Positions 1-64,000 of a DNA stretch of 64,000 nucleotides are shown one piece after another. Source of the stretch: Ruminococcus sp. (lineage in GTDB: Bacteria; Bacillota; Clostridia; Oscillospirales; Ruminococcaceae); assembly GCA_017626015.1 (NCBI GenBank), contig JAGAJO010000013.1, positions 20,125 to 84,124 of the forward strand. The letters run 5' to 3'. The stretch's first letter is position 1. Each line of letters starts with the position of its first letter. The translations under genes and the position numbers were made by a program. The notes beneath the pieces are model-generated. The model ran no database searches, had not been told where the DNA came from, and saw nothing but the letters and a program-made list of their open reading frames with translations.

Positions 1-233
1 ACTGCGCAGAGCGCTTTGACCATTTCCCCGACGGTCATTTCGGAAAATATCCCGACAAGCTGGGATCTGAGGCACTCCCCACAGAGCAGGTCGCCGTCGT
101 AATCGTATGCGTGGGAGGCTTCCTCCCCGCATTCGTCACAGTAAAAATGCGGGACATGGCGGTACGGGCAGGAAAGACCCATGCATGGTACGCCGTCGGG
201 ACAGCCTACGCAGTCGTTCTGAAATTTTATCAT
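1..233 (-). CDS. Small cysteine-rich (zinc-ribbon-like) protein, 3' end outside window
   Basis: The reading frame starts at the ATG at 233 (MIKFQNDCVGCPDGVPC...) and runs off the left edge, so only the first 77 residues are visible. It contains several Cys pairs: CVGC, CMGLSC, and CDEC followed about 17 residues later by CGEC, a spacing that suggests one or two zinc knuckles. It begins 1 base after the stop of the upstream gene, so it belongs to the minus-strand operon of small genes. Short Cys-rich proteins of this kind are common cargo of Firmicute phages and integrative elements. Its function is not known to me. Confidence 0.7.
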   Translation of the reverse strand, partial: MIKFQNDCVGCPDGVPCMGLSCPYRHVPHFYCDECGEEASHAYDYDGDLLCGECLRSQLVGIFSEMTVGEMVKALCA

Positions 234-234
234 T

Positions 235-597
235 TCATTTTCCCCTCCTGTCCGTAAAACGGGCGTAATCCCTTCCCAGCTCGAACGCCAGCTGACCTGC
301 CCTGTCAAGCTTATTGTATGCGATCAGGAAATCTCCGTTTATACGCTTGTCAAGCTCTTGACAAATTTCAAGAACTGTGTTATTCTTAGATTGTGAAATA
401 TTAGCCGTGCTTTCGGCTTCTGAGCTTGTATCTGTTGGCGCAGAGACAGGCTCGTTTTCTTTTATGTATCTGCAATATGCTTCCTTCAAAGCTGAAATAC
501 AATCAAACTCTTCGTCTAACGGACAACCTGTGCAAGTGACATCCTTGTCAAGGCATTTGTCCAACGCTTTTATAGTCTCTTCTCTTGTCAGGTTCAT
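235..597 (-). CDS. Hypothetical mobile-element protein, 120 aa
   Basis: The N-terminal half contains CTGCPLDEEFDC, a short cysteine cluster that could bind metal, followed by a Ser/Thr/Glu-rich linker (about residues 50-70) and a helical C-terminal segment (LDKRINGDFLIAYNKLDRAGQLAFELGRDYA). The start overlaps the end of the preceding gene by 4 bases, which implies translational coupling within the small-gene operon. I do not recognise the family. Its place between other small element genes points to accessory cargo. Confidence 0.6.
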   Translation of the reverse strand: MNLTREETIKALDKCLDKDVTCTGCPLDEEFDCISALKEAYCRYIKENEPVSAPTDTSSEAESTANISQSKNNTVLEICQELDKRINGDFLIAYNKLDRAGQLAFELGRDYARFTDRRGK

Positions 598-989
598 GGG
601 GTGTCCTCCTTATCGTGCTTGAAATTCCAGATCAGCTCACATACCTTACCTACAAGTTCACCGAATCTATCGTATTCTGAACATTTCAGATTCTGCAAAG
701 GTGTAGCGGAAAAATTATGCTGACCGTTTTTTATATATCTCTGACCGACTACAATCTGGATACGCCTGTATATCCCAACAAAATTTTCATGAGACTGTTT
801 ACCGCTTACCTTACCGTCTGCGCTGTATGAAAACAGATCGTTGTAAACCTCTTCACGCACAAATTCTTTCAGTGGCTTTTTGCCAACGGTACCTATTTTT
901 GAATTGCTGAGTTCTTCGATTCTTTTAAGTGCAAGCGCTAATGCCTGTTCTGTGTTTATTAATCGCTGTTCAAGCTCTTTATTTTCCAC
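594..989 (-). CDS. Hypothetical mobile-element protein with N-terminal coiled coil, 131 aa
   Basis: Residues 1-30 (ELEQRLINTEQALALALKRI) form a heptad-like helix. The rest has a mixed core with FVGIYRRIQIVVGQRYI and ends in an acidic tail. The layout, a short coiled coil before a compact domain, recalls phage regulatory or ORF6C-like proteins, but I see no diagnostic motif. It overlaps the next gene by 4 bases and is transcribed with its neighbours from the promoter near 2070-2096. Confidence 0.55.
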   Translation of the reverse strand: MENKELEQRLINTEQALALALKRIEELSNSKIGTVGKKPLKEFVREEVYNDLFSYSADGKVSGKQSHENFVGIYRRIQIVVGQRYIKNGQHNFSATPLQNLKCSEYDRFGELVGKVCELIWNFKHDKEDTP

Positions 990-1002
990 CTTTTAGTCCT
1001 CC

Positions 1003-1218
1003 TTAATTTTTATGTATTTCAGGCATTATGCCTCTTGTCCGGTATGTCACCCTGCCGTAGCTTCTCGACAGCTTGTCCTCGACCTCTGCAAGCTCCTGCC
1101 GGGTCTGCTCCTTTTCTTCCTCCGCTGCTATGCGGCGTTTCGTTTCTGCGTTTTCCCTGATCTGATAGCCGGCTATTATCAGCAGGGCGAATATCACTAT
1201 TATCAGTGTGAATGCCAT
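1003..1218 (-). CDS. Small membrane protein with coiled-coil tail, 71 aa
   Basis: I chose the ATG at 1218 (MAFTLIIVIF...) because AAAGGACG lies at the right distance upstream; the longer frame from 1263 has no comparable site. Residues 2-19 form one hydrophobic membrane span. An Arg/Glu-rich helix follows (about residues 20-52, KRRIAAEEEKEQTRQELAEV), then a basic tail. One span plus a coiled coil suggests a phage accessory or spanin-like membrane protein. That role is inference only. Confidence 0.55.
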   Translation of the reverse strand: MAFTLIIVIFALLIIAGYQIRENAETKRRIAAEEEKEQTRQELAEVEDKLSRSYGRVTYRTRGIMPEIHKN

Positions 1219-1252
1219 TGGGTCACGTCCTTTCTGTTTTACGTCCTGGATC

Positions 1253-1525
1253 TTAAATATCATTTAGCTTAAGCCGTCTTATGGCTTTGAGTCTGCGTTC
1301 CAGATCTTCGATATCAAGTCCCCAGACCTCAAAGGCAATGCTGGTTTTGACCATTCCCGGGTAGTAGTTTTTGACGCCCCGTTTAGCCATTTCATCACGG
1401 ACCTTACGCTTCATTCTGACCGCACAGGTATCTCCGACCTTAAAAAGCTCTTTGATCTCCTTATTGCTTATTTCTACCATACTGTAGTAAATTCTGACCG
1501 CTGTTTCTACGTCCGGCTGTTTCAT
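1253..1525 (-). CDS. Hypothetical phage-type protein, 90 aa
   Basis: A strong ribosome site (AGGAGG) precedes the ATG. The protein is basic and mainly helical. The segment EISNKEIKELFKVGDTCAVRMKRKVRDEM resembles a small helix-turn-helix or excisionase-type fold, with one helix presenting Arg/Lys residues, so a DNA-binding role is possible. I do not recognise the family with confidence. It belongs to the minus-strand small-gene operon. Confidence 0.55.
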   Translation of the reverse strand: MKQPDVETAVRIYYSMVEISNKEIKELFKVGDTCAVRMKRKVRDEMAKRGVKNYYPGMVKTSIAFEVWGLDIEDLERRLKAIRRLKLNDI

Positions 1526-1579
1526 AAATTAATCACCTCCTGATTATTTTATGTTTTTCGGGATTTGTCCTATGCGGTT

Positions 1580-1726
1580 TTACACCTCCTCAACAAGTGC
1601 CGGGATCTCATTCCGCTCCATTTTCGGGCGAAGTTTTTTGATCGCCATTGCTGCGCTTTCGGCGGTGACGGTCCTCACGAACTTTCGTCCGCAGTCGGTG
1701 ATCGTTGTTACTTTGTAGATCTTCAT
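1580..1726 (-). CDS. Small basic protein, 48 aa
   Basis: A short frame begins MKIYKVTTITDCGRKFVRTV and ends PALVEEV. GGGAGGT lies 6 bases before the ATG. Sequences of the form 'KVTTITDCGRKFVRTVTAESAAMAIKKL' are typical of small uncharacterised phage and plasmid proteins. It sits directly downstream of the Cro-like gene in the same operon. Confidence 0.5.
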   Translation of the reverse strand: MKIYKVTTITDCGRKFVRTVTAESAAMAIKKLRPKMERNEIPALVEEV

Positions 1727-1794
1727 TGTGATACCTCCCTGAAAATTTTTGCTGTCCTTTTTATTGGACTGTTAGCTTTGTCCAGTGTCCTCAC
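1723..1794 (-). CDS. Possible tiny coupled ORF, about 23 codons
   Basis: A frame starting at GTG 1794, or at the CTG three codons later, ends in TGA overlapping the ATG of the 48-aa gene as ATGA. A GAGGAGGTGAGG site precedes it. The overlap and the ribosome site make translation plausible, perhaps as a coupling leader. The length allows no functional statement. Confidence 0.25.
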   Translation of the reverse strand: MRTLDKANSPIKRTAKIFREVSQ

Positions 1795-1820
1795 CTCCTC
1801 AAATTGTTTTCTGGCAGCTG

Positions 1821-2021
1821 CTACACCGGCTTAATGCCGAAAAGGTCATTGGGCGTAACATCAAGAGCCTTAGCAATTCTCACTATATCCGGCTCTCTTA
1901 TGGTACAATTGCCGTTTAACATTGAACTGAATTTCTTTTCAGCAATTCCGGCTAAATCGGCAACATGTTTCTGTTTTAGCCCTTTTTTCTTTATAAGTTT
2001 CTTAGTGTTTTCTGCAACCAA
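1821..2021 (-). CDS. Cro-like XRE-family DNA-binding protein
   Basis: The protein has 66 residues and is almost entirely one Cro/C1-type helix-turn-helix (KKKGLKQKHVADLAGIAEKKFSSMLNGN). I chose TTG 2021 because AGGAGG lies 8 bases upstream; the GTG three codons earlier overlaps that site. It is the first gene of the leftward operon and divergent from the CI-like repressor at 2256, the normal arrangement of a phage or ICE lysogeny switch. It probably competes for the operators at 2043-2120. Its own promoter is at 2068-2096. Confidence 0.8.
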   Translation of the reverse strand: MVAENTKKLIKKKGLKQKHVADLAGIAEKKFSSMLNGNCTIREPDIVRIAKALDVTPNDLFGIKPV

Positions 2022-2042
2022 AGTATTCACCTCCTGTTGTCT

Positions 2043-2120
2043 TGTCCCAATTTCTTGGTGTGATTATATTATAGACCAATAATCTTGAATTGTCAAGACT
2101 TTTTGTCCAATTTCCTTGGA
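2043..2120. promoter_or_regulatory. Leftward promoter and repressor operators of the lysogeny switch
   Basis: On the minus strand TTGACA (2091-2096) and TATAAT (2068-2073) are 17 bp apart, a near-consensus promoter for the small-gene operon. Three related sites overlap it: CCAA-TTTC-TTGG (2047-2058), TCTTGA-ATTG-TCAAGA (2083-2098, covering the -35) and TCCAA-TTTCC-TTGGA (2106-2120). On the minus strand these share a core close to CAAGRWWATTGG. This is the layout expected for operators bound by both the CI-like and Cro-like proteins. Confidence 0.7.
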
Positions 2121-2200
2121 TAAAAGTATACAACTTTTTTATTCCGCTTATAGTACTTTTGCACAATATTTTTGGTTGTCTATAATTTTATATCTAAAAA

Positions 2201-2231
2201 TCTTGATTTTCGAGAATTTTTATGCTATAAT
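2201..2231 (+). promoter_or_regulatory. Promoter of the CI-like repressor with overlapping operator
   Basis: TTGATT (2203-2208) and TATAAT (2226-2231) are 17 bp apart. The near-palindrome TCTTGA-TTT-TCGAGA (2201-2215) covers the -35 box and matches the TCTTGA/TCAAGA operator in the leftward promoter, which suggests autoregulation by the repressor. Confidence 0.7.
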
Positions 2232-2255
2232 ATGAGCATAAAGGGGGCGATATAA

Positions 2256-2972
2256 ATGATTGGCGATAAATTACGAGAGCGTCGGCTTGAATTGCAAATA
2301 ACACAAGCACAGCTGGCTTCTATGACAAATATAAAGAAAAATACAATAAGTAATTACGAAAACAACATAAGTTCTCCAAACGAAGATAACATATTAAAAC
2401 TTATGAATGCATTGAAATGCGATGCAAATTACTTATTTGAATGGTCTAAGCATGGAGAGATTAATTTATCTGTTGCCGAAGAAAACAGCATAAAAAAATA
2501 CCGCACTCTGGACGAGCACGGCAAAAAAATGGTCGATTTTACTTTAAATGAAGAATACGAAAGATGTACCTACATTGAAGAACCCGAAGACGACGAAGAA
2601 GATATCAATCCTACTTTTGAAATAGCATTTTCGGGTCTGCCTGTTTCGGCAGGAACGGGAGAATTTCTTTCGGACGAAATGACATCCATGATCGAGATCC
2701 CGGATACTCCGTTCAACAGGACAGCAGACTATGTTGTTCAAGTCAACGGCGACAGTATGGAACCGGAATTCTGTGATGACGATTATCTGCTTGTACGAAA
2801 GCAGCCAAGCGTTTATGAGGGTGAGATCGGTATATTTGTTATCGACGGTGAAGGCTTTGTAAAACGTTACGGCGGCGACAGACTCATTTCCATCAATCCA
2901 AGGTATAAGGATATTATATTTCATGAAGGAAACGATGTACGCTGCTATGGAAAAGTCATAGGCAAACTATAA
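2256..2972 (+). CDS. CI/LexA-type repressor: XRE helix-turn-helix plus S24 peptidase domain
   Basis: Residues 1-65 are an XRE helix-turn-helix (LQITQAQLASMTNIKKNTISNYEN). Residues 135-238 are a LexA-like S24 autoprotease domain, with the catalytic Ser in NGDSMEP, the catalytic Lys in GEGFVKRY, and a hinge (LPVSAGTGEF) that could be the cleavage site. The family represses element genes and is inactivated by RecA-stimulated self-cleavage after DNA damage. It is divergent from the Cro-like gene. It starts at ATG 2256 after AAAGGGGGCG. Its end coincides with the minus-strand terminator at 2971-3006. Confidence 0.85.
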   Translation: MIGDKLRERRLELQITQAQLASMTNIKKNTISNYENNISSPNEDNILKLMNALKCDANYLFEWSKHGEINLSVAEENSIKKYRTLDEHGKKMVDFTLNEEYERCTYIEEPEDDEEDINPTFEIAFSGLPVSAGTGEFLSDEMTSMIEIPDTPFNRTADYVVQVNGDSMEPEFCDDDYLLVRKQPSVYEGEIGIFVIDGEGFVKRYGGDRLISINPRYKDIIFHEGNDVRCYGKVIGKL

Positions 2973-3040
2973 AAAAATCCCCGCCGGTACCGCTAATACC
3001 GACAGGGATAAAAGAACAAGATCTCCTCCTGTTGACTTCA
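2971..3040 (-). ncRNA. Candidate small RNA 1, about 70 nt
   Basis: On the minus strand TTTACA (3070-3075) and TATAAT (3047-3052) are 17 bp apart, giving a start near 3040. Transcription would end at a 12-bp stem (UCCCUGUCGGUA paired with UACCGGCGGGGA, loop UUAGCGG) followed by seven U. Two positions of the stem pair as G-U only in the minus-strand RNA and are C/A mismatches on the plus strand, which supports this direction. The body carries an AGGAGGAG stretch but no evident ORF. The terminator shares its loop with candidate 2 at 4405-4516. Confidence 0.55.
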
Positions 3041-3129
3041 AAATATATTATAACACATTATCCCTCAGATGTAAATATCCGTAATTAAATGTTTACATTT
3101 GTCGGTTTATGCGACAAGGAGGAAAACAC

Positions 3130-4404
3130 ATGGGATTATTTGGACCGAGCAAAAAAGAATTGCAACAAGAAATTGATAGATTAAAAAAACTACTTTTACC
3201 AGAGCAGCAAAACATAGAAATATTAAATCAGCAGATCCAAAGTTTGGAAAGTCAAAGAAAAAAGATTGAAGCGGACTACTATGATGAAAGTGCAAAACTC
3301 AATAAACTAAAATCCGAGATTGACAAAATAAATACTTCAATAAAAGAAAAGAAGAAACAGATTTTTGATTTAGATTTTGATATTGAAATGCAGGAATATG
3401 GAATTTATAAACCTACATATAAATTTGCTAATTCGGATAAATTTAAGGAGGAACTAAAAAAAATAAGAGATGAACAGAAAAAAATGATAAAAGACGGGCT
3501 TGCTTGTACAGGAAATATGAATTGGACTGTAAACGGCAACGCTTCTAAAGGCAAGAAAATGGTCAAAGATATGCAAAAACTGTTGCTTCGCGCTTTCAAT
3601 TTGGAATGCGATAATGTTATTGATAATGTAAAAATATCAAACTATAACAAATCTCAAGAAAAAATATATAAATCAGCGGATCAAATTTCCAAACTTGGAG
3701 AAATACAATCCATTTCAATTACATTCGATTATCAGATGAAAAAACAAATTGAATTAGCTATTGCTCTTGATTTTGAAGAAGCTAAAAAAGAAGAAAAAGA
3801 ACGCATTAAAGAAGCACGCGAGCGACAACGTGAAGAAGCTAAAATCCAAAAAGAAATTGAAGAAGCCAGAAATAAATTACAAAAAGAACAATCACATTAC
3901 AAAAATGCACTTCTAGCTTTAGAGGAACAATTATTAAAAGATCCTGATAATGTAGATTTACTTGCAAAAAAGCGAGAATTAGAGCTTAACATAGCAGATA
4001 CAGTTAAAGCTATTGCTGATGTAGATTACAGACAAGCTAATAAAAGAGCAGGATATGTGTATGTTATCAGTAATATAGGTGCATTTGGAGAAAATATTTA
4101 CAAGATTGGAATGACGAGAAGACTTGACCCTATGGACAGAGTAAACGAATTAGGTGATGCTTCAGTACCATTTAACTTTGATGTTCATGCTCTCATATTT
4201 ACAGACGATGCCCCAGGACTGGAATCCGCTTTACACAATGCATTTGAGGATAGAAAAGTAAATAAAATAAACCATAGACGTGAGTTTTTCCATGTTACAC
4301 TTGATGAAATAAAAAAAGTCGTTAGAGATAATTTTGATAAAACTGTCGAATGGATAGATGTTCCTGAAGCAGATCAGTATAGACAATCATTACTTATGAA
4401 ATAA
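3130..4404 (+). CDS. DUF4041 coiled-coil protein with C-terminal GIY-YIG (T5orf172-like) domain
   Basis: I chose ATG 3130 (MGLFGPSKKEL) after AAGGAGG. Residues 5-85 are a long coiled coil, the middle (about 95-280) is the DUF4041-type region including a second charged helix rich in Glu/Lys, and residues 310-410 are a GIY-YIG-like nuclease domain (YVYVISN... IYKIGMTRR..PMDRV). The family is found in phages and mobile elements; a nuclease or anti-phage role is plausible but not shown here. The gene is clearly more A+T-rich than the chromosome further right, a sign of recent acquisition. It lies between the two small-RNA candidates, next to the integrase. Confidence 0.8.
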   Translation: MGLFGPSKKELQQEIDRLKKLLLPEQQNIEILNQQIQSLESQRKKIEADYYDESAKLNKLKSEIDKINTSIKEKKKQIFDLDFDIEMQEYGIYKPTYKFANSDKFKEELKKIRDEQKKMIKDGLACTGNMNWTVNGNASKGKKMVKDMQKLLLRAFNLECDNVIDNVKISNYNKSQEKIYKSADQISKLGEIQSISITFDYQMKKQIELAIALDFEEAKKEEKERIKEARERQREEAKIQKEIEEARNKLQKEQSHYKNALLALEEQLLKDPDNVDLLAKKRELELNIADTVKAIADVDYRQANKRAGYVYVISNIGAFGENIYKIGMTRRLDPMDRVNELGDASVPFNFDVHALIFTDDAPGLESALHNAFEDRKVNKINHRREFFHVTLDEIKKVVRDNFDKTVEWIDVPEADQYRQSLLMK

Positions 4405-4516
4405 AATAAAAACCGCCCCTGAGTACCGCAAATACTCAGGGGCAACCGAACCGACCCAGTCACTGCAAAGGACAAATTCTGCCCTTTTGTCACGCCCCTC
4501 GTAGACGTGTGAGTTG
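4405..4516 (-). ncRNA. Candidate small RNA 2, about 110 nt
   Basis: On the minus strand TTGACA (4546-4551) and TACAAT (4523-4528) are exactly 17 bp apart, giving a start near 4516. The RNA would end at a perfect 11-bp stem (4415-4425 with 4433-4443, loop UUUGCGG) followed by GGUUUUUAUUUUAUUU, whose last bases reach the stop codon of the preceding gene. Inside are two smaller hairpins: AAAGG/CCUUU around 4465-4485, and one formed by UCACACG and CGUGA. No ORF is apparent. The promoter's -35 lies 19 bp before the integrase start, so it may affect integrase expression. Confidence 0.6.
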
Positions 4517-4569
4517 AAATTTATTGTAACGCATATAATTGAATATGTCAATAACAGGAGGAAAATATT

Positions 4570-5691
4570 ATGCCGATCTACAAAATGGACGGTAAGCGTG
4601 ACGGCAAGCAAAAATACCGGGTAAGGATAAACTATACCGATATTTTTGGTAAGCCTAAACAGATCGATCGGGTAGCATACGGCAATGACGAAGCCAAGCG
4701 TCTCGAACGTGAGCTGGCATATTCCGTAAAAGAACAAAAGCCCGCACAGAAATTAACGGTCCAGGCTTTATTTGAAGAATATAAAGCCGCTAAGATCCAC
4801 GAAATCAGGCAAAGTACTTTTAACAGTACCGTTCAGCTTGTGTCTGCCCATGTTTTATCCTATCTGGGGAAGATCCGGATCGACAAGCTTACTCCGCCCG
4901 TTTTACAAAAATGGAAAAATGAGATAAATTCCAACGACTTTACTATCGGTACTAAAAAAGCCATTTTTAAAAAATTTCATGCGGTATTGAATTTCGCGGT
5001 AAAAATGGGATACGTCTCCGCTAATCCGCTAGACAAGGTGGGAAACTTTCAAGCGCCTTTAGAACCGCCGAAAAAAATGGATTTTTACACTGCCGACGAG
5101 TTTAAGCAGTACATAAAATGCGCAAAGGAATACTGTGAAACTGCCGAGCCTTATACATGGAACTTCTATGTGTTTATGTGCATAGCGTTTTTCACAGGTA
5201 TGCGGAAGGGAGAAATTTACGCTTTGACATGGGAGGATATTAAAGACGGAGAAATTGCCGTAACAAAATCGCTGACGCAGAAATTAAAGGGCGGAGATGT
5301 TACAACGCCCCCAAAAAATGCAAGCTCCGTCAGGAACATATCCATTCCAAAACCCTTACAAACCGTATTAGAATGTCACAAGGACCGCCTGATCGGCATT
5401 GATGTGTTTTCTTCCGACGGCTATATCTGCGGCGGAGCCCGTCCGATCCGTGACAGCGCAGTACGTGAATTTAATGATGATATTGCACAGCTGGCAATGC
5501 TGAAGCGCATCCGATTACATGATTTCAGACATTCCCACGCAAGCTTACTGATCCAGGAGGGAATCAACATTCAAGAAATAGCCAGACGGTTAGGACATTC
5601 GGATATTTCCACTACGTTAAAAACCTATGCGCATCTGTACCCCAGCGAACAAGACAGAGCCACAAAAATACTTGATGGCATTTTATTATAG
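4570..5691 (+). CDS. Tyrosine-type site-specific integrase
   Basis: The protein has 373 aa. The N-terminal arm-binding region covers residues 1-60, the SAM-like core-binding domain about 60-165, and the catalytic domain about 180-370. Catalytic residues seen: Arg in TGMRKGEIYALTW, His-x-x-Arg in LHDFRHSHA, a second His in RRLGHSD, and the Tyr in TLKTYAHLYP. AGGAGG precedes ATG 4570. It inserts and excises the element at a host site. The gene ends about 50 bp before what appears to be the 3' end of cotJB, where the right attachment site should lie. Confidence 0.92.
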   Translation: MPIYKMDGKRDGKQKYRVRINYTDIFGKPKQIDRVAYGNDEAKRLERELAYSVKEQKPAQKLTVQALFEEYKAAKIHEIRQSTFNSTVQLVSAHVLSYLGKIRIDKLTPPVLQKWKNEINSNDFTIGTKKAIFKKFHAVLNFAVKMGYVSANPLDKVGNFQAPLEPPKKMDFYTADEFKQYIKCAKEYCETAEPYTWNFYVFMCIAFFTGMRKGEIYALTWEDIKDGEIAVTKSLTQKLKGGDVTTPPKNASSVRNISIPKPLQTVLECHKDRLIGIDVFSSDGYICGGARPIRDSAVREFNDDIAQLAMLKRIRLHDFRHSHASLLIQEGINIQEIARRLGHSDISTTLKTYAHLYPSEQDRATKILDGILL

Positions 5692-5738
5692 CTATTTATC
5701 GTGTAAAAAACGTGTAGAGATCAGTTGAATCTCCATAA

Positions 5739-5792
5739 ATACGAGGATTTATATGTGTATTTATCTTCCCTTGGGAAAGAGGTGAAAGCTGA
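5739..5792 (+). pseudogene. cotJB: Probable 3' remnant of cotJB
   Basis: A frame open from 5739 ends ...FPWERGES and its TGA overlaps the ATG of the cotJC fragment as TGATG. CotJB proteins characteristically end in a Pro-Trp-Pro-Trp-Glu-like motif and cotJB normally sits directly before cotJC. Only the last 8-10 residues fit, so the body of cotJB must lie left of the tyrosine-integrase element, outside this window. The call rests on a short motif plus gene order. Confidence 0.5.
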
Positions 5793-5905
5793 TGTGGCAG
5801 TACGAGAAAAAGCTTGAATATCCCGTAAATATCAAGAACCCAAACCCCGCACTGGCAAAGGTAATTATTTCTCAGCTTGGAGGACCTCGCTGCAAAAGGA
5901 TATAG
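5792..5905 (+). pseudogene. cotJC: N-terminal fragment of CotJC manganese catalase (5' half of split gene)
   Basis: AGAGGTG precedes ATG 5792. The 37 codons read MWQYEKKLEYPVNIKNPNPA... then ...SQLGGPRCKRI and stop at TAG 5903-5905. Residues 1-32 match the conserved start of spore-coat CotJC/manganese catalases; the match breaks off just after GGP, where the family continues with DGEL. The continuation is at 63257-63766 in the same orientation. The break lies in GGAGGACC (5879-5886). The fragment carries the start signals but no metal ligands. CotJC is known as a mother-cell spore coat component related to manganese catalases. Confidence 0.9.
5879..5887 (+). other. Left junction of the split cotJC (candidate attL)
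   Basis: GGAGGACCT lies in codons 30-32 of the cotJC fragment. The same frame position at the right junction reads GGAGGTCCG (63257-63265). Bases left of the core belong to cotJC; bases to the right (CGCTGCAAAAGG...) do not. The sites are direct repeats 57,378 bp apart. Confidence 0.75.
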
Positions 5906-5962
5906 GCAATACCGAAAACAAAACCGTCATTCGGCGGTTGTTCAGTATTGCCTGTAATTTTT
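5904..5962. terminator. Hairpin just inside the left junction (terminator-like)
   Basis: AGGCAATAC (5904-5912) pairs with GTATTGCCT (5945-5953), with further pairing between ACCG and CGGT inside, and TTTTT at 5958-5962. It would end rightward transcription from cotJ. Its termini resemble the AGGCAACACCG ends of the 175-bp inverted-repeat element at 23954 and 51373, so it may be an internally deleted relative. Confidence 0.5.
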
Positions 5963-5975
5963 ATCGCCTGCGTAC

Positions 5976-6009
5976 AAAAAAAGCAGCCCCGGAAAAGCTC
6001 CGGAGCCGC
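5976..6009 (-). terminator. Intrinsic terminator of the HPr-like gene
   Basis: On the minus strand a G+C-rich stem (GCGGCTCCGGA with TTCCGGGGCTGC) is followed by seven T (5976-5982). It lies about 30 bp after the stop of the leftward HPr-like gene. Confidence 0.8.
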
Positions 6010-6040
6010 TTGTGCGGAAGTTATCCCGCATATAGTCTGT

Positions 6041-6271
6041 TTAGTCTACGATAAACTGCTTGATCTCTCCAAAAAACTTGTCTGCGTCGTCAGTGTGAGC
6101 CACGAGCTGTATAGCGTTTGAGAGGTCAAGGCTGAAGATGCCCATGATAGACTTTGCGTCTACGGCATATCTGCCCGAAATAAGATCAACGTCAAAATCG
6201 TACATCGTTACAACGCTGACAAACTGCTTTACCGCCTGGATCGAATCGAGCATAATCTTTACCTTTTTCAT
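6041..6271 (-). CDS. HPr-like phosphocarrier-fold protein lacking the active-site His (Crh-like)
   Basis: I chose ATG 6271 (MKKVKIMLDS), which follows AGGAGG by 8 bases. The 76 residues match the HPr fold, including the regulatory helix KSIMGIFSLDL with its Ser46 equivalent. The region of the catalytic His15 reads SIQAVKQ: the His is a Gln and the conserved Arg is lost, as in Bacillus Crh. Such a protein cannot carry phosphate in the PTS but can be phosphorylated on Ser by HPr kinase and assist CcpA. A catabolite-control role is inference, supported by cre-like sites at 38307 and 45123. It is divergent from mtaB. Confidence 0.8.
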   Translation of the reverse strand: MKKVKIMLDSIQAVKQFVSVVTMYDFDVDLISGRYAVDAKSIMGIFSLDLSNAIQLVAHTDDADKFFGEIKQFIVD

Positions 6272-6347
6272 AATCAATTCCTCCTAATCTGCTGTCTTAA
6301 AATTTTTGTCCGTATGTGTCATGTAGCTTTTCCTTACTACACCCTCT

Positions 6348-6375
6348 ATTATATCCATATTTTCCGAATTGTCAA
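6348..6375 (-). promoter_or_regulatory. Promoter of the HPr-like gene
   Basis: Minus-strand TTGACA (6370-6375) and TATAAT (6348-6353) are separated by 16 bp. It lies back to back with the mtaB promoter, the two -35 boxes being 7 bp apart. Confidence 0.75.
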
Positions 6376-6382
6376 TGATAAT

Positions 6383-6411
6383 TTGCAAAAAAAAATAAAA
6401 TATGGTACAAT
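6383..6411 (+). promoter_or_regulatory. Promoter of mtaB
   Basis: TTGCAA (6383-6388) and TACAAT (6406-6411) are 17 bp apart, with an A-rich spacer. The transcript would carry a leader of nearly 100 nt before the mtaB start. Confidence 0.65.
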
Positions 6412-6514
6412 AATCAATAGCAACAAAATAATTAGCTTCCTTTTGTGTAATATTAACAACGATTGGCTTTGTTATTTGTGCATATATCATAGAATCAGAG
6501 GAGTATTAAACATC

Positions 6515-7819
6515 ATGAGGATCTTCTATTACACCTTCGGCTGCAAGGTAAATCAGTACGAGACCGAAAACATACGTGAGCTTTTCTTAAAGGAGGGTCA
6601 CTGCGACGCTGAGGATCTTTTAAGCGCAGACGTCTGCATAATAAACAGCTGCACCGTGACAGCTCAGTCGGATTCCAAATGCCGCCAGCTTGTCCATAGG
6701 ATAAGAAATTCAAACCCTGAATGCGTTATCGTCCTTGCAGGCTGCCTTCCGCAGGCATTCAAAGACAGCGCTGAAAAAATGGAGGAATGCGATATAATCT
6801 CCGGTACAGGAAGAAAGCGTGATATCCCGGAGCTTGTAAGGGAATTTCTCCGCACCGGGGAAAGAATAGTCTCGGTTGAGGACAGAAAGCCCGGCGAGCC
6901 TTTCGAGCCGATGAAAAATACAGGCTCGGACGATAAGACCCGTGCATACATAAAGATCCAGGACGGCTGCGATCAATACTGCTCATACTGCATTATCCCC
7001 TACGCAAGAGGACATATATGCTCAAAGTCCTTGGCGGACATACGCACCGAAACTCTTGAGCTTGTCGGCTCAGGTCACAGGGAGATCATTCTGACGGGAA
7101 TAAATCTGTGCTGCTACGGCAGGGATCTCAGTAACGGCACAAGGCTTATCGATGCAGTTGAAGCGGCTTGCAGCACCGAGGGAGATTTCCGTGTGAGACT
7201 TGGCTCCATAGAACCGGAAATGATCTCAGACGATGATATCGCAAGAATGTCAGAGCTGGACAGGCTGTGTCCCCATTTTCATCTGTCGCTGCAAAGCGGA
7301 TGCGACGCCACGCTGAAAAGAATGCGCAGACATTACAGCTCCGGCGAATTTATGCTGCTGTGCCAAAAGCTTAGAAAGTATTTCCCCGGCTGCGCCATAA
7401 CTACGGATATAATGGTGGGCTTTCCCGGCGAAACGGAGGAGGAATTTAACGAGTCCCTTGAATTTGTTAAAAAAACAGGCTTCTCCGACGCCCATATTTT
7501 CCCCTACTCCCGCAGAAAAGGCACTGCCGCCGACAAAATGGACGGTCAGACGGACAAAAAAACAAAGCAGGAAAGGGCAAGGCTCATAACTGAGGCTTGC
7601 AGGATATCCCGTGCAGAGTATCTTAAAGGCTGTATCGGCATGACCCTTGAAGTGCTTTTTGAAAAGGAGACCTCATGCGATTGGCATAACGGACACGCTC
7701 CCAATTACATAAACGTAAGAGTAAGGCGCAAAAGCCCCTCGGATTCCCTCAGACGGGAGCTGAGACAGGTGAGGATAACCTCCTCGGACGGCTCGTTCTG
7801 CTACGGAGAGCTGATCTGA
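6515..7819 (+). CDS. mtaB: tRNA (N6-threonylcarbamoyladenosine-37) methylthiotransferase MtaB
   Basis: I chose ATG 6515 (MRIFYYTFGCKVNQYE), preceded by AGAGGAG; the frame is open upstream but without a start signal. Length is 434 aa. The N-terminal UPF0004 domain has its three Cys (GCKVNQ, INSCTV, AGCLPQ), the radical-SAM cluster is CDQYCSYC (about residue 155), and a C-terminal TRAM-like region follows. It is a two-cluster methylthiotransferase that turns t6A into ms2t6A next to the anticodon of ANN-decoding tRNAs, using S-adenosylmethionine. The GCKVNQ and GHICSKS-type signatures favour MtaB over MiaB or RimO. Confidence 0.93.
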   Translation: MRIFYYTFGCKVNQYETENIRELFLKEGHCDAEDLLSADVCIINSCTVTAQSDSKCRQLVHRIRNSNPECVIVLAGCLPQAFKDSAEKMEECDIISGTGRKRDIPELVREFLRTGERIVSVEDRKPGEPFEPMKNTGSDDKTRAYIKIQDGCDQYCSYCIIPYARGHICSKSLADIRTETLELVGSGHREIILTGINLCCYGRDLSNGTRLIDAVEAACSTEGDFRVRLGSIEPEMISDDDIARMSELDRLCPHFHLSLQSGCDATLKRMRRHYSSGEFMLLCQKLRKYFPGCAITTDIMVGFPGETEEEFNESLEFVKKTGFSDAHIFPYSRRKGTAADKMDGQTDKKTKQERARLITEACRISRAEYLKGCIGMTLEVLFEKETSCDWHNGHAPNYINVRVRRKSPSDSLRRELRQVRITSSDGSFCYGELI

Positions 7820-7835
7820 TTTAGCGTTAAGGTTA

Positions 7836-7865
7836 TTGACAACTGCCGCCGTAATGTTGTATAAT
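7836..7865 (+). promoter_or_regulatory. Promoter of purL
   Basis: TTGACA (7836-7841) and TATAAT (7860-7865) with an 18-bp spacer lie in the short gap after mtaB, about 40 bp before the purL start. I see no purine riboswitch or PurBox in this leader. Confidence 0.8.
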
Positions 7866-7905
7866 AGATGTATGTCAGGAATGTTAATTTAAAGGAGTTG
7901 ACTCT

Positions 7906-10900
7906 ATGTCAGTTTACAGGATTTATGTTGAAAAGAAACCGGGCTTTGCAGTCGAAGCCGATTCCCTTCTGGAGGGCATAAGATCGGCGCTGGGACTGGA
8001 AAAGCTTACGGGACTGAGAATAATCAACCGTTACGACGCCGAGGGACTTTCCTCCGCCGATTTTAAGCTTGCCGTCCCGGTAGTTTTCTCAGAGCCTGCG
8101 GTGGACGTGACCTACGATCACCTTCCCGCCGTTGGAATCAACGAGCATATCATAGCCGCAGAATATCTTCCCGGTCAGTTCGACCAGAGGGCGGATTCCT
8201 GCGCTCAGTGCATATCGCTGCTCACGGCAGGCAAAAGACCTGCGATAAAGTCCGCAAGAATATATGTCGTATCGGGAAATCTCACCGATGAGGAGCTTTC
8301 ACGCATCAAAGCATATATCATCAACCCCGTAGAGTCAAGAGAAGCTTCTCTTGACTGCTTTGACACGCTGGATATAAAATACGATATCCCCACCGAGGTA
8401 AAGACCGTTGACGGATTTATCTCCAAAAGCACGGAGGAGCTTGAGGATATGCTTACCTCTCTGGGACTTGCGATGGATCTTGACGACATAAGATTCTGTC
8501 AGCAGTATTTCAGAGACTCCGAAAAGCGTGATCCCACCATCACCGAGATAAGAATGATAGATACCTACTGGTCGGATCACTGCCGTCACACCACCTTCTC
8601 CACTATCGTTGACAATGTGGATATCGAGCCTGAGTATGTTGCAGATACCTTTGCGGATTATGTGAACGCCAGAAAGGATCTCTACGCCGGCAGGACGGAC
8701 AAGCCCATCACCCTTATGGATCTTGCCTGCATAGGCGCAAAGCAGCTTAAAAAGGCGGGTCTGTTAAAGGATCTGGACGAGAGCGAGGAAATAAACGCCT
8801 GCTCGGTCAAGATAAAGGTGGATGTCAACGGAACGGACGAGGACTGGCTGCTGATGTTCAAAAACGAAACCCACAACCACCCTACCGAGATCGAGCCCTT
8901 CGGCGGCGCTGCCACCTGTCTGGGAGGCGCTATCAGAGATCCTCTTTCGGGACGCTCATACGTTTATCAGGCAATGAGAGTCACGGGAGCGGGCAATCCC
9001 CTGGTACCCGTCGAGGATACAATTGAAGGCAAGCTCCCCCAGAGAAAGCTTGTTGTGGGAGCTGCAAACGGTTATTCCTCCTACGGCAACCAGATCGGAC
9101 TTGCAACAGGTCACGTAAGCGAGATATATCACCCGGGCTATGTGGCAAAAAGAATGGAGATAGGCGCAGTTATCGGCGCAGCTCCCGAATCCAACGTAAG
9201 ACGTGAAAGACCGGCACCGGAGGATATAGTTATCCTGCTTGGCGGAAGAACCGGAAGAGACGGCTGCGGAGGAGCGACAGGCTCGTCCAAATCCCACAAT
9301 CTCCACTCGCTGGAAAGCTGCGGCGCAGAGGTACAGAAGGGTAACGCTCCGGAGGAGAGAAAGCTCCAGAGACTGTTCAGGAATCCCGAAGTCACCGCTA
9401 TGATAAAGCGATGCAACGACTTCGGCGCAGGAGGAGTTTCCGTAGCTATCGGCGAGCTTGCCGACGGTCTTATGATAAACCTTGACAGCGTTACAAAGAA
9501 ATACGACGGTCTTGACGGCACAGAGCTTGCCATATCCGAATCCCAGGAGAGAATGGCTGTTGTAATTGCAAAAGCAGACCTTGAAAAATTCATGGCGGAG
9601 GCTGCCAAGGAAAACCTTGAGGCGACCATGGTGGCAAGAGTTACCGAGGAGCCTAGACTTAAAATGAACTGGAACGGAAAGATCATCGTCGATCTTTCCC
9701 GAGAGTTCCTTAATTCAAACGGCGCTGAAAAGCACACGGATATTTCCGTCCCCGCCCCTGTATTCGCAGACGAAAAGGGCGGAGAGGACACTGCTGACAG
9801 ATGGGAGGCAATGATATCCAACCTCAACATCTGCTCTCAGAAGGGTCTTGTGGAGCGTTTTGACTCCACCATAGGCGCAGGCACCGTGCTTATGCCCTAC
9901 GGCGGAAAGTATCAGAATACGCCCACACAGGCAATGGCTGCCAAGCTCCCTGTACTTGACGGAGAAACAACAACGGCTTCCGTAATGGGCTGGGGCTTCG
10001 ATCCGTTCCTTTCGTCTATAAGCCCCTATCACGGAGCAATGTCGGCAGTTGTGGAATCGGTGTCAAAGGTCGTTGCGGCAGGCGGAACCTACGAGCATTG
10101 CTGGCTTACCTTCCAGGAATATTTTGAAAGGACGCAGAACACTCCGTCACGCTGGGGAAAGCCCTTTGCGGCCCTCTTAGGCGCATACAAGGCTCAGATC
10201 GAGCTTGGCTGTGCAGCGATCGGCGGCAAGGACTCCATGTCGGGTACATTTGAAAACATCGACGTTCCTCCCACGCTGGTATCCTTTGCAGTATCAACCG
10301 CTAAAACGGACAAGGTCATTTCTCAGGAATTCAAAAAAGCGGGATCTCAGGTCATACTTATAAGACCCGACTACGACGAAAACAATCTTGTGGACTTCGA
10401 CTCCCTGAAAGCAGTATTCAAAAAGGTGGAAAAGCTTATTTCAGAGGGCAAGGCGCTTTCCTGCTGGTCTGTTGCCTACGGCGGAGTTTCCGAGGCTATA
10501 GCAAAAATGTCCTTCGGAAATAAGATAGGCTTTAAATTCACCGGAAAGGTCGCTCCCGAGGAGCTTTTCCGTGCACGCTACGGCAGCTTTGTTATCGAGC
10601 TTGCGGAGGGTACGCAGACTGACGAAAGAGTTATCGGCGTAACGACCGAGGATTACACTATCGTTTCCGACAGCTATACCGTGGATCTGGACAAGCTGCA
10701 AAGGCTGTGGGAAAACAAGCTGGAGCCTGTTTATCCCGTACACGTCAAGGAGCCTGCGGAGAAGCCGGAAATTTACAGCTACAGCGTTACTGAAAGAGTT
10801 GCTCCTAAGATCAGGGTCGCTAAGCCGAAGGTGCTTATCCCTGTATTCCCCGGCACAAACTGCGAATACGATACCGCAAGACAGTTTGAAAAGGCAGGCG

Positions 10901-11619
10901 CTGAGGCTGAGATCTTTGTTGTAAGAAATCTTACCGAACAGGCTATCAGGGAATCCGTGGAAGCAATGGAGGAAAAGATAAGGCAGTCGCAGATAGTAAT
11001 GCTCCCCGGCGGCTTCAGCGGAGGAGACGAGCCGGACGGAAGCGGAAAGTTTATCGTTTCGTTCCTGAGAAATCCCAGACTTACCGACGCTATCCATGAC
11101 CTGCTGAAAAACAGAGACGGTCTTATGCTTGGTATCTGCAACGGCTTCCAGGCGCTTATCAAGCTGGGACTTGTACCCTACGGCGAGATCGTTGATATGA
11201 GAGACGATTCACCCACGCTGACATTCAACACCATTGCAAGACACCAGTCCAAAATGGTAAACACCAGGATAGCTTCCAACAAATCGCCGTGGCTTGCAGG
11301 CTGTGAGACAGGCGACATACACTCCATCGCCATTTCACACGGCGAGGGACGTTTCGTAGCAAGCGCAGAGGAGATCGCAAGGCTTGCGGAAAACGGACAG
11401 ATCGCAACTCAGTACGTTGATTTCGAGGGCAATCCTACCTTTGATATCCACTGCAACCCCAACACCTCGTTCCAGGCTATCGAGGGCATCACCTCCCCCG
11501 ACGGACGTGTTCTCGGCAAGATGGGACACTCAGAGCGTATCGGCGGCGGCGTTTGCATCAACGTCCCGGGAGTTAAGGATCAGAAGATCTTTGAAAGCGG
11601 CGTAAATTACTTTAAATAA
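7906..11619 (+). CDS. purL: Phosphoribosylformylglycinamidine synthase, single-chain
   Basis: This 1237-aa enzyme converts FGAR, glutamine and ATP into FGAM in purine synthesis. The N-terminal PurS-like and linker regions run to about residue 230 (WSDHCRHTTF is typical). Two AIRS-like synthetase halves follow (FKNETHNHPTEIEPFGGAATCLGG; ALGAYKAQIELGCAAIGGKDSMSG). The C-terminal glutaminase domain starts near residue 980 (KVLIPVFPGTNCEYDT), with the Cys nucleophile in LGICNGFQ and the His/Glu pair in the SHGEGRF region. The length fits the long clostridial form. AAAGGAG precedes ATG 7906. It is monocistronic, ending in a strong terminator. Confidence 0.97.
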   Translation: MSVYRIYVEKKPGFAVEADSLLEGIRSALGLEKLTGLRIINRYDAEGLSSADFKLAVPVVFSEPAVDVTYDHLPAVGINEHIIAAEYLPGQFDQRADSCAQCISLLTAGKRPAIKSARIYVVSGNLTDEELSRIKAYIINPVESREASLDCFDTLDIKYDIPTEVKTVDGFISKSTEELEDMLTSLGLAMDLDDIRFCQQYFRDSEKRDPTITEIRMIDTYWSDHCRHTTFSTIVDNVDIEPEYVADTFADYVNARKDLYAGRTDKPITLMDLACIGAKQLKKAGLLKDLDESEEINACSVKIKVDVNGTDEDWLLMFKNETHNHPTEIEPFGGAATCLGGAIRDPLSGRSYVYQAMRVTGAGNPLVPVEDTIEGKLPQRKLVVGAANGYSSYGNQIGLATGHVSEIYHPGYVAKRMEIGAVIGAAPESNVRRERPAPEDIVILLGGRTGRDGCGGATGSSKSHNLHSLESCGAEVQKGNAPEERKLQRLFRNPEVTAMIKRCNDFGAGGVSVAIGELADGLMINLDSVTKKYDGLDGTELAISESQERMAVVIAKADLEKFMAEAAKENLEATMVARVTEEPRLKMNWNGKIIVDLSREFLNSNGAEKHTDISVPAPVFADEKGGEDTADRWEAMISNLNICSQKGLVERFDSTIGAGTVLMPYGGKYQNTPTQAMAAKLPVLDGETTTASVMGWGFDPFLSSISPYHGAMSAVVESVSKVVAAGGTYEHCWLTFQEYFERTQNTPSRWGKPFAALLGAYKAQIELGCAAIGGKDSMSGTFENIDVPPTLVSFAVSTAKTDKVISQEFKKAGSQVILIRPDYDENNLVDFDSLKAVFKKVEKLISEGKALSCWSVAYGGVSEAIAKMSFGNKIGFKFTGKVAPEELFRARYGSFVIELAEGTQTDERVIGVTTEDYTIVSDSYTVDLDKLQRLWENKLEPVYPVHVKEPAEKPEIYSYSVTERVAPKIRVAKPKVLIPVFPGTNCEYDTARQFEKAGAEAEIFVVRNLTEQAIRESVEAMEEKIRQSQIVMLPGGFSGGDEPDGSGKFIVSFLRNPRLTDAIHDLLKNRDGLMLGICNGFQALIKLGLVPYGEIVDMRDDSPTLTFNTIARHQSKMVNTRIASNKSPWLAGCETGDIHSIAISHGEGRFVASAEEIARLAENGQIATQYVDFEGNPTFDIHCNPNTSFQAIEGITSPDGRVLGKMGHSERIGGGVCINVPGVKDQKIFESGVNYFK

Positions 11620-11630
11620 GATAACAGACA

Positions 11631-11667
11631 ATGCCGCCTCCGGACATTCCGGCGGCGGCATTTTTTT
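11631..11667 (+). terminator. Terminator of purL
   Basis: ATGCCGCC-CCGG pairs with CCGG-GGCGGCAT around a short loop, followed by seven T (11661-11667). Confidence 0.9.
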
Positions 11668-11680
11668 CAAGGAGACTGCA

Positions 11681-11956
11681 ATGAAGGATCTTTTACATGA
11701 TCACATATTGATCTATCTGGTATTTATAAATGCTTTGACCTTTATCCTTTTCGGGATCGACAAGAAAAGGGCAAAAAAGCACAAATGGCGTATCCCGGAG
11801 AAAACGTTGCTGGGAATGTGTCTTATAGGCGGCTTTGCCGGAGGCTTTCTCGGTATGCAGACATTCCGCCACAAAACAAAGCATTGGTACTTTTATGCGG
11901 TAACGGCTCTGTCCGCAGTTTTGTGGGCTTTTGCATTAAGGCTTATTTTTATATGA
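11681..11956 (+). CDS. DUF1294 membrane protein
   Basis: The 91-aa protein has an N-terminal span (IYLVFINALTFILFGI), the conserved DKKRAKKHKWRIPEKTLL segment, a Gly-rich hydrophobic stretch (GGFAGGFLGM), FRHKTKHWYF, and a last span. This is the full DUF1294 pattern. Function is unknown. It starts at ATG 11681 with CAAGGAG just downstream of the purL terminator, so it may depend on read-through or a promoter I cannot place. Confidence 0.85.
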   Translation: MKDLLHDHILIYLVFINALTFILFGIDKKRAKKHKWRIPEKTLLGMCLIGGFAGGFLGMQTFRHKTKHWYFYAVTALSAVLWAFALRLIFI

Positions 11957-12156
11957 GCAGACCCACCTTTGGGGAATTAAAGCGCAGGCTCAAGTGCGGC
12001 GCTAGAGCGCTTGCAAGGGGTATCGTTCCCGCAGGAGCGAAGCTCACCATACGCAGGAGCTCCGCATAGGGTGAATTTTCAAACAGTCCGGTTGACTGTT
12101 TGAAAAGAGTGGCATGCCCTGCGATAGAGGGCTGCCTCTGCTCTTTCAACAACATC
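11953..12156. repeat. Candidate dispersed repeat with apparent ORFs on both strands
   Basis: This stretch holds an inverted repeat (CAAACAGTC paired with GACTGTTTG near 12080-12102). It is open on both strands: on the minus strand it encodes ...FENSPYAELLRMVSFAP..., on the plus strand MSRPTFGELKRR.... I recall near-identical 'SPYAELLRMVSFAPAG' peptides annotated repeatedly in ruminococcal genomes, which would mean a multicopy DNA element rather than a gene. There is no convincing ribosome site. Only one copy is in this window. Confidence 0.4.
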
Positions 12157-12184
12157 AAAGGCAGACGAAAAACCGTCTGCCTTT
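12157..12184 (-). terminator. Terminator of the Mrp ATPase gene
   Basis: AAAGGCAGACG (12157-12167) pairs with CGTCTGCCTTT (12174-12184). It lies about 20 bp after the stop of the leftward Mrp gene. The stem is symmetrical and could also act rightward. Confidence 0.8.
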
Positions 12185-12203
12185 ATAATTATGATCTGTA
12201 ATA

Positions 12204-13016
12204 TCAAAGAGAAGCAAACATCTTATCCAGCCAGTCGCCCTCGAAAAGCTCGATAAGTCCGTTGTCCACCGCAGATGAAAGACCCGGATCAATGGGGATC
12301 CTTGCAACATTTGGGATACCGTATTTCTCAGCGATCTCCTCAATGTGGCTCTCTCCAAAAATGCTGTGACGCTTTCCGCAGTCGGGGCACTGATAGTAGG
12401 ACATATTCTCAACAATGCCCACCACCGGAATGTTCATCATATCAGCCATGTTCACAGCCTTTTCAACTATCATAGACACAAGCTCCTGCGGGGAAGTGAC
12501 CACAATAATACCGTCAACGGGTATAGACTGAAATACCGTCAGCGGCACGTCGCCTGTTCCGGGAGGCATATCCACGAACATATAGTCTACGTCCTTCCAC
12601 ACAACGTCCGTCCAGAACTGCTTTACCGCTCCCGCAATGACAGGACCTCTCCATACCACAGGATCGGTCTCGTTCTCCAGCAGCAGATTAAGGGACATGA
12701 TATCTATACCCTTTTTGCTTGAAACAGGCATAAGTCCGTCCTCCGAGCCGACAGCCTTTGAATGGATATTAAACGCCTTGGGAATCGACGGACCGGTGAT
12801 ATCTGCGTCCAGAACGGCAGTGTGATAATCGTTGCGCTGCGCAAGGACAGCCAGCATACTTGTTACCAGAGATTTTCCCACTCCGCCCTTACCGCTCATA
12901 ACGGCATAGACCTTTTTTACGCTGCTTGCGGGATTAAGGCTCTCCAGAAAGCTTTCCGGACTTCTGGAGGAACAGTCTGCGGAGCAGCTTCCGCAATCGT
13001 GTGTACATTCGCTCAT
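12204..13016 (-). CDS. Mrp/NBP35-family iron-sulfur carrier ATPase
   Basis: The 270-aa P-loop ATPase has a deviant Walker A (MSGKGGVGKSLV), DADITGPSIP, FVDMPPGTGD and a C-terminal CPDC pair that binds a bridging Fe-S cluster in dimeric Mrp/ApbC proteins. The N-terminus has an extra Cys-rich stretch (CTHDCGSCSADC), like the ferredoxin-type tail of NBP35. Known role: carrier of Fe-S clusters to apoproteins. It is transcribed alone, from the promoter at 13053-13081 to the terminator at 12157. Confidence 0.92.
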   Translation of the reverse strand: MSECTHDCGSCSADCSSRSPESFLESLNPASSVKKVYAVMSGKGGVGKSLVTSMLAVLAQRNDYHTAVLDADITGPSIPKAFNIHSKAVGSEDGLMPVSSKKGIDIMSLNLLLENETDPVVWRGPVIAGAVKQFWTDVVWKDVDYMFVDMPPGTGDVPLTVFQSIPVDGIIVVTSPQELVSMIVEKAVNMADMMNIPVVGIVENMSYYQCPDCGKRHSIFGESHIEEIAEKYGIPNVARIPIDPGLSSAVDNGLIELFEGDWLDKMFASL

Positions 13017-13052
13017 TTATAACAATCCTTTCAAAACGATACTTTACATATA

Positions 13053-13081
13053 ATTATAACACCCGTATTGCCTTAAGTCAA
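13053..13081 (-). promoter_or_regulatory. Promoter of the Mrp gene
   Basis: Minus-strand TTGACT (13076-13081) and TATAAT (13053-13058) with a 17-bp spacer lie 37 bp upstream of the start codon. Confidence 0.75.
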
Positions 13082-13108
13082 GGGTCTGACGCAGGCGGCT
13101 TTACAAAA

Positions 13109-13136
13109 AACCGCCGTTCATACAGAAACGGCGGTT
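13109..13136 (-). terminator. Terminator of the AIM24-family gene
   Basis: On the minus strand AACCGCCGTT (13127-13136) pairs with AACGGCGGTT (13109-13118), followed by a run of T (13105-13110). Confidence 0.85.
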
Positions 13137-13151
13137 TATCCTGCTGCGGAG

Positions 13152-13829
13152 CTACTTTGAAGCGGTTCCGTACATTCCGATAGACTGTGCAAGCTTGCTC
13201 TTAGGCATGGTCTGGAGCCATACATGACCCGGACCGGTAATTCTCGTGTTGAAGAGACCCTCGCCGCCGAACATCATATTCTTTACGCCCTTGACCATTT
13301 CGATATCGATGGAGCAGGAAGCCTCCATAGCTGCCAGAATACCGGTATCCACCATAAGTGACTGACCTGCCTGGAGCTGATAATCGATGATAGAGCCGTC
13401 GAACTCGAGAAATACTATGCCGTTTCCTGAGAACCTCTGCATAATAAAGCCCTCGCCGCCGAAAAAGCCTGCGCCGAGCTTCTTCTGGAAGAACATCTCC
13501 ATATTTACGCTCATTTCGGAGCCGAGAAAAGCGGACTTCTGAGCAACGATAGGCATCTGGGCAACGTCTATAGCCTTGATCTCTCCGGGAAAGCTTGAAG
13601 CCATAGCTATCATTCCGTCACCGCCCATAGCGGTATAAACGTTCTGGAACATAGACTCACCGGAAAATGCTCTTGAAAGCATTTTACCCACTCCGCCACC
13701 GGCATTTGTTGTCATATTGAGATTCGGGGTCATCCAACTCATTGCACCCTTTTCAGTCTTGATAGACTCTCCCGGCGCCAGATAGCATATAGCAACCGGC
13801 AGCGGTGTACCCTTGATTTCATAACGCAT
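13152..13829 (-). CDS. AIM24/TIGR00266 family protein
   Basis: I chose ATG 13829 (MRYEIKGTPLP), 8 bases after TTGGAGG. The 225-aa protein is a beta-rich trimer-type fold, with family segments such as GAMSWMTPN, GEGFIMQRFSGNG, ILAAMEASCSIDIEMVKG and GLFNTRITGPGHVWLQTMP. The family is widespread in bacteria, with a mitochondrial relative (AIM24); its biochemical role is not established. It has its own terminator. The 40 bp before it contain an imperfect tandem of CGGACGTTAAGTACGT. Confidence 0.88.
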   Translation of the reverse strand: MRYEIKGTPLPVAICYLAPGESIKTEKGAMSWMTPNLNMTTNAGGGVGKMLSRAFSGESMFQNVYTAMGGDGMIAMASSFPGEIKAIDVAQMPIVAQKSAFLGSEMSVNMEMFFQKKLGAGFFGGEGFIMQRFSGNGIVFLEFDGSIIDYQLQAGQSLMVDTGILAAMEASCSIDIEMVKGVKNMMFGGEGLFNTRITGPGHVWLQTMPKSKLAQSIGMYGTASK

Positions 13830-13886
13830 ATTTTTTTCCTCCAATTGATTATTTTTTATTCAACGGACGTAAGTACGTTTCGGACG

Positions 13887-14573
13887 TTAAGTACGTTCCG
13901 GACCTATGCCCGTTGTTTTCAGCCAATCAAGCGCTTCCTCCAGATCGTTGAAGCTGCACGCAGACATTTCCAGCATCTCGGAGTTCGGCTCTATCAGATC
14001 GGGAACGAGCAGCGGCAGCATTCCCGCCCTGTAAGCGGCAAGGATACCGTTGTAGGAATCCTCCACCGCAAAGGTTTTTTCCGGTCTTACTCCCAGCCTG
14101 TCACAGGCAAGGAGGTAAATATCCGGCTGAGGCTTTGACCGTTCGATCATATCCCCTCCGACAATTACGGAAAAATACTCCAGAAGACCCGCCTCGTCAA
14201 GCTCCTTCCTTACAGTCATGACCGAGGTCGAGGACGCAAGTGCAGTTTTTATATTGTTTTCTCTGAGCCACTTCAGCAGCGTGACAGCTCCTTTTTTAAG
14301 AGGCATACCGTTTTTCTCCATAAGCTCGCTGAAAGCAAGCTGAGCCTCCTTGTACAGCTCGGCAATACTTACCCTGTCGCCGTAAGCCGCTTCAAGTATC
14401 TCCATGCTGTCCTTAGTGCTTCTGCCTATGCATTTACGGGCGTTTTCCTCCACTCCCTCAAGACCGTGCCTTCCGCCGACCTCCAGCCAGCTTTGAAGTC
14501 CCAGCCGCTCCGAGTCGAAAATAACTCCGTCCATATCAAATATTATTCCGTCTATATCCGAAAAATTACCCAT
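13887..14573 (-). CDS. HAD-superfamily hydrolase, beta-phosphoglucomutase-like
   Basis: The 228-aa protein has the four HAD motifs: FDMDGVIFDSE (nucleophile Asp10-type region), ASSTS (motif II), SKPQPDIY (motif III Lys) and VEDSYNGILAA (motif IV acidic pair). The helical cap between motifs I and II is that of the beta-PGM/phosphatase subgroup. Likely acts on a sugar phosphate; the substrate cannot be told. AGAGGT precedes ATG 14573, and the gene starts 9 bp after the rlmL-like gene's stop, so the two probably form one transcript. Confidence 0.88.
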   Translation of the reverse strand: MGNFSDIDGIIFDMDGVIFDSERLGLQSWLEVGGRHGLEGVEENARKCIGRSTKDSMEILEAAYGDRVSIAELYKEAQLAFSELMEKNGMPLKKGAVTLLKWLRENNIKTALASSTSVMTVRKELDEAGLLEYFSVIVGGDMIERSKPQPDIYLLACDRLGVRPEKTFAVEDSYNGILAAYRAGMLPLLVPDLIEPNSEMLEMSACSFNDLEEALDWLKTTGIGPERT

Positions 14574-14582
14574 TGCAAACCT

Positions 14583-15698
14583 CTACTTATAGTACATATA
14601 CAAATTGCATTTTATCATCCCGTTGTAAAGCTTGCGCTTTTTATCCGCTTTTTTGCCGAAGAACTTCTCAAACTCCTCATGAGGGGAAATGATATAACAA
14701 GGTCTGTCCTTTGACGGAGAAAACCGCTGACCCATTCTCCTGTAAAGCTCCTCCGCCTCCTTAAGCTCCAGCATTCTTTCGCCGTAGGGCGGATTACACA
14801 GCGTAATGGAATTTTCAGGAGCGGTAAACGCAGAAATATCCTGCCGTCTTACCGTCAGCTTGGAGCCGACGCCTGCTTTCCTTGCATTATCCTGAGTAAG
14901 CTCCACCGCCGCCTCGTCGATATCCCAGCCGAAAGCCTCAAAGCTTCCCTGCCTGTCGATCGCCTCCATAGCCTCGGCACGGGCGTTCTGCCAGACCTTC
15001 TGGGGTATCTGCTCCCACTTCTGCGCCGCAAAGCTGCGCCTGAGACCCGGAGCGACCTTCAGAGCCTTAAACGCCGACTCTATAAGCAGCGTTCCCGAAC
15101 CGCACATAGGATCGCACACCACCGAATTGCTTCTCACACGGGCAAGATCCACTATCCCCGCCGCAAGCGTCTCCTTTATTGGTGCGTCGTTGGAATTTCT
15201 CCTGTAACCCCTCTTATGAAGTCCCACGCCGCTGGTATCCAGATAAACAGTCGCAATATCCTTATGTATTGAAAACTGTATCTGCCGTTTCGCACCCGTT
15301 TCCTCAAAGTGAGAGATACCATAAATTCTTTCCAGCCGCCTGACGCAGGCTTTTTTTATAATCCTCTGGCAGTCGGGTACCGAGTGCAGCTGTGAATTAA
15401 GGGAATGACCCTTGACCGGGAAAGCGTCCTCCCTGCCCACAAAATCCTCCAGCGGAAGCCTTTCCACGCCGCCAAACAGCTCCTCAAAGCTGCGGGCGGG
15501 AAAGCTGCCCAGCTCGATAAGCACCCTTTCTCCTGATGCGATCCACAGATTCGCTCTGGCAAGGGTGTTGAAGTCGCCGTAAAAGCTTATCTTTCCGTCT
15601 GTAGTGACAAGCCCCTCTCCGCCGATCTTTTTTATTTCGTATGCAAGCACGCTCTCCAGTCCGAAATGGCATGGTACGCACATTTTTATATTGCTCAT
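14583..15698 (-). CDS. THUMP-domain class I rRNA methyltransferase (RlmL/YpsC family)
   Basis: I chose ATG 15698 (MSNIKMCVPCHFGLE), after GAAAGGAC; the longer frame crosses the preceding terminator. In 371 aa there is an N-terminal ferredoxin-like and THUMP region (to about 160) and a C-terminal Rossmann methyltransferase with VCDPMCGSGTLLIE (AdoMet binding) and the catalytic TLCNPPYGERM motif. Family members make m2G in 23S rRNA. It shares a transcript with the HAD gene downstream. Confidence 0.9.
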   Translation of the reverse strand: MSNIKMCVPCHFGLESVLAYEIKKIGGEGLVTTDGKISFYGDFNTLARANLWIASGERVLIELGSFPARSFEELFGGVERLPLEDFVGREDAFPVKGHSLNSQLHSVPDCQRIIKKACVRRLERIYGISHFEETGAKRQIQFSIHKDIATVYLDTSGVGLHKRGYRRNSNDAPIKETLAAGIVDLARVRSNSVVCDPMCGSGTLLIESAFKALKVAPGLRRSFAAQKWEQIPQKVWQNARAEAMEAIDRQGSFEAFGWDIDEAAVELTQDNARKAGVGSKLTVRRQDISAFTAPENSITLCNPPYGERMLELKEAEELYRRMGQRFSPSKDRPCYIISPHEEFEKFFGKKADKKRKLYNGMIKCNLYMYYK

Positions 15699-15711
15699 AA
15701 ATGTCCTTTCA

Positions 15712-15742
15712 CAAAAAGACCTCCGACTGCGGGAGGTCTTAT
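15712..15742 (-). terminator. Terminator of the PBP1A gene
   Basis: On the minus strand AGACCTCC pairs with GGAGGTCT around CGCAGTC and is followed by TTTTT. It separates PBP1A from the methyltransferase gene. Confidence 0.8.
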
Positions 15743-15748
15743 AGCCTT

Positions 15749-15808
15749 TATGCAATACCGCATAACCATTGTGTGCATATTGCGCAGTAAGATTTTTGCC
15801 AGATTGCT
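15749..15808. repeat. Relic of the 175-bp inverted-repeat element (one end)
   Basis: ATGCAATACCGCATAACCATTGTGTGCATAT then TGCGCAGTAAGATTTTTGCCAGA parallels, with scattered changes, the first 55 bp of the elements at 23954 and 51373. The other end is missing. It lies directly after the PBP1A stop codon. Confidence 0.5.
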
Positions 15809-18016
15809 TTAATGTCCGCCGTAGCAGTAATCAGGCATATTTGACGACTTGAAATATCCCGTCGCCGTCTTGGAACAGCCGTTTGATGCGAGCCGTCCCG
15901 TTCTTGTGCAGTAGGTGACCTTCTGCACCGATTCGGGCATTGGGAAGGTATCCTCAAAGGAGGTATGTGTCTCCTTCTGGGCAATGTCCCCGAAAATATT
16001 TTTCCAGATAGCGCCGATATTCTGATACTCGTTAGTCGGGATAGTTTCCGGATTTTCATATCCTATCCATATTCCCGAAACGTAATCGGGCGTGCAGCCC
16101 ACAAACGACAGATCGTACCAGTCGGAGGACGTACCCGTCTTGCCCACAAGATCGCAGCCCTTAAGCTTGGCGTAACGTCCCGTGCCCTGCTCGTCGTTTA
16201 TTACATACTGCATCATTCTGTTCATGATATAAGCCGTACTGTCGGAAACCGCCTGCTTGTATCCATCGGTCTTCTCGTAAATGACCGTTCCGTCAGCGTC
16301 CTCGATCTTTGAAAGATAGGAGACCTCGTATTTTCTTCCGCCGTTGCCGAAGATCATATAGGCTCCCACAAGCTCCTCCAGCTTAAGACCGTCGGTAAGA
16401 CCTCCTACCGTTACAGGCGAATAGTCCGCATCAAGCTCGGTCAGCGTGGAGATATCCAGCTTTTCCTTAAGGAAATTGTAGGAATACGAAGGAGTCAGCT
16501 TTTCTATGAGCTGTGCAGGCATAGTGTTCAGCGAACGCATGAGCATCTGCCATGTAAACAGATCGTCGTAAGACCAGTTTGCGCTGTCTCCCGTTTCGGA
16601 GTAGTTTACAGGCCACTTTTCCTTTTTGCCGTCCTTGTTTACGATCTCGATAGGCTCGTCCTTTGTCAGAGTCGACCATGTAAACAGATCCTGATCGAGA
16701 GCGGGAGCGTAGGAGGCGATAGGCTTTATGCACGAACCGGGAGAACGTGTTGCATCGGTGGCGATATTGTAAACTCTCGATTCCGTTTTCTTGTTTCTGC
16801 CGCCGACAACAGCCTGAACGTTTCCGTTGTAGTCCATAGCGATAAACGCCGACCATAGCGTATCGTCCTTTTCGCTCATATCGTAGGTAGTGAAGTTGCT
16901 GCGCTCACGCATCTTCTTTTCGACCTTTTTCTGCATATCTATATCCACGGTAGTATAGAGCGTATATCCTCCGTCGTAAAGCTTCTGGCTTGCCGCCTCG
17001 TAGGTTATGCCTGCGTCGTCGGCGATCCGTACTATAGCCTCGTTTATTGCAGCGTCCATAAAGAACGAGGTGGGACCCTGATCCTCCATTTCCTCCTCAT
17101 AGACGGTATTGCTGGAATAGTCCCAGTTTCCCACTACCTCAAGCTCCTCGGAGATAGCGTCGTCATACTCCTGCTCCGATATAGCGCCGTTTTCCAGCAT
17201 ATGGTCAAGAGTATACTTCCGCCTTACCTTATTACCCTTCGGATTGTCAACGGGATTGTTGGCAGCCGGGGCGCTGGTCATTCCGGCAAGAGCAGCCGAC
17301 TCTGCCAGATCAAGCTCTGAAATGTCCTTACCGAAATAGAAGTTCGCAGCCGCCTGCACGCCCTTGATATCCTCCGTCATGGTTCCCATAGGCACAAGAT
17401 TTAAATAGCTTTGAAGTATATCCTCCTTGGTATAGGTTTTCTCGACGTTAATGGAACGGAAAATTTCTCTGATCTTACGCTCGATACCCTCGATACCGTC
17501 CCTTGCGTCGTCCTCGGTGAGCTGCTTGATGGTCTGCTGAGTGATAGTAGAGCCTCCGAACATACCGTTGTACATAGGCAGGAAAATATTCAGGAATGCG
17601 GCAAAGGTACGCTTGAAGTCCACACCGTCATGGGAATAGAAACGTTCGTCCTCGGTATACACAAAAGCGTCCTGCGTACACTGCGGGATCTCGTCCAGAT
17701 CAGCCCATATAAAGTGCTTCTGCTCGTTTTTCAAAGCGTAGTAAAGCTTATACTTCTCCGACTCGTCGTCCTCTTCCTCATCATAATCGGGATTATTGTA
17801 AAGGAACCTGGTTATATTGCTGCCCGATATTTTTTCAAGGCTTACGGTAGTGGTGGTATCCGCAAAATTAAGCACATATATTGTAAGCACCGTTGCAAAG
17901 ATAGAGCAGGTGATTATCACCACAAGGAATATCGAAAGCAGCAGCGTACCTAATATTTTCATCACACGGACAAAAGGACTTGTCCCCTTTTTCTTTTTGT
18001 TTCTTTTTTGTTCCAT
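15809..18016 (-). CDS. Class A penicillin-binding protein (glycosyltransferase plus transpeptidase)
   Basis: The 735-aa protein has a basic cytosolic start and one membrane anchor (about residues 20-50). The GT51 domain (about 90-290) shows EDERFYSHDGVD, GGSTITQQ and KIREIFRSINVEKTYTK. The transpeptidase domain (about 390-690) has the nucleophile in PGSCIKP (SxxK, with Cys-Ile where Thr-Phe is usual), SLN and KTGTS. It polymerises lipid II and cross-links peptidoglycan outside the membrane. A short Cys-containing tail (CTRTGRLASNGCSKTATGYF) follows. Monocistronic, promoter at 18082-18110. Confidence 0.95.
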   Translation of the reverse strand: MEQKRNKKKKGTSPFVRVMKILGTLLLSIFLVVIITCSIFATVLTIYVLNFADTTTTVSLEKISGSNITRFLYNNPDYDEEEDDESEKYKLYYALKNEQKHFIWADLDEIPQCTQDAFVYTEDERFYSHDGVDFKRTFAAFLNIFLPMYNGMFGGSTITQQTIKQLTEDDARDGIEGIERKIREIFRSINVEKTYTKEDILQSYLNLVPMGTMTEDIKGVQAAANFYFGKDISELDLAESAALAGMTSAPAANNPVDNPKGNKVRRKYTLDHMLENGAISEQEYDDAISEELEVVGNWDYSSNTVYEEEMEDQGPTSFFMDAAINEAIVRIADDAGITYEAASQKLYDGGYTLYTTVDIDMQKKVEKKMRERSNFTTYDMSEKDDTLWSAFIAMDYNGNVQAVVGGRNKKTESRVYNIATDATRSPGSCIKPIASYAPALDQDLFTWSTLTKDEPIEIVNKDGKKEKWPVNYSETGDSANWSYDDLFTWQMLMRSLNTMPAQLIEKLTPSYSYNFLKEKLDISTLTELDADYSPVTVGGLTDGLKLEELVGAYMIFGNGGRKYEVSYLSKIEDADGTVIYEKTDGYKQAVSDSTAYIMNRMMQYVINDEQGTGRYAKLKGCDLVGKTGTSSDWYDLSFVGCTPDYVSGIWIGYENPETIPTNEYQNIGAIWKNIFGDIAQKETHTSFEDTFPMPESVQKVTYCTRTGRLASNGCSKTATGYFKSSNMPDYCYGGH

Positions 18017-18081
18017 AGAATTAACCTTTCATATATACAGCCAGACGGATCATACGCCGGCAGCACATTTCATACAATAGT

Positions 18082-18110
18082 ATTATACCACATACAAATA
18101 AAAAAGTTAA
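18082..18110 (-). promoter_or_regulatory. Promoter of the PBP1A gene
   Basis: Minus-strand TTAACT (18105-18110) and TATAAT (18082-18087), spacer 17 bp. The rest of the 18017-18206 gap is A+T-rich and shows nothing else I can name. Confidence 0.65.
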
Positions 18111-18206
18111 GTATTTTTTTTAAAGTCCGTAATTATTTCTGTAAATTTAAGCATTTTCCATAAATTAATCAAAAATAATTAGTTATTTTGCCAAACAGAA
18201 ATAGCA

Positions 18207-18240
18207 AAAAAAGGGGACGAAATAAATCGCCCCCGTATAT
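18207..18240 (-). terminator. Terminator of the cmk-ispH operon
   Basis: On the minus strand GGGGGCGA pairs with TCGTCCCC (read with its loop TTTATT) and is followed by six T. It lies about 15 bp after the stop of ispH-rpsA. Confidence 0.75.
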
Positions 18241-18249
18241 TTAAGGGTA

Positions 18250-20208
18250 TTATTCTTCTTCAGCAGTCTCGCTGTCGTCATCGGGAAGAAGCGCTCTTAT
18301 CGAAAGGCTGATCCTCTTCTTTTCGGTGTCGATATCGGTTATCTTGCACTCGACCTCCTGACCGACTGAAAGAATATCGGCAACATTGTTTACTCTCTGA
18401 TTTGCGATCTGAGAGATGTGGATAAGTCCGTCGATGCCGTCAATGATCTGGGCAAATGCGCCGAAGGAAGTAATGGAAACTACCGTAGCCTTTACTACCT
18501 GTCCTACCTCGTAGTTTGCCTTGAAGATCTCCCACGGATTTTCGGAATCCTTCTTATAGATAAGGGATACCTTCTTTGTCTCGGGATCTATATCCTTGAT
18601 CTTGACAGTTACCTTGTCGCCTACGGAAACAACGTCCGAGGGGTGCTTGATCCTGTTCCATGACAGATCCATTCTTCTTACAAGACCGTCAACTCCGCCG
18701 AGATCAACAAATACACCGTAGTCGGTAATGGACTTGACAACGCCCTCCATTTCCTGTCCTGCCTCGGCAGTCTCGAAGAACTTAGCCTGAGCCGCAGCTC
18801 TCTCCTCCTTGGCAACGGCTCTGATAGAGCCTACAGCTCTCTGCTTTGCCTCGTTTACCTCAAGGACCTTGAACTTTACCGTCTCCTTGAGCAGACCGTT
18901 GAGATCAAAATCTCTCCTGGGAGCCGCCTGGGAAGCAGGGATAAACACCCTTACTCCGTTTACGGATACCAGAACGCCGCCCTTTACAACGTTTGTTACC
19001 ACGCCGCTGAGCACCTGATCGTTCTCCTTAGCCTCCATTACCTTCTGGAAGCCTATAACAGCGTCTACCTTTCTCTTTGAAAGTGTAACGATACCGTCGC
19101 TGTCGCTTGTTGTCAGCACGATAAGATCGATAACGTCTCCCACGCTTACGATATCCGACGGCTTCTTTGACGGATCGTCAGTAAGCTCGGAAGCCGGAAC
19201 GTATCCGGTGTGCTTGGTCCCGATATTGACCGTTACCTCGGTATCGCTCACGGATTCAACCGTGCCTTCGACCTTCATCCCCTTATGTATTTTCTTGAGG
19301 GTCTTTTCAAGCTCCTCCTCAAAATTGAATTCCTCTTCAGCATTGTTAAGCATTTCACTCATGGCCTGTTGTACCTCCTTGATTATATAAGCCGGCGTTG
19401 AAGCCCCGGCAGAAATCCCGATAAAATTTGCTTTTGTTAAGTCAATACCGCTTTCCCTCAGTTCTCCGGCATTTTCCACAAGAATACATTTGCAGTATTC
19501 GTCGCAGACGGCTTTGAGCTTATGGGTATTTGAGCTGTGCTTCCCGCCGACGATGACCATAAGGTCGGCTTTTGCGGCAAGCTCCTGCGCCTCCTGCTGT
19601 CTCCGGGATGTCGCAGCGCAGATCGTGTCGTAGACCAGTGCGTCGGGGAGATATTTCCCGAACAGCCTCCGGCACTCCTTCCACATATTCTTATTATACG
19701 TTGTTTGAGCGAGAATTGCAACCTTTTTTGATGAAAAATTTCTTCTTTTCACCAAATTTTCAAATTCGTCACAAGAATTAAACACAAAGCTTTCGCCGTC
19801 GCAGTGACCTACGATCCCCATGACCTCCGGGTGCTTTTCATCTCCGGCGATAAGTACCGTATAGCCCTCCCGTGACCTCTCCTCCGCAATTTTGTGGATA
19901 CGGCTCACAAAGGTGCAGGTAGCGTCGATGATCTCCGCCCCGACAGCCTCAAGCTGCCTGTAAGTTTCTCTCCCCACGCCGTGGGAACGTATAATGACCG
20001 TCTGTCCCCGCTTCACCTCGTCCAGCTCCACAGGATAAACGCCTTTAGCCTTCAGATCCTCCACCACGTTGGGGTTATGGATTATCGGACCTAACGTTAC
20101 AACATTATTTCGGTTATCTAAATTATTATACACTATTTTTACGGCTCTGTCTACACCAAAACAAAATCCGGCAGTTTTAGCAACACAAATTTTACAATTT
20201 CTTAACAT
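18250..20208 (-). CDS. ispH: Bifunctional IspH (HMBPP reductase) and ribosomal S1-type protein
   Basis: In 652 aa, residues 1-285 are IspH, a 4Fe-4S enzyme making IPP and DMAPP from HMBPP at the end of the MEP pathway; its cluster Cys are in AGFCFGV, DATCTFV and DTICAATS. Residues 300-640 hold four S1 RNA-binding repeats (e.g. GTVESVSDTEVTVNIGTKHTGYVPASE; GVVKSITDYGVFVDLGGVDGLV), with an acidic tail. This fusion is standard in many Clostridia. The ATG overlaps the stop of cmk-plsC as TAATG, so translation is coupled. It shares the operon that begins with cmk. Confidence 0.95.
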   Translation of the reverse strand: MLRNCKICVAKTAGFCFGVDRAVKIVYNNLDNRNNVVTLGPIIHNPNVVEDLKAKGVYPVELDEVKRGQTVIIRSHGVGRETYRQLEAVGAEIIDATCTFVSRIHKIAEERSREGYTVLIAGDEKHPEVMGIVGHCDGESFVFNSCDEFENLVKRRNFSSKKVAILAQTTYNKNMWKECRRLFGKYLPDALVYDTICAATSRRQQEAQELAAKADLMVIVGGKHSSNTHKLKAVCDEYCKCILVENAGELRESGIDLTKANFIGISAGASTPAYIIKEVQQAMSEMLNNAEEEFNFEEELEKTLKKIHKGMKVEGTVESVSDTEVTVNIGTKHTGYVPASELTDDPSKKPSDIVSVGDVIDLIVLTTSDSDGIVTLSKRKVDAVIGFQKVMEAKENDQVLSGVVTNVVKGGVLVSVNGVRVFIPASQAAPRRDFDLNGLLKETVKFKVLEVNEAKQRAVGSIRAVAKEERAAAQAKFFETAEAGQEMEGVVKSITDYGVFVDLGGVDGLVRRMDLSWNRIKHPSDVVSVGDKVTVKIKDIDPETKKVSLIYKKDSENPWEIFKANYEVGQVVKATVVSITSFGAFAQIIDGIDGLIHISQIANQRVNNVADILSVGQEVECKITDIDTEKKRISLSIRALLPDDDSETAEEE

Positions 20209-21608
20209 TATTCATGCACCAATTCAGTGATTTTTTCCATAATTGTATTTTTCAGCACCTTAAGAGAACGGGGATCGGTTGAGGAAGCTCCTATCTGTGC
20301 AGGAATGATCGGCTCTCCGAATCTTACAACGACCTTTTTTCTGAACCCGAGCTTGCCCTCGAAATTTATCCCCACAGGCACGACCTTCGTCTGGGCTGCG
20401 GCGGCTATAAGCGCCACGCCTGTCTTTCCCTTGCCCACCTTTCCGTCCTTGGAGCGTGTTCCCTCGGGGAAGATCGCAAGGTTTCTGCCCATTTCAAGCT
20501 TGTCTATCGAGGTGTCTATTACCTCCGTATCTCCCTTTCCCCTCTTGACCGGGAAAGCGCCGAAGCACTTTATCAGCAGGGTAAACGCAGGATTCTGCTG
20601 AAAAAGCTCCTCCTTTGCCATATAGGACAGCGGAACTCTCGTAGGCAGTGCGATAAAAACGGGATCCTGATAGCTTCTGTGATTTGAGGCGAAAATATTC
20701 CCTCCGTCACGGGGGATATTTTCCGTTCCCTCAAAGCTGATATTAAAATAAATGTGATACAGACCGATGACGATATATCTCAGCACCGTGTACCAGAACA
20801 TTCTGAAATGGCTCAGTCTGCGGGTCTTGCTGATGGGGCGTACCGGCGTAAGCTCTCTTGTATGCCGTGGAGCCTTCTTTTCCCCGCCGGACGGACAAGC
20901 CTCCGCACCGTTTTTTCCTCCGTCCCCGGTTTTGTTACGCTCCGCCAGCCTTTCTCTGATGATACGGAGTATCTCCTCTACCGTCTGATCTAGCGTAAGG
21001 CTTGTGGAATCCACCTCTACTGCGTCCTCAGCCTTTTTCAGCGGAGCGATATCCCTGTGAACGTCGTTGTAGTCCCTCTGCCGGATATCCCGCAGCACGT
21101 CCTCGTAGGACGAGGGATCTCCCTTTTCCTGAAGCTCCCTGAAGCGGCGGTTTGCTCTTTCCTCTGCGGAAGCCGTCAGGAAGATCTTCACGTCAGCATT
21201 GGGGAGTACCACCGTGCCTATATCCCTGCCGTCCATGATTATATCGTTTTCCTCGGCGGTCCTTTTCTGAAGCCCGAAAAGAAACTCCCTCACCTCGGGG
21301 AATGCCGAGACCTTAGACGCTCCCATAGATATCTCGGGTGTGCGTATCCTGTCGGAAACGTCCTCTCCACACAGCAGCACACGCTGGGAACCGTCGGCAT
21401 AGGCAAGCCGCACGTCGATGCCCTCCAGCAGAGGAATTATCTCCTCACGGCTGTCCGCAGAAACACCCTTTGAAATGACGTACAGCGCAATTGAACGGTA
21501 CATAGCCCCCGTATCCACATAAACATATCCCAGCTCAGCAGCTACCTTTCTGGCTATAGTGGACTTTCCTGCACCCGAAGGACCGTCCAGCGCAATATTT
21601 ATTCCCAT
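20208..21608 (-). CDS. cmk: Cytidylate kinase fused to 1-acyl-glycerol-3-phosphate acyltransferase
   Basis: I chose ATG 21608 (MGINIALDGPSGAGKST), after GGGAGC. Residues 1-220 are CMP kinase, with P-loop GPSGAGKST, VDTGAMYR and DGRDIGTVV. A linker (about 225-275) is rich in Gly and Lys. Residues 280-466 are a PlsC-type acyltransferase: a hydrophobic segment, NHRSYQDP (HX4D catalytic pair) and FPEGTRSKDG. It joins pyrimidine nucleotide recycling to phosphatidic acid synthesis; this fusion is known in clostridia. It heads the operon with ispH-rpsA. Confidence 0.94.
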   Translation of the reverse strand: MGINIALDGPSGAGKSTIARKVAAELGYVYVDTGAMYRSIALYVISKGVSADSREEIIPLLEGIDVRLAYADGSQRVLLCGEDVSDRIRTPEISMGASKVSAFPEVREFLFGLQKRTAEENDIIMDGRDIGTVVLPNADVKIFLTASAEERANRRFRELQEKGDPSSYEDVLRDIRQRDYNDVHRDIAPLKKAEDAVEVDSTSLTLDQTVEEILRIIRERLAERNKTGDGGKNGAEACPSGGEKKAPRHTRELTPVRPISKTRRLSHFRMFWYTVLRYIVIGLYHIYFNISFEGTENIPRDGGNIFASNHRSYQDPVFIALPTRVPLSYMAKEELFQQNPAFTLLIKCFGAFPVKRGKGDTEVIDTSIDKLEMGRNLAIFPEGTRSKDGKVGKGKTGVALIAAAAQTKVVPVGINFEGKLGFRKKVVVRFGEPIIPAQIGASSTDPRSLKVLKNTIMEKITELVHE

Positions 21609-21781
21609 AATACAAAGCTCCCTTTCGTTGGGTCTGCCCCACGGCACAGTGCCGTCCCAGACCGCATTTTATGATTCAGAACCGCCGAATAGCGTTCATT
21701 TTTACTGAACCCGATGCTTCTGACCGGTTCAATATGACATATCTTTTCCACATTCCATGCAGAACAGGGCAAAGCGTCCGT

Positions 21782-23038
21782 TTATTCCCGCATACCGCCG
21801 CACCTGTCCGAGACAGCGCAGGCACAGGCATAGGCTGTGGAAAAGGCTATCTGCAAATTAAAGCCGCCCGTATAGGCGTCAACGTCAAGCACCTCGCCTA
21901 TAAAATAAAGACCCTGTCTCAGCTTTGAACCCATCGTTCCGGGATCCACCTCCGAGACCTTCACGCCGCCCCGTGTGATTATAGCATATTCCACAGGACG
22001 CATTGACCTTACCGTATAGGTCAGCTTTTTGACCGTCTCCACAAGCCGTATGCGTTCCTCTCTGGTTATCTGGCTTACCTTTTTTTCGGGAGGTATCCCG
22101 CTGCGCAGCACTATCACAGGGATAAGCTTCGCAGGCAGCAGCCGTCCCAGAGAGTTTGAGAAATTCCTGCCCGGCATTTCTCCCCAGTCCCTCCTGATAC
22201 GCATATCCAGCTTGCCGCAGTCAAGTCCCGGCTTCAGATCTATGTCCATATAATATTTTTTCCTGTTCAGATCTTCTAAATGTGCGCTTGCCGACAGCAC
22301 CAGCGGTCCCGACAGACCGAAATGCGTGAACAGCAGCTCTCCCAGCTCGGAAAAAACAGGCTTTTTCGCTCCCTCCTTACGGAGAGTAAGGGTACAGTTT
22401 TTCAGGCTCAGACCCATAGCCTCCGCACACTCCTCACGCTCTGCGGTCACTATGGGACAAAGAGACGGCGTTATCGGGACGATACTGTGTCCCGCAGCCT
22501 CCGCAAGTCTGTAGCCGTCCCCGGCAGAGCCTGTACCGGGATATGAACAGCCGCCCGCCGCCACGATAACATTACGGCCAAGGTACTCCCCCGAGGAGCA
22601 TTTAACTCCGCAGGCAGCTCCGTCACGGAAGATCACTTCCTCCGCATGGTCCGTCACAAAGGAAACTCCGCCTTTTCTGCAATCTCTCAGCAGCGCCTCC
22701 GCAATATCCGAAGCCCTGTCGCTTTCGGGGAACACCCTGCCGCCCCGTTCCGTTTTAAGGGCAACGCCAAGACTTCCGAAGTAGCTCATGACCCCGGCAG
22801 GAGGAAATCGGTAAAGAGAGGAGTACATAAATCTGGGGTTTCTGGGGATATTCCTCATCACCGTATCGGCGTCGCAGTTATTGGTCACGTTGCATCTGCC
22901 CTTTCCGGTAATGAGCAGCTTTTTCCCGCACCTGTCGGAATGCTCCACCACCAGCGCCGTCCTTCCTCTCCTGCCCAGCTGAGCCGCACAGAAAAGCCCC
23001 GAAGCTCCTCCGCCTATTATAACAGCGTCATAGATCAT
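21782..23038 (-). CDS. HI0933/BaiN-like FAD-dependent oxidoreductase
   Basis: I chose ATG 23038 (MIYDAVIIGGGASGLFCA) after GGAGAAAAG, giving 418 aa; the start lies 11 bp inside the end of the RpiR gene. A dinucleotide-binding GGGASG motif leads, followed by GKKLLITGKGRCNVTNN, VIVAAGGCSYPGTGSAGDGY and the C-terminal FIGEVLDVDAYTGGFNLQIAFSTAYACA. This is the HI0933 flavoprotein family. BaiN of bile-acid-converting clostridia belongs here, but most members are uncharacterised, so I give no substrate. Confidence 0.88.
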   Translation of the reverse strand: MIYDAVIIGGGASGLFCAAQLGRRGRTALVVEHSDRCGKKLLITGKGRCNVTNNCDADTVMRNIPRNPRFMYSSLYRFPPAGVMSYFGSLGVALKTERGGRVFPESDRASDIAEALLRDCRKGGVSFVTDHAEEVIFRDGAACGVKCSSGEYLGRNVIVAAGGCSYPGTGSAGDGYRLAEAAGHSIVPITPSLCPIVTAEREECAEAMGLSLKNCTLTLRKEGAKKPVFSELGELLFTHFGLSGPLVLSASAHLEDLNRKKYYMDIDLKPGLDCGKLDMRIRRDWGEMPGRNFSNSLGRLLPAKLIPVIVLRSGIPPEKKVSQITREERIRLVETVKKLTYTVRSMRPVEYAIITRGGVKVSEVDPGTMGSKLRQGLYFIGEVLDVDAYTGGFNLQIAFSTAYACACAVSDRCGGMRE

Positions 23039-23906
23039 TTGGCTTTTCTCCGTTCTTTGCGTAAACGTCGTAGTCCGCCCACACCTTTTCCAGCCGCTCA
23101 AAGGTAGCTGTGACCCTGTCACGGCAGCGGCTCGATACTGCCACCAGCAGGGCGTTCACCAGACTGAGTGGAGCAACCAGCGAATCCACGAAGGACGCCA
23201 TATCGCTCCTTGCCAGCAGCAGGGCGTCCGCACAGTCCGCAAGGGGCGACGAAACGGAATCCGTCACGGCAATGACCCTTGCGCCGTTGTTTTTTGCGTA
23301 GGTAAGCGCCTTTACCGTCTGATTGGAGTATCTTGGGAAGGACACTCCGATCATAACATCATTGCTGTCTATCCGCATGATCTTTTCAAAAAGCTCCGAG
23401 GTCGTGGCGCTCTGCACCAGCTTGACGTGGGGGAATATCAGACTGAGGTAATAATTGAGAAAAACTGCGATAGAGGCGGAGCTTCTGGTACCCATTATGT
23501 ATATCGTCCCCGCACTTGCTATCATGTCCGCCGCACGGTTGAGATCCTCCTTTGAGATCTCGTCCAGCGTAGCACGTATCCTCTCGATATCCATATTCAG
23601 CACACGCTCGGTAACGTCGTCCCCCTCCAGCTGACCGGAGGTGACTTCTATGCGCTGCACTGCGGTGAGCTTGTTTCGCATAAGCTCCTGCAAGCCCTTC
23701 TGCAATGCGGGATAGCCGTCGCACCCCAGCTCCGAGGCGAAGCGCACTACGGTAGATTCGCTCACACCCACGGTTTTGCCCAGCTTCTGCGCCGTCATAA
23801 AAGCCGCCTTGTCGTAATGATCAAGAATATAGCCTGCAATAAGCTTATGTCCCTTGGAAAACCCCGGGAACCGCTGATTTATAAGTGAAAACAGATCCTT
23901 TTCCAA
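23028..23906 (-). CDS. MurR/RpiR-family transcriptional regulator
   Basis: Only TTG starts are available. TTG 23906 lies 7 bases after AGAGGGTG and gives 292 aa; the TTG at 23927 is possible. The N-terminal RpiR helix-turn-helix (GKTVGVSESTVVRFASELGCDGYPALQKGL) is followed by a SIS sugar-isomerase domain (about 115-245: IYIMGTRSSASIAVFLNYYLS; IGVSFPRYSNQTVKAL). Members sense sugar phosphates. No sugar genes adjoin; the coupled gene is the HI0933 flavoprotein, so its target is unclear. Confidence 0.9.
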   Translation of the reverse strand: MEKDLFSLINQRFPGFSKGHKLIAGYILDHYDKAAFMTAQKLGKTVGVSESTVVRFASELGCDGYPALQKGLQELMRNKLTAVQRIEVTSGQLEGDDVTERVLNMDIERIRATLDEISKEDLNRAADMIASAGTIYIMGTRSSASIAVFLNYYLSLIFPHVKLVQSATTSELFEKIMRIDSNDVMIGVSFPRYSNQTVKALTYAKNNGARVIAVTDSVSSPLADCADALLLARSDMASFVDSLVAPLSLVNALLVAVSSRCRDRVTATFERLEKVWADYDVYAKNGEKPNDL

Positions 23907-23953
23907 TTTCAAACACCCTCTTTTCAATAAATACGGGATACGCCGGTCCTTTT

Positions 23954-24128
23954 AGGCAACACCGCACAAAGATTGTGCGGCAGATGCGCAGTCAGATTTT
24001 TCGTCAGATCGTACAGAAACGATGAAGGAATACTGTCGTATTTCAAGGAGTTTCTGTGCGATATGACGGAAAATAATGCAAGCATATGGCGTACAAAGCC
24101 GTCAGGCGGTCTTTGTGCGGTGTTGCCT
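23954..24128. mobile_element. Miniature inverted-repeat element, family 1, copy A (175 bp)
   Basis: Perfect 19-bp terminal inverted repeats, AGGCAACACCGCACAAAGA (23954-23972) and its complement (24110-24128), enclose a second inverted pair (TTTTTCGTCAGATCGTACAG with CTGTGCGATATGACGGAAAA). The whole element can therefore fold into one long hairpin. It differs from the copy at 51373-51547 at only 3 positions. There is no transposase. It begins about 45 bp upstream of the RpiR start and ends next to the DUF3006 stop codon. Confidence 0.9.
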
Positions 24129-24338
24129 TTATTCAAACAGCTCGTTCTGGAGCGAGACCGCCCTTTTGCGTCTGCGTGCCGTCTCATCGCTGTCAAGAAC
24201 GTATTTCCCGTCCCTTTCGTTTATCACGTCCCCCGGTCTCACGCCGGGCAGCAGCGCAAGGGAAATGTCCAGAAAATTTCCCTCTTCGTCCTCGCATACC
24301 GCAAACTCTCCTTCTGTCCTGTCAACAGTGTATATCAT
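24129..24338 (-). CDS. DUF3006 protein
   Basis: The 69-aa protein reads MIYTVDRTEGEFAVCEDEEGNF..., a compact beta fold typical of DUF3006, a family usually encoded next to ComEC-like metallo-beta-lactamases. The same pairing is seen here, with the MBL gene ending 2 bases upstream. Its stop codon directly abuts the inverted-repeat element. Its role is unknown. Confidence 0.85.
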   Translation of the reverse strand: MIYTVDRTEGEFAVCEDEEGNFLDISLALLPGVRPGDVINERDGKYVLDSDETARRRKRAVSLQNELFE

Positions 24339-24340
24339 TC

Positions 24341-25282
24341 TTATCTCCCCTTTTCCGTCTTCACCGTAAGTCCCTCGCCGTCGGAATAAAAAACAATACT
24401 TCCGTATTTTACGGTGGTGTATATATGATCTGCGTATTTTTCAAGTCTTGACACCGTCTCCTTGTGGGGATGACCGTACTTATTGTCCTTCCCGCAGGAG
24501 ATCACGGCGTATCTGGGCAGCACCTTGTCGAGAAACGCAGACGAACTGGAGGTCGAGCTGCCGTGATGCCCCGCTCTCAGTATCTTTGCCGAAATATCGA
24601 AGCCCTGAGAAAGGATATCCTGCTCCTCGTCCACCTCGCAGTCCCCCGTCACAAGGAAGCTGTTGTCGCCGTGGGTGATCTTCACCAGCACAGAAGCGTT
24701 GTTCAGGTTGTCCGTCTCCTTCTTGGGAGTGAAAAGCTCCACCGTGCATTCTCCCAGCTCAAGCTGACAGTCAGTCGCCTTTGTGACCTTTATCCCCTCG
24801 TTTTTTACCGACATGAGAAGATCCTCGTAAATTTTCGTGGTGGGAACATATTCGTCCGCAACCCTTGGCATGATGAACCTATCCACTCTGAAACGGCTGA
24901 ATATCTCCGGCATTTCGCCTATGTGATCGGCGTGGGGGTGGGTGGCGATAAGATACTTTATCTCCGTTATCCCCTGCTTTGTAAGATAATTCACCGCCGC
25001 ATCGGTCTCGTCCCTGTCTCCGCTGTCGATGACCATAGCCTCCCCCTCGGAGATAACCAGCGTGCAGTCGCCCTGACCCACGTCGATAAAATGCACCTCG
25101 GTACCGGGATGATCTGCGGGCTTGTCCTTAAGCCCCGCCTTTATCATCAGACTGTCCTTGGTAAGTATGCCGGAATAGTGCAGCAAAGCCAGCGCCGCCG
25201 TGACAAACATTGTTATCACAAGCATTATCAGCTTTGCTCTCTGACTGCGTGTCAGACCCTTTTTCTTCCTTTTCCTTGACAT
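24341..25282 (-). CDS. Membrane-anchored ComEC-like metallo-beta-lactamase-fold hydrolase
   Basis: The 313-aa protein has a basic N-terminus, one membrane anchor (about 17-40), then an MBL domain with HFIDVGQGDC, the metal motif THPHADHIGE, TGDCEVDEEQDI, HHGSSTSSS and YGHPHKET. This matches the C-terminal domain of ComEC and stand-alone extracellular relatives, which are probable nucleases or phosphodiesterases. Its first 31 bases overlap ygiQ, and DUF3006 follows, so the three genes are cotranscribed. Confidence 0.88.
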   Translation of the reverse strand: MSRKRKKKGLTRSQRAKLIMLVITMFVTAALALLHYSGILTKDSLMIKAGLKDKPADHPGTEVHFIDVGQGDCTLVISEGEAMVIDSGDRDETDAAVNYLTKQGITEIKYLIATHPHADHIGEMPEIFSRFRVDRFIMPRVADEYVPTTKIYEDLLMSVKNEGIKVTKATDCQLELGECTVELFTPKKETDNLNNASVLVKITHGDNSFLVTGDCEVDEEQDILSQGFDISAKILRAGHHGSSTSSSSAFLDKVLPRYAVISCGKDNKYGHPHKETVSRLEKYADHIYTTVKYGSIVFYSDGEGLTVKTEKGR

Positions 25283-27174
25283 TTCCTGTTAGCCACCTGT
25301 TTTCTTTCCCAGCCGCCTTTTTCTCTGCGGCTGTTGCCGCTGCCTTTTGCCCCACGGCTGTTTGTGCCGTATTTTCTCAGATATCCGCCGTCGGGAGGTA
25401 CAAGCTTCCCCTCCCCCGTTCCGATTAGATCTCTCCTGCCCGCCCTTTCCAGAGCCTCTATGACCTTACGCCTGTTCTCAGGCTTGTAATATTGCAGCAG
25501 CACCCTCTGCATAGCCTTTTCCTCCGGCTTCTTCGCCACATAAACAGGCTCGAGGGTATAGGGATCCAGACCGGTGTAAAACATACAGGTGGATATTGTC
25601 CCCGGCGTGGGATAAAAGTCCTGCACCTGCTCGGGACGTATCCCGTTCTCCTTCAGGAAAACCGCCAGCTCCACAGCGTCCTTAAGGGTCGAGCCGGGGT
25701 GGGAGGACATAAGGTACGGCACAAGGTACTGCTCCTTCCCCTGTCTGCCGGTGATCTCGTAAAAACGCTTCTGAAAACGCTTGTATGCCTCGATATGGGG
25801 CTTGCCCATTTTGTCCAGCACTGCCGCCGAGCAATGCTCGGGAGCGACCTTGAGCTGACCGCTGATATGGTATTTTATCAGCTCGTTCATAAAGGTACTG
25901 TCCCTGTCCTCTATAAGATAATCGTAGCGTATGCCGCTGCGTATGAAAACCTTTTTTACCCCCGGCAGCTCCCTCAGCCTCCTCAGCATATGCAGATATC
26001 CGCTGTGATCCACAGTGAGGTTTTTGCAGGGGGTGGGAGCAAGGCATTTCTTCCCCTTGCACAGCCCCTGAGAAAGCTGCTTTTCGCAGGAGGGCAGTCT
26101 GAAATTAGCCGTAGGACCTCCCACGTCGTGGATATATCCCTTAAAATCAGGCAGCTTGGTAAGCTCCTCCGCCTCCCTGATGACCGATTCCTCGCTGCGG
26201 CAGGCTACTCTGCGTCCCTGATGCAGCGCAATTGAGCAGAAATTGCAGAATCCAAAGCAGCCTCTGTTATGTGTTATGGAAAACCTTACCTCCTTAATGG
26301 CAGGCACTCCCCCCTCCTTTTCATACATAGGGTGATAGTTTCTTTCATATGGAAGGGAGTAGACCTCGTCCAGCTCCTGTGAGGTAAGGGATCTCTGGGG
26401 AGGGTTCTGCACAAGCATTCTGTCTCCGTGACGCTGTATCAGCGTCCTGCCATATACCTCGTCCTGCCAGTCGTACTGTATCCTGCAAGCCCTGGCGTAC
26501 ATTGTCTTGTCCGCCCTGACCTCCTCATAAGATGGACACTGCACCGCTCCGTATGGGGTGTCCTTGGGACTGCACATATAACAGGTACCCCGCACGTCCA
26601 GTATAGTTCGGACATCCTCACCGGCACCTAGCCTGTCCGCTATCTCCGCCACCGTAAGCTCCCCCATGCCGAACATGAGCAGATCAGCTCCGCAGTCCGC
26701 CAGCACCGAGGGCATGACCTCGTTTTTCCAGTAGTCGTAGTGAGCGAATCTTCTCAGCGAGACCTCCAGACCTCCGCACAGAACAGGTATCTCAGGGGCA
26801 GCCTTCCTGCACATCTGACAGTATACCGTAGCCGCTCTGTCGGGACGTCTGCCGTTTTTCCCTCCCGCAGAATACAGATCCTCCGCTCTGGGACGCTTCG
26901 CCACGGTGTAGTGAGATACCATAGAGTCGATATTCCCTGCCGTCACCAGAAAAGCAAGTCTCGGCTTGCCCAGACGCAGCACCTCCCGGGGATCGTTCCA
27001 ATCGGGCTGAGAGATAATTCCCACGGTATAGCCCTTATGCTCCAGCACCCGTGAGATAATAGCAACGCCGAAGCTGGGGTGATCGACATAAGCGTCACCG
27101 ATTATATAAACAAAGTCGAGCTGAGATATCCCCCGCTCCCTCATATCCTCTTTTGAAACAGGCATAAAAGCCAT
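25252..27174 (-). CDS. YgiQ-family radical SAM protein
   Basis: The 640-aa protein starts MAFMPVSKEDM with the YgiQ N-terminal domain (DFVYIIGDAYVDHPSFG; a cobalamin-binding-like fold), a radical-SAM core with SITHNRGCFGFCNFCSI (CxxxCxxC), and a C-terminal YgiQ domain (QVQDFYPTPGTISTCM). The tail is basic. The reaction of YgiQ proteins is unknown. AAAGGAG lies inside the end of the DUF6291 gene, whose TAA directly adjoins the ATG, so the two are coupled. Confidence 0.93.
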   Translation of the reverse strand: MAFMPVSKEDMRERGISQLDFVYIIGDAYVDHPSFGVAIISRVLEHKGYTVGIISQPDWNDPREVLRLGKPRLAFLVTAGNIDSMVSHYTVAKRPRAEDLYSAGGKNGRRPDRAATVYCQMCRKAAPEIPVLCGGLEVSLRRFAHYDYWKNEVMPSVLADCGADLLMFGMGELTVAEIADRLGAGEDVRTILDVRGTCYMCSPKDTPYGAVQCPSYEEVRADKTMYARACRIQYDWQDEVYGRTLIQRHGDRMLVQNPPQRSLTSQELDEVYSLPYERNYHPMYEKEGGVPAIKEVRFSITHNRGCFGFCNFCSIALHQGRRVACRSEESVIREAEELTKLPDFKGYIHDVGGPTANFRLPSCEKQLSQGLCKGKKCLAPTPCKNLTVDHSGYLHMLRRLRELPGVKKVFIRSGIRYDYLIEDRDSTFMNELIKYHISGQLKVAPEHCSAAVLDKMGKPHIEAYKRFQKRFYEITGRQGKEQYLVPYLMSSHPGSTLKDAVELAVFLKENGIRPEQVQDFYPTPGTISTCMFYTGLDPYTLEPVYVAKKPEEKAMQRVLLQYYKPENRRKVIEALERAGRRDLIGTGEGKLVPPDGGYLRKYGTNSRGAKGSGNSRREKGGWERKQVANRKCQGKGRKRV

Positions 27175-27912
27175 TTAATCGCTCCTTTCTGGGTTGCCTG
27201 CGTTACGCCCGGACAGACTGAAATTAAGGGCAAAATTTTCATATTCGTCAAATTTTCCGTCTTCACTTTCCTCATGGAAAAAGCCCGGCGACCTTTCCCT
27301 GTCCTGCCTTATCCAGCCGGAAATAACGCTATAAGCGTTCTTACAGGAATTTCCCGTTCTGCTCAGCCATGAAGAAAGCTTGTCGATATATTTTTCCGTT
27401 TCAGAGGAGGAGGACATTGAACAAAGACTCCTGTACTGAGCATTATCGAGCATGACGTTCAGATATTTACCGTAAGGGGCAAGGATATCCCTCTCAGTCC
27501 CGGTAACAGTTTCTATGTCAGTCTCATTATCATTTACATTATCCTTATCAGTTTCATTTACAGTGTCTTTTACAGTCTCTTTATCAGGTTCCCGGACTTT
27601 TTCGGAAAACCTTAAGGTTTCGGGCAAATTTTTTTCGCCGGAGGTCTTTGGAGGTCTGCCGCCTTTTTTTCCGCCCTCCCGTCTCTTTGAAACGGTTTCC
27701 TCCCACTTTTTGCCGTCACGCTCCAGCGCAGTTCTCATAAAGGCGAAAGCCATAGCGGTCATTCCCTCGAGACTGCGTACCTCGCCTCCCCTTGCAAATG
27801 CGAAAAGAGCCTTGAAAAGTTTCCCTGTCTCCTCGTCCGACAGCATGGAAACATACTGCTCCCAATCCTTGTAAACAATAAACGACTTGTTTTCAGTAAT
27901 ATAATCAGCCAT
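27175..27912 (-). CDS. DUF6291-containing protein
   Basis: Residues 1-70 (ENKSFIVYKDWEQYVSMLSDEETGKLFKALF) match a domain common in phage replication-type proteins. It is followed by a basic RREGGKKGGRPPK hook and a low-complexity Glu/Asp/Asn/Thr/Lys/Val stretch (about 105-140, repeated ET-K-D-TVN units). The C-terminal helical domain (YGKYLNVMLDNAQYRSL; SWLSRTGNSCKNAYSVISGWIRQD) resembles the end of such proteins. Yet it lies upstream of ygiQ in a chromosomal operon with no phage genes near. Function unknown. Confidence 0.75.
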   Translation of the reverse strand: MADYITENKSFIVYKDWEQYVSMLSDEETGKLFKALFAFARGGEVRSLEGMTAMAFAFMRTALERDGKKWEETVSKRREGGKKGGRPPKTSGEKNLPETLRFSEKVREPDKETVKDTVNETDKDNVNDNETDIETVTGTERDILAPYGKYLNVMLDNAQYRSLCSMSSSSETEKYIDKLSSWLSRTGNSCKNAYSVISGWIRQDRERSPGFFHEESEDGKFDEYENFALNFSLSGRNAGNPERSD

Positions 27913-27961
27913 ATCAGCACCCCCGTAAAATACTTTCTACCTATGGGCGTTAAAAGGCATT

Positions 27962-27985
27962 TTGTTGCACAAAAACGTGCAACAA
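27962..27985. promoter_or_regulatory. Perfect hairpin upstream of the DUF6291 gene
   Basis: TTGTTGCAC (27962-27970) and GTGCAACAA (27977-27985) form a 9-bp perfect inverted repeat around AAAAAC, 50 bp upstream of the DUF6291 start. It could be an operator or a leader hairpin. It is too weakly placed for a terminator, as no T run follows on either strand. Confidence 0.35.
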
Positions 27986-28072
27986 TTACTGAAATATGTC
28001 TAAATTAAATCAAAAATCATTTATCCGTACAAAATACAGACTTCTCTTTTGTAAAATATCCACAATCAATGT

Positions 28073-28327
28073 CAGTTAACAATTAACAATTAACAGTTAA
28101 CAATTATTGTGCGCCTTCGGCGGTATTTTGTGGCTGCGCTGCGCTTGCCATTTCATGTAGATGCAGAACGTCATCAGTAAACTCTGTCGGGTATTATTTT
28201 TTTCTAAAAGACTCACAAATGAAAAGTCCCACAAAATTATCAATTATCAATTGTCAATTATCAATTATCAATTATCAATTGTCAACTGCTAATTGTTAAC
28301 TGTTAACTGTTAATTGTTAATTGTACA
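28073..28327. repeat. Heptamer-repeat island bounded by inverted arrays
   Basis: Left array (28073-28107): repeats of AATTAAC and AGTTAAC. Right array (28238-28324): TCAATTA/TCAATTG units turning into TGTTAAC/TGTTAAT units, which are the complement of the left array. Between them is a unique 130-bp core containing GCGCCTTCGGCGGTATTTTG. No ORF is plausible. This fills most of the gap between ftsK and the DUF6291 gene. Confidence 0.7.
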
Positions 28328-28333
28328 TTGACC

Positions 28334-30991
28334 CTACCTTCTCGCCTGCATTTCCGCCCATTCTTCGGCGCTTATGTTTATCTTTCTCGGCTTTGCACCC
28401 TCCTGAGGACCTATGATGCCGCGTTCTTCTATCTCGTCCATTATCCTTGCCGCCCTTGCAAAGCCCAGCTTAAGCTTTCTCTGGAGGAAGGACGTGGAAG
28501 CGTTGCCCGTCTGGACGATTATGGAGATCGCCTGATCTATAAGCTCGTCATCGGGATTGACAACGATATCCTCGATATTTTCCGGAGCGCTGCTTTTGCT
28601 CTCCTTAGGCTGAGGCATATTTTCCTCGACCTCCTGAATGATCTCCTCGCTGAACTCCGCCGTGTGCTCGTTTTTAATGAAGTTCACAACGTCCTTGATT
28701 TCCTTGGTGGTGGCAAAGCCGCTCTGGAGACGTATAGGATTTTTCACTCCCACAGGCTTGTACAGCAGATCACCGTTTCCAAGCAGCTTTTCAGCTCCCA
28801 TCTGGTCGAGTATTACCCTTGATTCAACGTTTCCCGACACGCTCAGGGAAACCCTGGAGGGGATATTTGACTTTATAAGTCCCGTGATAACGTCTCTTCT
28901 CGGGGACTGGGTAGCGATTATCATGTGTATGCCCGCCGCTCTGGCAAGCTGTCCCAGCCTGATGACGGAATCCTCCACCTCGCTGCCCGCCGCCATCATA
29001 AGATCGGCAAACTCGTCTATAACAATGAGTATCTGGGGCATGAGCTTAAGTCCGGCGATCACCTCGTCACGTTCTTCGGGAGGTCTTGACTGCTCGTCCC
29101 GCACCATTTCGTTGAACTCCTCAAGATTTTTAACGTTGTTTGCCTCAAACTGCTTGTACCGCTTGAGCATCTCGTTTACCGCCCAGCCAAGGGCGCCCGC
29201 CGCCTTCAGAGGCTCTGTGACCACAGGTATGAGCAGGTGGGGTATCTTGTTATATATGTTGAATTCTACCTTTTTGGGGTCGATAAGTATCAGCTTTACC
29301 TCGTCGGGGGAAGCATGGTACAGCACGCTCAGAACGATAGAGTTGGTAAACACCGACTTACCCGAGCCGGTAGTTCCCGCAATAAGCAGATGGGGCATTT
29401 TAGCAATGTTTCCCACAACAATCTTGCCCTCGATGTCCTTGCCAACGGCAAAGGTGAGCTTTCCCCCTGCACTGCGGTATTCGTCGCTGTCGATAAGCTC
29501 CCTCAGCGATACCGCCTCTCTGTGATCGTTAGGCACCTCTATTCCCACACACGGCTTTCCGGGAACGGGAGCCTCTATCCTTATGCTTGTCGCCGCAAGG
29601 TTAAGTGCAATGTCGTCCGAAAGTCCCAGTATCTTGGAGACCTTGACTCCCGCCGCCGGCTGAAGCTCGTATCTTGTGACCGACGGACCTCTGTAAATGC
29701 CCGTGATCTTGGTCTTTACGCCGTATGTCTCCAGCGTCTCCACAAGCTTTTCGGATTTCTCCTTTATCTCGTTTTCCACAGCCGCCTTATCGGGGACAGT
29801 CTTGGGGTATTTAAGTATATCCACCGGCGGTGTGACATACGCCGAGATCTTGTCGTCCTGCTCGAAGAAGGTGGTCTGCCCTCCCGCCTCGATGTTGACG
29901 GTCACAGGCTTCTTTGCGGGAATTTCCTTATCGGTAGCCCCTGTCTGCTCCTGCGTAGAGCCGTCCTTGGGTATCTCCTTGCCGAGAGCCTTTTCGATTA
30001 TCCGCTTAAGCTCTCTGTCGTCGGTGGACTTAGCCTCCTTTTCAAGCCGTTCGGGAGTTATCCCCGAGACCTCAACGGGGTGCGCAGGCATTTTGATATC
30101 CGCCTCGGGAGCGTCCTCTGCGCCGGCAGTCTCCTCCCTGCGGTAAAGCTCCGCCGCCGTACCGGGATCATCGTCGGGGAAATACTTGGCTATATCCACA
30201 CGCTCTCTGGAGGAACGCACTACCTCCTTGCGGGGGAATTTTTCCTTCGGCGGCTCCTCCTGCCGCTGAGCCGCCCTTTCGGCACGCTCTATCCTGTCCT
30301 CCGTCACTGCCGTATATCCCTTGACAAACGGCTTTGAGATACCCTTCAGCAGCTGCGGAAGAGTCACATCGGTGAGCAGCATTATAAACGTAAACGCCAC
30401 AAGCACAATGATTATCGACGCTCCAACACGCTTGAAGGCGGCAAGCAGCGGCCAGCCCAGCACTGCGCTGGCAAGACCTCCGCCCCGCAGCTCTGTGCCG
30501 TCGTTATAAAGTCCCGCAAGCTTCTTGAAAAAGCTTCCGCCGTCCACTGAGCCTACCTGTATTATCTGGATTATCCCGCTTATGAGCAGCATAAGCACGC
30601 TGCCCTCGATCACCTTTGCCACCACGGTATTCTGGGTGGTGTTGGAGGCTATCATAAGCGCAACGTAGATTATCATAGGCGCAAAAAGGAATACGGAAAC
30701 GCCGAATATACCACGGTTAAAAAGGTATATGGAGTTCCACAGACCGTCCCCGGGGATAAAGGTGAGCATAAGCTCGAGTATCCCGAAGAAAAAAAGTATG
30801 TATGACCAGAACCGTCTCGCCTCCCGCTCCTTCGCCGCTTTCATGGAATTTGACTGAGGAGCTTGCTTTTTGGGGGCGGAACTTCCCTTCTTGCGGGGGG
30901 CTGATCCCGTCTTATTCTGCGTTTTATTTTCTGCGGCAGGCTTTTTTCCGCTGCCGCCTGTTTTACTGTTTTTCGACGTATTCGCCGACAT
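28334..30991 (-). CDS. ftsK: FtsK/SpoIIIE-family DNA translocase
   Basis: I chose ATG 30991 (MSANTSKNSKTGG), after GAAGGG. The protein has 885 aa: a basic disordered start, four membrane spans (about 60-210), a charged linker (about 220-400), then the motor domain with Walker A GTTGSGKSVF, Walker B LIVIDEFADLMM and IIATQSPRRDV, and a C-terminal gamma winged helix (QTGNASTSFLQRKLKLGFARAARIMDEI). It pumps DNA at the division or sporulation septum. Its neighbours uppP and tepA parallel the spoIIIE-tepA neighbourhood of Bacillus. Confidence 0.95.
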   Translation of the reverse strand: MSANTSKNSKTGGSGKKPAAENKTQNKTGSAPRKKGSSAPKKQAPQSNSMKAAKEREARRFWSYILFFFGILELMLTFIPGDGLWNSIYLFNRGIFGVSVFLFAPMIIYVALMIASNTTQNTVVAKVIEGSVLMLLISGIIQIIQVGSVDGGSFFKKLAGLYNDGTELRGGGLASAVLGWPLLAAFKRVGASIIIVLVAFTFIMLLTDVTLPQLLKGISKPFVKGYTAVTEDRIERAERAAQRQEEPPKEKFPRKEVVRSSRERVDIAKYFPDDDPGTAAELYRREETAGAEDAPEADIKMPAHPVEVSGITPERLEKEAKSTDDRELKRIIEKALGKEIPKDGSTQEQTGATDKEIPAKKPVTVNIEAGGQTTFFEQDDKISAYVTPPVDILKYPKTVPDKAAVENEIKEKSEKLVETLETYGVKTKITGIYRGPSVTRYELQPAAGVKVSKILGLSDDIALNLAATSIRIEAPVPGKPCVGIEVPNDHREAVSLRELIDSDEYRSAGGKLTFAVGKDIEGKIVVGNIAKMPHLLIAGTTGSGKSVFTNSIVLSVLYHASPDEVKLILIDPKKVEFNIYNKIPHLLIPVVTEPLKAAGALGWAVNEMLKRYKQFEANNVKNLEEFNEMVRDEQSRPPEERDEVIAGLKLMPQILIVIDEFADLMMAAGSEVEDSVIRLGQLARAAGIHMIIATQSPRRDVITGLIKSNIPSRVSLSVSGNVESRVILDQMGAEKLLGNGDLLYKPVGVKNPIRLQSGFATTKEIKDVVNFIKNEHTAEFSEEIIQEVEENMPQPKESKSSAPENIEDIVVNPDDELIDQAISIIVQTGNASTSFLQRKLKLGFARAARIMDEIEERGIIGPQEGAKPRKINISAEEWAEMQARR

Positions 30992-31078
30992 CGATTCACG
31001 ACCCTTCAGAGTAATAACATAAACGGTGACTGTTCTCACAGATACCGTATAAAGATCTCCTGCGCTCTGTCATAGCAA

Positions 31079-31110
31079 CGAAAAAGCCTGAATGATACTT
31101 CAAGCTTTTT
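31079..31110 (-). terminator. Terminator of the tepA-uppP operon
   Basis: On the minus strand AAAAAGCTTGAA (31099-31110) pairs with TTCAGGCTTTTT (31081-31092) and runs into T-rich sequence. It separates uppP from ftsK. Confidence 0.8.
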
Positions 31111-31127
31111 ATAATGATCCTATACAG

Positions 31128-31997
31128 TTAATTGGCGAAGGTAATGGGGTGTCCCATACACATCTCGATAAAAGCGATCACCAGGACAATGATTCCCAAT
31201 ACGAGGGTATAGTACGCAAAGATCTTGAACTTATCGGTTTTCACCAGCCAGTTCACAAGCCTTATGGCGCACAGTCCCACAAATGCGGCGACTATAAAGC
31301 CAACGACGCAGTTTGCCGCACCCACGCTTACTCCTCCGTCGCTGAGGGCTGCCGCAAGCTCCATAACGCAGCTTAAAAGGATAACGGGTATTCCCAGTAT
31401 AAATGAATACTTGACGGCAGTCTCCCGTGAGAAGCCGGAGAAAAGTCCCGAGCATATAGTGGAGCCTGAACGTGAAACGCCCGGCAGAAGGGCAACGCCC
31501 TGAAAAAGTCCTACAGTAACGGCGTCCTTCGCAGTGATGTCCCCCGCCCTTTTGTTTCCCTTCCTGCACCTGTCGGACATATACAGTATCGCCGCCGTAT
31601 ACAGGAAGCAGAAGCCCTCCGCAGCTATGGAAGCGTCCTCCGATACTCCCTCGAACCAGTCCTTGAAAATGGCAAAGGGCAGCAGGCAGAGGCAGGAGAA
31701 AAATATCATAACGATCATTCTCCTCTCGGGATTCATTTGCTTATATTTGAATTTACCCGTGAAGATGTCCTTGACCAGCACGAAAAACTCCTTCAGCAGC
31801 GCCGCTATATCCTTGCGGAACGCCACAAAGACCGCCACGAGAGTTCCCAGATGAAGCACTGCCGAAAAGAAAAGCGCTCCCTCTCCGCTGTTGCCTGTGA
31901 AATGCTGGTAAAGAGACAGATGTCCCGAGCTGGATACCGGCAGGAATTCCGTCAGACCCTGCACGACAGCCTGAAAAATAGCGTCAAAAATACTCAT
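31128..31997 (-). CDS. uppP: Undecaprenyl-diphosphate phosphatase
   Basis: I chose ATG 31997 (MSIFDAIFQAVVQGLTE), after TTGGAGGAC. The 289-aa integral membrane protein has the two BacA motifs EFLPVSSSGHL and PGVSRSGSTICSGL and about eight hydrophobic segments. It recycles undecaprenyl pyrophosphate for peptidoglycan synthesis; the family confers bacitracin tolerance. A perfect hairpin (ACCGTATT/AATACGGT, 32013-32029) lies just before its ribosome site and may affect translation. It is last in the tepA operon. Confidence 0.95.
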   Translation of the reverse strand: MSIFDAIFQAVVQGLTEFLPVSSSGHLSLYQHFTGNSGEGALFFSAVLHLGTLVAVFVAFRKDIAALLKEFFVLVKDIFTGKFKYKQMNPERRMIVMIFFSCLCLLPFAIFKDWFEGVSEDASIAAEGFCFLYTAAILYMSDRCRKGNKRAGDITAKDAVTVGLFQGVALLPGVSRSGSTICSGLFSGFSRETAVKYSFILGIPVILLSCVMELAAALSDGGVSVGAANCVVGFIVAAFVGLCAIRLVNWLVKTDKFKIFAYYTLVLGIIVLVIAFIEMCMGHPITFAN

Positions 31998-32030
31998 ATT
32001 GTCCTCCAATGCGACCGTATTGAATACGGT

Positions 32031-32171
32031 CTATATATAAAATCCGTCCTCGCTGAGATAATCCGCCGGATCGGTGCTGAATTTTCCAGCCTCTGCGGGA
32101 AGCTCCTCCTGCGGCTGCGGAAAAATATCCGTCCTGAACACGTCGAAAAGGCTAACCACGGTCTGGAACAC
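32031..32171 (-). CDS. Small protein between tepA and uppP, 46 aa
   Basis: GTG 32171 lies 9 bases after AAAAGGAGG, inside the end of tepA (20-bp overlap). The frame reads MFQTVVSLFDVFRTDIFPQP... and ends ...DYLSEDGFYI. The ribosome site, coupling overlap and position in the operon support a real gene. In Bacillus a small YlzJ-like gene lies beside tepA, but I see no clear similarity, so it stays unassigned. The acidic C-terminal half suggests a soluble peptide. Confidence 0.5.
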   Translation of the reverse strand: MFQTVVSLFDVFRTDIFPQPQEELPAEAGKFSTDPADYLSEDGFYI

Positions 32172-32919
32172 TGCCGGCGACCTCCTTTTGTGAGTCGTTT
32201 TCTATCATATCGTAAAGGCACTCTATTGCCTCCGACAGACCGCCCAGCCTGTCGATAAGTCCCTCTGCCACCGCCGTCTCGCCGTCGATCACCGTTCCCA
32301 CGTCCATCATAAGCTCGCCGGTTTCCATCATAAGCTCCCTGAATCTTTCGGGGGTGATCTTTGAATTTGAGCAGACAAACCTCACGATACGCTCCTGCAT
32401 CTTGTCAAAATACGACAGCGTCTGCGGAACGCCCAGAACAAGCCCGTTCATTCTCACCGGGTGAATGGTCATGGTTGCGCTGGGGACTATAAAGGACTTC
32501 CTTGCGCACACTGCAAGAGGCACACCTATGGAATGTCCTCCTCCCACCACCATGGAAACGGTAGGCGTTTTCATGCCGGCAATAAGCTCCGCAATAGCAA
32601 GTCCCGCCTCGACGTCGCCGCCGACGGTGTTGAGTATGATAAGCAGACCCTCAATGCTCCTGTCCTGCTCTATGGCGACAAGCGCCGGGATTATATGCTC
32701 GTATTTGGTGGTTTTGTTCTGGGGCGGAAGTATATAATGCCCCTCCACCTGACCGATGATATTCAGACAGTGTATAACATGACGGGCGTTGGGCATGGTC
32801 ACGCTGCCAAGCTCCTTTATCTGTCTGACATCGACGCTCTCATGCTCCTGCTGTGCTTCCTCATTACCGTTTTCAGAAAGCTCAGGCTCCTGTGTAAGCT
32901 CGTTTCCGTTCTTTTTCAT
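32152..32919 (-). CDS. tepA: ClpP-fold serine protease, TepA/SppA-like
   Basis: In 255 aa, after an acidic Gln/Glu-rich start (1-35), the ClpP/crotonase fold shows LLIILNTVGGDVEAGLAIAELI, the Ser nucleophile in VGGGHSIGVPLA, and a probable catalytic His in ATMTIHPVRMNG. It matches the TepA (translocation-enhancing protein) group, a cytosolic ClpP-like peptidase found beside spoIIIE. The neighbourhood agrees (uppP and ftsK downstream). Starts at ATG 32919 after GGGAGGAC. Confidence 0.88.
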   Translation of the reverse strand: MKKNGNELTQEPELSENGNEEAQQEHESVDVRQIKELGSVTMPNARHVIHCLNIIGQVEGHYILPPQNKTTKYEHIIPALVAIEQDRSIEGLLIILNTVGGDVEAGLAIAELIAGMKTPTVSMVVGGGHSIGVPLAVCARKSFIVPSATMTIHPVRMNGLVLGVPQTLSYFDKMQERIVRFVCSNSKITPERFRELMMETGELMMDVGTVIDGETAVAEGLIDRLGGLSEAIECLYDMIENDSQKEVAGSVPDRG

Positions 32920-33007
32920 AAAAGTCCTCCCGATGTTTCTTTGAAAAGATCTACATCAGAAGTGTTCGCAGAAAACACGCAATTATGCAGGAACTCCGTC
33001 ATTTAAT

Positions 33008-33036
33008 AATATAACACAAATCCTTTCAAAAGTCAA
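33008..33036 (-). promoter_or_regulatory. Promoter of tepA
   Basis: Minus-strand TTGACT (33031-33036) and TATATT (33008-33013), spacer 17 bp, with a leader of about 80 nt. Confidence 0.7.
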
Positions 33037-33152
33037 TAGAAACCGGCTTCACGGACACGGAGTTCAACAGCGGAGATACGACGCTTTACGACAGTCCGCA
33101 CGGTGACGTTCTGCGGGAGGTCGTGAAAAAAAACTTTCCCGCAGGTATTTAA
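33036..33152 (+). pseudogene. Possible 3' remnant of an unidentified gene
   Basis: A 38-codon open frame with host-like codon choice (IETGFTDTEFNSGDTTLYDS...) ends at TAA 33150-33152. It has no start codon or ribosome site, and its 5' side is the tepA promoter. It looks like the tail of a deleted gene. I do not recognise the family. Confidence 0.3.
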
Positions 33153-33428
33153 GGTAAAAATTTCTTGTGGACTATCAATAAAATTTACCCACGGTTTTTA
33201 AACATATTTAACAACAGGTACAGCTTTTATTACCATTGTGTGAACAACATATTAGCAAAATAATTTTAAATTACAGCATTTGGATATAATTCGGCGAATA
33301 TCCCGTCAAAAAGGGTAATAAAGTTGCTTAATTTCCAGAAAGTGTCACTTCTATTTACATTTTGGTTACAAAACGATGACGGTTTGTAATAATTGTTATG
33401 GTAAAATAATATACAGTAACAGAAAGGA
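33153..33428. other. A+T-rich leader and promoter region of the P60 hydrolase gene
   Basis: No ORF. The sequence is strongly A+T-rich compared with its surroundings. AAGAATTG-type promoter boxes are not clear; the best -10 candidate is TAAAAT (33401-33406). A small inverted pair (ATCCCGTC/AAGGGTAAT near 33300-33320) is too weak to call. I see no riboswitch. Confidence 0.4.
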
Positions 33429-34454
33429 ATGATGGTTATTAGTATCAAACTCAAAAAAATATTTGCAGCGGTATGTATGCTTGCAGTAATAATTGCAGGA
33501 CCGGCACAGCTTCCCGCAGGAGGAATGGCAGACGCAGCAGTCATTACGGCGAGTGCGGCGGCTTCGGCAGTCACGCCAAAGCTTTCCGTTCCCCACGTTT
33601 ACTCCAACAAGATAGAGCTGAAGGTGGATAATCTTTCATCGTACTCCTCCTCCGCAGAATTTAAGTTCATTGTAAACGGACGGTACGCCAAGACATATTC
33701 CTGCAAGACGCTGAAAAAGAAAAATCTTGTATCGCTTTTCGATGACGGCAGCAGGAATTTCAAGGCGGACACGAAATACACCGTCAGATGCGTTGCAATA
33801 AACGGCGGCAAGGCTGCTCAGTCAAAAAACATGAGCATTACCACAGATTCGTTTACATATTATAAGATAAACGCCAAGACGCAGCTTTATAAGCTGTCAG
33901 GAGGGAAATTCACACGCTCCTCCAAGACCACGAAGGTGGTATACGCCAAGGGCGTTCTCTGCGACAGCAAGGGAAACAGGATCGCAGGAAAGTCCGCAAA
34001 AAATTACAAAAGCGCTTATCTGCTCATCAACGAGGGAGATCACAAGGGCAAATATGTAAAGACAGATTCAAATATCCTCAGAGTGACCGAGCGGACGGCG
34101 AAGATACAGAAGGTCGTACAGTACGCCGTAGGAATGAACGGCGGAAGATACGTCTGGGGCGGAGCAAGCTACCGTGCCTGCGACTGTACGGGACTTACAA
34201 TGCTGTCATACAGGCAGATAGGAATTGATATTTCCCACAGCACTTATGTTCAGGCAAGAAAAGGAAAGGCTTCAAGCATGAAGAACATCAAGACCGGCGA
34301 CGTCATAATATGCAACAACTACGGTCACGCCGCACTGTATATAGGCGGAGGAAAGATAATCCATGCCATGAATTCCTACTACGGCATAAGGATACAGGAC
34401 ATAAGCAAGCTGAGCTACTGCGGCAAGGTAAACTGTGTAAGGACTATAATATAA
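33429..34454 (+). CDS. Secreted NlpC/P60 cell-wall hydrolase
   Basis: The 341-aa protein has a signal peptide (KLKKIFAAVCMLAVIIAGPAQLPAGGMADA), a beta-sandwich region (about 45-135, YSNKIELKVDNLSSYSSSAEFKFIVNG, fibronectin-like), an SH3-like middle part, and a C-terminal NlpC/P60 domain with the catalytic Cys in CDCTGLTM, His in YGHAALYIG and a third polar residue in HAMNSY. It should cut peptide stems of peptidoglycan. AGAAAGGA precedes two adjacent ATGs (33429 and 33432), and either could be used. A strong terminator follows. Confidence 0.9.
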   Translation: MMVISIKLKKIFAAVCMLAVIIAGPAQLPAGGMADAAVITASAAASAVTPKLSVPHVYSNKIELKVDNLSSYSSSAEFKFIVNGRYAKTYSCKTLKKKNLVSLFDDGSRNFKADTKYTVRCVAINGGKAAQSKNMSITTDSFTYYKINAKTQLYKLSGGKFTRSSKTTKVVYAKGVLCDSKGNRIAGKSAKNYKSAYLLINEGDHKGKYVKTDSNILRVTERTAKIQKVVQYAVGMNGGRYVWGGASYRACDCTGLTMLSYRQIGIDISHSTYVQARKGKASSMKNIKTGDVIICNNYGHAALYIGGGKIIHAMNSYYGIRIQDISKLSYCGKVNCVRTII

Positions 34455-34459
34455 GCAAA

Positions 34460-34497
34460 ACTGCCCGGACAGTGAAAATTGTCCGGGCAGTTTTTTA
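34460..34497. terminator. Bidirectional terminator between the P60 gene and the spermidine-synthase-like gene
   Basis: A perfect 12-bp stem, ACTGCCCGGACA (34460-34471) with TGTCCGGGCAGT (34480-34491), is followed by TTTTTT on the plus strand and preceded by AAAA, so it can serve both converging genes. Confidence 0.9.
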
Positions 34498-36141
34498 TTG
34501 TTCAAGCAGACCCTTTACGCCTTCATTTTTAAAGATCTCCTTATAGTGCGAAAGCTCTCCGGCGATCAGATCGTCTATCACCTGCATTCCCAGCACCTCC
34601 ACAGGCGCCTTGTCGTCGGTAAGTATCCTGTCGCCGCCGTGATAAGGCTCCAGACCCTCAGAAACTTCCTCCATAAACTCCTTAAGCTCGGCGTTTTCAA
34701 GTCCGCCGATGTTTTTTTCAAACGCCGTTAGCATATCGGGACAGTCCGAAGCAAACAGCTCACGGTTGGTACTGCCGTCGGCATTCACCGTACACACCTC
34801 GCTGAAAACCGACGAGATCGTGTCACCGAGATAATCGTTGATACTGTCCTTTCTGTCAGAACGCATATTCATGTTCACGACCATAACTCCGTTTTCCTTA
34901 AGACAACCCTTTACCAGCGTGAAAAACTCCTTTGAGGACATCTGGAAAGGGATAGTTATATCCTGATAGGCGTCTACCATTATAACGTCGTATTTTTTGT
35001 CGCAAACGCCGAGAAAAGCTCTGCCGTCGTAGGTCGTCACCGAAACGCTTTCCGGCAGACTGAAATGCTCACGGGCAAGACCGGTGATCTTTTCGTCTAT
35101 TTCAACGCCCTCAACGGTCACGTTATCAAAAAATTCCGAGCATTGCTTTGCGTATGTACCCGTACCCATTCCAAGCACAAGGATATCCGCACCGTTACCT
35201 CCGCAGCCTGACATAAGAGGCGCAGCCATAGCGTAGTCATAGTAAAGTCCGGTCAGACCGCCCGATTTCATATACACCGACTGCACTCCGAAAAGCACGT
35301 TGGTGGAAAGCACGGTTTTTTTGTCATCCTCCTTTACCTGGAGGTAATTGTATATGGACTCTCCCTCATAGGCAAGCCCCTCCTCCCAGAAAGCGAAGCC
35401 AAGCCTTGTACCGAATATGCAGCAGAGCAGGAACGCCACCGAGGAAATGATGATCTTTACCCTTCCCCGCTTGCAGGAAATAAAATAGACAAGCGACAGC
35501 GCAAGGAGTATCCCCGAGAAAATAAGAAAGGTGACAGCCGTACCCACTGCCGGTATGGAAATAAATGTCGGCACGAAGGTTCCGATAATACTGCCTATGG
35601 TGTTGAAGGCACCAAGAGTACCCACCGTTTTTCCGCTGTCGTCAAGACTGCCTACGGTATACTTCGCCAGAGAGGGAGTGACCGTACCCAGCAGAAAAAG
35701 CGGATAGACGAAAATTATCATACACGCCAGAAATGCCGCCCATATAAGAAAATTGGTGCTTACCGTCACCACAAGCAGCGCCGAGATCCCCAGAATGACA
35801 AGCTTTCCGATAAACGGGATAGCCGCTGTCCACACCGCCGCAATAAGTATGCGTCCGTACAGCTTATCCGGATCAGGCTCTTTATCTGCGCTGCGTCCGC
35901 CGTAGATGTTTCCCAGCGCCATAGCTATCATGATCGTTCCGATAATGATAGTCCACACTATCTGGGACGAGCTGAAATAGGGGGCAAGCAGCCTGCTTGC
36001 TCCAAGCTCCGCCGCCATGACGGACATACCCGCAAAAAACTCCGTAAGATAAAGGTAGAGCTTATATTTCAAAATTCCCCGTGAAGGCGTTTCGGAGCCT
36101 TTTTCCGTAACGTCCTCCGTTCTTTCTTCAAGCGCTGTCAT
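34495..36141 (-). CDS. Membrane protein with spermidine-synthase-like domain (fused MFS/SpeE)
   Basis: In 548 aa the N-terminal 250 residues contain about eight membrane spans (YLTEFFAGMSVMAAELGASRLLAPYF is typical of this family). Residues 290-530 form a Rossmann methyltransferase-like domain with DILVLGMGTGTYAKQ and VEGVEIDEKI, then YDVIMVDAYQ, as in polyamine aminopropyltransferases. Members are called fused MFS/spermidine synthase; the substrate is not established, and the polyamine-binding acidic residues cannot be confirmed by eye. It is alone, converging on the P60 gene. Confidence 0.85.
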   Translation of the reverse strand: MTALEERTEDVTEKGSETPSRGILKYKLYLYLTEFFAGMSVMAAELGASRLLAPYFSSSQIVWTIIIGTIMIAMALGNIYGGRSADKEPDPDKLYGRILIAAVWTAAIPFIGKLVILGISALLVVTVSTNFLIWAAFLACMIIFVYPLFLLGTVTPSLAKYTVGSLDDSGKTVGTLGAFNTIGSIIGTFVPTFISIPAVGTAVTFLIFSGILLALSLVYFISCKRGRVKIIISSVAFLLCCIFGTRLGFAFWEEGLAYEGESIYNYLQVKEDDKKTVLSTNVLFGVQSVYMKSGGLTGLYYDYAMAAPLMSGCGGNGADILVLGMGTGTYAKQCSEFFDNVTVEGVEIDEKITGLAREHFSLPESVSVTTYDGRAFLGVCDKKYDVIMVDAYQDITIPFQMSSKEFFTLVKGCLKENGVMVVNMNMRSDRKDSINDYLGDTISSVFSEVCTVNADGSTNRELFASDCPDMLTAFEKNIGGLENAELKEFMEEVSEGLEPYHGGDRILTDDKAPVEVLGMQVIDDLIAGELSHYKEIFKNEGVKGLLEQ

Positions 36142-36247
36142 TTCCGATCCCTTCCGACATAAAGTCCTTTTTTAATTATAATTTGTAATAATTATATGAT
36201 AGCATATTCTAAAAAAATAGTCAACTTTTTTCGGAAAAAGTCAGAAA

Positions 36248-36273
36248 CGGGCGGATACCGTTTTATCCGCCCG
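36248..36273 (-). terminator. Terminator of the mannanase gene
   Basis: CGGGCGGAT pairs with ATCCGCCCG. On the minus strand the stem is followed by a T-rich stretch (TTTCTGACTTTTT). Confidence 0.7.
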
Positions 36274-36280
36274 CAGTCAT

Positions 36281-38203
36281 TTATCTTTCGCAGTAGCATA
36301 CCGAGTAGATCGTTACGCTTCCGTTTGCCGCACCCGCATGGATCTGATCCAGCTTTCCGCTGAAATCTGATGTTCCGAATGCCGACCTGCAATTCTGATA
36401 GGAATACTTTGCATAGTAGTGTCCGTTGGCGCTGCCCGTCTCGCTTGGCTTGACCTTAGCCCATTCATTGGCTCCCGACCAGCTCTGGAGAACAAACTCC
36501 ACCTGATTTTTTGATCCCGAATATTCAACGTAGAAATAGCCGTTGGATCTGATATTTCCCGCATTGAAGCTGCCGCCGTTCCTTGCGGTCATCACCGAGA
36601 CCGCCTGCTTCCATGCGTTCGCCTTTGCGCTGCCCCAGAAAAGAGACGTATACTTATCGCCTGAGGAGGAAGAAGATGAGGACGAACCCGAAACAGGCTC
36701 AAGATACCAGAGCTGACAGTTTCCGCCGTGATATTCCCACTGAGCGATATTTCCGCCGTTTGAGGTACTCCAGCCGTAAACGTCAAGGCAGCTGCGGCAA
36801 TCCGAGATCTTAGTCTTGATAGCGTAAGCGTTTCCGATCTTCACCAGCTGGAACTTCTGGCAGTCTCCGCCGTGGGATTCCCACTGATCTATATTTGTGC
36901 CGTTTGAGGTACTCCAGCCGTAAACGTCAAGACAGCTGCGATAACCTGACGCTCCCGTATAGATGGTATAGTAGCCGTTTCCGTCGCTTACAAGCCTGAA
37001 TTTCTGAGCGTTTTCTCCGTTGCGTTCATACTGCTGGACATTAGTGCCGTTATCTGAGCGTCCATAATAAACGTCAAGATATTTTCCGCTGTGTACGTTC
37101 TTGATAAAGTACGTGCCGTCAAGCCCCAGCACTCCTCCATAGGCATTTGTCGTAACGCCCGAGGAAGAACCTCCCGAAGATGATGAACCCTGTGAACCGG
37201 TATATACCGAGCAGGTTTTTGATGTAGCCTTGATTCCGTTTGAGCCGTAAACCAGAGTATTTCCCCAGCTTGAAAGGCTTGAACCGTTCCAGAAATTTGC
37301 AATGTCGAGATAGCTCATTGAATTGTCATTGCCCTTCCAGGACCAGCCGAGATAACCTACGTTTTTCTGAGTACAGTAGCTCATTATGGTGTTTTCGTCC
37401 ACGTCGCCGTTGGTGTGCTGTGCGCCGAACTCGCCGATAACTACGGGAACGCCGATATTAAGGCAATTGTTTATGTTGTTTTTTACGGTGGAAGCGTTTC
37501 CTCCGGCGTACTCATACATATGAATGGAGAAAACGGTGTTTCTGTTTTTATCTGCTTCAAAAACCGACCGTCCATAGTATCTTATCGAATCGGGATACTG
37601 ACCCCATCCTGCGCTGTCGATCATAAGCATATTTGAAATGCCTGCATTTCTCACTTTTCTTACCGCAGACTTGCAGCCTTCAGCCCATGCCGAGCCGTCC
37701 CAGCTGCCGTACCACTCATTGGCAATATTTACAATAACATACTTTTCAGTACCTTTAAGAGCGTTTTTCATTTCGATCCAGTAATCAACGCATCTGTCCA
37801 GATCGTAAGTACTGTCGCTGCCCGTTGCGTCGTGTACCTCAAGAATACACACAAGCTTGTTGGATCTACACCAGTTTATGATATTGCTGACCTCCGAGTA
37901 GCTTGTTTTGTTATACTTTGAGCCGTTTGAAAGCACGACTCTTACGGTATTTGCTCCCAGATCAGCAGCTCCTCTTATAGATGTTTCGGTCTTGTCGCTG
38001 AACCATGCGTGAGGAATATTTACCCCTCTCATAACAAAATCGTTGCCGTTTGCGTCGCATATCCTCGTACCGTTTACATAAAACCCGCCGGATGCTGCGC
38101 TCGCTGTGGTGTGCTCGAGAAATCCGATAGTCATTATGATGACTAATACGATCGCTACAAACGACCTCAGAGCCTGAAAAACAGCTTTTTCCTTTTTCAA
38201 CAT
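36281..38203 (-). CDS. Secreted GH5 (subfamily 8-like) endo-beta-1,4-mannanase with ricin-type CBM13 and C-terminal domain
   Basis: I chose ATG 38203 (MLKKEKAVF), after AAGGGGTG. A signal peptide covers residues 1-36. The GH5 domain (about 38-325) matches Bacillus mannanases: MRGVNIPHAWF, NTVRVVLSNGS, the acid/base Glu in NIANEWYGSWDG and the nucleophile Glu in VVIGEFGAQHT. A Ser/Gly linker leads to a ricin-type trefoil (about 360-490) with three repeats (CLDVYGWSTSNG..I.QWE.HGG). After a second Ser linker, an unnamed domain of about 115 aa ends the protein; it may bind carbohydrate. There is no dockerin. The enzyme degrades mannan outside the cell. Confidence 0.9.
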   Translation of the reverse strand: MLKKEKAVFQALRSFVAIVLVIIMTIGFLEHTTASAASGGFYVNGTRICDANGNDFVMRGVNIPHAWFSDKTETSIRGAADLGANTVRVVLSNGSKYNKTSYSEVSNIINWCRSNKLVCILEVHDATGSDSTYDLDRCVDYWIEMKNALKGTEKYVIVNIANEWYGSWDGSAWAEGCKSAVRKVRNAGISNMLMIDSAGWGQYPDSIRYYGRSVFEADKNRNTVFSIHMYEYAGGNASTVKNNINNCLNIGVPVVIGEFGAQHTNGDVDENTIMSYCTQKNVGYLGWSWKGNDNSMSYLDIANFWNGSSLSSWGNTLVYGSNGIKATSKTCSVYTGSQGSSSSGGSSSGVTTNAYGGVLGLDGTYFIKNVHSGKYLDVYYGRSDNGTNVQQYERNGENAQKFRLVSDGNGYYTIYTGASGYRSCLDVYGWSTSNGTNIDQWESHGGDCQKFQLVKIGNAYAIKTKISDCRSCLDVYGWSTSNGGNIAQWEYHGGNCQLWYLEPVSGSSSSSSSSGDKYTSLFWGSAKANAWKQAVSVMTARNGGSFNAGNIRSNGYFYVEYSGSKNQVEFVLQSWSGANEWAKVKPSETGSANGHYYAKYSYQNCRSAFGTSDFSGKLDQIHAGAANGSVTIYSVCYCER

Positions 38204-38264
38204 AAACACCCCTTAATTAAGTTAATTTCTCTTTTAAAATGGTATCAAAACTGTCTGTAATTAC

Positions 38265-38293
38265 ATTATAGATTCATTTTATATTTCAGTCAA
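38265..38293 (-). promoter_or_regulatory. Promoter of the mannanase gene
   Basis: Minus-strand TTGACT (38288-38293) and TATAAT (38265-38270), spacer 17 bp, about 60 nt upstream of the start. Confidence 0.8.
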
Positions 38294-38306
38294 GCATTAA
38301 TTTTCA

Positions 38307-38320
38307 TGAAAACGATAACT
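38307..38320. promoter_or_regulatory. cre-like site (CcpA or LacI-family operator) upstream of mannanase
   Basis: TGAAAACGATAACT matches 13 of 14 positions of the cre consensus TGWAANCGNTNWCA. It lies 13 bp upstream of the -35 box, a position from which a LacI-family protein could activate or repress. The remaining 38321-38434 stretch is A+T-rich without recognisable features. Confidence 0.5.
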
Positions 38321-38434
38321 AAAATTAATTTCGCTCTTTTATATAATTTTTCTTTATATTAACTATGCATTTTCACAGTTATTTTTTATGATATAGGTGT
38401 ATGTTTATGTAAATCACATAAAAATAAATAAGGC

Positions 38435-38500
38435 TGTGTCAACGAAAATTACGAAATTTCGCTGACACAAAAAGCAGGGCGGATAAATAATTATCCGCCC
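38435..38500 (-). terminator. Two hairpins after the marR-DUF6472 operon
   Basis: GGGCGGATAA (38477-38486) pairs with TTATCCGCCC (38491-38500) and is followed on the minus strand by TGCTTTTTG. A second stem (TGTGTCA...TGACACA, 38435-38469) follows. Together they would end leftward transcription. Confidence 0.7.
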
Positions 38501-38519
38501 ATGCAATGTTAATATTCAC

Positions 38520-38714
38520 TTAATTTTGCTTTCTCACAATTGCGTATTCATCGTCAAGCTTATAGTATGGACAGGAATATTCCGGCTCGTTATAAAACCT
38601 GTAGACCTCGTCCTCGTCTAAGCTGACCATACAGCCGTAAGCTTCATAATCCTCATCGTAAACGTAATTTGAACAGCTTTCGCAGCTGCTTTTTACAGCC
38701 TTTTTCCCAGTCAT
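38520..38714 (-). CDS. DUF6472 small cysteine protein
   Basis: The 64-aa protein has four Cys (SCESCSNYVYDED, GCMVSLDEDE, YSCPYYK) in a pattern suggesting a single zinc site, as in the DUF6472 family of clostridia. The start codon overlaps the marR stop as TAATG, so it is coupled to marR. Role unknown. Confidence 0.8.
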   Translation of the reverse strand: MTGKKAVKSSCESCSNYVYDEDYEAYGCMVSLDEDEVYRFYNEPEYSCPYYKLDDEYAIVRKQN

Positions 38715-39157
38715 TACCCCATCACCTTTTTAAGCACACCCGATACCTGCCGGAGAGATTCATAAAGCCTTTCCATTTCCTCATCAGGTATCTCCGAGAA
38801 CTTATTAATAAGATCGTCCATGATCTCGTACTTCATCTTATTTAAAAAGATCTGCGCCTCCTCGGTAAGCCTGATATTAATGACTCTACGGTTGCCGGGA
38901 TTCTGAATACGGACGATAAACCCTCTGTCCACAAGCTGCGCCACCGCTCTGGTCGCCTGCTCGTTGGAGGTATTTATTTTTGCGGCAAGCTGGGACATAT
39001 TAAGAGTCCCCGAAACGGATAAGGACAGCATGATTATCTGCTGAGTTCTTGTTATATCGTACTTTTTCTTGTCGAAGGTATCAAAAACCAGCTTCCTGCT
39101 CAACGGATAGATCTCGTACATTGCGGCGATACACTTCTCACGGGTTTGCTTTTCCAT
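38714..39157 (-). CDS. MarR-family transcriptional regulator
   Basis: The 147-aa protein has the MarR winged helix (RTQQIIMLSLSVSGTLNMSQLAAKINTSNEQATRAVAQLVDRGFIVRI, wing at NPGNRRVINIRLT) flanked by dimerisation helices. Members usually repress nearby genes and respond to phenolic or oxidative ligands. Only DUF6472 is coupled here, so no ligand can be proposed. CGGAGG precedes ATG 39157. Confidence 0.9.
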   Translation of the reverse strand: MEKQTREKCIAAMYEIYPLSRKLVFDTFDKKKYDITRTQQIIMLSLSVSGTLNMSQLAAKINTSNEQATRAVAQLVDRGFIVRIQNPGNRRVINIRLTEEAQIFLNKMKYEIMDDLINKFSEIPDEEMERLYESLRQVSGVLKKVMG

Positions 39158-39226
39158 AGCTTTTTCCTCCGAAAACGATCCTTCTGAACCTGTTAAGGCA
39201 AGCGGAAGGGTTTTAAACTATGAAAT

Positions 39227-39254
39227 ATTATACCACTTATGTGACGTTTGTCAA
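39227..39254 (-). promoter_or_regulatory. Promoter of marR
   Basis: Minus-strand TTGACA (39249-39254) and TATAAT (39227-39232), spacer 16 bp. Confidence 0.75.
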
Positions 39255-39339
39255 TAGCACATTTATATCAATATTTGATTTTGTTAAAGAATTTTTTGTG
39301 AATTTTCCCGCAGAGACGATATACCGCAGGATAAACAAT

Positions 39340-39404
39340 TACGGACGGATGTCCGCCCTGCAAATACGCTTGCTTTGCAGGCAGGGACCGATCCGTCCGC
39401 CGTA
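39340..39404. repeat. Nested hairpins downstream of purA
   Basis: TACGGACGGAT (39340-39350) pairs with ATCCGTCCGCCGTA (39391-39404). Inside, CCTGCAAA and TTTGCAGG form a second perfect stem around TACGCTTGC. A weak T-rich stretch (TAATTGTTTAT) follows on the minus strand. It may serve as the purA terminator, but the branched form is unusual. Confidence 0.5.
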
Positions 39405-39442
39405 TACCGATGATCAGTTATATTAGCGATCCGCTAAGCCTG

Positions 39443-40729
39443 TCAGAGCTTGCTTTCACGGTAAATAATGTCCTCTCTCTTAGGACCGTTGGATACCATT
39501 GTAATTGGGAAGCCGATCTGCTTTTCCACGAAATCTATGTACTTTTTACAGTTCTCGGGAAGATCGCTGTAATTTTTTATACCTCTGATATCGCAGTTCC
39601 AGCCGTCTAAGACCTCAAGCACAGGCTTTGCCTTTTCGAGAAGTCCCGTTGTCGGGAAGTCTGTAGTCACCTCGCCGTTTATCTCGTAGCCCACGCACAC
39701 AGGGATCTTGTCCAGATATCCCAGAACGTCCACAACGGTGAACGCAACGTCGGTCGTACCCTGGATACGGCAGCCGTACTTTGAAGCCACGCAGTCGAAC
39801 CAGCCCATACGTCTGGGCCTTCCCGTGGTAGCGCCGTACTCTCCACCGTCTCCGCCTCTGCGTCTCAGCTCGTCAGCCTCCTCGCCGAAGATCTCGGAAA
39901 CGAACGCTCCCGCTCCCACAGCTGAGGAATACGCCTTTACAACGGTAACTATCTTCTTTATTTCGTATGGAGGGATACCTGCGCCGATCGCTCCGTAAGC
40001 CGCCAGCGTTGAAGATGATGTGACCATAGGATAAATTCCGTGGTCGGGATCCTTAAGAGAGCCGAGCTGTCCCTCCAGCAGGATATTCTTACCTTCCTTT
40101 ATAGCATTCCAGAGATAAGAGGAAACGTCGCACACATAAGGCTCAACCATTTCCTTGTACTTCATAAGGGTATCAAAAAGCTCGCCCTCGTCAATGGAAG
40201 GCTTATGGTATAGATGCTCAAGAATAACGTTTTTTGTCTCGCAGACCCTCTTTATCTTCTCCTTAAGAGCCTCCTCGTCAAAAAGCTCCTGCACCTGGAA
40301 GCCTATCTTTGCGTATTTATCCGAATAGAATGGGGCTATTCCCGATTTGGTGGAGCCGAAGCTCGCCTTGCCCAGACGCTCCTCCTCATACTGATCAAAA
40401 AGAACGTGATACGGCATGACCATCTGCGCCCTGTCCGAAATAAGGATCTTAGGCATAGGCACGCCCTTTGAAACAACGTCGTTAAGCTCAGCAAAGAAAA
40501 CAGGTATGTTGAGCGCAACGCCGTTTCCTATAATATTTGTAGTATGGCCGTAGAATACTCCCGACGGCAGCGTGTGCAGCGCAAATTTACCGTAGTGGTT
40601 CACGATAGTGTGACCTGCGTTTGCGCCGCCCTGGAATCTGATAACTATATCCGACTCCTGAGCCATCATATCGGTAAGCTTACCCTTACCCTCGTCGCCC
40701 CAGTTGGCGCCTACAATTGCTCTGACCAT
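39443..40729 (-). CDS. purA: Adenylosuccinate synthase
   Basis: The 428-aa enzyme joins IMP and aspartate with GTP in the first committed step to AMP. Motifs: GANWGDEGKGKLTD (P-loop with catalytic Asp), GGANAGHT, LPSGVF, and GATTGRPRRMGWFD. The length is normal. GAGGAC precedes ATG 40729. It is monocistronic with its own promoter. Confidence 0.97.
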   Translation of the reverse strand: MVRAIVGANWGDEGKGKLTDMMAQESDIVIRFQGGANAGHTIVNHYGKFALHTLPSGVFYGHTTNIIGNGVALNIPVFFAELNDVVSKGVPMPKILISDRAQMVMPYHVLFDQYEEERLGKASFGSTKSGIAPFYSDKYAKIGFQVQELFDEEALKEKIKRVCETKNVILEHLYHKPSIDEGELFDTLMKYKEMVEPYVCDVSSYLWNAIKEGKNILLEGQLGSLKDPDHGIYPMVTSSSTLAAYGAIGAGIPPYEIKKIVTVVKAYSSAVGAGAFVSEIFGEEADELRRRGGDGGEYGATTGRPRRMGWFDCVASKYGCRIQGTTDVAFTVVDVLGYLDKIPVCVGYEINGEVTTDFPTTGLLEKAKPVLEVLDGWNCDIRGIKNYSDLPENCKKYIDFVEKQIGFPITMVSNGPKREDIIYRESKL

Positions 40730-40751
40730 TTAATTATGTCCTCCTTGACTG

Positions 40752-40776
40752 TGCCGCTACTTTTTTGGGTGCGGCA
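40752..40776 (-). promoter_or_regulatory. Leader hairpin before purA
   Basis: TGCCGC (40771-40776 on the minus strand) pairs with GCGGCA (40752-40757) around an A-rich loop, ending 12 bases before the ribosome site. It may influence translation. I see no purine aptamer. Confidence 0.35.
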
Positions 40777-40824
40777 GCAGAATTATTGTATCGTTTACAC
40801 AAATGAAAACAATACCACTCAATA

Positions 40825-40853
40825 AGTATATCACAAATAAAAAGATATGTAAA
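40825..40853 (-). promoter_or_regulatory. Promoter of purA
   Basis: Minus-strand TTTACA (40848-40853) and TATACT (40825-40830), spacer 17 bp. Confidence 0.75.
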
Positions 40854-40936
40854 CAGCTTTTTGAATATTTAACATTTTCATAATATTTCTTCGGGGATAC
40901 TCTCTGAGGTCAATGCGAAAAAATTTTATAAGGCTC

Positions 40937-40965
40937 TTGCAAAATGCTGCGGATTATATTATAAT
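40937..40965 (+). promoter_or_regulatory. Promoter of the WG-repeat lipoprotein gene
   Basis: TTGCAA (40937-40942) and TATAAT (40960-40965), spacer 17 bp, 40 bp upstream of the start at 41005. Confidence 0.7.
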
Positions 40966-41004
40966 GTATAAAGACGACAAAACAGATAAGGAGAGACATA
41001 CTAA

Positions 41005-42141
41005 ATGCTTGAAACAAAAAAAATAACGGCATTACTTTGCCTGACAGCCATGACGCTGTGCATCACGGCGTGCGAGGGCGGAAAGACCGGCGGAGCAAAG
41101 ACTCAGACTACCACATCTGCGATTGAGGAGGTCAAGACTTCTCCAGGCAAGGTGGAGCTTAAGACCTATGAGTTCCCGGAGTTCCTTGAGGATATAAAGC
41201 TGCCGGATATGCTTGCCAATCCCGTTTATTCCAGCTTTGACCGAAACGCCTATGTGACCGAGCCGGAGGAGCAGCCATTTGACGGCTACGAATGCACATC
41301 GGTCATCGGCAGCGTCCTGTACGTATTCAAAGAGGGCAAATACAAGGGACTGCTTGACCTTAACGGTGAAGTGATCATCCCTGCGGACACCTATACTGAG
41401 ATCACCGCAGGCTCTTACGGACTGCTGGTGCTTTCACGGGATAAGGAGCTTAATTCTCCTGACGATCATGCCCGCTTTGACGATACCGGCAGAGTTACGA
41501 TGGATCCGGATTTCAGCTACAGTCCGGACAACATAAAGATATCCGAAAGAGCCATTGAAGCAGCCGAGGGTACGTCAGATCCCGCAGCGGAGAAAAAGGT
41601 ATTCGATATCGTTCTTCCTAACGGCAAGGCTGCGGAGGACGGAGCGGAGCTTGGCTCGTGGGATTCGGTGGAGGAGCTTGACATAGGCGACGTTGACACC
41701 ACAAAGGTGTTCAGCGGCTACTACAAGGCGACTAAGGACAGCTCCTACTACTTTATATGCATTGACAAATACTACAACTACACTATCTTTAACGGAGCGT
41801 ACGGCTTTGTCCGCCTTAAGGTAGGCAGCGTTTACGGAGAATGCTACATATTGGACAGCTCCCATTACAGTGAGCTTAACAAGATCATAAAAAGCTTCGG
41901 ACAAAGCGGCTCGGTGAAATCACCCAGCAAGGATCCTGCTCTTGACTTTATCCAGATAGAGCTTGGCACGGACAAGGACAAGACCGTCATCACGGTTTCG
42001 GCGGACGGCTACTGTCTCACCGACAGCGCCGCACACGGAGATCAGCCCATGAACAAGTATTTTTCACGTCTTGACAAAGAAAGCTTCGTAAGCCTTGTGC
42101 TTTGGGTGGATCAGGTACTCTCTGAGGAGTATAAGCAATAG
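41005..42141 (+). CDS. Lipoprotein with WG-repeat-like segment
   Basis: The 378-aa protein has a type II signal peptide (MLETKKITALLCLTAMTLCITAC, lipobox Cys23), a Thr/Ser-rich tether, one WG-type beta-hairpin (EGKYKGLLDLNGEVIIPADTYTEI) and a long acidic C-terminal region without recognised motif. It is anchored on the outer face of the membrane. Function unknown. Own promoter; a weak hairpin follows. It does not share an operon with the MATE gene for certain, though only 93 bp separate them. Confidence 0.7.
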   Translation: MLETKKITALLCLTAMTLCITACEGGKTGGAKTQTTTSAIEEVKTSPGKVELKTYEFPEFLEDIKLPDMLANPVYSSFDRNAYVTEPEEQPFDGYECTSVIGSVLYVFKEGKYKGLLDLNGEVIIPADTYTEITAGSYGLLVLSRDKELNSPDDHARFDDTGRVTMDPDFSYSPDNIKISERAIEAAEGTSDPAAEKKVFDIVLPNGKAAEDGAELGSWDSVEELDIGDVDTTKVFSGYYKATKDSSYYFICIDKYYNYTIFNGAYGFVRLKVGSVYGECYILDSSHYSELNKIIKSFGQSGSVKSPSKDPALDFIQIELGTDKDKTVITVSADGYCLTDSAAHGDQPMNKYFSRLDKESFVSLVLWVDQVLSEEYKQ

Positions 42142-42154
42142 GATACCGTTAACT

Positions 42155-42187
42155 GCGAGGCGGACTGAGATCCGCCCGCTTTTGTTT
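42155..42187 (+). terminator. Probable terminator after the lipoprotein gene
   Basis: GGCGGA pairs with TCCGCC around CTGAGA (42159-42176), extended by GCG/CGC, followed by TTTTGTTT. Confidence 0.65.
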
Positions 42188-42234
42188 AGTCCTATCAAAA
42201 GCAAGAAGCATTATACATTAAGGAGAAAGTGACA

Positions 42235-43611
42235 TTGAAATTTTCAGGAAAAATGAAGCTCTTTGAAGAAACTCCCATACCAAAGGCGGTCATGACACTG
42301 GCGGTGCCTACCATAATAAGCTCGCTGGTAATGGTAATATACAACCTTGCAGACACCTATTTTGTGGGAATGCTTGACAACGCAGTTGAGAATGCTGCGG
42401 TCACTCTGGCGGCTCCCGTACTGCTGGCGTTCAATGCGGTGAACAATCTTTTCGGCGTTGGCAGCTCCAGCATGATGAGCCGTGCGCTGGGAAAAAAGGA
42501 TCACGAAACGGTGCGAAGAAGCTCCGTAATAGGCTTTTACTGCTCACTGCTGTGCGGAGCGCTTATATCAGTGATGTGCGGGGTGTTCCAGAAGCCTCTG
42601 CTTGATATGCTTGGCGCCGACCCGTCGACCTTTTCCGCAACCGCCGGATATCTTAAATGGACTGCTGTGTTCGGAGCAGTCCCGGCGATACTCAACGTGG
42701 TGCTTGCATACATGGTAAGATCTGAGGGAGCTTCGCTGCACGCAAGTCTTGGTACGATGTGCGGCTGTCTGCTGAACATTATCCTTGATCCGTTTTTTAT
42801 TCTTCCCCGGTTTCTGGGAATGGGAGCGGCAGGTGCAGGACTTGCCACATTTATCTCAAACTGCGCAGCCTGCTGTTATTTCTTCATACTCCTGAAAAAG
42901 AAAAAAGACTCCACATTTATCTGCATCGATCCCCGAATGCTGCGTTTCAGAAAGAGCATCGTTTTCGGAATTTGCGCAGTTGGGATACCCGCTGCAATAC
43001 AGAACCTGCTCAACGTCACGGGAATGACCGTGCTCAATAACTTCACCTCGGATTTCGGCTCCGACGCCGTTGCGGCAATGGGCATAGCACAGAAGATCAA
43101 TATGATACCCCTTTATGTTGCTCTGGGACTTTCGCAGGGTATCATGCCGCTGGTAAGCTATAATTATTCCTCCGGAAACTTCAAGCGTATGAAAGGCTCG
43201 GTGACCTTTTCCATTACAATAGCCGTTTCCTTTCTGCTTGTTCTCACGGCTGTGTATTACTTCTGCTCGGAGGGGCTTATATCCATGTTTATGAAAAACA
43301 GGGCAGTGGTTTCCTACGGCTCACGCTTTCTACACGGAATGTGCCTTGCACTTCCCTTTCTCTGCGTGGATTTCATTGCCGTGGGAGTGTTCCAGTCCTG
43401 CGGAATGGGCGGAAGATCGCTTATTTTTGCTGTAATGAGAAAGATCATTCTGGAAATACCCGCTCTGTACGTCCTTAACCGGGCATTTCCGCTGTACGGA
43501 CTTGCATACGCTCAGCTCACGGCGGAGGTCATTCTTGCCGCTGCCGCTGTGATCGTTCTTCACAGGATATTCACGTCCCTTGATAAAAGCTCCCCCACAG
43601 CCGAAGCATAA
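42235..43611 (+). CDS. MATE-family efflux transporter
   Basis: I chose TTG 42235 (MKFSGKMKLFEETPIPK), 9 bases after AAGGAG; the GTG two codons earlier is too close to it. The 458-aa protein has about twelve hydrophobic segments in two similar halves, with MATE signatures (PIPKAVMTLAVPTIISSLVMVIYNLADTYFVG, GVGSSSMMSRALG, NIILDPFFI). It should exchange Na+ or H+ for organic cations. The substrate is unknown. Confidence 0.92.
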   Translation: MKFSGKMKLFEETPIPKAVMTLAVPTIISSLVMVIYNLADTYFVGMLDNAVENAAVTLAAPVLLAFNAVNNLFGVGSSSMMSRALGKKDHETVRRSSVIGFYCSLLCGALISVMCGVFQKPLLDMLGADPSTFSATAGYLKWTAVFGAVPAILNVVLAYMVRSEGASLHASLGTMCGCLLNIILDPFFILPRFLGMGAAGAGLATFISNCAACCYFFILLKKKKDSTFICIDPRMLRFRKSIVFGICAVGIPAAIQNLLNVTGMTVLNNFTSDFGSDAVAAMGIAQKINMIPLYVALGLSQGIMPLVSYNYSSGNFKRMKGSVTFSITIAVSFLLVLTAVYYFCSEGLISMFMKNRAVVSYGSRFLHGMCLALPFLCVDFIAVGVFQSCGMGGRSLIFAVMRKIILEIPALYVLNRAFPLYGLAYAQLTAEVILAAAAVIVLHRIFTSLDKSSPTAEA

Positions 43612-43625
43612 CAGTGCAGCAATAA

Positions 43626-43658
43626 CGCCCCGATCGCATGACCGGGGCGGTTTACTTT
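43626..43658. terminator. Terminator between the MATE and solute-binding genes
   Basis: CGCCCCG (43626-43632) pairs with CGGGGCG (43643-43649), followed by TTTACTTTTATTTT on the plus strand. Confidence 0.8.
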
Positions 43659-45094
43659 TATTTTGAGATAAAGCTGTGGTAAGAATCATTGAACGTCTTA
43701 AGCTCGCTGTCTATGGTAGGCTTATATGTCTCCCTGAGCTTTGCCCATGTATACTGCTTTCCGTTTTCGTCAGACTTCATGACCGACGAATACATAAACG
43801 GGATTATAGCCTCCTTGGAATCGTTGGTGGCAGCGTCGTCGTCCGAAAGTGCCGTGGATATGCCGTAGCCCGGGTCGTTGAGCTTGATAAATCGCTCAGA
43901 CGTTACCTCCTCATAGGTGATCTGATACATCTCCTCAGACCAGTAGGGCTTGTTTTCAAAGAACTTTTTCTTGCCGATCTCCTTAAATTCAGGATCTGAC
44001 TGAGCCATCTTTGCGCACTGGTTCCACAGCCTGTACGCCTTGTCCTTTTCGGAGCCTCTTACCCACATAAAGGCGTTTATAGATACCGTGGTATACTGCT
44101 CGTCCCTGTTGGGATCCCTGGGCATGGGAACTATTCCCCACTTGTCGCCTTCCTTTGGAGTTACCGCCCAGTCGCCCATTCCGTAGAACAGTATGTTTTT
44201 CTTGAATGCGTCAGAAGCTGAACCCACCCAGTCGGAATAATAGTAGCCCTTTTTCTGTATGTCGTAAAGCAGATCCGCCGCTCTTTCCAGATCTGGATCG
44301 AAAAGGTTAGCCTCATACTCGTCATTTTCGGCATTGTAGTTTATCAGCGTTTTGCCTGTTGACTGGAAAATAAACGGCGCAAACCAGCCGTTGACTCCGT
44401 AGCGGTCCTCATCGGCAGAAGCTCCCTCACAGTATTCCTCCATCATATCGTACCATGCGTTCCAGTCCCACTCTCCCGCCATATACAGATCGTAAGGATC
44501 CTCAAAGCTCTCCGCCTCTATGACATCCTTATTGTAGGTCAGGATCGACAGCGCACCGTAGGCGATAGGCAGAACATAATGCTTTCCGCCCAGAGTAAAA
44601 TCCTCCGCAGTGTCCTTTACGTCCGCCCACATGGGATCGTTCAGGTCGATAGCGTCGTCTATCGGCTGGAACATCTCCTTTACGCAGTTGGCAGGGAAAG
44701 TCATTTTCTGCTCGTATGCGAACATATCCGGCGGATCGTTCGCCATGAGCCTTGTTGCCAGATCGTCGTATTTTTTCATGGAGCTTGTCTGGGCATAGAT
44801 TATTTTTCCGCCCTTTTTCTCAAAAAGAGCCAGATTGGTGCTTTTCTCCGGCTGGCTTCTGGTAGGATTAAGATCGTAGTAGGAAAGCCACTCCAGCTCT
44901 CCTTCCTCTCCGCTCAGCTCCTCCAGCTTGTCGTATTCTGATTCGCCGCCTTTTGCGTCATTTTCAAATACATCGACCTTTTCTGCAAACGAATCCGACT
45001 GTTTCACAGAGCTTTCATCGGATTTTCCGCAGCCGGCTGTTCCGGCAGCAATGACCGCAGCTGCTGCCGCCGCAATGATCCGTGTTTTATTCAT
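43658..45094 (-). CDS. Extracellular solute-binding lipoprotein (sugar ABC transporter type)
   Basis: I chose ATG 45094 (MNKTRIIAAAAAAVIAAG), after AGGAGG. The lipobox Cys is in AAGTAGC, about residue 22. The 478-aa mature protein has the family-1 layout: KIIYAQTSSMKKYDDLATRLMANDPPDMFAY, AYGALSILTYNKDVIEAESF and WNWAWY-like aromatic residues near the hinge (GEWDWNAWYDMMEEY). It should capture a sugar for an ABC importer, but no permease or ATPase is adjacent. The LacI gene lies directly upstream and probably controls it. Confidence 0.88.
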   Translation of the reverse strand: MNKTRIIAAAAAAVIAAGTAGCGKSDESSVKQSDSFAEKVDVFENDAKGGESEYDKLEELSGEEGELEWLSYYDLNPTRSQPEKSTNLALFEKKGGKIIYAQTSSMKKYDDLATRLMANDPPDMFAYEQKMTFPANCVKEMFQPIDDAIDLNDPMWADVKDTAEDFTLGGKHYVLPIAYGALSILTYNKDVIEAESFEDPYDLYMAGEWDWNAWYDMMEEYCEGASADEDRYGVNGWFAPFIFQSTGKTLINYNAENDEYEANLFDPDLERAADLLYDIQKKGYYYSDWVGSASDAFKKNILFYGMGDWAVTPKEGDKWGIVPMPRDPNRDEQYTTVSINAFMWVRGSEKDKAYRLWNQCAKMAQSDPEFKEIGKKKFFENKPYWSEEMYQITYEEVTSERFIKLNDPGYGISTALSDDDAATNDSKEAIIPFMYSSVMKSDENGKQYTWAKLRETYKPTIDSELKTFNDSYHSFISK

Positions 45095-45122
45095 ACAGTT
45101 TCCTCCTGACCGCACTCTGTCA

Positions 45123-45136
45123 TGTAATCGTTGCCG
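45123..45136. promoter_or_regulatory. cre-like/LacI-family operator before the solute-binding gene
   Basis: TGTAATCGTTGCCG matches 12 of 14 positions of the cre consensus. It lies in the 94-bp leader of the lipoprotein gene, beside the LacI-family gene, and could be bound by that regulator or by CcpA. Confidence 0.4.
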
Positions 45137-45188
45137 TTTAAAGGCAGACTGTGGCGTGATATTATAAAATTACGGGACATTTGCAAGC

Positions 45189-46184
45189 TCAGTCTCCCGT
45201 AGACTGCCTGAGTATGACCTTATGCTCCACCGTATAATATTTGCTGTCCTTAACGGAGGAATTGATATTCTCTATAAGCTTTGCAACAACAAGCTCTCCC
45301 ATTTTGCCGCAGGGCTGCTCCACGGTGGATACCGTCGGCAGCATCATCTCGCACATGGAAATATTGTCAAAGCCCATGACAGCTACGTCCTCGCCTACCT
45401 TAACGCCCATATCCACAGCCTTGTGTATAGCAGAAATGGCAAGAAGGTCTGATACCGCAAATATTGCTTCCGGCTTGTCCTCCAGAGCGCTGAACTCCTC
45501 AAAAGCCTGCGCTCCGCATTCATAATCGTAGGTGCCTCTGAAAATATAATCCTCCCTGAGTGCGATGCCCGAATCGGCAAGAGCACGCTTATAGCCGTTT
45601 TCTCTTGCAGTAGAGGATATGGCGGAGGAATTTGTGCCTATAAACGCAATCTTTCTCTTGCCCTTACGTACAAGAGCCGTCACTGCGTCGTATGCAGCCT
45701 GCTCGTCATCCACCGCAACGGTAAGGACATCTGCGCCCGTTATACCCTCGCAGCACAACGCAATGTTATAATTTTCTGCAAGATTGTTGATCGTTTCGGC
45801 GTCCAGCTGAGTACCCAGCAGGACTGCACCGTCAACGGTCTTGTTAAAAAGCATACTGAGCTGTCTGATCTCGGCGGCAGTGGTACCGTAAGATACTGCG
45901 GTAATGATATCGTACCCTACCTTTGCGGCGTAGGACTGCATTCCCATAACGATCTTTGAATACAGCGAATGCTCGGAGGTAGGCATAATGCAGAGAATAA
46001 CGTTAGTCTCGCACTTCCTGAGATTTCTGCCCAGGAAATTTGGAGAATAATTCAGTTTTTCTATCGCCTCGTTCACCCGCTTGGCGGAGTCCTCCGAAAC
46101 GTTGCAGCTGCCGTTGAGTACTCTTGACACCGTAGCGACCGAAACGCCCGCCTCTCTCGCCACATCTTTTATAGTTACACTCAT
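45189..46184 (-). CDS. LacI-family transcriptional regulator
   Basis: I chose ATG 46184 (MSVTIKDVAREAGVSVATVS), after AAAGGA. The 331-aa protein has the LacI helix-turn-helix and hinge helix (residues 1-55, YSPNFLGRNLRK) and a periplasmic-binding-protein-like sensor domain (about 60-330, with VAVDDEQAAYDAVTALV and AVMGFDNISMCEMMLPTVSTVEQP). The sensor should bind a sugar; the adjacent solute-binding gene is the obvious target. Confidence 0.92.
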   Translation of the reverse strand: MSVTIKDVAREAGVSVATVSRVLNGSCNVSEDSAKRVNEAIEKLNYSPNFLGRNLRKCETNVILCIMPTSEHSLYSKIVMGMQSYAAKVGYDIITAVSYGTTAAEIRQLSMLFNKTVDGAVLLGTQLDAETINNLAENYNIALCCEGITGADVLTVAVDDEQAAYDAVTALVRKGKRKIAFIGTNSSAISSTARENGYKRALADSGIALREDYIFRGTYDYECGAQAFEEFSALEDKPEAIFAVSDLLAISAIHKAVDMGVKVGEDVAVMGFDNISMCEMMLPTVSTVEQPCGKMGELVVAKLIENINSSVKDSKYYTVEHKVILRQSTGD

Positions 46185-46229
46185 ATTAAGTTTTCCTTTC
46201 AAGAAAAAAATCTGATACTATACATAATA

Positions 46230-46258
46230 ATTATAACACATCTTTCGGATTTGTCCAA
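46230..46258 (-). promoter_or_regulatory. Promoter of the LacI-family gene
   Basis: Minus-strand TTGGAC (46253-46258) and TATAAT (46230-46235), spacer 17 bp. Confidence 0.7.
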
Positions 46259-46336
46259 TATACATATCGCACAAAAATATCCAATGTTTTTTGTTTCAAT
46301 GAGATAAGAAAAATGCTGATCAATGTATCTCTCCCT

Positions 46337-46487
46337 CACGGAAATCAATTTTAACGATTAAGGCAATACATCTTACTTTTGACCGGAATATAGAAGCCTG
46401 AGTTGTCCTTTCCCCGCCGTACGGCGGGGAAAGGACAACAAATATATACAAAGATTTTGTTTGGTATTTTGAAAATTGATTTCCGTG
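46337..46487. mobile_element. Miniature inverted-repeat element, family 2, copy 1 (151 bp)
   Basis: Perfect 16-bp terminal inverted repeats (CACGGAAATCAATTTT at 46337-46352; complement at 46472-46487) enclose a 38-bp perfect palindrome (46402-46439, centred on GCCGT|ACGGC). TCTCTCCC occurs directly on both sides (46328-46335 and 46488-46495), like an 8-9 bp target duplication. The right flank is one arm of a further hairpin (46485-46496 with 46508-46519). A diverged copy is at 60686-60830. There is no ORF; with the lacI promoter this fills most of 46185-46591. Confidence 0.85.
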
Positions 46488-46591
46488 TCTCTCCCCGTCA
46501 AAAGCTGGGGGAGAGACACATAAATACGTTTATATGCGAGGCAGCTAAGATTTGATCAGTAGTTTCTAAGAAATAATGTTTTCATATGCAC

Positions 46592-46620
46592 TTGAAATTC
46601 CGCTGAGAATATGATAAAAT
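46592..46620 (+). promoter_or_regulatory. Promoter of the 98-aa protein gene
   Basis: TTGAAA (46592-46597) and TAAAAT (46615-46620), spacer 17 bp. The transcript would start close to the ribosome site at 46627-46633. Confidence 0.6.
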
Positions 46621-46642
46621 AAAGTCAAAGGAGCTGATACTA

Positions 46643-46939
46643 TTGCTGCACGGATATTTCGATCTGCCCACCTTTACATTTTTCGACGAGAAAAACATCT
46701 GGACGGGCAGCTTGTATAAAACCTTTAATTACAGGATAATACCAAAAAAAAGAAAACCGGAGGACGAAGAAAAAAGCGAGCTGTACGCCGTGGTCTGGTA
46801 CGGCATGATGTGCTTTGACAAGGCAAACGGATATGCGGCGGAGTATCATCTGGAGTTTTCGCCGGAGGGTCTGGAAAAATGCATAGAGGTCCTGACCGAA
46901 GAATTTGAAAAATACAAAAAGATCCGCAGGGATCTCTGA
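46643..46939 (+). CDS. Hypothetical protein, 98 aa
   Basis: TTG 46643 follows AAAGGAG. The protein is acidic and aromatic-rich (GYFDLPTFTFFDEKNIWTGSLYKTFNYRIIPKKRK; VVWYGMMCFDKANGYAAEYHLEFSPEGLEKCIEVLTEEFEKYKK), suggesting a small alpha/beta fold with a C-terminal amphipathic helix. I do not recognise the family. It has its own promoter and terminator and no functional neighbour. Confidence 0.65.
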   Translation: MLHGYFDLPTFTFFDEKNIWTGSLYKTFNYRIIPKKRKPEDEEKSELYAVVWYGMMCFDKANGYAAEYHLEFSPEGLEKCIEVLTEEFEKYKKIRRDL

Positions 46940-46958
46940 ACAGTCTTATGAAGAATAT

Positions 46959-47019
46959 ATCGGCGCAGCCGTTTCGCTGCCGGGGTTTCCGGTCTGAGCG
47001 TACGGTGCGCCGATTTTTT
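46959..47019 (+). terminator. Terminator after the 98-aa protein gene
   Basis: ATCGGCGCA (46959-46967) pairs with TGCGCCGAT (47006-47014) around a G+C-rich inner hairpin, followed by TTTTTT. Confidence 0.8.
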
Positions 47020-47024
47020 CTTGC

Positions 47025-49229
47025 TTATTTTTGCTTCTGCGCTTTTCTGCGTTTTTTGTCCGCAAGGGCTTTCCATGCCGCCTTATACGCAGCATATGCC
47101 TGCCTGTATTCCACGTCGGAGGGAAGATATCCGCCGAAGCAGCTCTTTTCAAAAAGCTCTACGACTGCGGAAACATCTGCTTCACGCCTGTCTCTTACAT
47201 ACTCCTCCGTCTCACGGGGGGAATATCCCCTGAACCGCTTGCCCGAGGAAAGCTCCAGCAGTCTTATGATACGTCTGTACAGCGATGCTGTCTTTTTGCA
47301 CAGATCCTTTTTGAACATAAGAGAGAGCCTGAAAAACAGCTCCGCAATACGGTCGAGCAGCACGATAAACACAAGCACGAATATCACGCCGAGAAAAAGG
47401 ACGATCCTGCTGAAATAGTCCATAAATTTGGACAGTATTTCTCCTGCGTTCCCCCCTCCGCCGCCGGAGTAGTCCTGCATATAGCCCGGAACGGTAGGAT
47501 CGAAGGTCACCCAGCCTGCGCCCGCTATATAGACCTCCACAAAGGCATGGGCGTGGCTGTCCCTGACAATGAAAGCTCCGTCCTCAGCCTTTTCATATGC
47601 GGCGAAGCCCTCCACATATCTGGCAGGCAGCCCAACCATTCTCGCCATAAGCGCCATAGAGGTGGCATAGCTGGTGCAGGAGCCTGTTTTGCTCTCGAAG
47701 AGAAAATATTCGATAGATTCGTCCTCCGGCTCGTATTCCAGATCGTAGATATAGCCGTTATCCTCAAAATAGTCCACCAGAGCCTGAGCCTTGTCATATT
47801 CGCTTTCGTACCTGTCGGTTATTTCATGAGCAAGCTTCTCCATTTCCGGAGAGCTTTCGTCTATGCGGGTATAGTTGCTGTACAGCTTGGTAAAATTGTA
47901 ATACTGCCCTTTTGTCAGATCACCGTCAAGATACGCCTCCTCGATCAGCTTGGAAAAGCTCTCCCAGTCCAGGGGCAGACTTCTGACGTAGTCCCTGACA
48001 GTGGTATCCTCACGGACGTAGCTGTAGCTTACCCCAAGTCCGGAATACTGCTTTTCAAAGCCGTCGTAGAAGGTCTCACCGTGATAGTTCTTATAAGCGT
48101 AGGTAAGAGCCTCGGTCCGCACCATAAGAGGTGCAGGGATATAGGTAGGGCTGTAGGAGGTGCTTGAAAGATTGAGCCAGCTCCTGTCGGAAAAAGGATC
48201 TCCCGCAAAAAGCTCTGCAGTAAGACCGTAGCTTTCGTATTTCCCCGTATCAGCCAGCTTTTTCATAAGGGTATACAGATACTCGGGAGAATTTACCTCG
48301 ATATCGTCTCCGTCAGAGGTGGAGTAATACATATCAAAGTCATCGTTGAGCCACCAGCTGTCATCGGTAAAAATATCAAAGGACTGCCGCCGGAAGTAGA
48401 TGATATCCTCGTCTCCGGAGGATCTTGCCCTGAACAGCACCTCGCCTGTTGCGTTCGCCCCGAATCTCGGCGAGGACTCATCGTTCAGATCGTCGTATTC
48501 CGTTGTATTGGTGTTCACCGTCATATCGAATATCCCGGCGTTTTTTTCCAGCTGGGACTCATATTCCGGCTTGGGCAGCACCATTGCCACAGCGGCTGTG
48601 AAGGTTACAAAAAGTGCAACGGCAGCAGCGTACGAGGAATTTATCACCGCATATTTCTTTACGTCGTCCGAGGTCTGCCGCTGATGTACCATAAGCGCCA
48701 GAAACACCGTAAGCATAAAGGTAATGCTCAGTGTAGAAATATTGTCGTCCCTTTTTCCGTATATCACAAAGGGAAAAAGAATGACCAGCATCATGCCGAA
48801 GCTGCGGAAACGGTACACTGTGAAATAATAAAGTATAGAGGTTATAAAAAATCCGAATCCCAGAAAAACAAAGTACAGGTATTCCCTGACGTCTCCGCTT
48901 TCCTGACTGTTTACATAAAACCAGTCGATAAAGCCTGTGCCGGTGGAATAATATCCGGCTGCGATCAGCCTGCGGCTTATAAGCAGTATGACCGCCGCAA
49001 TACCGATATAGACAAAGCCCCTTACCACCTTTCTGGGCTTGATCTTTTCAAATATAAAAAACAGCAGGATCTCATATACGGCAAAAAGAGCCGTTGCTTT
49101 GCCCGAGTCAAAACGCATATAAGTCCTGAATATAATATTCATAACCACTGTGCCAAGCAGCAGCGGCAGAAAATACCTCTCTGTCAGGAAGGCAAGCTTT
49201 TGTGTTATTTTATTCCTGCTTAAAGTCAA
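47025..49229 (-). CDS. Membrane protein with transglutaminase-like domain (TgpA-like)
   Basis: TTG 49229 follows AAGGAGGAG. In 734 aa there are about six membrane spans (1-230), an extracellular region, and a transglutaminase core near 490-590 with the Cys in KTGSCTSYATSMALMARMVGLPARYVEGF, the His in DSHAHAFVEVY and the Asp in WVTFDPTVP. A further span (about 615-640) precedes a cytosolic tail. With MoxR and DUF58 upstream this is the conserved MoxR-DUF58-transglutaminase operon, thought to act in envelope protein maturation or proteolysis; the substrate is unknown. Confidence 0.92.
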   Translation of the reverse strand: MTLSRNKITQKLAFLTERYFLPLLLGTVVMNIIFRTYMRFDSGKATALFAVYEILLFFIFEKIKPRKVVRGFVYIGIAAVILLISRRLIAAGYYSTGTGFIDWFYVNSQESGDVREYLYFVFLGFGFFITSILYYFTVYRFRSFGMMLVILFPFVIYGKRDDNISTLSITFMLTVFLALMVHQRQTSDDVKKYAVINSSYAAAVALFVTFTAAVAMVLPKPEYESQLEKNAGIFDMTVNTNTTEYDDLNDESSPRFGANATGEVLFRARSSGDEDIIYFRRQSFDIFTDDSWWLNDDFDMYYSTSDGDDIEVNSPEYLYTLMKKLADTGKYESYGLTAELFAGDPFSDRSWLNLSSTSYSPTYIPAPLMVRTEALTYAYKNYHGETFYDGFEKQYSGLGVSYSYVREDTTVRDYVRSLPLDWESFSKLIEEAYLDGDLTKGQYYNFTKLYSNYTRIDESSPEMEKLAHEITDRYESEYDKAQALVDYFEDNGYIYDLEYEPEDESIEYFLFESKTGSCTSYATSMALMARMVGLPARYVEGFAAYEKAEDGAFIVRDSHAHAFVEVYIAGAGWVTFDPTVPGYMQDYSGGGGGNAGEILSKFMDYFSRIVLFLGVIFVLVFIVLLDRIAELFFRLSLMFKKDLCKKTASLYRRIIRLLELSSGKRFRGYSPRETEEYVRDRREADVSAVVELFEKSCFGGYLPSDVEYRQAYAAYKAAWKALADKKRRKAQKQK

Positions 49230-49241
49230 GCTTACTCCTCC

Positions 49242-50399
49242 TTACTGCATTTTGGTAAACTCAAAATCCTTATTTATGCTCCACGTATCATTTCTGACCT
49301 TGCCCACTCCGCTTGCCTCAGATACTGCAAGAGAGCCTGTAAAATCCCCCAGCAGCACGGCAAGCTCCCTGTTCATGTCACCCATGCAGACGGTAAAGCA
49401 AAGCTGAGCCTTTCCCTTTTTGTTTATATCATGGTCGGGAAGTCTGTGCTCGGGCGGATACGGTCTGATACCCGCAAGCCGTTCCTGAAGATACACCAGA
49501 TCCTTTTCGTCACGGATCTTCACACACTCCCAGCCGTCAAGATAAAAATTGTATTCGCTCTCAAAGCCAGATCTAAGGAGCATAGCCATCATACCCAGAC
49601 TTGCCTCCGTTATAAGATCGGCATTTTCGTAATAAGCCCTGTCCGCCTGCTCCCTTTCGGGATAATCAAGGCGGAACACCTGACTGGAAGCGGACACCTT
49701 TTCGTCAAGACGCACCATAAGCACGTCCCTTTTTGACGAAAGCTTCCAGTTGATCCTCTTAAGCGGGTCGCCGCTTACATACTGCCTGTGCTCGTAGCCC
49801 GGTATGCCGGTCAGACCCACAGCCGTCTCGTCCGATTCCTCGTCGCTGTCGTCAAAGGAAGCGTTTTCGGAGGTGGATCTCAGCACCTGCGTCTGGGAAC
49901 CCGTATCGGGAATCGAGGGGATTATCCTGATCTCGCAGCCGCCGTTTTCCGCATGGAATTTTTTTCTGAATATCCCCAGATAATCCATAAGCGTCACCGA
50001 CTCAGCCCACACCCTGCCGCAGCCGGAAAGAGCCGCTTTAAAGGGCACACGGATAACGTCTCCGTCCCGTGAGGCGGATATGATGCGCAGCTTCACCTTA
50101 TCTGCCTGAGGCTCCACGTTGGGTGTAAAGCCAAGGTCAAGCTCCACAAAGCAGGTAGGCAGCAGCGTGCCTTTTCTGACGCAGATCTCGGCGTCGAAGC
50201 CGTCCCCCTTGCCTACGATAGAGGTGGAAAGCTTTATATCCACCTTCACCGACCTTGCGGATACTATCAGCACGGCGGCTGACACCGCAAGAGCGGAGCT
50301 GAGCAGTATAATAATGAATATTCCCCCGGTACCGCTTATTTCGTAGGTCAGCAGTGCGGCGGTAAGAATACACAGCAGATAGCTTAAAAAACTTTTCAT
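49242..50399 (-). CDS. DUF58 protein
   Basis: I chose ATG 50399 (MKSFLSYLLCILTAALLTY), 4 bases after the moxR stop. The 385-aa protein has two N-terminal membrane spans, a beta-sandwich region, and the DUF58 core (GIPGYEHRQYVSGDPLKRINWKLSSKRDVLMVRLDE), a VWA-like fold. It is the middle gene of the MoxR operon and would act with the ATPase at the membrane. Confidence 0.9.
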   Translation of the reverse strand: MKSFLSYLLCILTAALLTYEISGTGGIFIIILLSSALAVSAAVLIVSARSVKVDIKLSTSIVGKGDGFDAEICVRKGTLLPTCFVELDLGFTPNVEPQADKVKLRIISASRDGDVIRVPFKAALSGCGRVWAESVTLMDYLGIFRKKFHAENGGCEIRIIPSIPDTGSQTQVLRSTSENASFDDSDEESDETAVGLTGIPGYEHRQYVSGDPLKRINWKLSSKRDVLMVRLDEKVSASSQVFRLDYPEREQADRAYYENADLITEASLGMMAMLLRSGFESEYNFYLDGWECVKIRDEKDLVYLQERLAGIRPYPPEHRLPDHDINKKGKAQLCFTVCMGDMNRELAVLLGDFTGSLAVSEASGVGKVRNDTWSINKDFEFTKMQ

Positions 50400-50403
50400 A
50401 CCG

Positions 50404-51339
50404 TCACTCCGCACTGACCGGAGAGGTCACCGTCATGGCGATCGCCTCCAGAGCGTCTCCGCAGGTCTCAAAGGAGGATTTTCCCTTGGGCGACAGCATT
50501 AGCCTGTGAGCAAGGACGTCCTTCATTATCGCCTTTACATCGTCGGGAGTGACATAATTTCTTCCCATAACAAAGGCGTAGCATTTGCACGCCTTAAGCA
50601 GCGCAATGCTTCCTCTGGGAGAAACGCCCAGCTTGATCCAGTCGGAATTTCTCGTAGCCGTAACTATATCCAGAACATATTTTCTTATGCTCGGTGCAGC
50701 CGTTACCCGTGCGGCATAGCCAATAAGACTGCATACGTCCTCGGTGGTCATTACCGCCTTAAGATCCTTGGCGGATACGGAGGATTCGCCGTTTTCCATA
50801 ATTTTAAGCTCGTCCTCGTAAGAGGGGTAGCCCATGGATATCTTCATAATAAACCTGTCCATCTGCGCCTCGGGGAGATGATAGGTACCGTAGGTCTCCA
50901 CAGGGTTCTGCGTTGCAAGGGTCATAAAGGGACTGGGAAGGATATGCGTCTGCCCGTCTATGGATATCTGATGCTCCTCCATGACCTCCAGCAGACTGGA
51001 CTGGGATTTCGGTGAAGCACGGTTTATCTCGTCAGCCAGCAGGAAGTTGCACATAGCCGCACCCTCCTTATATTCAAGCTCACGGGTGGACTGATCTATC
51101 ATGGAAAACCCGATGATATCGGAGGGCATAACGTCGGGCGTAAGCTGTATACGGTTGAATTTTCCGTCCACCGATCTTGCCAGAGCTGACACAAGCTGAG
51201 TCTTTCCCACACCCGGTACGTCCTCGATAAGAACGTGTCCGCCGCACAGCATGGCAGTAATTATTTTAAGTATAGGCTCACGCTTTCCCACGATCACCTT
51301 TTCAATATTATCTGCGAGAAGCTTTATTTTTTCGTTCAA
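50404..51339 (-). CDS. MoxR-family AAA ATPase
   Basis: The 311-aa protein has Walker A (EDVPGVGKTQL), Walker B with the inserted segment (FLLADEINRASPKSQSSLLEVMEE), sensor 1 (TLATQNPVETYGTYHLPEAQMDRF) and a helical lid domain (VSPRGSIALLKACKCYAFVMGRNYVTPDDV). MoxR ATPases act as chaperones for VWA-type partners. It is the first gene of the operon. A family-1 inverted-repeat element sits about 30 bp upstream of its start. Confidence 0.94.
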   Translation of the reverse strand: MNEKIKLLADNIEKVIVGKREPILKIITAMLCGGHVLIEDVPGVGKTQLVSALARSVDGKFNRIQLTPDVMPSDIIGFSMIDQSTRELEYKEGAAMCNFLLADEINRASPKSQSSLLEVMEEHQISIDGQTHILPSPFMTLATQNPVETYGTYHLPEAQMDRFIMKISMGYPSYEDELKIMENGESSVSAKDLKAVMTTEDVCSLIGYAARVTAAPSIRKYVLDIVTATRNSDWIKLGVSPRGSIALLKACKCYAFVMGRNYVTPDDVKAIMKDVLAHRLMLSPKGKSSFETCGDALEAIAMTVTSPVSAE

Positions 51340-51369
51340 TTGGGTTCCTCCGTTCAGAATTTCATTTGT

Positions 51370-51550
51370 TTAAGGCAACACCGCACAAAGATTGTGCGGC
51401 AGATGCGCAGTCAGATTTTTCGTCAGATCGTACAGAAACAACGCAGGAATACTGTCGTATTTCAAGGAGTTTCTGTGCGATATGACGGAAAATAATGCAA
51501 GCATATGGCGTACAAAGCCGTCAGGCGGTCTTTGTGCGGTGTTGCCTTAA
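51370..51550. mobile_element. Miniature inverted-repeat element, family 1, copy B
   Basis: This is the same element as 23954-24128, with 3 substitutions, here with termini extended to TTAAGGCAACACC... and ...GGTGTTGCCTTAA. TA on each side may be a 2-bp target duplication. It lies between the moxR start and the divergent sucrose operon. Confidence 0.9.
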
Positions 51551-51590
51551 TGCAACACCGCATAACCGTTGTGTGCATATTTCCTTTATA
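51549..51590. repeat. Relic abutting inverted-repeat copy B
   Basis: ATGCAACACCGCATAACCG then TTGTGTGCATAT is nearly the same as the relic at 15749, and resembles the terminus of the 175-bp element. It begins where copy B ends, as if the newer copy inserted beside an old one. The rest of 51591-51705 is A+T-rich without a recognisable feature. Confidence 0.45.
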
Positions 51591-51705
51591 TTTATTATAA
51601 AGCATATTTAACATATTGTCAATATTGCCGTAGCTGACGATTTTTTCATCTGCGTCCTTATATTTAATGGATTTCGGGTATACTATAAAATGTTAACGGC
51701 TTATC

Positions 51706-51734
51706 TTGACTTACATTCTGAAATATGGTAAAGT
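51706..51734 (+). promoter_or_regulatory. Promoter of the sucrose operon
   Basis: TTGACT (51706-51711) and TAAAGT (51729-51734), spacer 17 bp. The transcript has a leader of about 150 nt before scrA. I see no antiterminator RAT site in it. Confidence 0.7.
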
Positions 51735-51740
51735 AAACAT

Positions 51741-51770
51741 GAAACCGATCAGAAACCGATCGGTCATTTC
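51741..51770. promoter_or_regulatory. Tandem operator just downstream of the sucrose promoter
   Basis: GAAACCGATC occurs at 51741-51750 and 51752-51761 (11-bp period, one helical turn), and the second copy runs into GGTCATTTC, completing the palindrome ACCGATCGGT (51755-51764). The position at the transcription start fits repression by a ScrR/LacI-type protein, which is not encoded in the operon. Confidence 0.6.
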
Positions 51771-51894
51771 AATAGTCAAATACTGCCGTATACTGTAAAA
51801 TATGATCATCAAGTGAGAGCAGCTCCATAAAATAAACGAAACAGACAGAGCTATTTCAGGACCTGAAAAAATACATAACAGGGAGGATTATTTT

Positions 51895-53811
51895 ATGGAT
51901 TACAGAAAATCTGCGGCAGATATCCTGTCGGCAACAGGCGGAAAAGAAAATCTGATAAGCGCCGCTCACTGCGCCACAAGACTAAGGCTTGTGATCGCTG
52001 ACAACGCAAAGGTACGCAAGGAGGAACTTGAAAGCATCGACGTTGTAAAAGGCGTATTCGAGGCGTCCGGACAGCTCCAGATCATCATAGGCACAGGAAC
52101 GGTAAACAAGGTATACGACGAATTTATCCGTGAAGCGGATATCAAAGCCGCATCAAAGGACGACGTAAAGGCTGCGGCAGCCAGCCGGCAGAGCTGGTTC
52201 AAACGGCTAATAAAGACTCTTGGAGACGTTTTTGTTCCAATTATCCCGGCGATAGTCGCAGGCGGACTTATCATGGGCATTATGGAGGCTCTGAACTTCA
52301 TGTCCGCAAACGGCTTTATTTCTCTTGATACGGACGGCTATGTTTTCACTATCTTCAAGCTGCTGTCAAACGCAGCGTTTACGTTCCTGCCCATACTCAT
52401 AGGCTATTCGGCGACTAAGGTCTTCGGCGGAAATCCCTATCTGGGCGCCGTAATAGGAATGTTCCTTATCCACCCCGAGCTTCAGAACGCATGGACTGCG
52501 TCTGCCGGTTACGACAAATCCTTTTCTATCCTGGGACTTTACGATGTCCACATGGTAGGCTACCAGGGTCACGTTATCCCGATAATAATCGCATCGTTTA
52601 TCCTTGCGTCTATCGAGAAAAAGCTTCATAAGATCGTACCCGACATCATAGATCTGTTCGTTACGCCGCTGGTCAGCCTTACAGTCACGGGCTTTGCGGT
52701 ATATACCTTTATCGGACCAGTATTCGTTGCGCTGGAAAACGGCATTATAGACGGCGTTCAGAAGCTCATTGCTATCCCCTTCGGAATAGGCTCGTTCATA
52801 ATGGGCGCATTCTATTCCTCAACGGTCGTTGCGGGTATACACCATATGTACACGGTGATAGACGTGGGACAGCTTGCAAAATTCGGGGTGACCTACTGGT
52901 TGCCTCTTGCCTCTGCGGCAAATATGGCTCAGGGAGCAGCTTGCCTTGCCGTTGCGATAAGAAGCAAAAGCAACAAGACCCGCTCAATGGCTTATCCCTC
53001 TGCGCTTTCATGTATGCTGGGAATAACCGAGCCTGCTATCTTCGGAGTAAACCTGCGCTATGTCAAGCCCTTTATATTCGGTTCGATCGGCGGCGCCTGC
53101 GGAGCAATGACCGCTTCCATACTGAGTCTGGGTGCGACTGCCACAGGCGTTACGGGAATTTTCGCAATTCTCCTTACGCTGAATCACCCTCTTAAATATA
53201 TTGTTTCCATGAGCATAGGAATGGCTGCAGCCTTTATTCTGACGTGGTTTTTCGGAACGGACAGGGTGCGGGCAGAGGCGTCCGGCGGAGGAAGTACAGC
53301 AAAGCAGAACAGCACGGCGGGAGCAGCAGCCGCAGAGATCCCGGAGGGCGGCAGCGTTATCCCGTCTCCTCTCAGCGGAAGGGTGATTCCCCTTAAAGAC
53401 GTTCCCGACGCCACCTTTGCGGAGGGCATACTGGGACTCGGAGCTGCAATAGAACCCAGTGAGGGAAAGATAACAGCTCCCATGGACGGAACAGTCGAAA
53501 CGCTTTTCGATACAAAACACGCTATCGGTCTGAAGCTTTCAAACGGTACTGAGCTGCTTATCCACATCGGGATAAACACCGTAGAGCTTGACGGAAAAGG
53601 CTTCACCGCCCATGTCAGCGAGGGAGACAGCTTTAAAAAGGGACAGACCCTTATCTCCTTTGACAAGGATCTTATAAAAAGAAAGGGATATCAGACGGTC
53701 ACGCCCGTGCTTGTAAGCAATACCGACGATTATGCTTCGGTAGAGCAGGCGGCTGAGGGAACGGTAAAAATGTCGGATATCCTGCTTAATCTCAAAAAAG
53801 TCGGTGAATAA
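51895..53811 (+). CDS. scrA: PTS transporter, sucrose/beta-glucoside type, IIBCA
   Basis: The 638-aa protein has the IIB domain (1-85) with the phosphorylated Cys in HCATRLRL, the membrane IIC domain (about 105-455; FVPIIPAIVAGGLIMG; GITEPAIFGVNLRY) and a C-terminal IIA domain (about 480-638) with its His in LLIHIGINTVELDG. It imports and phosphorylates the sugar. The following scrB (GH32) and fructokinase genes make sucrose the likely substrate. CAGGGAGG precedes ATG 51895. Confidence 0.93.
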   Translation: MDYRKSAADILSATGGKENLISAAHCATRLRLVIADNAKVRKEELESIDVVKGVFEASGQLQIIIGTGTVNKVYDEFIREADIKAASKDDVKAAAASRQSWFKRLIKTLGDVFVPIIPAIVAGGLIMGIMEALNFMSANGFISLDTDGYVFTIFKLLSNAAFTFLPILIGYSATKVFGGNPYLGAVIGMFLIHPELQNAWTASAGYDKSFSILGLYDVHMVGYQGHVIPIIIASFILASIEKKLHKIVPDIIDLFVTPLVSLTVTGFAVYTFIGPVFVALENGIIDGVQKLIAIPFGIGSFIMGAFYSSTVVAGIHHMYTVIDVGQLAKFGVTYWLPLASAANMAQGAACLAVAIRSKSNKTRSMAYPSALSCMLGITEPAIFGVNLRYVKPFIFGSIGGACGAMTASILSLGATATGVTGIFAILLTLNHPLKYIVSMSIGMAAAFILTWFFGTDRVRAEASGGGSTAKQNSTAGAAAAEIPEGGSVIPSPLSGRVIPLKDVPDATFAEGILGLGAAIEPSEGKITAPMDGTVETLFDTKHAIGLKLSNGTELLIHIGINTVELDGKGFTAHVSEGDSFKKGQTLISFDKDLIKRKGYQTVTPVLVSNTDDYASVEQAAEGTVKMSDILLNLKKVGE

Positions 53812-53812
53812 A

Positions 53813-55159
53813 ATGGAAAAATTCAGACAGAAGCTTCATATCGAACCGCCGGAGGGCTGGCTCAACGACCCCAACGGACTAAGCTTTTTCAAGGACGAAT
53901 ACCATGTCTTTTTCCAGTACAGCCCCGGATCTCCCGAGGGAAGAACTCCCCGCTGCTGGGGACACTGCAAGGGCAGGGAGCTTTTCTCAATGAGCTACGA
54001 GGGAATAGCTGTCTCTCCTGAAATACCGGAGGAACGCAACGGCGTATATTCCGGCAGCGCAGTGGAAAACGGCGGTATTCTTCACATCTTCTATACGGGA
54101 AATGTCAAGGAAAAGGGCGATTTCAACTATGTGACCAACGGCAGGGGCGCAAACGTTATCCGCATATCCACAGCCGACGGAGTACACTTTGGCGAAAAGC
54201 AGGTGCTGCTGCGGAATCCCGATTACCCCGATTTCTGCTCCTGCCACGTCCGTGACCCAAAGGTCTGGATAGAAAACGGCGTGTGGAAAATGGTGCTGGG
54301 GGCGAGAACGGCAGACGATCACGGCTGCGTTCTGGTATATACCTCCGGCGACGGCGAGAATTGGAGCTATGTGACCTGCGTCAGCAAGCCGGACTTCGGA
54401 TATATGTGGGAATGTCCCGACTATTTCAGCATCGGCGGAAAGGGATATCTCAGCGTTTCTCCCCAGGGACTTCCCCACTTCGATACAAAATTTCAGAATG
54501 TTTTTCAGTCGGGCTATTTCACTCTGAGCGGAACGCTGGAGGACAACGCTCCGGAGGAATTTTACGAATGGGACATGGGCTTTGACTTTTACGCCCCGCA
54601 GACCTTCGAGGCTCCCGGCGGCAGAAGGGTACTGATAGGCTGGATGGGAATGGACAACCAGGCGGATTACGGCAATGCGACCACTGCGCTGGGCTGGCAG
54701 CACTGTCTGACTCTCCCGAGGGAGATCACCGTGCTGGAAAACGGCAGACTGGCTCAGAATCCCGTTGCAGAGCTTAACGGACTGTTCGGCGAAAAAAAAT
54801 CTCTTTCTGACGGAGAGACCTCCGAGGTAAAACTTCCCTTTGACTTTTCGACAAGGGCTGACGGAAAATTCACGGCGGAGCTTGACGGCAGACTCAGGCT
54901 TGAATACGTTCCGTCGGAGAAAATATTCCGCCTTGTATTCGCCGACGAGCTTTACGGCTGCGGACGCACTGAAAGAAAAGCCGTTATCGGAAAGCTTGAG
55001 GATATACGCATTATCGCCGATATGTCCAGTCTTGAAATATACCTTAACGGAGGGGAAACGGTTTTTGGCACGAGATTTTATCCTGACGGCGAAAGCGTGC
55101 GGCTTACCGTTTCAGGCAGTGTAAGCGCAGCGCTAAGGAATTTTTTAAAGGAGGACTAA
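53813..55159 (+). CDS. scrB: Sucrose-6-phosphate hydrolase, GH32
   Basis: ATG 53813 lies 1 base after the scrA stop; a GTG at 53804 is the alternative. The 448-aa enzyme shows the GH32 motifs: nucleophile Asp in GWLNDPNG, the stabilising Asp in CHVRDPKVW and the acid/base Glu in MWECPDYF; a C-terminal beta-sandwich follows (about 320-448). It splits sucrose-6-phosphate from the PTS into glucose-6-phosphate and fructose. Cytosolic, as no signal peptide is present. Confidence 0.94.
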   Translation: MEKFRQKLHIEPPEGWLNDPNGLSFFKDEYHVFFQYSPGSPEGRTPRCWGHCKGRELFSMSYEGIAVSPEIPEERNGVYSGSAVENGGILHIFYTGNVKEKGDFNYVTNGRGANVIRISTADGVHFGEKQVLLRNPDYPDFCSCHVRDPKVWIENGVWKMVLGARTADDHGCVLVYTSGDGENWSYVTCVSKPDFGYMWECPDYFSIGGKGYLSVSPQGLPHFDTKFQNVFQSGYFTLSGTLEDNAPEEFYEWDMGFDFYAPQTFEAPGGRRVLIGWMGMDNQADYGNATTALGWQHCLTLPREITVLENGRLAQNPVAELNGLFGEKKSLSDGETSEVKLPFDFSTRADGKFTAELDGRLRLEYVPSEKIFRLVFADELYGCGRTERKAVIGKLEDIRIIADMSSLEIYLNGGETVFGTRFYPDGESVRLTVSGSVSAALRNFLKED

Positions 55160-55162
55160 GGC

Positions 55163-56113
55163 ATGAAAGACCGTCTTATAGCAATAGGCGAAGCGCTTAT
55201 CGACTTTATCCCGCAGCAGACGGGCTGTGATTTTTCACGGGTGGAGAGCTTTTCCCCGAAATGCGGCGGCGCTCCCGCCAACGTCTGCGGAGCGTACTCT
55301 GTACTGGGCGGAAGCTCTGCGATCATCACACAGCTGGGCGACGACCCTTTCGGTCATAAGATCGCAAAGGAGCTTGAAGGCTACGGCGTGGATACCTCCT
55401 GCATAAGCTTTACGGACAAGGCAAACACTGCCCTTGCTTTTGTAAGCCTTGCCGACAACGGCAACAGAACATTCTCCTTCTACCGAAAGCCGTCTGCCGA
55501 TATGCTGTTTTCGGCAAAGCAGCTCAAAAGGGAGTGGTTCGACAACGCCTATGCGCTGCATTTCTGTTCCGTATCCTTAGGAGATTTCCCCATGAAGGAA
55601 GCCCATGTAAAAGCCATAGAGCTTGCGAAGCAGGCGGGGGCGATAATTAGCTTTGACCCCAATCTCCGTTTTATGCTCTGGGAGGACAAAAAGGCTCTTT
55701 GCCGTACCGTGAACGAGTTTATCCCAAGGTCCGATATTGTGAAGATCTCCGACGAGGAGCTCGAATTTATAACGGGAGAAAAGGACATAAGGGCGGCTCT
55801 GCCGAAGCTTTTTACGGAAGAGGTAAAGCTTGTGGTGTATACCTGCGGAAAGGACGGCGCATACGCCTTTACAAGATCCGCAGAGGCTTATTCCGAGAGC
55901 GAAAGAGTGGCTGCGTCAGACACTACGGGCGCAGGAGACGGATTTATCGGTTCGCTGCTGTATGCGCTATGCTCATTGGGTATAACGCCTGAGGGGCTTT
56001 CCGCAATGAGAGAAGATCAGCTGAAAAAATGTCTTGATTTTGCAAACAGATTCTGCGGCGAAAGCGTTACCCGCAAGGGAGCGATCGACTCGTACAGAAG
56101 GATCGAATTTTAA
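55163..56113 (+). CDS. scrK: Fructokinase, PfkB/ribokinase family
   Basis: The 316-aa protein starts MKDRLIAIGEALIDFIP with the family's first motif (CGGAPANVCGAYSVLGG) and ends with the active-site signature ASDTTGAGDGFIGSL. It phosphorylates the fructose released by ScrB. AAAGGAGG precedes ATG 55163, 3 bases after scrB. Confidence 0.94.
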   Translation: MKDRLIAIGEALIDFIPQQTGCDFSRVESFSPKCGGAPANVCGAYSVLGGSSAIITQLGDDPFGHKIAKELEGYGVDTSCISFTDKANTALAFVSLADNGNRTFSFYRKPSADMLFSAKQLKREWFDNAYALHFCSVSLGDFPMKEAHVKAIELAKQAGAIISFDPNLRFMLWEDKKALCRTVNEFIPRSDIVKISDEELEFITGEKDIRAALPKLFTEEVKLVVYTCGKDGAYAFTRSAEAYSESERVAASDTTGAGDGFIGSLLYALCSLGITPEGLSAMREDQLKKCLDFANRFCGESVTRKGAIDSYRRIEF

Positions 56114-56132
56114 GGCGTTTACGGAGGAAAAT

Positions 56133-57287
56133 ATGTATTTGCTTTTACTTTCGGTAATTTATCTTGCTTTTATAAGTCTGGGACTTCCGGACTCTCTGCT
56201 GGGGGCGGCATGGCCTGTCATGAGACAAAGCTTTGACGTTCCGGTATCGTACATGGGATTTATTTCAATGATAATTTCAGGCGGCACGATAATTTCAAGT
56301 CTGATGTCGGAAAGGATAACAAGGCTGCTCAGTACAAGGGCTGTAACGACTGTAAGCGTTTTTCTTACGGCAGCCGCACTTTTCGGATTTTCCACCGTAA
56401 CGGAATTCTGGCAGCTTTGCCTGTGGGGTATCCCCTACGGACTTGGTGCGGGGGCTATAGACGCTGCGCTGAACAATTACGTTTCACTGCACTACAGCTC
56501 CCGCCATATGAGCTGGCTCCACTGTTTCTGGGGAGTGGGAACGATCGTCAGCCCTTACATAATGAGCTATGCTCTCGCACATTCCGGCTGGAACAGCGGC
56601 TATAGGACAGTTTCGTTCATACAGCTCGGCATAGTTATCGTCCTCGCCGTAACGCTTCCTGTATGGAAAATAAACGGCGTTGAAAGCAGCAGCTCCGATA
56701 AGGAAAAGGTCGTGGGGATAAAGGGAGCTGTCAGCATAAAGGGAGTGCCCTGTCTGCTGATAGGCTTTTTCTCCTACTGTGCGGCTGAAGCCACTGCAAT
56801 GTTCTGGACCAGCAGCTATCTTGTGGGCGTAAGAAATATCCCGGAAAAAACCGCTGCCGCTTTCGCTTCACTTTTCTTTATAGGCATTACCTCCGGACGT
56901 TTTGCGGCGGGATTTATTTCCGACAGACTGGGAGACAGAAACATGATAAGGCTCGGCACTGCTATCGCTCTTCTGGGAACGCTGTTCATCATGCTGCCCG
57001 TAAGATCGGATATCCCTGCACTTGCGGGATTTATAACGGTAGGGATAGGCTGTGCGCCGATCTATCCATGTATCATACACTCAACGCCGTCGAATTTCGG
57101 CGCAGAAAATTCCCGTGCGATCATCGGCATACAGATGGCAAGCGCATATGTCGGCTCGACCTTTATGCCTCCCCTTTTCGGACTGATCGCAAATCACATA
57201 AGTCTCAGACTGATGCCATTTTACATGGCGGCATTTTTCCTGCTGATGATATTTATGACGGAAAAGACCTTTGCACGAAATAACTAA
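56133..57287 (+). CDS. Major facilitator superfamily transporter
   Basis: I chose ATG 56133 (MYLLLLSVIYLAFISLGLPD), after CGGAGG; the frame is open further upstream inside scrK but without a start signal. The 384-aa protein has twelve predicted spans and resembles the fucose-permease-like MFS group (LPDSLLGAAWPVMRQSFDVPVSYMG; GRFAAGFISDRLGDRNMIRLG). As last gene of the sucrose operon it may import or export a sugar; the substrate is unknown. Confidence 0.88.
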   Translation: MYLLLLSVIYLAFISLGLPDSLLGAAWPVMRQSFDVPVSYMGFISMIISGGTIISSLMSERITRLLSTRAVTTVSVFLTAAALFGFSTVTEFWQLCLWGIPYGLGAGAIDAALNNYVSLHYSSRHMSWLHCFWGVGTIVSPYIMSYALAHSGWNSGYRTVSFIQLGIVIVLAVTLPVWKINGVESSSSDKEKVVGIKGAVSIKGVPCLLIGFFSYCAAEATAMFWTSSYLVGVRNIPEKTAAAFASLFFIGITSGRFAAGFISDRLGDRNMIRLGTAIALLGTLFIMLPVRSDIPALAGFITVGIGCAPIYPCIIHSTPSNFGAENSRAIIGIQMASAYVGSTFMPPLFGLIANHISLRLMPFYMAAFFLLMIFMTEKTFARNN

Positions 57288-57291
57288 AAAC

Positions 57292-57331
57292 GCAGCTCCG
57301 CACACATATCATGCGGAGCTGCTGTCTTTTT
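57292..57331 (+). terminator. Terminator of the sucrose operon
   Basis: GCAGCTCCGCA (57292-57302) pairs perfectly with TGCGGAGCTGC (57312-57322), followed by TGTCTTTTT. Confidence 0.85.
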
Positions 57332-57333
57332 CG

Positions 57334-59034
57334 TTACCCGTTGTTGCCGTAATAAATCTCATAATCCGATATCATGCTGAGAAGCTCGTTTGCGTCGGGA
57401 GCTATCCCCGTAACGGTATCTCTTATCTGCTGCATGGTAAACGGCTTTTCGGCGCTGCTGTTTCTGAGAGTCATGGCAAATTCCGCTGCGCCTGCCGCAA
57501 GTCTCATATTGTCCCCCATTTTTTCCGATGAAACATATGAATCAAGAGTGACAGCCTTATCTATAAGCCTGCTTTCGTCCTCGTCAGCCTCCTTGTATCT
57601 TACCGAAACGGTAAGCAGCTCTCCCTCAAGTCCCTCTGCGGACTGATTTTCACTGACAGGGTAGCTTACGTCCGACTGATATTTCAGAGTTTTTCCCGAG
57701 CCGCCCAGCTTTGCACCGTCAGCCGTGATTATCTCATACAGCGCAGTCACCTGCTGTCCGGAGCCTACATCGCCTGCGTCCTTGGTATCGTCCTCGAAAT
57801 CCTCGTCATCAAGAAGCCTGTTCTCGTAGCCTACCAGCTTGTAATACGCCACGTTTGCAGGGTTGAACTCCACCTGTACCTTTGTATCCTTGGCAACGGT
57901 GTAGAGAGTACCGCTCATTTCCGTTACAAGGACTCTCTCCGCCTCGTCAACGCTGTCTATATAAGCGTAGTTTCCGTTTCCGTTGTCTGCAAGAGCCTCC
58001 AGCTTGTTGTCCTTGTAATTTCCCGTGCCGAAGCCAAGCACGGACAGGAATATGCCATTGTCCCGCTTCTCTTCAATAAGCTCTGTAAGCCCCTCCTCAG
58101 AGGATACTCCCACATTCAGATCGCCGTCCGTCGCCAGAATGACCCTGTTGTTTCCGCCTTCTATGAAATATCTCTCGGCGATGTCGTAGGCGGTATTTAT
58201 TCCGTCCGCTCCCGCTGTTGCTCCGCCTGCTGTAAGACTGTTGAGACATTCGCAGATGTAATCTGATTTTGCTCCGCTGGTACCCTCCAGCACTACCTCG
58301 TCGCTTCCTGCATAGGTAACGATAGAAACGGTGTCCCCTTCGTTAAGATTTCCCGCCAGCATTGAAAACGCCTGCTGTACCAGCGGCAGCTTGTCATATG
58401 CGCTCATTGAACCGCTCACGTCGATAAGAAATACGATATTGGAATCTATATCCCGTGTTTCTATCTCCTCCGCCTGAAGTCCAACCAGCATAAGCTTTGA
58501 ATCCTCATTCCACGGACAGTCGGAAAGCTCGGTAGTTATGGATATCCTGTCGCCGTTTTCCGGCTGTGGATAGCTATACTTGAAATAATTTATAAACTCC
58601 TCCGTCCTTACGGCATCGGGATTGATCTCCTCACGGTTGTCGATCATACGCCTTACATTGGTAAAGGAAGCGGTGTCAACGTCTGTGGAAAATGTTGAAA
58701 GGGGATATTCTGCAACGCTTTTAAACTCGTTCTCTATGATCTTGTTGTATTCCTCCGCATACAGACCGTCGTTCATTTCCGGAGCGTCAAATTCCGCATC
58801 ATAGAAGTCTTCTGCGGTTTTATTATCATTTTCAGCCATGCCGTCGTTGGTATTCATATCATACCTGTTATTTCCCGTGATATTTTCCTGCTGCGTTCCG
58901 ACATCGGATCTATAGGGTCCTCCACCCTTGCTGTCAGATCCGTCGTTTCCGCAGGAGCCAAGCATGACCGCTGTCAGTATTACCGATACGGCTGCTGCCG
59001 CTGTTCTCATTAATCTGTCATATCTCTTTTTCAT
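57334..59034 (-). CDS. VWA-domain lipoprotein, YfbK-like
   Basis: In 566 aa the lipobox Cys is in AVMLGSC (about residue 28). The N-terminal YfbK segment reads EYNKIIENEFKSVAEYPLSTFSTDVDTASFTNVRRMI. The VWA domain (about 195-370) has a complete MIDAS start, FLIDVSGSMS, with later Thr and Asp (ATDGDLNVGVSS). The DUF3520-type C-terminus follows. It should be an outer-face, metal-dependent binding protein. It lies downstream of the sigma/anti-sigma pair, separated by a hairpin (AGACCTC/GAGGTCT, 59061-59089). Confidence 0.88.
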   Translation of the reverse strand: MKKRYDRLMRTAAAAVSVILTAVMLGSCGNDGSDSKGGGPYRSDVGTQQENITGNNRYDMNTNDGMAENDNKTAEDFYDAEFDAPEMNDGLYAEEYNKIIENEFKSVAEYPLSTFSTDVDTASFTNVRRMIDNREEINPDAVRTEEFINYFKYSYPQPENGDRISITTELSDCPWNEDSKLMLVGLQAEEIETRDIDSNIVFLIDVSGSMSAYDKLPLVQQAFSMLAGNLNEGDTVSIVTYAGSDEVVLEGTSGAKSDYICECLNSLTAGGATAGADGINTAYDIAERYFIEGGNNRVILATDGDLNVGVSSEEGLTELIEEKRDNGIFLSVLGFGTGNYKDNKLEALADNGNGNYAYIDSVDEAERVLVTEMSGTLYTVAKDTKVQVEFNPANVAYYKLVGYENRLLDDEDFEDDTKDAGDVGSGQQVTALYEIITADGAKLGGSGKTLKYQSDVSYPVSENQSAEGLEGELLTVSVRYKEADEDESRLIDKAVTLDSYVSSEKMGDNMRLAAGAAEFAMTLRNSSAEKPFTMQQIRDTVTGIAPDANELLSMISDYEIYYGNNG

Positions 59035-59107
59035 AGTTGTTCCGTCCTTTCTTCGACAGACCTCACCAGAAGCTTCCGTAGAGGTCTGTTAATGCCGGAG
59101 GAAAGCG

Positions 59108-59959
59108 CTAGGCTTCCTGCCAGCTTTCGATAAATCCCTGAAGATCCTTTTGGTCACAGTATTTCATTCTGTCGTAGTAAAAATCGTTTTGCCCAAGCTC
59201 TGCCTTATCCACCGTGCGTGAATTTTCGCCTAGAGAATCCCAGCCGTTGTGGAAAACCGCACCTCCGTCCAGCGTTATCTCTATCTGGGGAGCGTTCTCA
59301 AAGGTGATGTACCAATCCTCTCCGTCCCTAGCCAGCGGCAGCAGGTATTCTCTGTTTTCCTGGAGTATATACGGCGTGGAGCTTTCAAGGGTGATGCTTC
59401 CGCTTATTTTCTCTCCGTCTCTGGAATAAAAGCCCTGTATCTCCAGCTCATAGTCCGCACCGTATGTATTAAGACTAGCCGAAAGCACCTTTACGTCCGC
59501 AAAATATTCCGTCTGAGCCAGTACGTTTTCCTCAACGAAATATTCGTCTCCGTCCGCTTCGTAGCTTTTGTATGCCATGGTGCTTGTTGGGCTGAGACTC
59601 AGCTCGCTGTACCTTATCGCTGTCGCTTCGTCCGCATCTGCCGGCGGTACGTTTGCGGCAGTATCATTTTTGTCGGCTGTATAACTGCTGTCTGTATTAT
59701 CCGTTTTGTTCTTATCCGGATTATTGAAATTTCCGAATGCTTTTGTTCCTGCCGCAAAAGCGAACACTGCCGCCGCTGCTGTAACGAGCCAGAAATAGCT
59801 TTTCTTTGTCTGTGCTATATTCTTTCCGTGTGCAATGTTTGTATCCGTTTTGTCCGTATTACTGTCTATCCTGCTTTCGATCCTGTTCCACAGCTTATCC
59901 ATATCGGGCGCAGTATCATGGATATGCCGCTTGTATTCGTATTTAAGATTGTCAGCCAT
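59108..59959 (-). CDS. Putative anti-sigma factor with one membrane span
   Basis: In 283 aa a cytosolic N-terminus (1-50, DMDKLWNRIESRID) precedes one membrane span (about 54-72, YFWLVTAAAAVFAFAAGTKAF), an Asp/Asn/Thr/Lys-rich stretch and an extracellular domain without known motif. The start overlaps the sigma gene by 8 bases. Gene order and topology are those of anti-sigma factors paired with ECF sigma factors; no zinc-binding HxxxCxxC motif is seen. Confidence 0.7.
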   Translation of the reverse strand: MADNLKYEYKRHIHDTAPDMDKLWNRIESRIDSNTDKTDTNIAHGKNIAQTKKSYFWLVTAAAAVFAFAAGTKAFGNFNNPDKNKTDNTDSSYTADKNDTAANVPPADADEATAIRYSELSLSPTSTMAYKSYEADGDEYFVEENVLAQTEYFADVKVLSASLNTYGADYELEIQGFYSRDGEKISGSITLESSTPYILQENREYLLPLARDGEDWYITFENAPQIEITLDGGAVFHNGWDSLGENSRTVDKAELGQNDFYYDRMKYCDQKDLQGFIESWQEA

Positions 59960-60503
59960 TAATACTGCCCTCCTTTACTGTTTTTCTAAGTTTTGAAACA
60001 GCCTGACGGTATTTCCACGTAACAGTACCAAGAGGTTTGCCCAGCGTTTTGCTTATCTCCTTAAACGTAAGCTCAAAGCCCAGTCTGAGGTTTATTATCT
60101 CTCTCTCCTCAGCGTTAAGAAGCTCCAGCGCTTTCTCGAAGGTAACGTTCCCTATGACCGTTTCGTCTGTTAAAACCGTATCAGCCGGTTCCTCGTGATA
60201 AACGTCCTCGTCGTCGAGGGTATAGCTTTCCCGCCTTCGCTTGCGCAGAAAGTCCACAGCCATATTCCTCGCCATGACGGTTATGTATCGCTTATGCCCT
60301 GTACCCGATCGGTACTGCCCGGCTGTTTCCCACAGTCTCAGAAAGAAATCCGACGTGAGATCCTCAGCGTCCTGAGGACTTTTCACCACTGCCAGCATCT
60401 GATGATATATCAGTCTGCCGTAAGCGTTGTAGATATCCCTGAGACCGTTTTTGTTTTTTTCCAAAATCAGCTTCATTTTGAAATCAAACTCATTGTCGGT
60501 CAT
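59952..60503 (-). CDS. ECF-type RNA polymerase sigma factor
   Basis: The 183-aa protein has region 2 (IYNAYGRLIYHQMLAVVKSPQDAEDLTSDFFLRLWE; the DAEDL motif) and region 4 (LNAEEREIINLRLGFELTFKEISKTLGKPLGTVTWKYRQAVSKLRK). It should direct a small regulon, probably including its own operon with the anti-sigma and VWA genes. ATG 60503 follows AAGGGTG. Confidence 0.9.
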   Translation of the reverse strand: MTDNEFDFKMKLILEKNKNGLRDIYNAYGRLIYHQMLAVVKSPQDAEDLTSDFFLRLWETAGQYRSGTGHKRYITVMARNMAVDFLRKRRRESYTLDDEDVYHEEPADTVLTDETVIGNVTFEKALELLNAEEREIINLRLGFELTFKEISKTLGKPLGTVTWKYRQAVSKLRKTVKEGSING

Positions 60504-60685
60504 TGCTTCATCACCCTTCGATAACTTATATACGTTTTAACACGGCATTTTTATGGTGTGATACTGTACAAATATTTCATACTGTTTTTGTTTATTATGC
60601 CGGTTTCTTGTCCGTTTTCCGTTTAAAAAATAAATTATAACACATTATATCATATTTCGGCATCAATTGCAAACCCTTTTATTTA
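60504..60685. other. Upstream region of the ECF sigma operon
   Basis: No ORF. The sequence is A+T-rich. On the minus strand GAAACCGG near 60601-60608 could be an ECF-type -35, but I see no matching -10 with confidence. Confidence 0.25.
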
Positions 60686-60830
60686 GATCAATTTTAAAGA
60701 TCAATATTTTAATTATAGCAAAGCATTGTTCTTTTGCCCAGAATACCAAAGCCTGAGTTGTCCTTTTCCCGCTGTAAGGCAGGGAAAGAACAACAAATAT
60801 ATCTTTTGTTCGGCATTCTGAAAATTGATC
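60686..60830. mobile_element. Miniature inverted-repeat element, family 2, copy 2 (145 bp)
   Basis: Terminal repeats GATCAATTTT (60686-60695) and AAAATTGATC (60821-60830). The middle shares with 46337-46487 the block GCCTGAGTTGTCC...GGGAAAG..ACAACAAATATAT. The central palindrome is less perfect (CCCGC...GGCAGGG). CAGAATACC and GGCATTCTG still pair. It is an older or diverged copy. Confidence 0.75.
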
Positions 60831-60896
60831 TGCGTGTTACAGCGGAAACAGGCTTCGTACAGAATGTATTACAGATATGATAACGGGTATACTGAT

Positions 60897-60920
60897 ATTA
60901 TCGGATAACAGCCCGATAAT
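60897..60920. promoter_or_regulatory. Leader hairpin or operator of the DUF2383 gene
   Basis: ATTATCGG (60897-60904) pairs with CCGATAAT (60913-60920), directly after a -10-like TATACT (60888-60893). It could be an operator at the transcription start. Confidence 0.4.
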
Positions 60921-60948
60921 CTACCGAAAGGAATAAATACTAAATACC

Positions 60949-61383
60949 ATGATCGAAAAGGATACTGTAAGACTGCTGCGTGAATGCGACGCAGGGATCA
61001 AAATGGGAATATCCTCAATTGACGATTCCCTGAAATGCGTTCAAAGCTCAGAGCTGAAAAACATTATGGAAAGAAATATGCATGAGCATTCTCAGATCAA
61101 GCACGAGCTGCAAAAGCTGCTCGACTTCTATCATGACGACGGCAAGGAGCCGCCTGTCACGGCAAAGGGAATGTCATGGATAAAGACAAATATCAAGCTT
61201 GCCGTCAACGAATCCGACAGCGAGGTCAGCAGCTTCATAACCGACGGCTGCAATATGGGGGTAAAATCCCTTTCCAAATATCTCAACCAGTACGAGGCTG
61301 CGGACGAAAAATCAAAGGATATCGCCAAACGCCTTATCAGTCTGGAGGAGCGGCTTGCGTCAGACGTAAGAAAATTTCTGTAA
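60949..61383 (+). CDS. DUF2383/ferritin-like helical protein
   Basis: The 144-aa protein is wholly helical (LLRECDAGIKMGISSIDDSLKCVQSSELKNIMERNMHEHSQIKHELQKLL; SDSEVSSFITDGCNMGVKSLSKYLNQYEAADEKSKDIAKRLISLEERLASDV), the pattern of the DUF2383 four-helix-bundle group. Conserved Glu and His residues hint at a metal site. AAAGGAATAAAT lies rather far (about 15 bases) upstream of ATG 60949. Function unknown. It is the last chromosomal-looking gene before the recombinase module. Confidence 0.7.
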   Translation: MIEKDTVRLLRECDAGIKMGISSIDDSLKCVQSSELKNIMERNMHEHSQIKHELQKLLDFYHDDGKEPPVTAKGMSWIKTNIKLAVNESDSEVSSFITDGCNMGVKSLSKYLNQYEAADEKSKDIAKRLISLEERLASDVRKFL

Positions 61384-61392
61384 AACGACATA

Positions 61393-61440
61393 GAGCGTGT
61401 TCACCTTGACCCGGACTACGGGCTTTAAGCGAACACGCTC
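61393..61440. terminator. Long hairpin after the DUF2383 gene
   Basis: GAGCGTGTTC (61393-61402) and GAACACGCTC (61431-61440) pair perfectly; an inner CCGG/CGG stem follows. The T run is weak (CATATTTA). It marks the boundary between the DUF2383 gene and the recombinase module. Confidence 0.6.
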
Positions 61441-61445
61441 CATAT

Positions 61446-61676
61446 TTAATCAGCGCTTTCCTGACTGTCAGAGCTACGATAACGGCGTATAAGCCTTGCA
61501 AGCTCATAGGGATCGGAAGAAAAATGATCCGAAAGGCTTTTCCCGATATTCTCCCCTGCTGCTTTTCTGAACATACTCAGCTCATCGGGAGTACAGTTCT
61601 CCAGCGGCTTATATTCGCCGTCTTTTCCGCTGAAGGAGATCATATTATATACCGTAAGCGGCTTTGTCCCGCCCAT
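61446..61676 (-). CDS. Small protein divergent from the serine recombinase, 76 aa
   Basis: I chose ATG 61676 (MGGTKPLTVYNMIS), 8 bases after GGGAGG. The protein has a conserved-looking 'TPDELSMFRKAAGENIGKSLSDHFSSDPYELARLIRRYR' helical region with a charged end. Small proteins of this style accompany serine recombinases in clostridial mobile elements. It is transcribed away from the recombinase across a 130-bp shared upstream region. A directionality factor is one possibility, by analogy with SprB of SPbeta; there is no direct evidence. Confidence 0.6.
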   Translation of the reverse strand: MGGTKPLTVYNMISFSGKDGEYKPLENCTPDELSMFRKAAGENIGKSLSDHFSSDPYELARLIRRYRSSDSQESAD

Positions 61677-61806
61677 GCTCATCGCCTCCCTGTAAAGTCA
61701 ATATGCTGCCTTAAAGCATATGCAAAACGGGATTTGTCCCATTCCGGCGGTTTACGGGTACAGGCAAAGAACGCTGAATATTATCACAACATGAAAAGAG
61801 GCAGAA

Positions 61807-63237
61807 ATGAAAACAGCAGCAGCTTATATACGTGTGTCCACCGAAGAGCAGACTGAGCTTTCTCCGGACAGCCAGATCAGGCTTATAAGGGAATACGCAG
61901 ATAAAAACGGATATAACGTTCCCGACGAATTTATATTTCACGACGACGGGATATCGGGCAGAACCGCAGCTAAACGTCCGGGCTTCAACAGAATGATAGG
62001 CGCAGCCAAGCTCAGGCCTAGACCCTTCGATGCCATTCTCCTTTGGAAATTCAGCCGTTTCGCCCGCAACCGTGAGGACAGTATCGTCTACAAATCAATG
62101 CTCCGCAGGCTGGGCATCGAGGTTATCTCGATCTCCGAAAATGTGGGAGACGATAAAATGTCCGTGCTTATCGAGGCTATGATAGAGGCTATGGACGAAT
62201 ATTACAGCATCAATCTTGCGGAAGAGGTCAGAAGAGGAATGCTGGAAAAGATAAGCAGAGGGCAGATCGTCAATGCTCCTCCCATCGGCTATTCTCTGAA
62301 GAACGGCAAATATGTTCAGGATGAAAATTCTCCGCTGGTCAGACGGATATTCAATATGTTCCTGGAGGGAAAAAGCTACAAGTCCATAGCCGCCTCCCTT
62401 AACGGCGACGGGTACAGGACGGTCAGGGGAAACAGATTTGAAAACAGAACCGTCGAATACATCATAAGAAATCCGGTATATGCCGGAAAGCTGAGATGGA
62501 CTCCCGGCGGAAACGGTTCACGGAGTCATTACCATTCCGGCACCGAAGTCATGATAACAGACGGTACCCACGAACCGATAATAGATCCGGAGCTATGGGA
62601 ACAGACTCAAAAATATGCGGACGAGCGCAAACGGATACACGCTCCCTATTCCAGAGATGATCCCGAAAAGCACGATCATATGCTGAGAGGACTTGTACGC
62701 TGCTCAGCCTGCGGAGCAACGCTTATAAGCAGTCTTAACGGATTGCAGTGCCATAATTACGCAAAAGGACGCTGCACACAGTCGCACTACATATCCCGCA
62801 AAATAATAACCGAAAGCGTGCTGGAGGGTCTGCGGAAAACTCTCAGCGATATCGAAGTGAGCATTGAATGCCGCAGTGTAAAAAAAGCCGATCCGGCGGA
62901 CGACACCCAACGTCTTTTAAAGCGTGAATACGAAAAGCTTGAACGGATCAAGGAGGCGTATATGTCCGGAGCGGACACTCTGGAGGAATACAAAGCAAGC
63001 AAGCTGAAAATAAACGGACAGATAAAAAAGCTCCGGAGCAGGATTTCCGAACGTGAGGATAAAGCGGATTTTCATAAATCATATCCGGAGCTGCGCAGGG
63101 TAATCATAAATTTTTTTCAACTGGCAAATGATCCGGAAATACCTCCTAAGATACTGAACGACGCACTTAAGACCTTTGTGAGCAAGATCGTGTTTTCAAG
63201 ATCCGAAAACAGGATCATAATTTTTTATTATATGTGA
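61807..63237 (+). CDS. Large serine recombinase
   Basis: In 476 aa the N-terminal resolvase domain has the catalytic Ser in AAYIRVSTEEQ, the Arg residues in LLWKFSRFARNRED, and the E helix (EAMIEAMDEYYSINLAEEVRRGM). The recombinase domain follows (about 155-290; PPIGYSLKNGKYV). A zinc ribbon has CSACGATL and later CHNYAKGRC (about 300-330). A coiled coil lies at 370-415 (YEKLERIKEAYMSGADTLEEYKASKLKINGQIKKL). This matches phage integrases and the skin recombinase SpoIVCA. Base composition resembles the host. AAAGAGGC precedes ATG 61807. It ends 19 bp before the right cotJC junction. Confidence 0.95.
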   Translation: MKTAAAYIRVSTEEQTELSPDSQIRLIREYADKNGYNVPDEFIFHDDGISGRTAAKRPGFNRMIGAAKLRPRPFDAILLWKFSRFARNREDSIVYKSMLRRLGIEVISISENVGDDKMSVLIEAMIEAMDEYYSINLAEEVRRGMLEKISRGQIVNAPPIGYSLKNGKYVQDENSPLVRRIFNMFLEGKSYKSIAASLNGDGYRTVRGNRFENRTVEYIIRNPVYAGKLRWTPGGNGSRSHYHSGTEVMITDGTHEPIIDPELWEQTQKYADERKRIHAPYSRDDPEKHDHMLRGLVRCSACGATLISSLNGLQCHNYAKGRCTQSHYISRKIITESVLEGLRKTLSDIEVSIECRSVKKADPADDTQRLLKREYEKLERIKEAYMSGADTLEEYKASKLKINGQIKKLRSRISEREDKADFHKSYPELRRVIINFFQLANDPEIPPKILNDALKTFVSKIVFSRSENRIIIFYYM

Positions 63238-63256
63238 TCATATCCATTGGAAGTCA

Positions 63257-63265
63257 GGAGGTCCG
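63257..63265 (+). other. Right junction of the split cotJC (candidate attR)
   Basis: GGAGGTCCG: bases to the right continue cotJC (GGP-DGELGAAL); bases to the left (ATTGGAAGTCA) do not match the gene. It pairs in frame with 5879-5887; the two differ at the sixth base (A or T). Confidence 0.75.
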
Positions 63266-63766
63266 GACGGAGAACTGGGAGCCGCTCTCAGATACCTCAA
63301 CCAGCGTTACAGCGCACCGTGCAGAGAGGTACAGGCAATACTGAATGATATTGGTACAGAAGAACTTGCGCATATGGAAATGATCGGCACCATACTCTAC
63401 CAGCTGACAAGAAATCTTTCCATGAAGGAAATAAAGGAAAGCGGATTTGACACTTATTTTGTTGATCATACGACCGGTGTGTATCCCATAGCCGCTTCGG
63501 GCGTACCCTTTACAGCGGCAACATTCCAGTGTACAGGCGACGCCATAGGCGATCTGCATGAGGATCTGGCAGCTGAACAAAAAGCTCGTGTGACCTACGA
63601 CAATATCCTCCGCCTTGCCGACGATCCTGACGTTCGTGATCCCATAAAGTTCCTCAGAGAACGTGAGATCGTGCATTATCAGCGATTCGGAGAGGGACTG
63701 CGCATGGTCCAGGATATGCTTGACAGCAAAAACTTCTACGCATACAATCCAAGCTTTGACAAATAG
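63257..63766 (+). pseudogene. cotJC: C-terminal part of CotJC manganese catalase (3' part of split gene)
   Basis: From GGAGGTCC the frame reads GGPDGELGAALRYLNQRYS... to TAG 63764-63766: 169 codons with all expected dimanganese ligands (Glu in DGEL, Glu and His in TEELAHME, Glu in AAEQKA, His in EIVHYQRF). No start codon or ribosome site precedes it; the first internal ATG (63374) would give 130 aa without the first ligands. Joined to 5792-5878 it makes a 198-aa protein, close to the roughly 190 aa usual for CotJC. As it stands the gene is disrupted unless the interval is excised. Confidence 0.9.
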
Positions 63767-63817
63767 CTAAAAAGCCCCACAGCTAAAAAAGCAAAGTAAT
63801 TGGGGCGGTATCCTTTG

Positions 63818-63859
63818 ATCAGGAGGACAGCTCGCAACGGTCTGCCCTCTTGATTTTTT
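63818..63859 (+). terminator. Terminator of the cotJ operon
   Basis: ATCAGGAGG-A-CAG (63818-63830) pairs with CTG-C-CCTCTTGAT (63842-63854), followed by TTTTTT. Confidence 0.75.
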
Positions 63860-63861
63860 GT

Positions 63862-64000
63862 GTCCGGAATTATAGAACTGGAAAAGGTTTAAGTCAGGAA
63901 AAACTCGCTGAAATGTCAGGTTGCCACCCGACATACATCGGTCAGGTAGAGCGTGGTGAAAAGAATGCAACACTTGAAAGCATAGAAAAAATTACTTCTG
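63862..64000 (+). pseudogene. XRE-family helix-turn-helix, start missing, continues past right edge
   Basis: The frame reads VRNYRTGKGLSQEKLAEMSGCHPTYIGQVERGEKN..., a clear Cro/C1-type helix-turn-helix of the subgroup with 'TYIGQVERGEKN'. It lacks its first few residues: no start codon with a ribosome site lies between the cotJ terminator and the domain; TTG 63850 lies inside that terminator. It may be a 5'-truncated gene, or use an unusual start. The C-terminal part is outside the window. Confidence 0.6.

Follow-up and report, generated by a model that had tools for sequence, protein, structure and literature searches.

A spore coat gene, cotJC, split at attachment half-sites by a phage-type serine recombinase, with host chromosome between its halves

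The window analyzed here, a 64,000-nucleotide stretch of DNA from a gut Ruminococcus sp., contains the coat gene cotJC in two pieces. Comparative analysis shows that a large serine recombinase of phage type, specific to cotJC, split the gene in codon 31 in what its flanks identify as an att-bounded event; the two half-sites and the reading frame of the recombinase appear undamaged. Judged by its gene content, the 57.4 kb between the pieces is host chromosome, except for the half-sites, the recombinase gene and a single small gene of phage type; because the interval is mostly ordinary chromosome, rebuilding cotJC during sporulation would cut out part of the bacterium's own genome. We lean towards the interpretation that a decayed phage integrase has been kept because it would rebuild cotJC in the mother cell, with rejoining in this genome predicted to excise 57 kb of host chromosome. 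The window corresponds to positions 20125–84124 of contig C22 (84,124 bases), and its last base is the contig end, so that just 234 bp are known to the right of the 3′ half. The features discussed are as follows, in window coordinates.

4570..5691, plus strand: tyrosine integrase of an ICE-like or mobile element in the 3′ end of cotJB (Phage_integrase, 1.7e-21)
5766..5780, plus strand: 15-bp sequence TTCCCTTGGGAAAGA from the end of cotJB; contig C7 has it too, on its cotJB side (compared by eye)
5792..5883, plus strand: cotJC 5′ half, codons 1–30 plus bases 1–2 of codon 31 (core GG)
5882..5904, plus strand: attL, core GG (5882–5883) and the non-recombinase attP arm ACCTCGCTGCAAAAGGATATA, with the same geometry in relatives
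5901..5956, no strand assigned: dispersed host hairpin repeat (an inverted repeat) starting at the arm's end; the chromosome begins about here
6041..61383, no strand assigned: host chromosomal block between the half-sites (Pfam scans; orthologues of part of the block in genomes G023, G028, G014 and G003)
7906..11619, plus strand: purL (phosphoribosylformylglycinamidine synthase), orthologues 86–90% identical in G014, G003 and G023
28334..31039, minus strand: FtsK/SpoIIIE, orthologues in G023 and G028
39443..40729, minus strand: purA, the sole near-full-length high-scoring copy (540 bits)
61446..61682, minus strand: small phage-type gene (phrog_26314), homologues beside the G014 recombinase (partial) and on viral contig L373
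61807..63237, plus strand: large serine recombinase with an intact frame, from the cotJC-codon-31 family (domain scan and alignment)
63236..63261, plus strand: attR, recombinase-side attP arm GATCATATCCATTGGAAGTCAGGA and core GG (63260–63261)
63257..63766, plus strand: cotJC 3′ half, codon 30/31 to 198, without a start codon at its beginning

The 5′ half begins with an ATG at 5792 and its 31 codons read MWQYEKKLEYPVNIKNPNPALAKVIISQLGG; after codon 31 the frame runs for six more codons to a stop at 5903–5905, giving a 37-codon peptide. The 3′ half opens with GGA GGT CCG at 63257 and ends at 63766. Fusing the halves at their common GGAGG gives an uninterrupted 198-codon frame. The original prediction, that a 57.4-kb interval divides cotJC, that the shared GGAGG restores this frame and that a serine recombinase ends 19 bp before 63257, held on recomputation, with both pieces on the plus strand and the frame exact on joining. 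The two comparisons that it had proposed, for an intact cotJC elsewhere in the genome and for an uninterrupted gene in relatives, were also carried out. A PF05067 profile search of the own genome matched just the two halves, the 5′ piece falling under the cut-off, and together with a homology search revealed no other close cotJC copy there. Full-length genes were present in 22 same-genus genomes, and the joined CotJC is 84–93% identical to them, its homology to CotJC manganese catalase extending over the full length. The 3′ half by itself is 84–93% identical to seven intact relatives, and 91–93% to five among them.

The cut falls in codon 31, with the crossover core best placed at 5882–5883 and 63260–63261, a core-to-core distance of 57,378 bp. 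The inner junction sequences form an inverted repeat centered on the second GG, matching at 15 of 24 positions, a value reached by 0.018% of 200,000 random pairs; when 13 offsets were tested, offset 0 scored 15 and the next best 10. The same symmetry was found in relatives, where 3 of 19 arm pairs were unparsable and were dropped and the match peaked at the second GG in 15 of the remaining 16 (the pair from L207 was one base off), which does not support a crossover core other than GG. The sites thus have the form of an attP with inverted arms around a central dinucleotide that is common to attB. We also scanned the window with an arm profile built from 101 arms of relatives, none of them from the own genome. 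Of the 127,952 positions on the two strands, the left and right arms took the top two places, indicating that both ends are genuine. The DNA that looks element-derived amounts to approximately 1.8 kb at the right end. The left end keeps approximately 20 bp of the element, roughly a half-site, followed by the host repeat, copies of which (75–82% similar) occur on own-genome contigs C4, C9 and C18. The C4 copy also has AAAAGG-TATA in common with the outer part of the left arm, a point against the interpretation that we favor; the inner 14 bases of the arm alone are still among the best 19 of the 127,952 positions. Direct repeats considered as a source of misjoining were rejected, only diverged copies being found.

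The recombinase has Resolvase and Recombinase domains above cut-off and a zinc ribbon just under it (24.3 bits versus 25.3, E 4e-5). It is a member of a family dedicated to cotJC: a cotJC fragment lies within 72 of 80 related recombinase loci, nearly always directly beside the recombinase, and among 61 genomes the seven with a recombinase match of more than 400 bits are the same seven in which cotJC is cut near codon 31. Family members also occur on viral contigs, and the neighboring phrog_26314 gene is probably a remnant of the original element. When 10 small intervals were compared together with the recombinase ends of the own genome and G014, the recombinase alone recurred in all 12 sets; one further family (66–89 aa) was present in four, and no conserved candidate for an RDF was found across the 12. 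No sigma-E-like promoter was found before the own-genome recombinase. Among 81 recombinase upstream regions none had a strict sigma-E-like match and six, the own-genome region not among them, had a loose one (shuffles: mean 1.05, maximum 5), which amounts to a weak excess. Seven short recombinase contigs tested for circularity had no exact terminal overlap of 15–399 bases.

The gene content of the interval is that of a chromosome. The block encodes HPr, an MtaB-like protein, purL, a NUBPL-type P-loop NTPase, AIM24, an RlmL-type methyltransferase and a PBP; ispH-S1, cmk, a YgiQ-like protein, FtsK/SpoIIIE, bacA, purA and a MATE protein; and a PTS-GH32-pfkB group, a YfbK-like protein, a sigma factor and DUF2383, among others. 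The DUF2383 region occurs in G016 too, and a second, weaker purA-family match lies on contig C10 (119.5 bits, still above cut-off). The Pfam scan covered 42 interior proteins, representing the main frames; it yielded housekeeping and metabolic functions, and none of these proteins belongs to a phage structural or conjugation family. At 45% identity or more, 20 of 39 block proteins were matched within 120 kb of G023, and 20 of 39 likewise within 100 kb of G028; the other 19 had no such match in those stretches. The G023 neighborhood of the block lies about 0.9 Mb from that genome's intact cotJC. The window has no tRNA gene and no Rfam family at gathering score. On the gene content of the proteins scanned and on their orthology to native chromosome, we rejected a mobile element or prophage as an explanation of the interval. 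The original prediction of an intervening element in a coat gene stands as to an att-bounded, site-specific split by a large serine recombinase, and is not supported as to the 57.4 kb being the element.

The cotJC gene serves as an attachment site, at several conserved codons and for one recombinase family, across Oscillospirales-type Clostridia. The intervals of relatives are of three sorts: phage-bearing intervals (phage structural genes were present in the pooled intervals), remnants of 3–9 kb, and core genes again (alaS, comEC, holA). The core genes in the interval of G105, a MAG with arms matching at 18 of 24 positions, are thyX, tmk, yceG, a U32 peptidase gene, alaS, comEC and holA. The L210 interval has a class II D/K/N tRNA synthetase and RecD2, and that of L170 a UvrD helicase. 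In Faecalispora jeddahensis JCD the interval is 4.5 kb long. In the MAG G112, cotJC is intact and an attP lies free next to the recombinase.

Separate from the cotJC split is the ICE-like insertion in cotJB. The cotJA-cotJB pair is found near the right end of own-genome contig C7, where it runs into other DNA at the same 15-bp sequence. The insertion parts cotJC from cotJA-cotJB and, presumably, also from their promoter. Genes upstream of cotJA on C7 match a G014 contig that also holds HPr-mtaB-purL; these matches demonstrate rearrangement, though not its order.

We also examined selection upon the split genes, after dropping rows that had a stop within the aligned stretch or less than 55% identity. 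Split 3′ halves are under purifying selection, with a median dN/dS of 0.037 (usable dS in 3 of 351 pairs), compared to 0.027 for intact genes by the same measure (42 of 325 pairs usable). Over all pairs, median pN/pS was 0.223 for split versus 0.154 for intact 3′ halves and 0.236 versus 0.130 for 5′ halves; dN/dS for 5′ halves was 0.23 versus 0.072. The split halves thus look somewhat less constrained than intact genes, the split set being drawn from partly different, more divergent taxa. The own-genome 3′ half is free of stops. Compared with 19 relatives it has a dN of 0.060–0.121 (in 18 of these comparisons dS is saturated), and against intact relatives the value does not exceed that of the four intact-intact pairs computed. 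The constraint on this cotJC may reflect selection either before or after the arrival of host genes between its halves.

Several other explanations were weighed. A conventional mobile intervening element of 57 kb (a prophage, or skin- or gin-like), excised as a unit, is very improbable: attL and attR flank the interval, a serine recombinase sits at one end and phage genes occupy the corresponding interval in some relatives, but the 42 interior proteins scanned include no phage structural or conjugation family, and about half of the block is orthologous to native chromosome elsewhere, so that gene content already contradicts this reading. We give slightly less credence still to a two-chain CotJC, its halves expressed apart and then assembling; both frames are open, yet the 3′ half opens without a start codon, and all that the 5′ piece encodes is the 37-codon peptide. 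An assembly artefact, with real junctions and a false join standing in for a small remnant or prophage, is improbable to a lesser degree. The draft assembly consists of 28 contigs, and the present one stops 234 bp beyond the 3′ half; dispersed repeats are found close to the two inner boundaries, and G105 is a MAG. However, the boundary repeat copies are just 72–87% alike, making exact-repeat misjoins unlikely, and two false joins on one contig would be needed; for part of the block the gene order is consistent with synteny in relatives, and other assemblies have core-gene intervals too.

The strongest alternative, unlikely though it appears to us, is that the locus is a relic, with real halves and att sites, in which cotJC is dead or dying, a rearrangement having stranded the halves and recombination having ceased. 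In its favor, the interval has purA, purL, ftsK and cmk, which would make accidental excision costly or lethal; the ICE-like insertion severs cotJC from cotJAB; neither an RDF (12 sets) nor a sporulation promoter in this genome was found; and pN/pS is somewhat higher in split genes. Against it, the recombinase, the two half-sites and the frames of both cotJC pieces are all intact, the own-genome 3′ half has neither a stop nor a dN above the four intact-intact pairs, and the parts of the element that survive are those that recombination needs.

According to the interpretation that the integrase is kept to rebuild cotJC, a temperate phage would have integrated in cotJC and then decayed until the recombinase, one small gene and two half-sites were left, and a chromosomal rearrangement would have placed approximately 55 kb of host genes between the half-sites. 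Recombination between attL and attR by this enzyme in the sporulating mother cell would then restore cotJC and free a circle of 57 kb with purL, purA, ftsK and other genes. The mother cell could tolerate such an excision, since it is going to die and the genes persist on the circle; in the germ line excision would probably be lethal, so that directionality must be tightly controlled. It is conceivable, though we would stop short of calling it probable, that in bacteria of this group cotJC reassembly has become a standing programme independent of any mobile element: the mother cell would remove chromosomal DNA of its own, here as a 57-kb circle with purA, purL, cmk and ftsK, and the germ line would keep the gene broken. 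Counted against rejoining were the ICE-like insertion, the weaker constraint on split genes, and the search results in which neither a conserved RDF nor a sigma-E-like promoter in this genome was found.

In the Bacillus subtilis skin the serine recombinase is SpoIVCA. Published accounts describe skin in sigK of B. subtilis and Clostridioides difficile as bounded by attL and attR and splitting a mother-cell sporulation gene, with exact excision restoring the frame (PMC5025042); SPbeta as using a serine integrase of phage type whose attB lies within a gene for the spore envelope, spsM (PMC4191935); gin in gerE of Bacillus cereus ATCC10987 as an element of exogenous origin, 28.6 kb long, with three recombinases and a helper, GirX (PMC5595907); and yin in yabG and vfbin in spoVFB as further elements interrupting sporulation genes (PMC10747680). 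The cotJC locus resembles skin in that attL and attR enclose a serine recombinase and divide a mother-cell sporulation gene with exact frame; unlike skin, it concerns a coat gene, its interval consists of host chromosome rather than prophage-like DNA, and its excision is predicted. The phage is gone here, unlike the SPbeta prophage, though relatives of the recombinase sit in phage-bearing cotJC intervals. With gin (PMC5595907) the locus shares a non-prophage interval, a serine recombinase, a short shared core and att sites with an imperfect inverted repeat; it differs in that the interval is host chromosome, whereas gin is exogenous and has a known helper. The target genes of yin and vfbin are different, and the main text of the yin paper does not contain 'cotJ' (PMC10747680). 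Domain layout, a near-palindromic attP and an attB in conserved coding sequence are as in large serine integrases of temperate phages; but here, as in the small intervals that we compared, the integrase is found with no evident phage. With the class formed by skin, SPbeta/spsM and gin the locus thus shares a split gene with exact frame, a bordering recombinase and attL/attR, but its interval consists of host genes and is not exogenous.

The developmental excisions that we found in print remove foreign DNA, whereas here, and apparently also in G105, the host's own chromosome lies between the halves. If cotJC is still rebuilt, the bacterium discards some of its own genome in a line of cells that is bound to die, and programmed gene reassembly would be separated from mobile elements. 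The family-wide pattern provides dozens of natural replicates for testing excision, orientation and control, and includes the cultured R. flavefaciens SAb67, in which cotJC lies in four ordered pieces.

Re-reading of the window bore out the two halves of cotJC, the spore-coat gene for a CotJC-type manganese catalase, about 57.4 kb apart at the positions originally predicted. The features concerned are:

5792: start of the cotJC 5' half, which is cut in codon 31
61807–63237: large serine recombinase with Resolvase and Recombinase domains; Zn-ribbon slightly below cut-off
63257: start of the remainder of cotJC

When joined at the shared GGAGG, the halves restore a stop-free frame of 198 codons, in agreement with the original prediction. 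An intact cotJC elsewhere, which would have made the halves unrelated duplicate fragments, is absent from the assembly: a PF05067 search of the 2.42-Mb, 28-contig assembly returned two pieces, both in the window, and no second close cotJC.

For the attachment sites, the crossover core was placed at the second GG of GGAGG. The sequences immediately inside both junctions are inverted copies matching at 15 of 24 positions, a score reached by 0.018% of 200,000 random pairs. In the window this score is obtained at offset 0, with the runner-up among 13 offsets scoring 10, and offset 0 was also best in 15 of the 16 genomes or loci in which both junctions could be parsed (19 tried). By eye, a ATATCTTTTTG-like motif occurs in many recombinase-side arms. 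When a profile of 101 arms, built with the source genome excluded, was scored over 127,952 positions on both strands, the window's two arms ranked as the top two. Arm symmetry together with the profile ranking indicates that both window junctions are genuine half-sites of one attP. At the left junction only about 20 bp of arm is left before a host hairpin repeat at approximately 5901, copies of which (75–82% similar) are found on three other contigs of the genome; the copy on contig C4 also has AAAAGG-TATA in common with the outer left arm. Scored on its own, the inner 14-base part of the left arm ranked among the best 19 positions of the profile, and the inner 10 bases among the best 941.

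Pfam analysis of 42 interior proteins, with gene names beyond the Pfam names being our reading, identified HPr, an MtaB-like radical SAM protein, purL, a NUBPL-type ATPase, AIM24 and an RlmL-type methyltransferase; a penicillin-binding protein, ispH-S1, cmk, a YgiQ-like protein, FtsK/SpoIIIE, BacA and purA; and MATE, PTS/GH32/pfkB genes, a YfbK-like protein and a sigma factor. None of these 42 proteins, all from main frames, matched a phage structural or conjugation family, and one phage-type gene (phrog_26314) is present in the interval. purA has one further, weaker family match elsewhere in the genome. Every one of 17 further genomes examined has a relative of HPr, and 8 have one of the YfbK-like gene. 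Two relatives each matched 20 of 39 block proteins at ≥45% identity, G023 within 120 kb (1.93–2.05 Mb) and G028 within 100 kb; the remaining block proteins were not found within those stretches. Gene order is partly different from that in the relatives, and the neighbourhood is therefore shared but rearranged. The intact cotJC of G023 lies at 1.106 Mb, away from these matches. From its Pfam content and the block matches in relatives' neighbourhoods, the interval is native chromosome plus the recombinase and one phage-type gene. The original reading of an intervening element thus holds for the site-specific split by a serine recombinase, but the interval carries host genes rather than an element. 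In G014, one of the two closest sequenced relatives (the other is G003), the DNA on the inner side of the recombinase is likewise of chromosomal type (two-component system, VTC, DnaG), and a second interruption adjoins frames that by eye resemble phage tail and lysin genes. At 60687–60836 there is a dispersed repeat of roughly 150 bp; a query holding it gave 29 own-genome match rows, counting the window itself and overlapping rows.

A recombinase match above 400 bits was found in 7 of 61 genomes (G000, the source genome, and G014, G003, G001, G035, G059 and G052), and cotJC is cut near codon 31 in the same seven and in none of the 54 others, 8 of them lacking any cotJC match; for G001 the search recovered the 3' part alone. 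Among the best 80 of at least 418 relatives from a named-genome scan, 72 loci contain a cotJC fragment, nearly always directly adjoining the recombinase, and all 77 genomes searched (77 of the best 80 loci) have a cotJC match. Exceptions to the clean codon-31 split are G112, with a full-length cotJC, and G111, with codons 1–72 in one piece. In G091 and G120 an uninterrupted 5' piece occurs alongside a split, which may represent mixed strains or excised copies. Some family genomes also carry a more distant full-length relative (35–38% identity). In relatives, interruptions also occur at about codons 64, 136 and 175, at conserved codons such as TEE-LAH. In G071 the 5' and 3' parts share a strand of contig C206 but are permuted in order and separated by 89 kb; a middle piece lies on a different contig.

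In 39 of 83 parsed loci the recombinase is next to the 3' half and in 35 next to the 5' half, with 9 not assignable. A tree of 74 recombinases requires 21 changes of side, compared to a mean of 25 when labels are shuffled, with 26 and 35 of 500 shuffles, for the two labels respectively, as low as observed; the side is only slightly clustered, and several long branches are unsure. In G093 and G097 (L271–L274) the same phage-like element lies in cotJC in opposite orientations, with inverted blocks 69–95% identical. A cotJC fragment is found on 15 of 80 viral-contig relatives. Recombinase fragments 89–91% identical to that of the window occur on viral contig L373 and at G003:C1:3782–3940; a near-full but more distant copy is present in G003 as well.

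Other intervals differ in content. When 45 interval proteins of G083, G061 and G101 were pooled, the matches listed included one protein each for the capsid, terminase, portal, baseplate and tail families, and at least one of these intervals therefore holds a prophage, although the pooled tally does not tell which. In R. flavefaciens SAb67 (G076), the matches listed for 38 pooled interval proteins included two proteins each for terminase and capsid families; here cotJC (L259–L263) lies in four ordered pieces on one strand of one contig (53353, 86750, 122294 and 141167), spanning 88 kb and three intervals, and by eye the piece edges show the expected continuation. Phage-type replication and antirepressor families are represented among 42 proteins pooled from G097, G093 and G105. 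Core genes also make up a second interval, the 14.5-kb one of G105 (L275), which encodes thyX, tmk, yceG, a U32 peptidase, alaS, comEC and holA (7 of 7 scanned proteins). Ten cargo proteins sampled from nine small intervals comprised a class II D/K/N tRNA synthetase and RecD2 (L210), a UvrD helicase (L170), an impB/mucB-type polymerase (L176), an LRR protein, a lectin, a PTS regulator, a hydrolase, a glycosyltransferase and one without match. Genes of apparently chromosomal type recur in the intervals. The recombinase is the sole gene common to a set of 12, consisting of ten 3–9 kb intervals plus the G000 and G014 recombinase ends.

The cotJC split is real, att-bounded and made by a dedicated, phage-derived recombinase. 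Serine integrases recombine attP x attB unaided, and attL x attR recombination usually needs a directionality factor (RDF); the mother cell lyses after sporulation. Because of this directionality and lysis, attL x attR joining in the mother cell would rebuild cotJC at low cost even with purA or ftsK on the circle, whereas the same excision in growing cells would be lethal after dilution of the circle. The skin and gin (PMC5595907) elements are of the same kind; the cotJC case is unusual in that the interval is host chromosome, and also in that the same coat gene has been hit repeatedly across a large group. Among the papers listed by searches of the open-access literature, no title or abstract opening mentions an interrupted cotJC.

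Whether cotJC is still used was assessed from several lines of evidence. The last codons of cotJB are interrupted by an ICE-like element that carries a tyrosine integrase (window 2256–5780 and contig C7 at approximately 88.5–90.9 kb), with a 15-bp sequence common to both ends and a new C-terminus for CotJB; cotJA-cotJB therefore lie on C7 and cotJC on C22, the contig of the window. This separation counts against continued use, and tolerance of the insertion suggests that it contains a promoter or else that the need for cotJC has been lost. Also counting against use, no conserved RDF was found in the 12-set interval comparison and no sporulation promoter in a motif search upstream of the G000 recombinase. 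Rows whose aligned stretch contained a stop, or whose identity was below 55%, were left out of the selection comparison. Median pN/pS over all pairs was 0.223 for split and 0.154 for intact 3' halves, and 0.236 and 0.130 for 5' halves, the taxa being partly different; 5' dN/dS was 0.23 (53 pairs) and 0.072 (61 pairs), again from partly different taxa. These higher values in split genes would argue against continued use. Counting for continued use, median dN/dS of 3' halves was 0.037 for split genes (usable dS in 3 of 351 pairs), near the 0.027 of intact genes (42 of 325), and the G000 3' half compared with 19 relatives gave dN of 0.060–0.121, with dS saturated in 18. Also on this side, the frames, half-sites and recombinase are all intact in G000. 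Function in this strain is predicted as likely. In the MAG G112 (L180), a free attP beside the recombinase occurs together with the uninterrupted cotJC, a state that fits excision but also an unintegrated phage or mixed strains. A free attP beside the recombinase was also observed in G115 (L199), where of cotJC only a 5' fragment was found.
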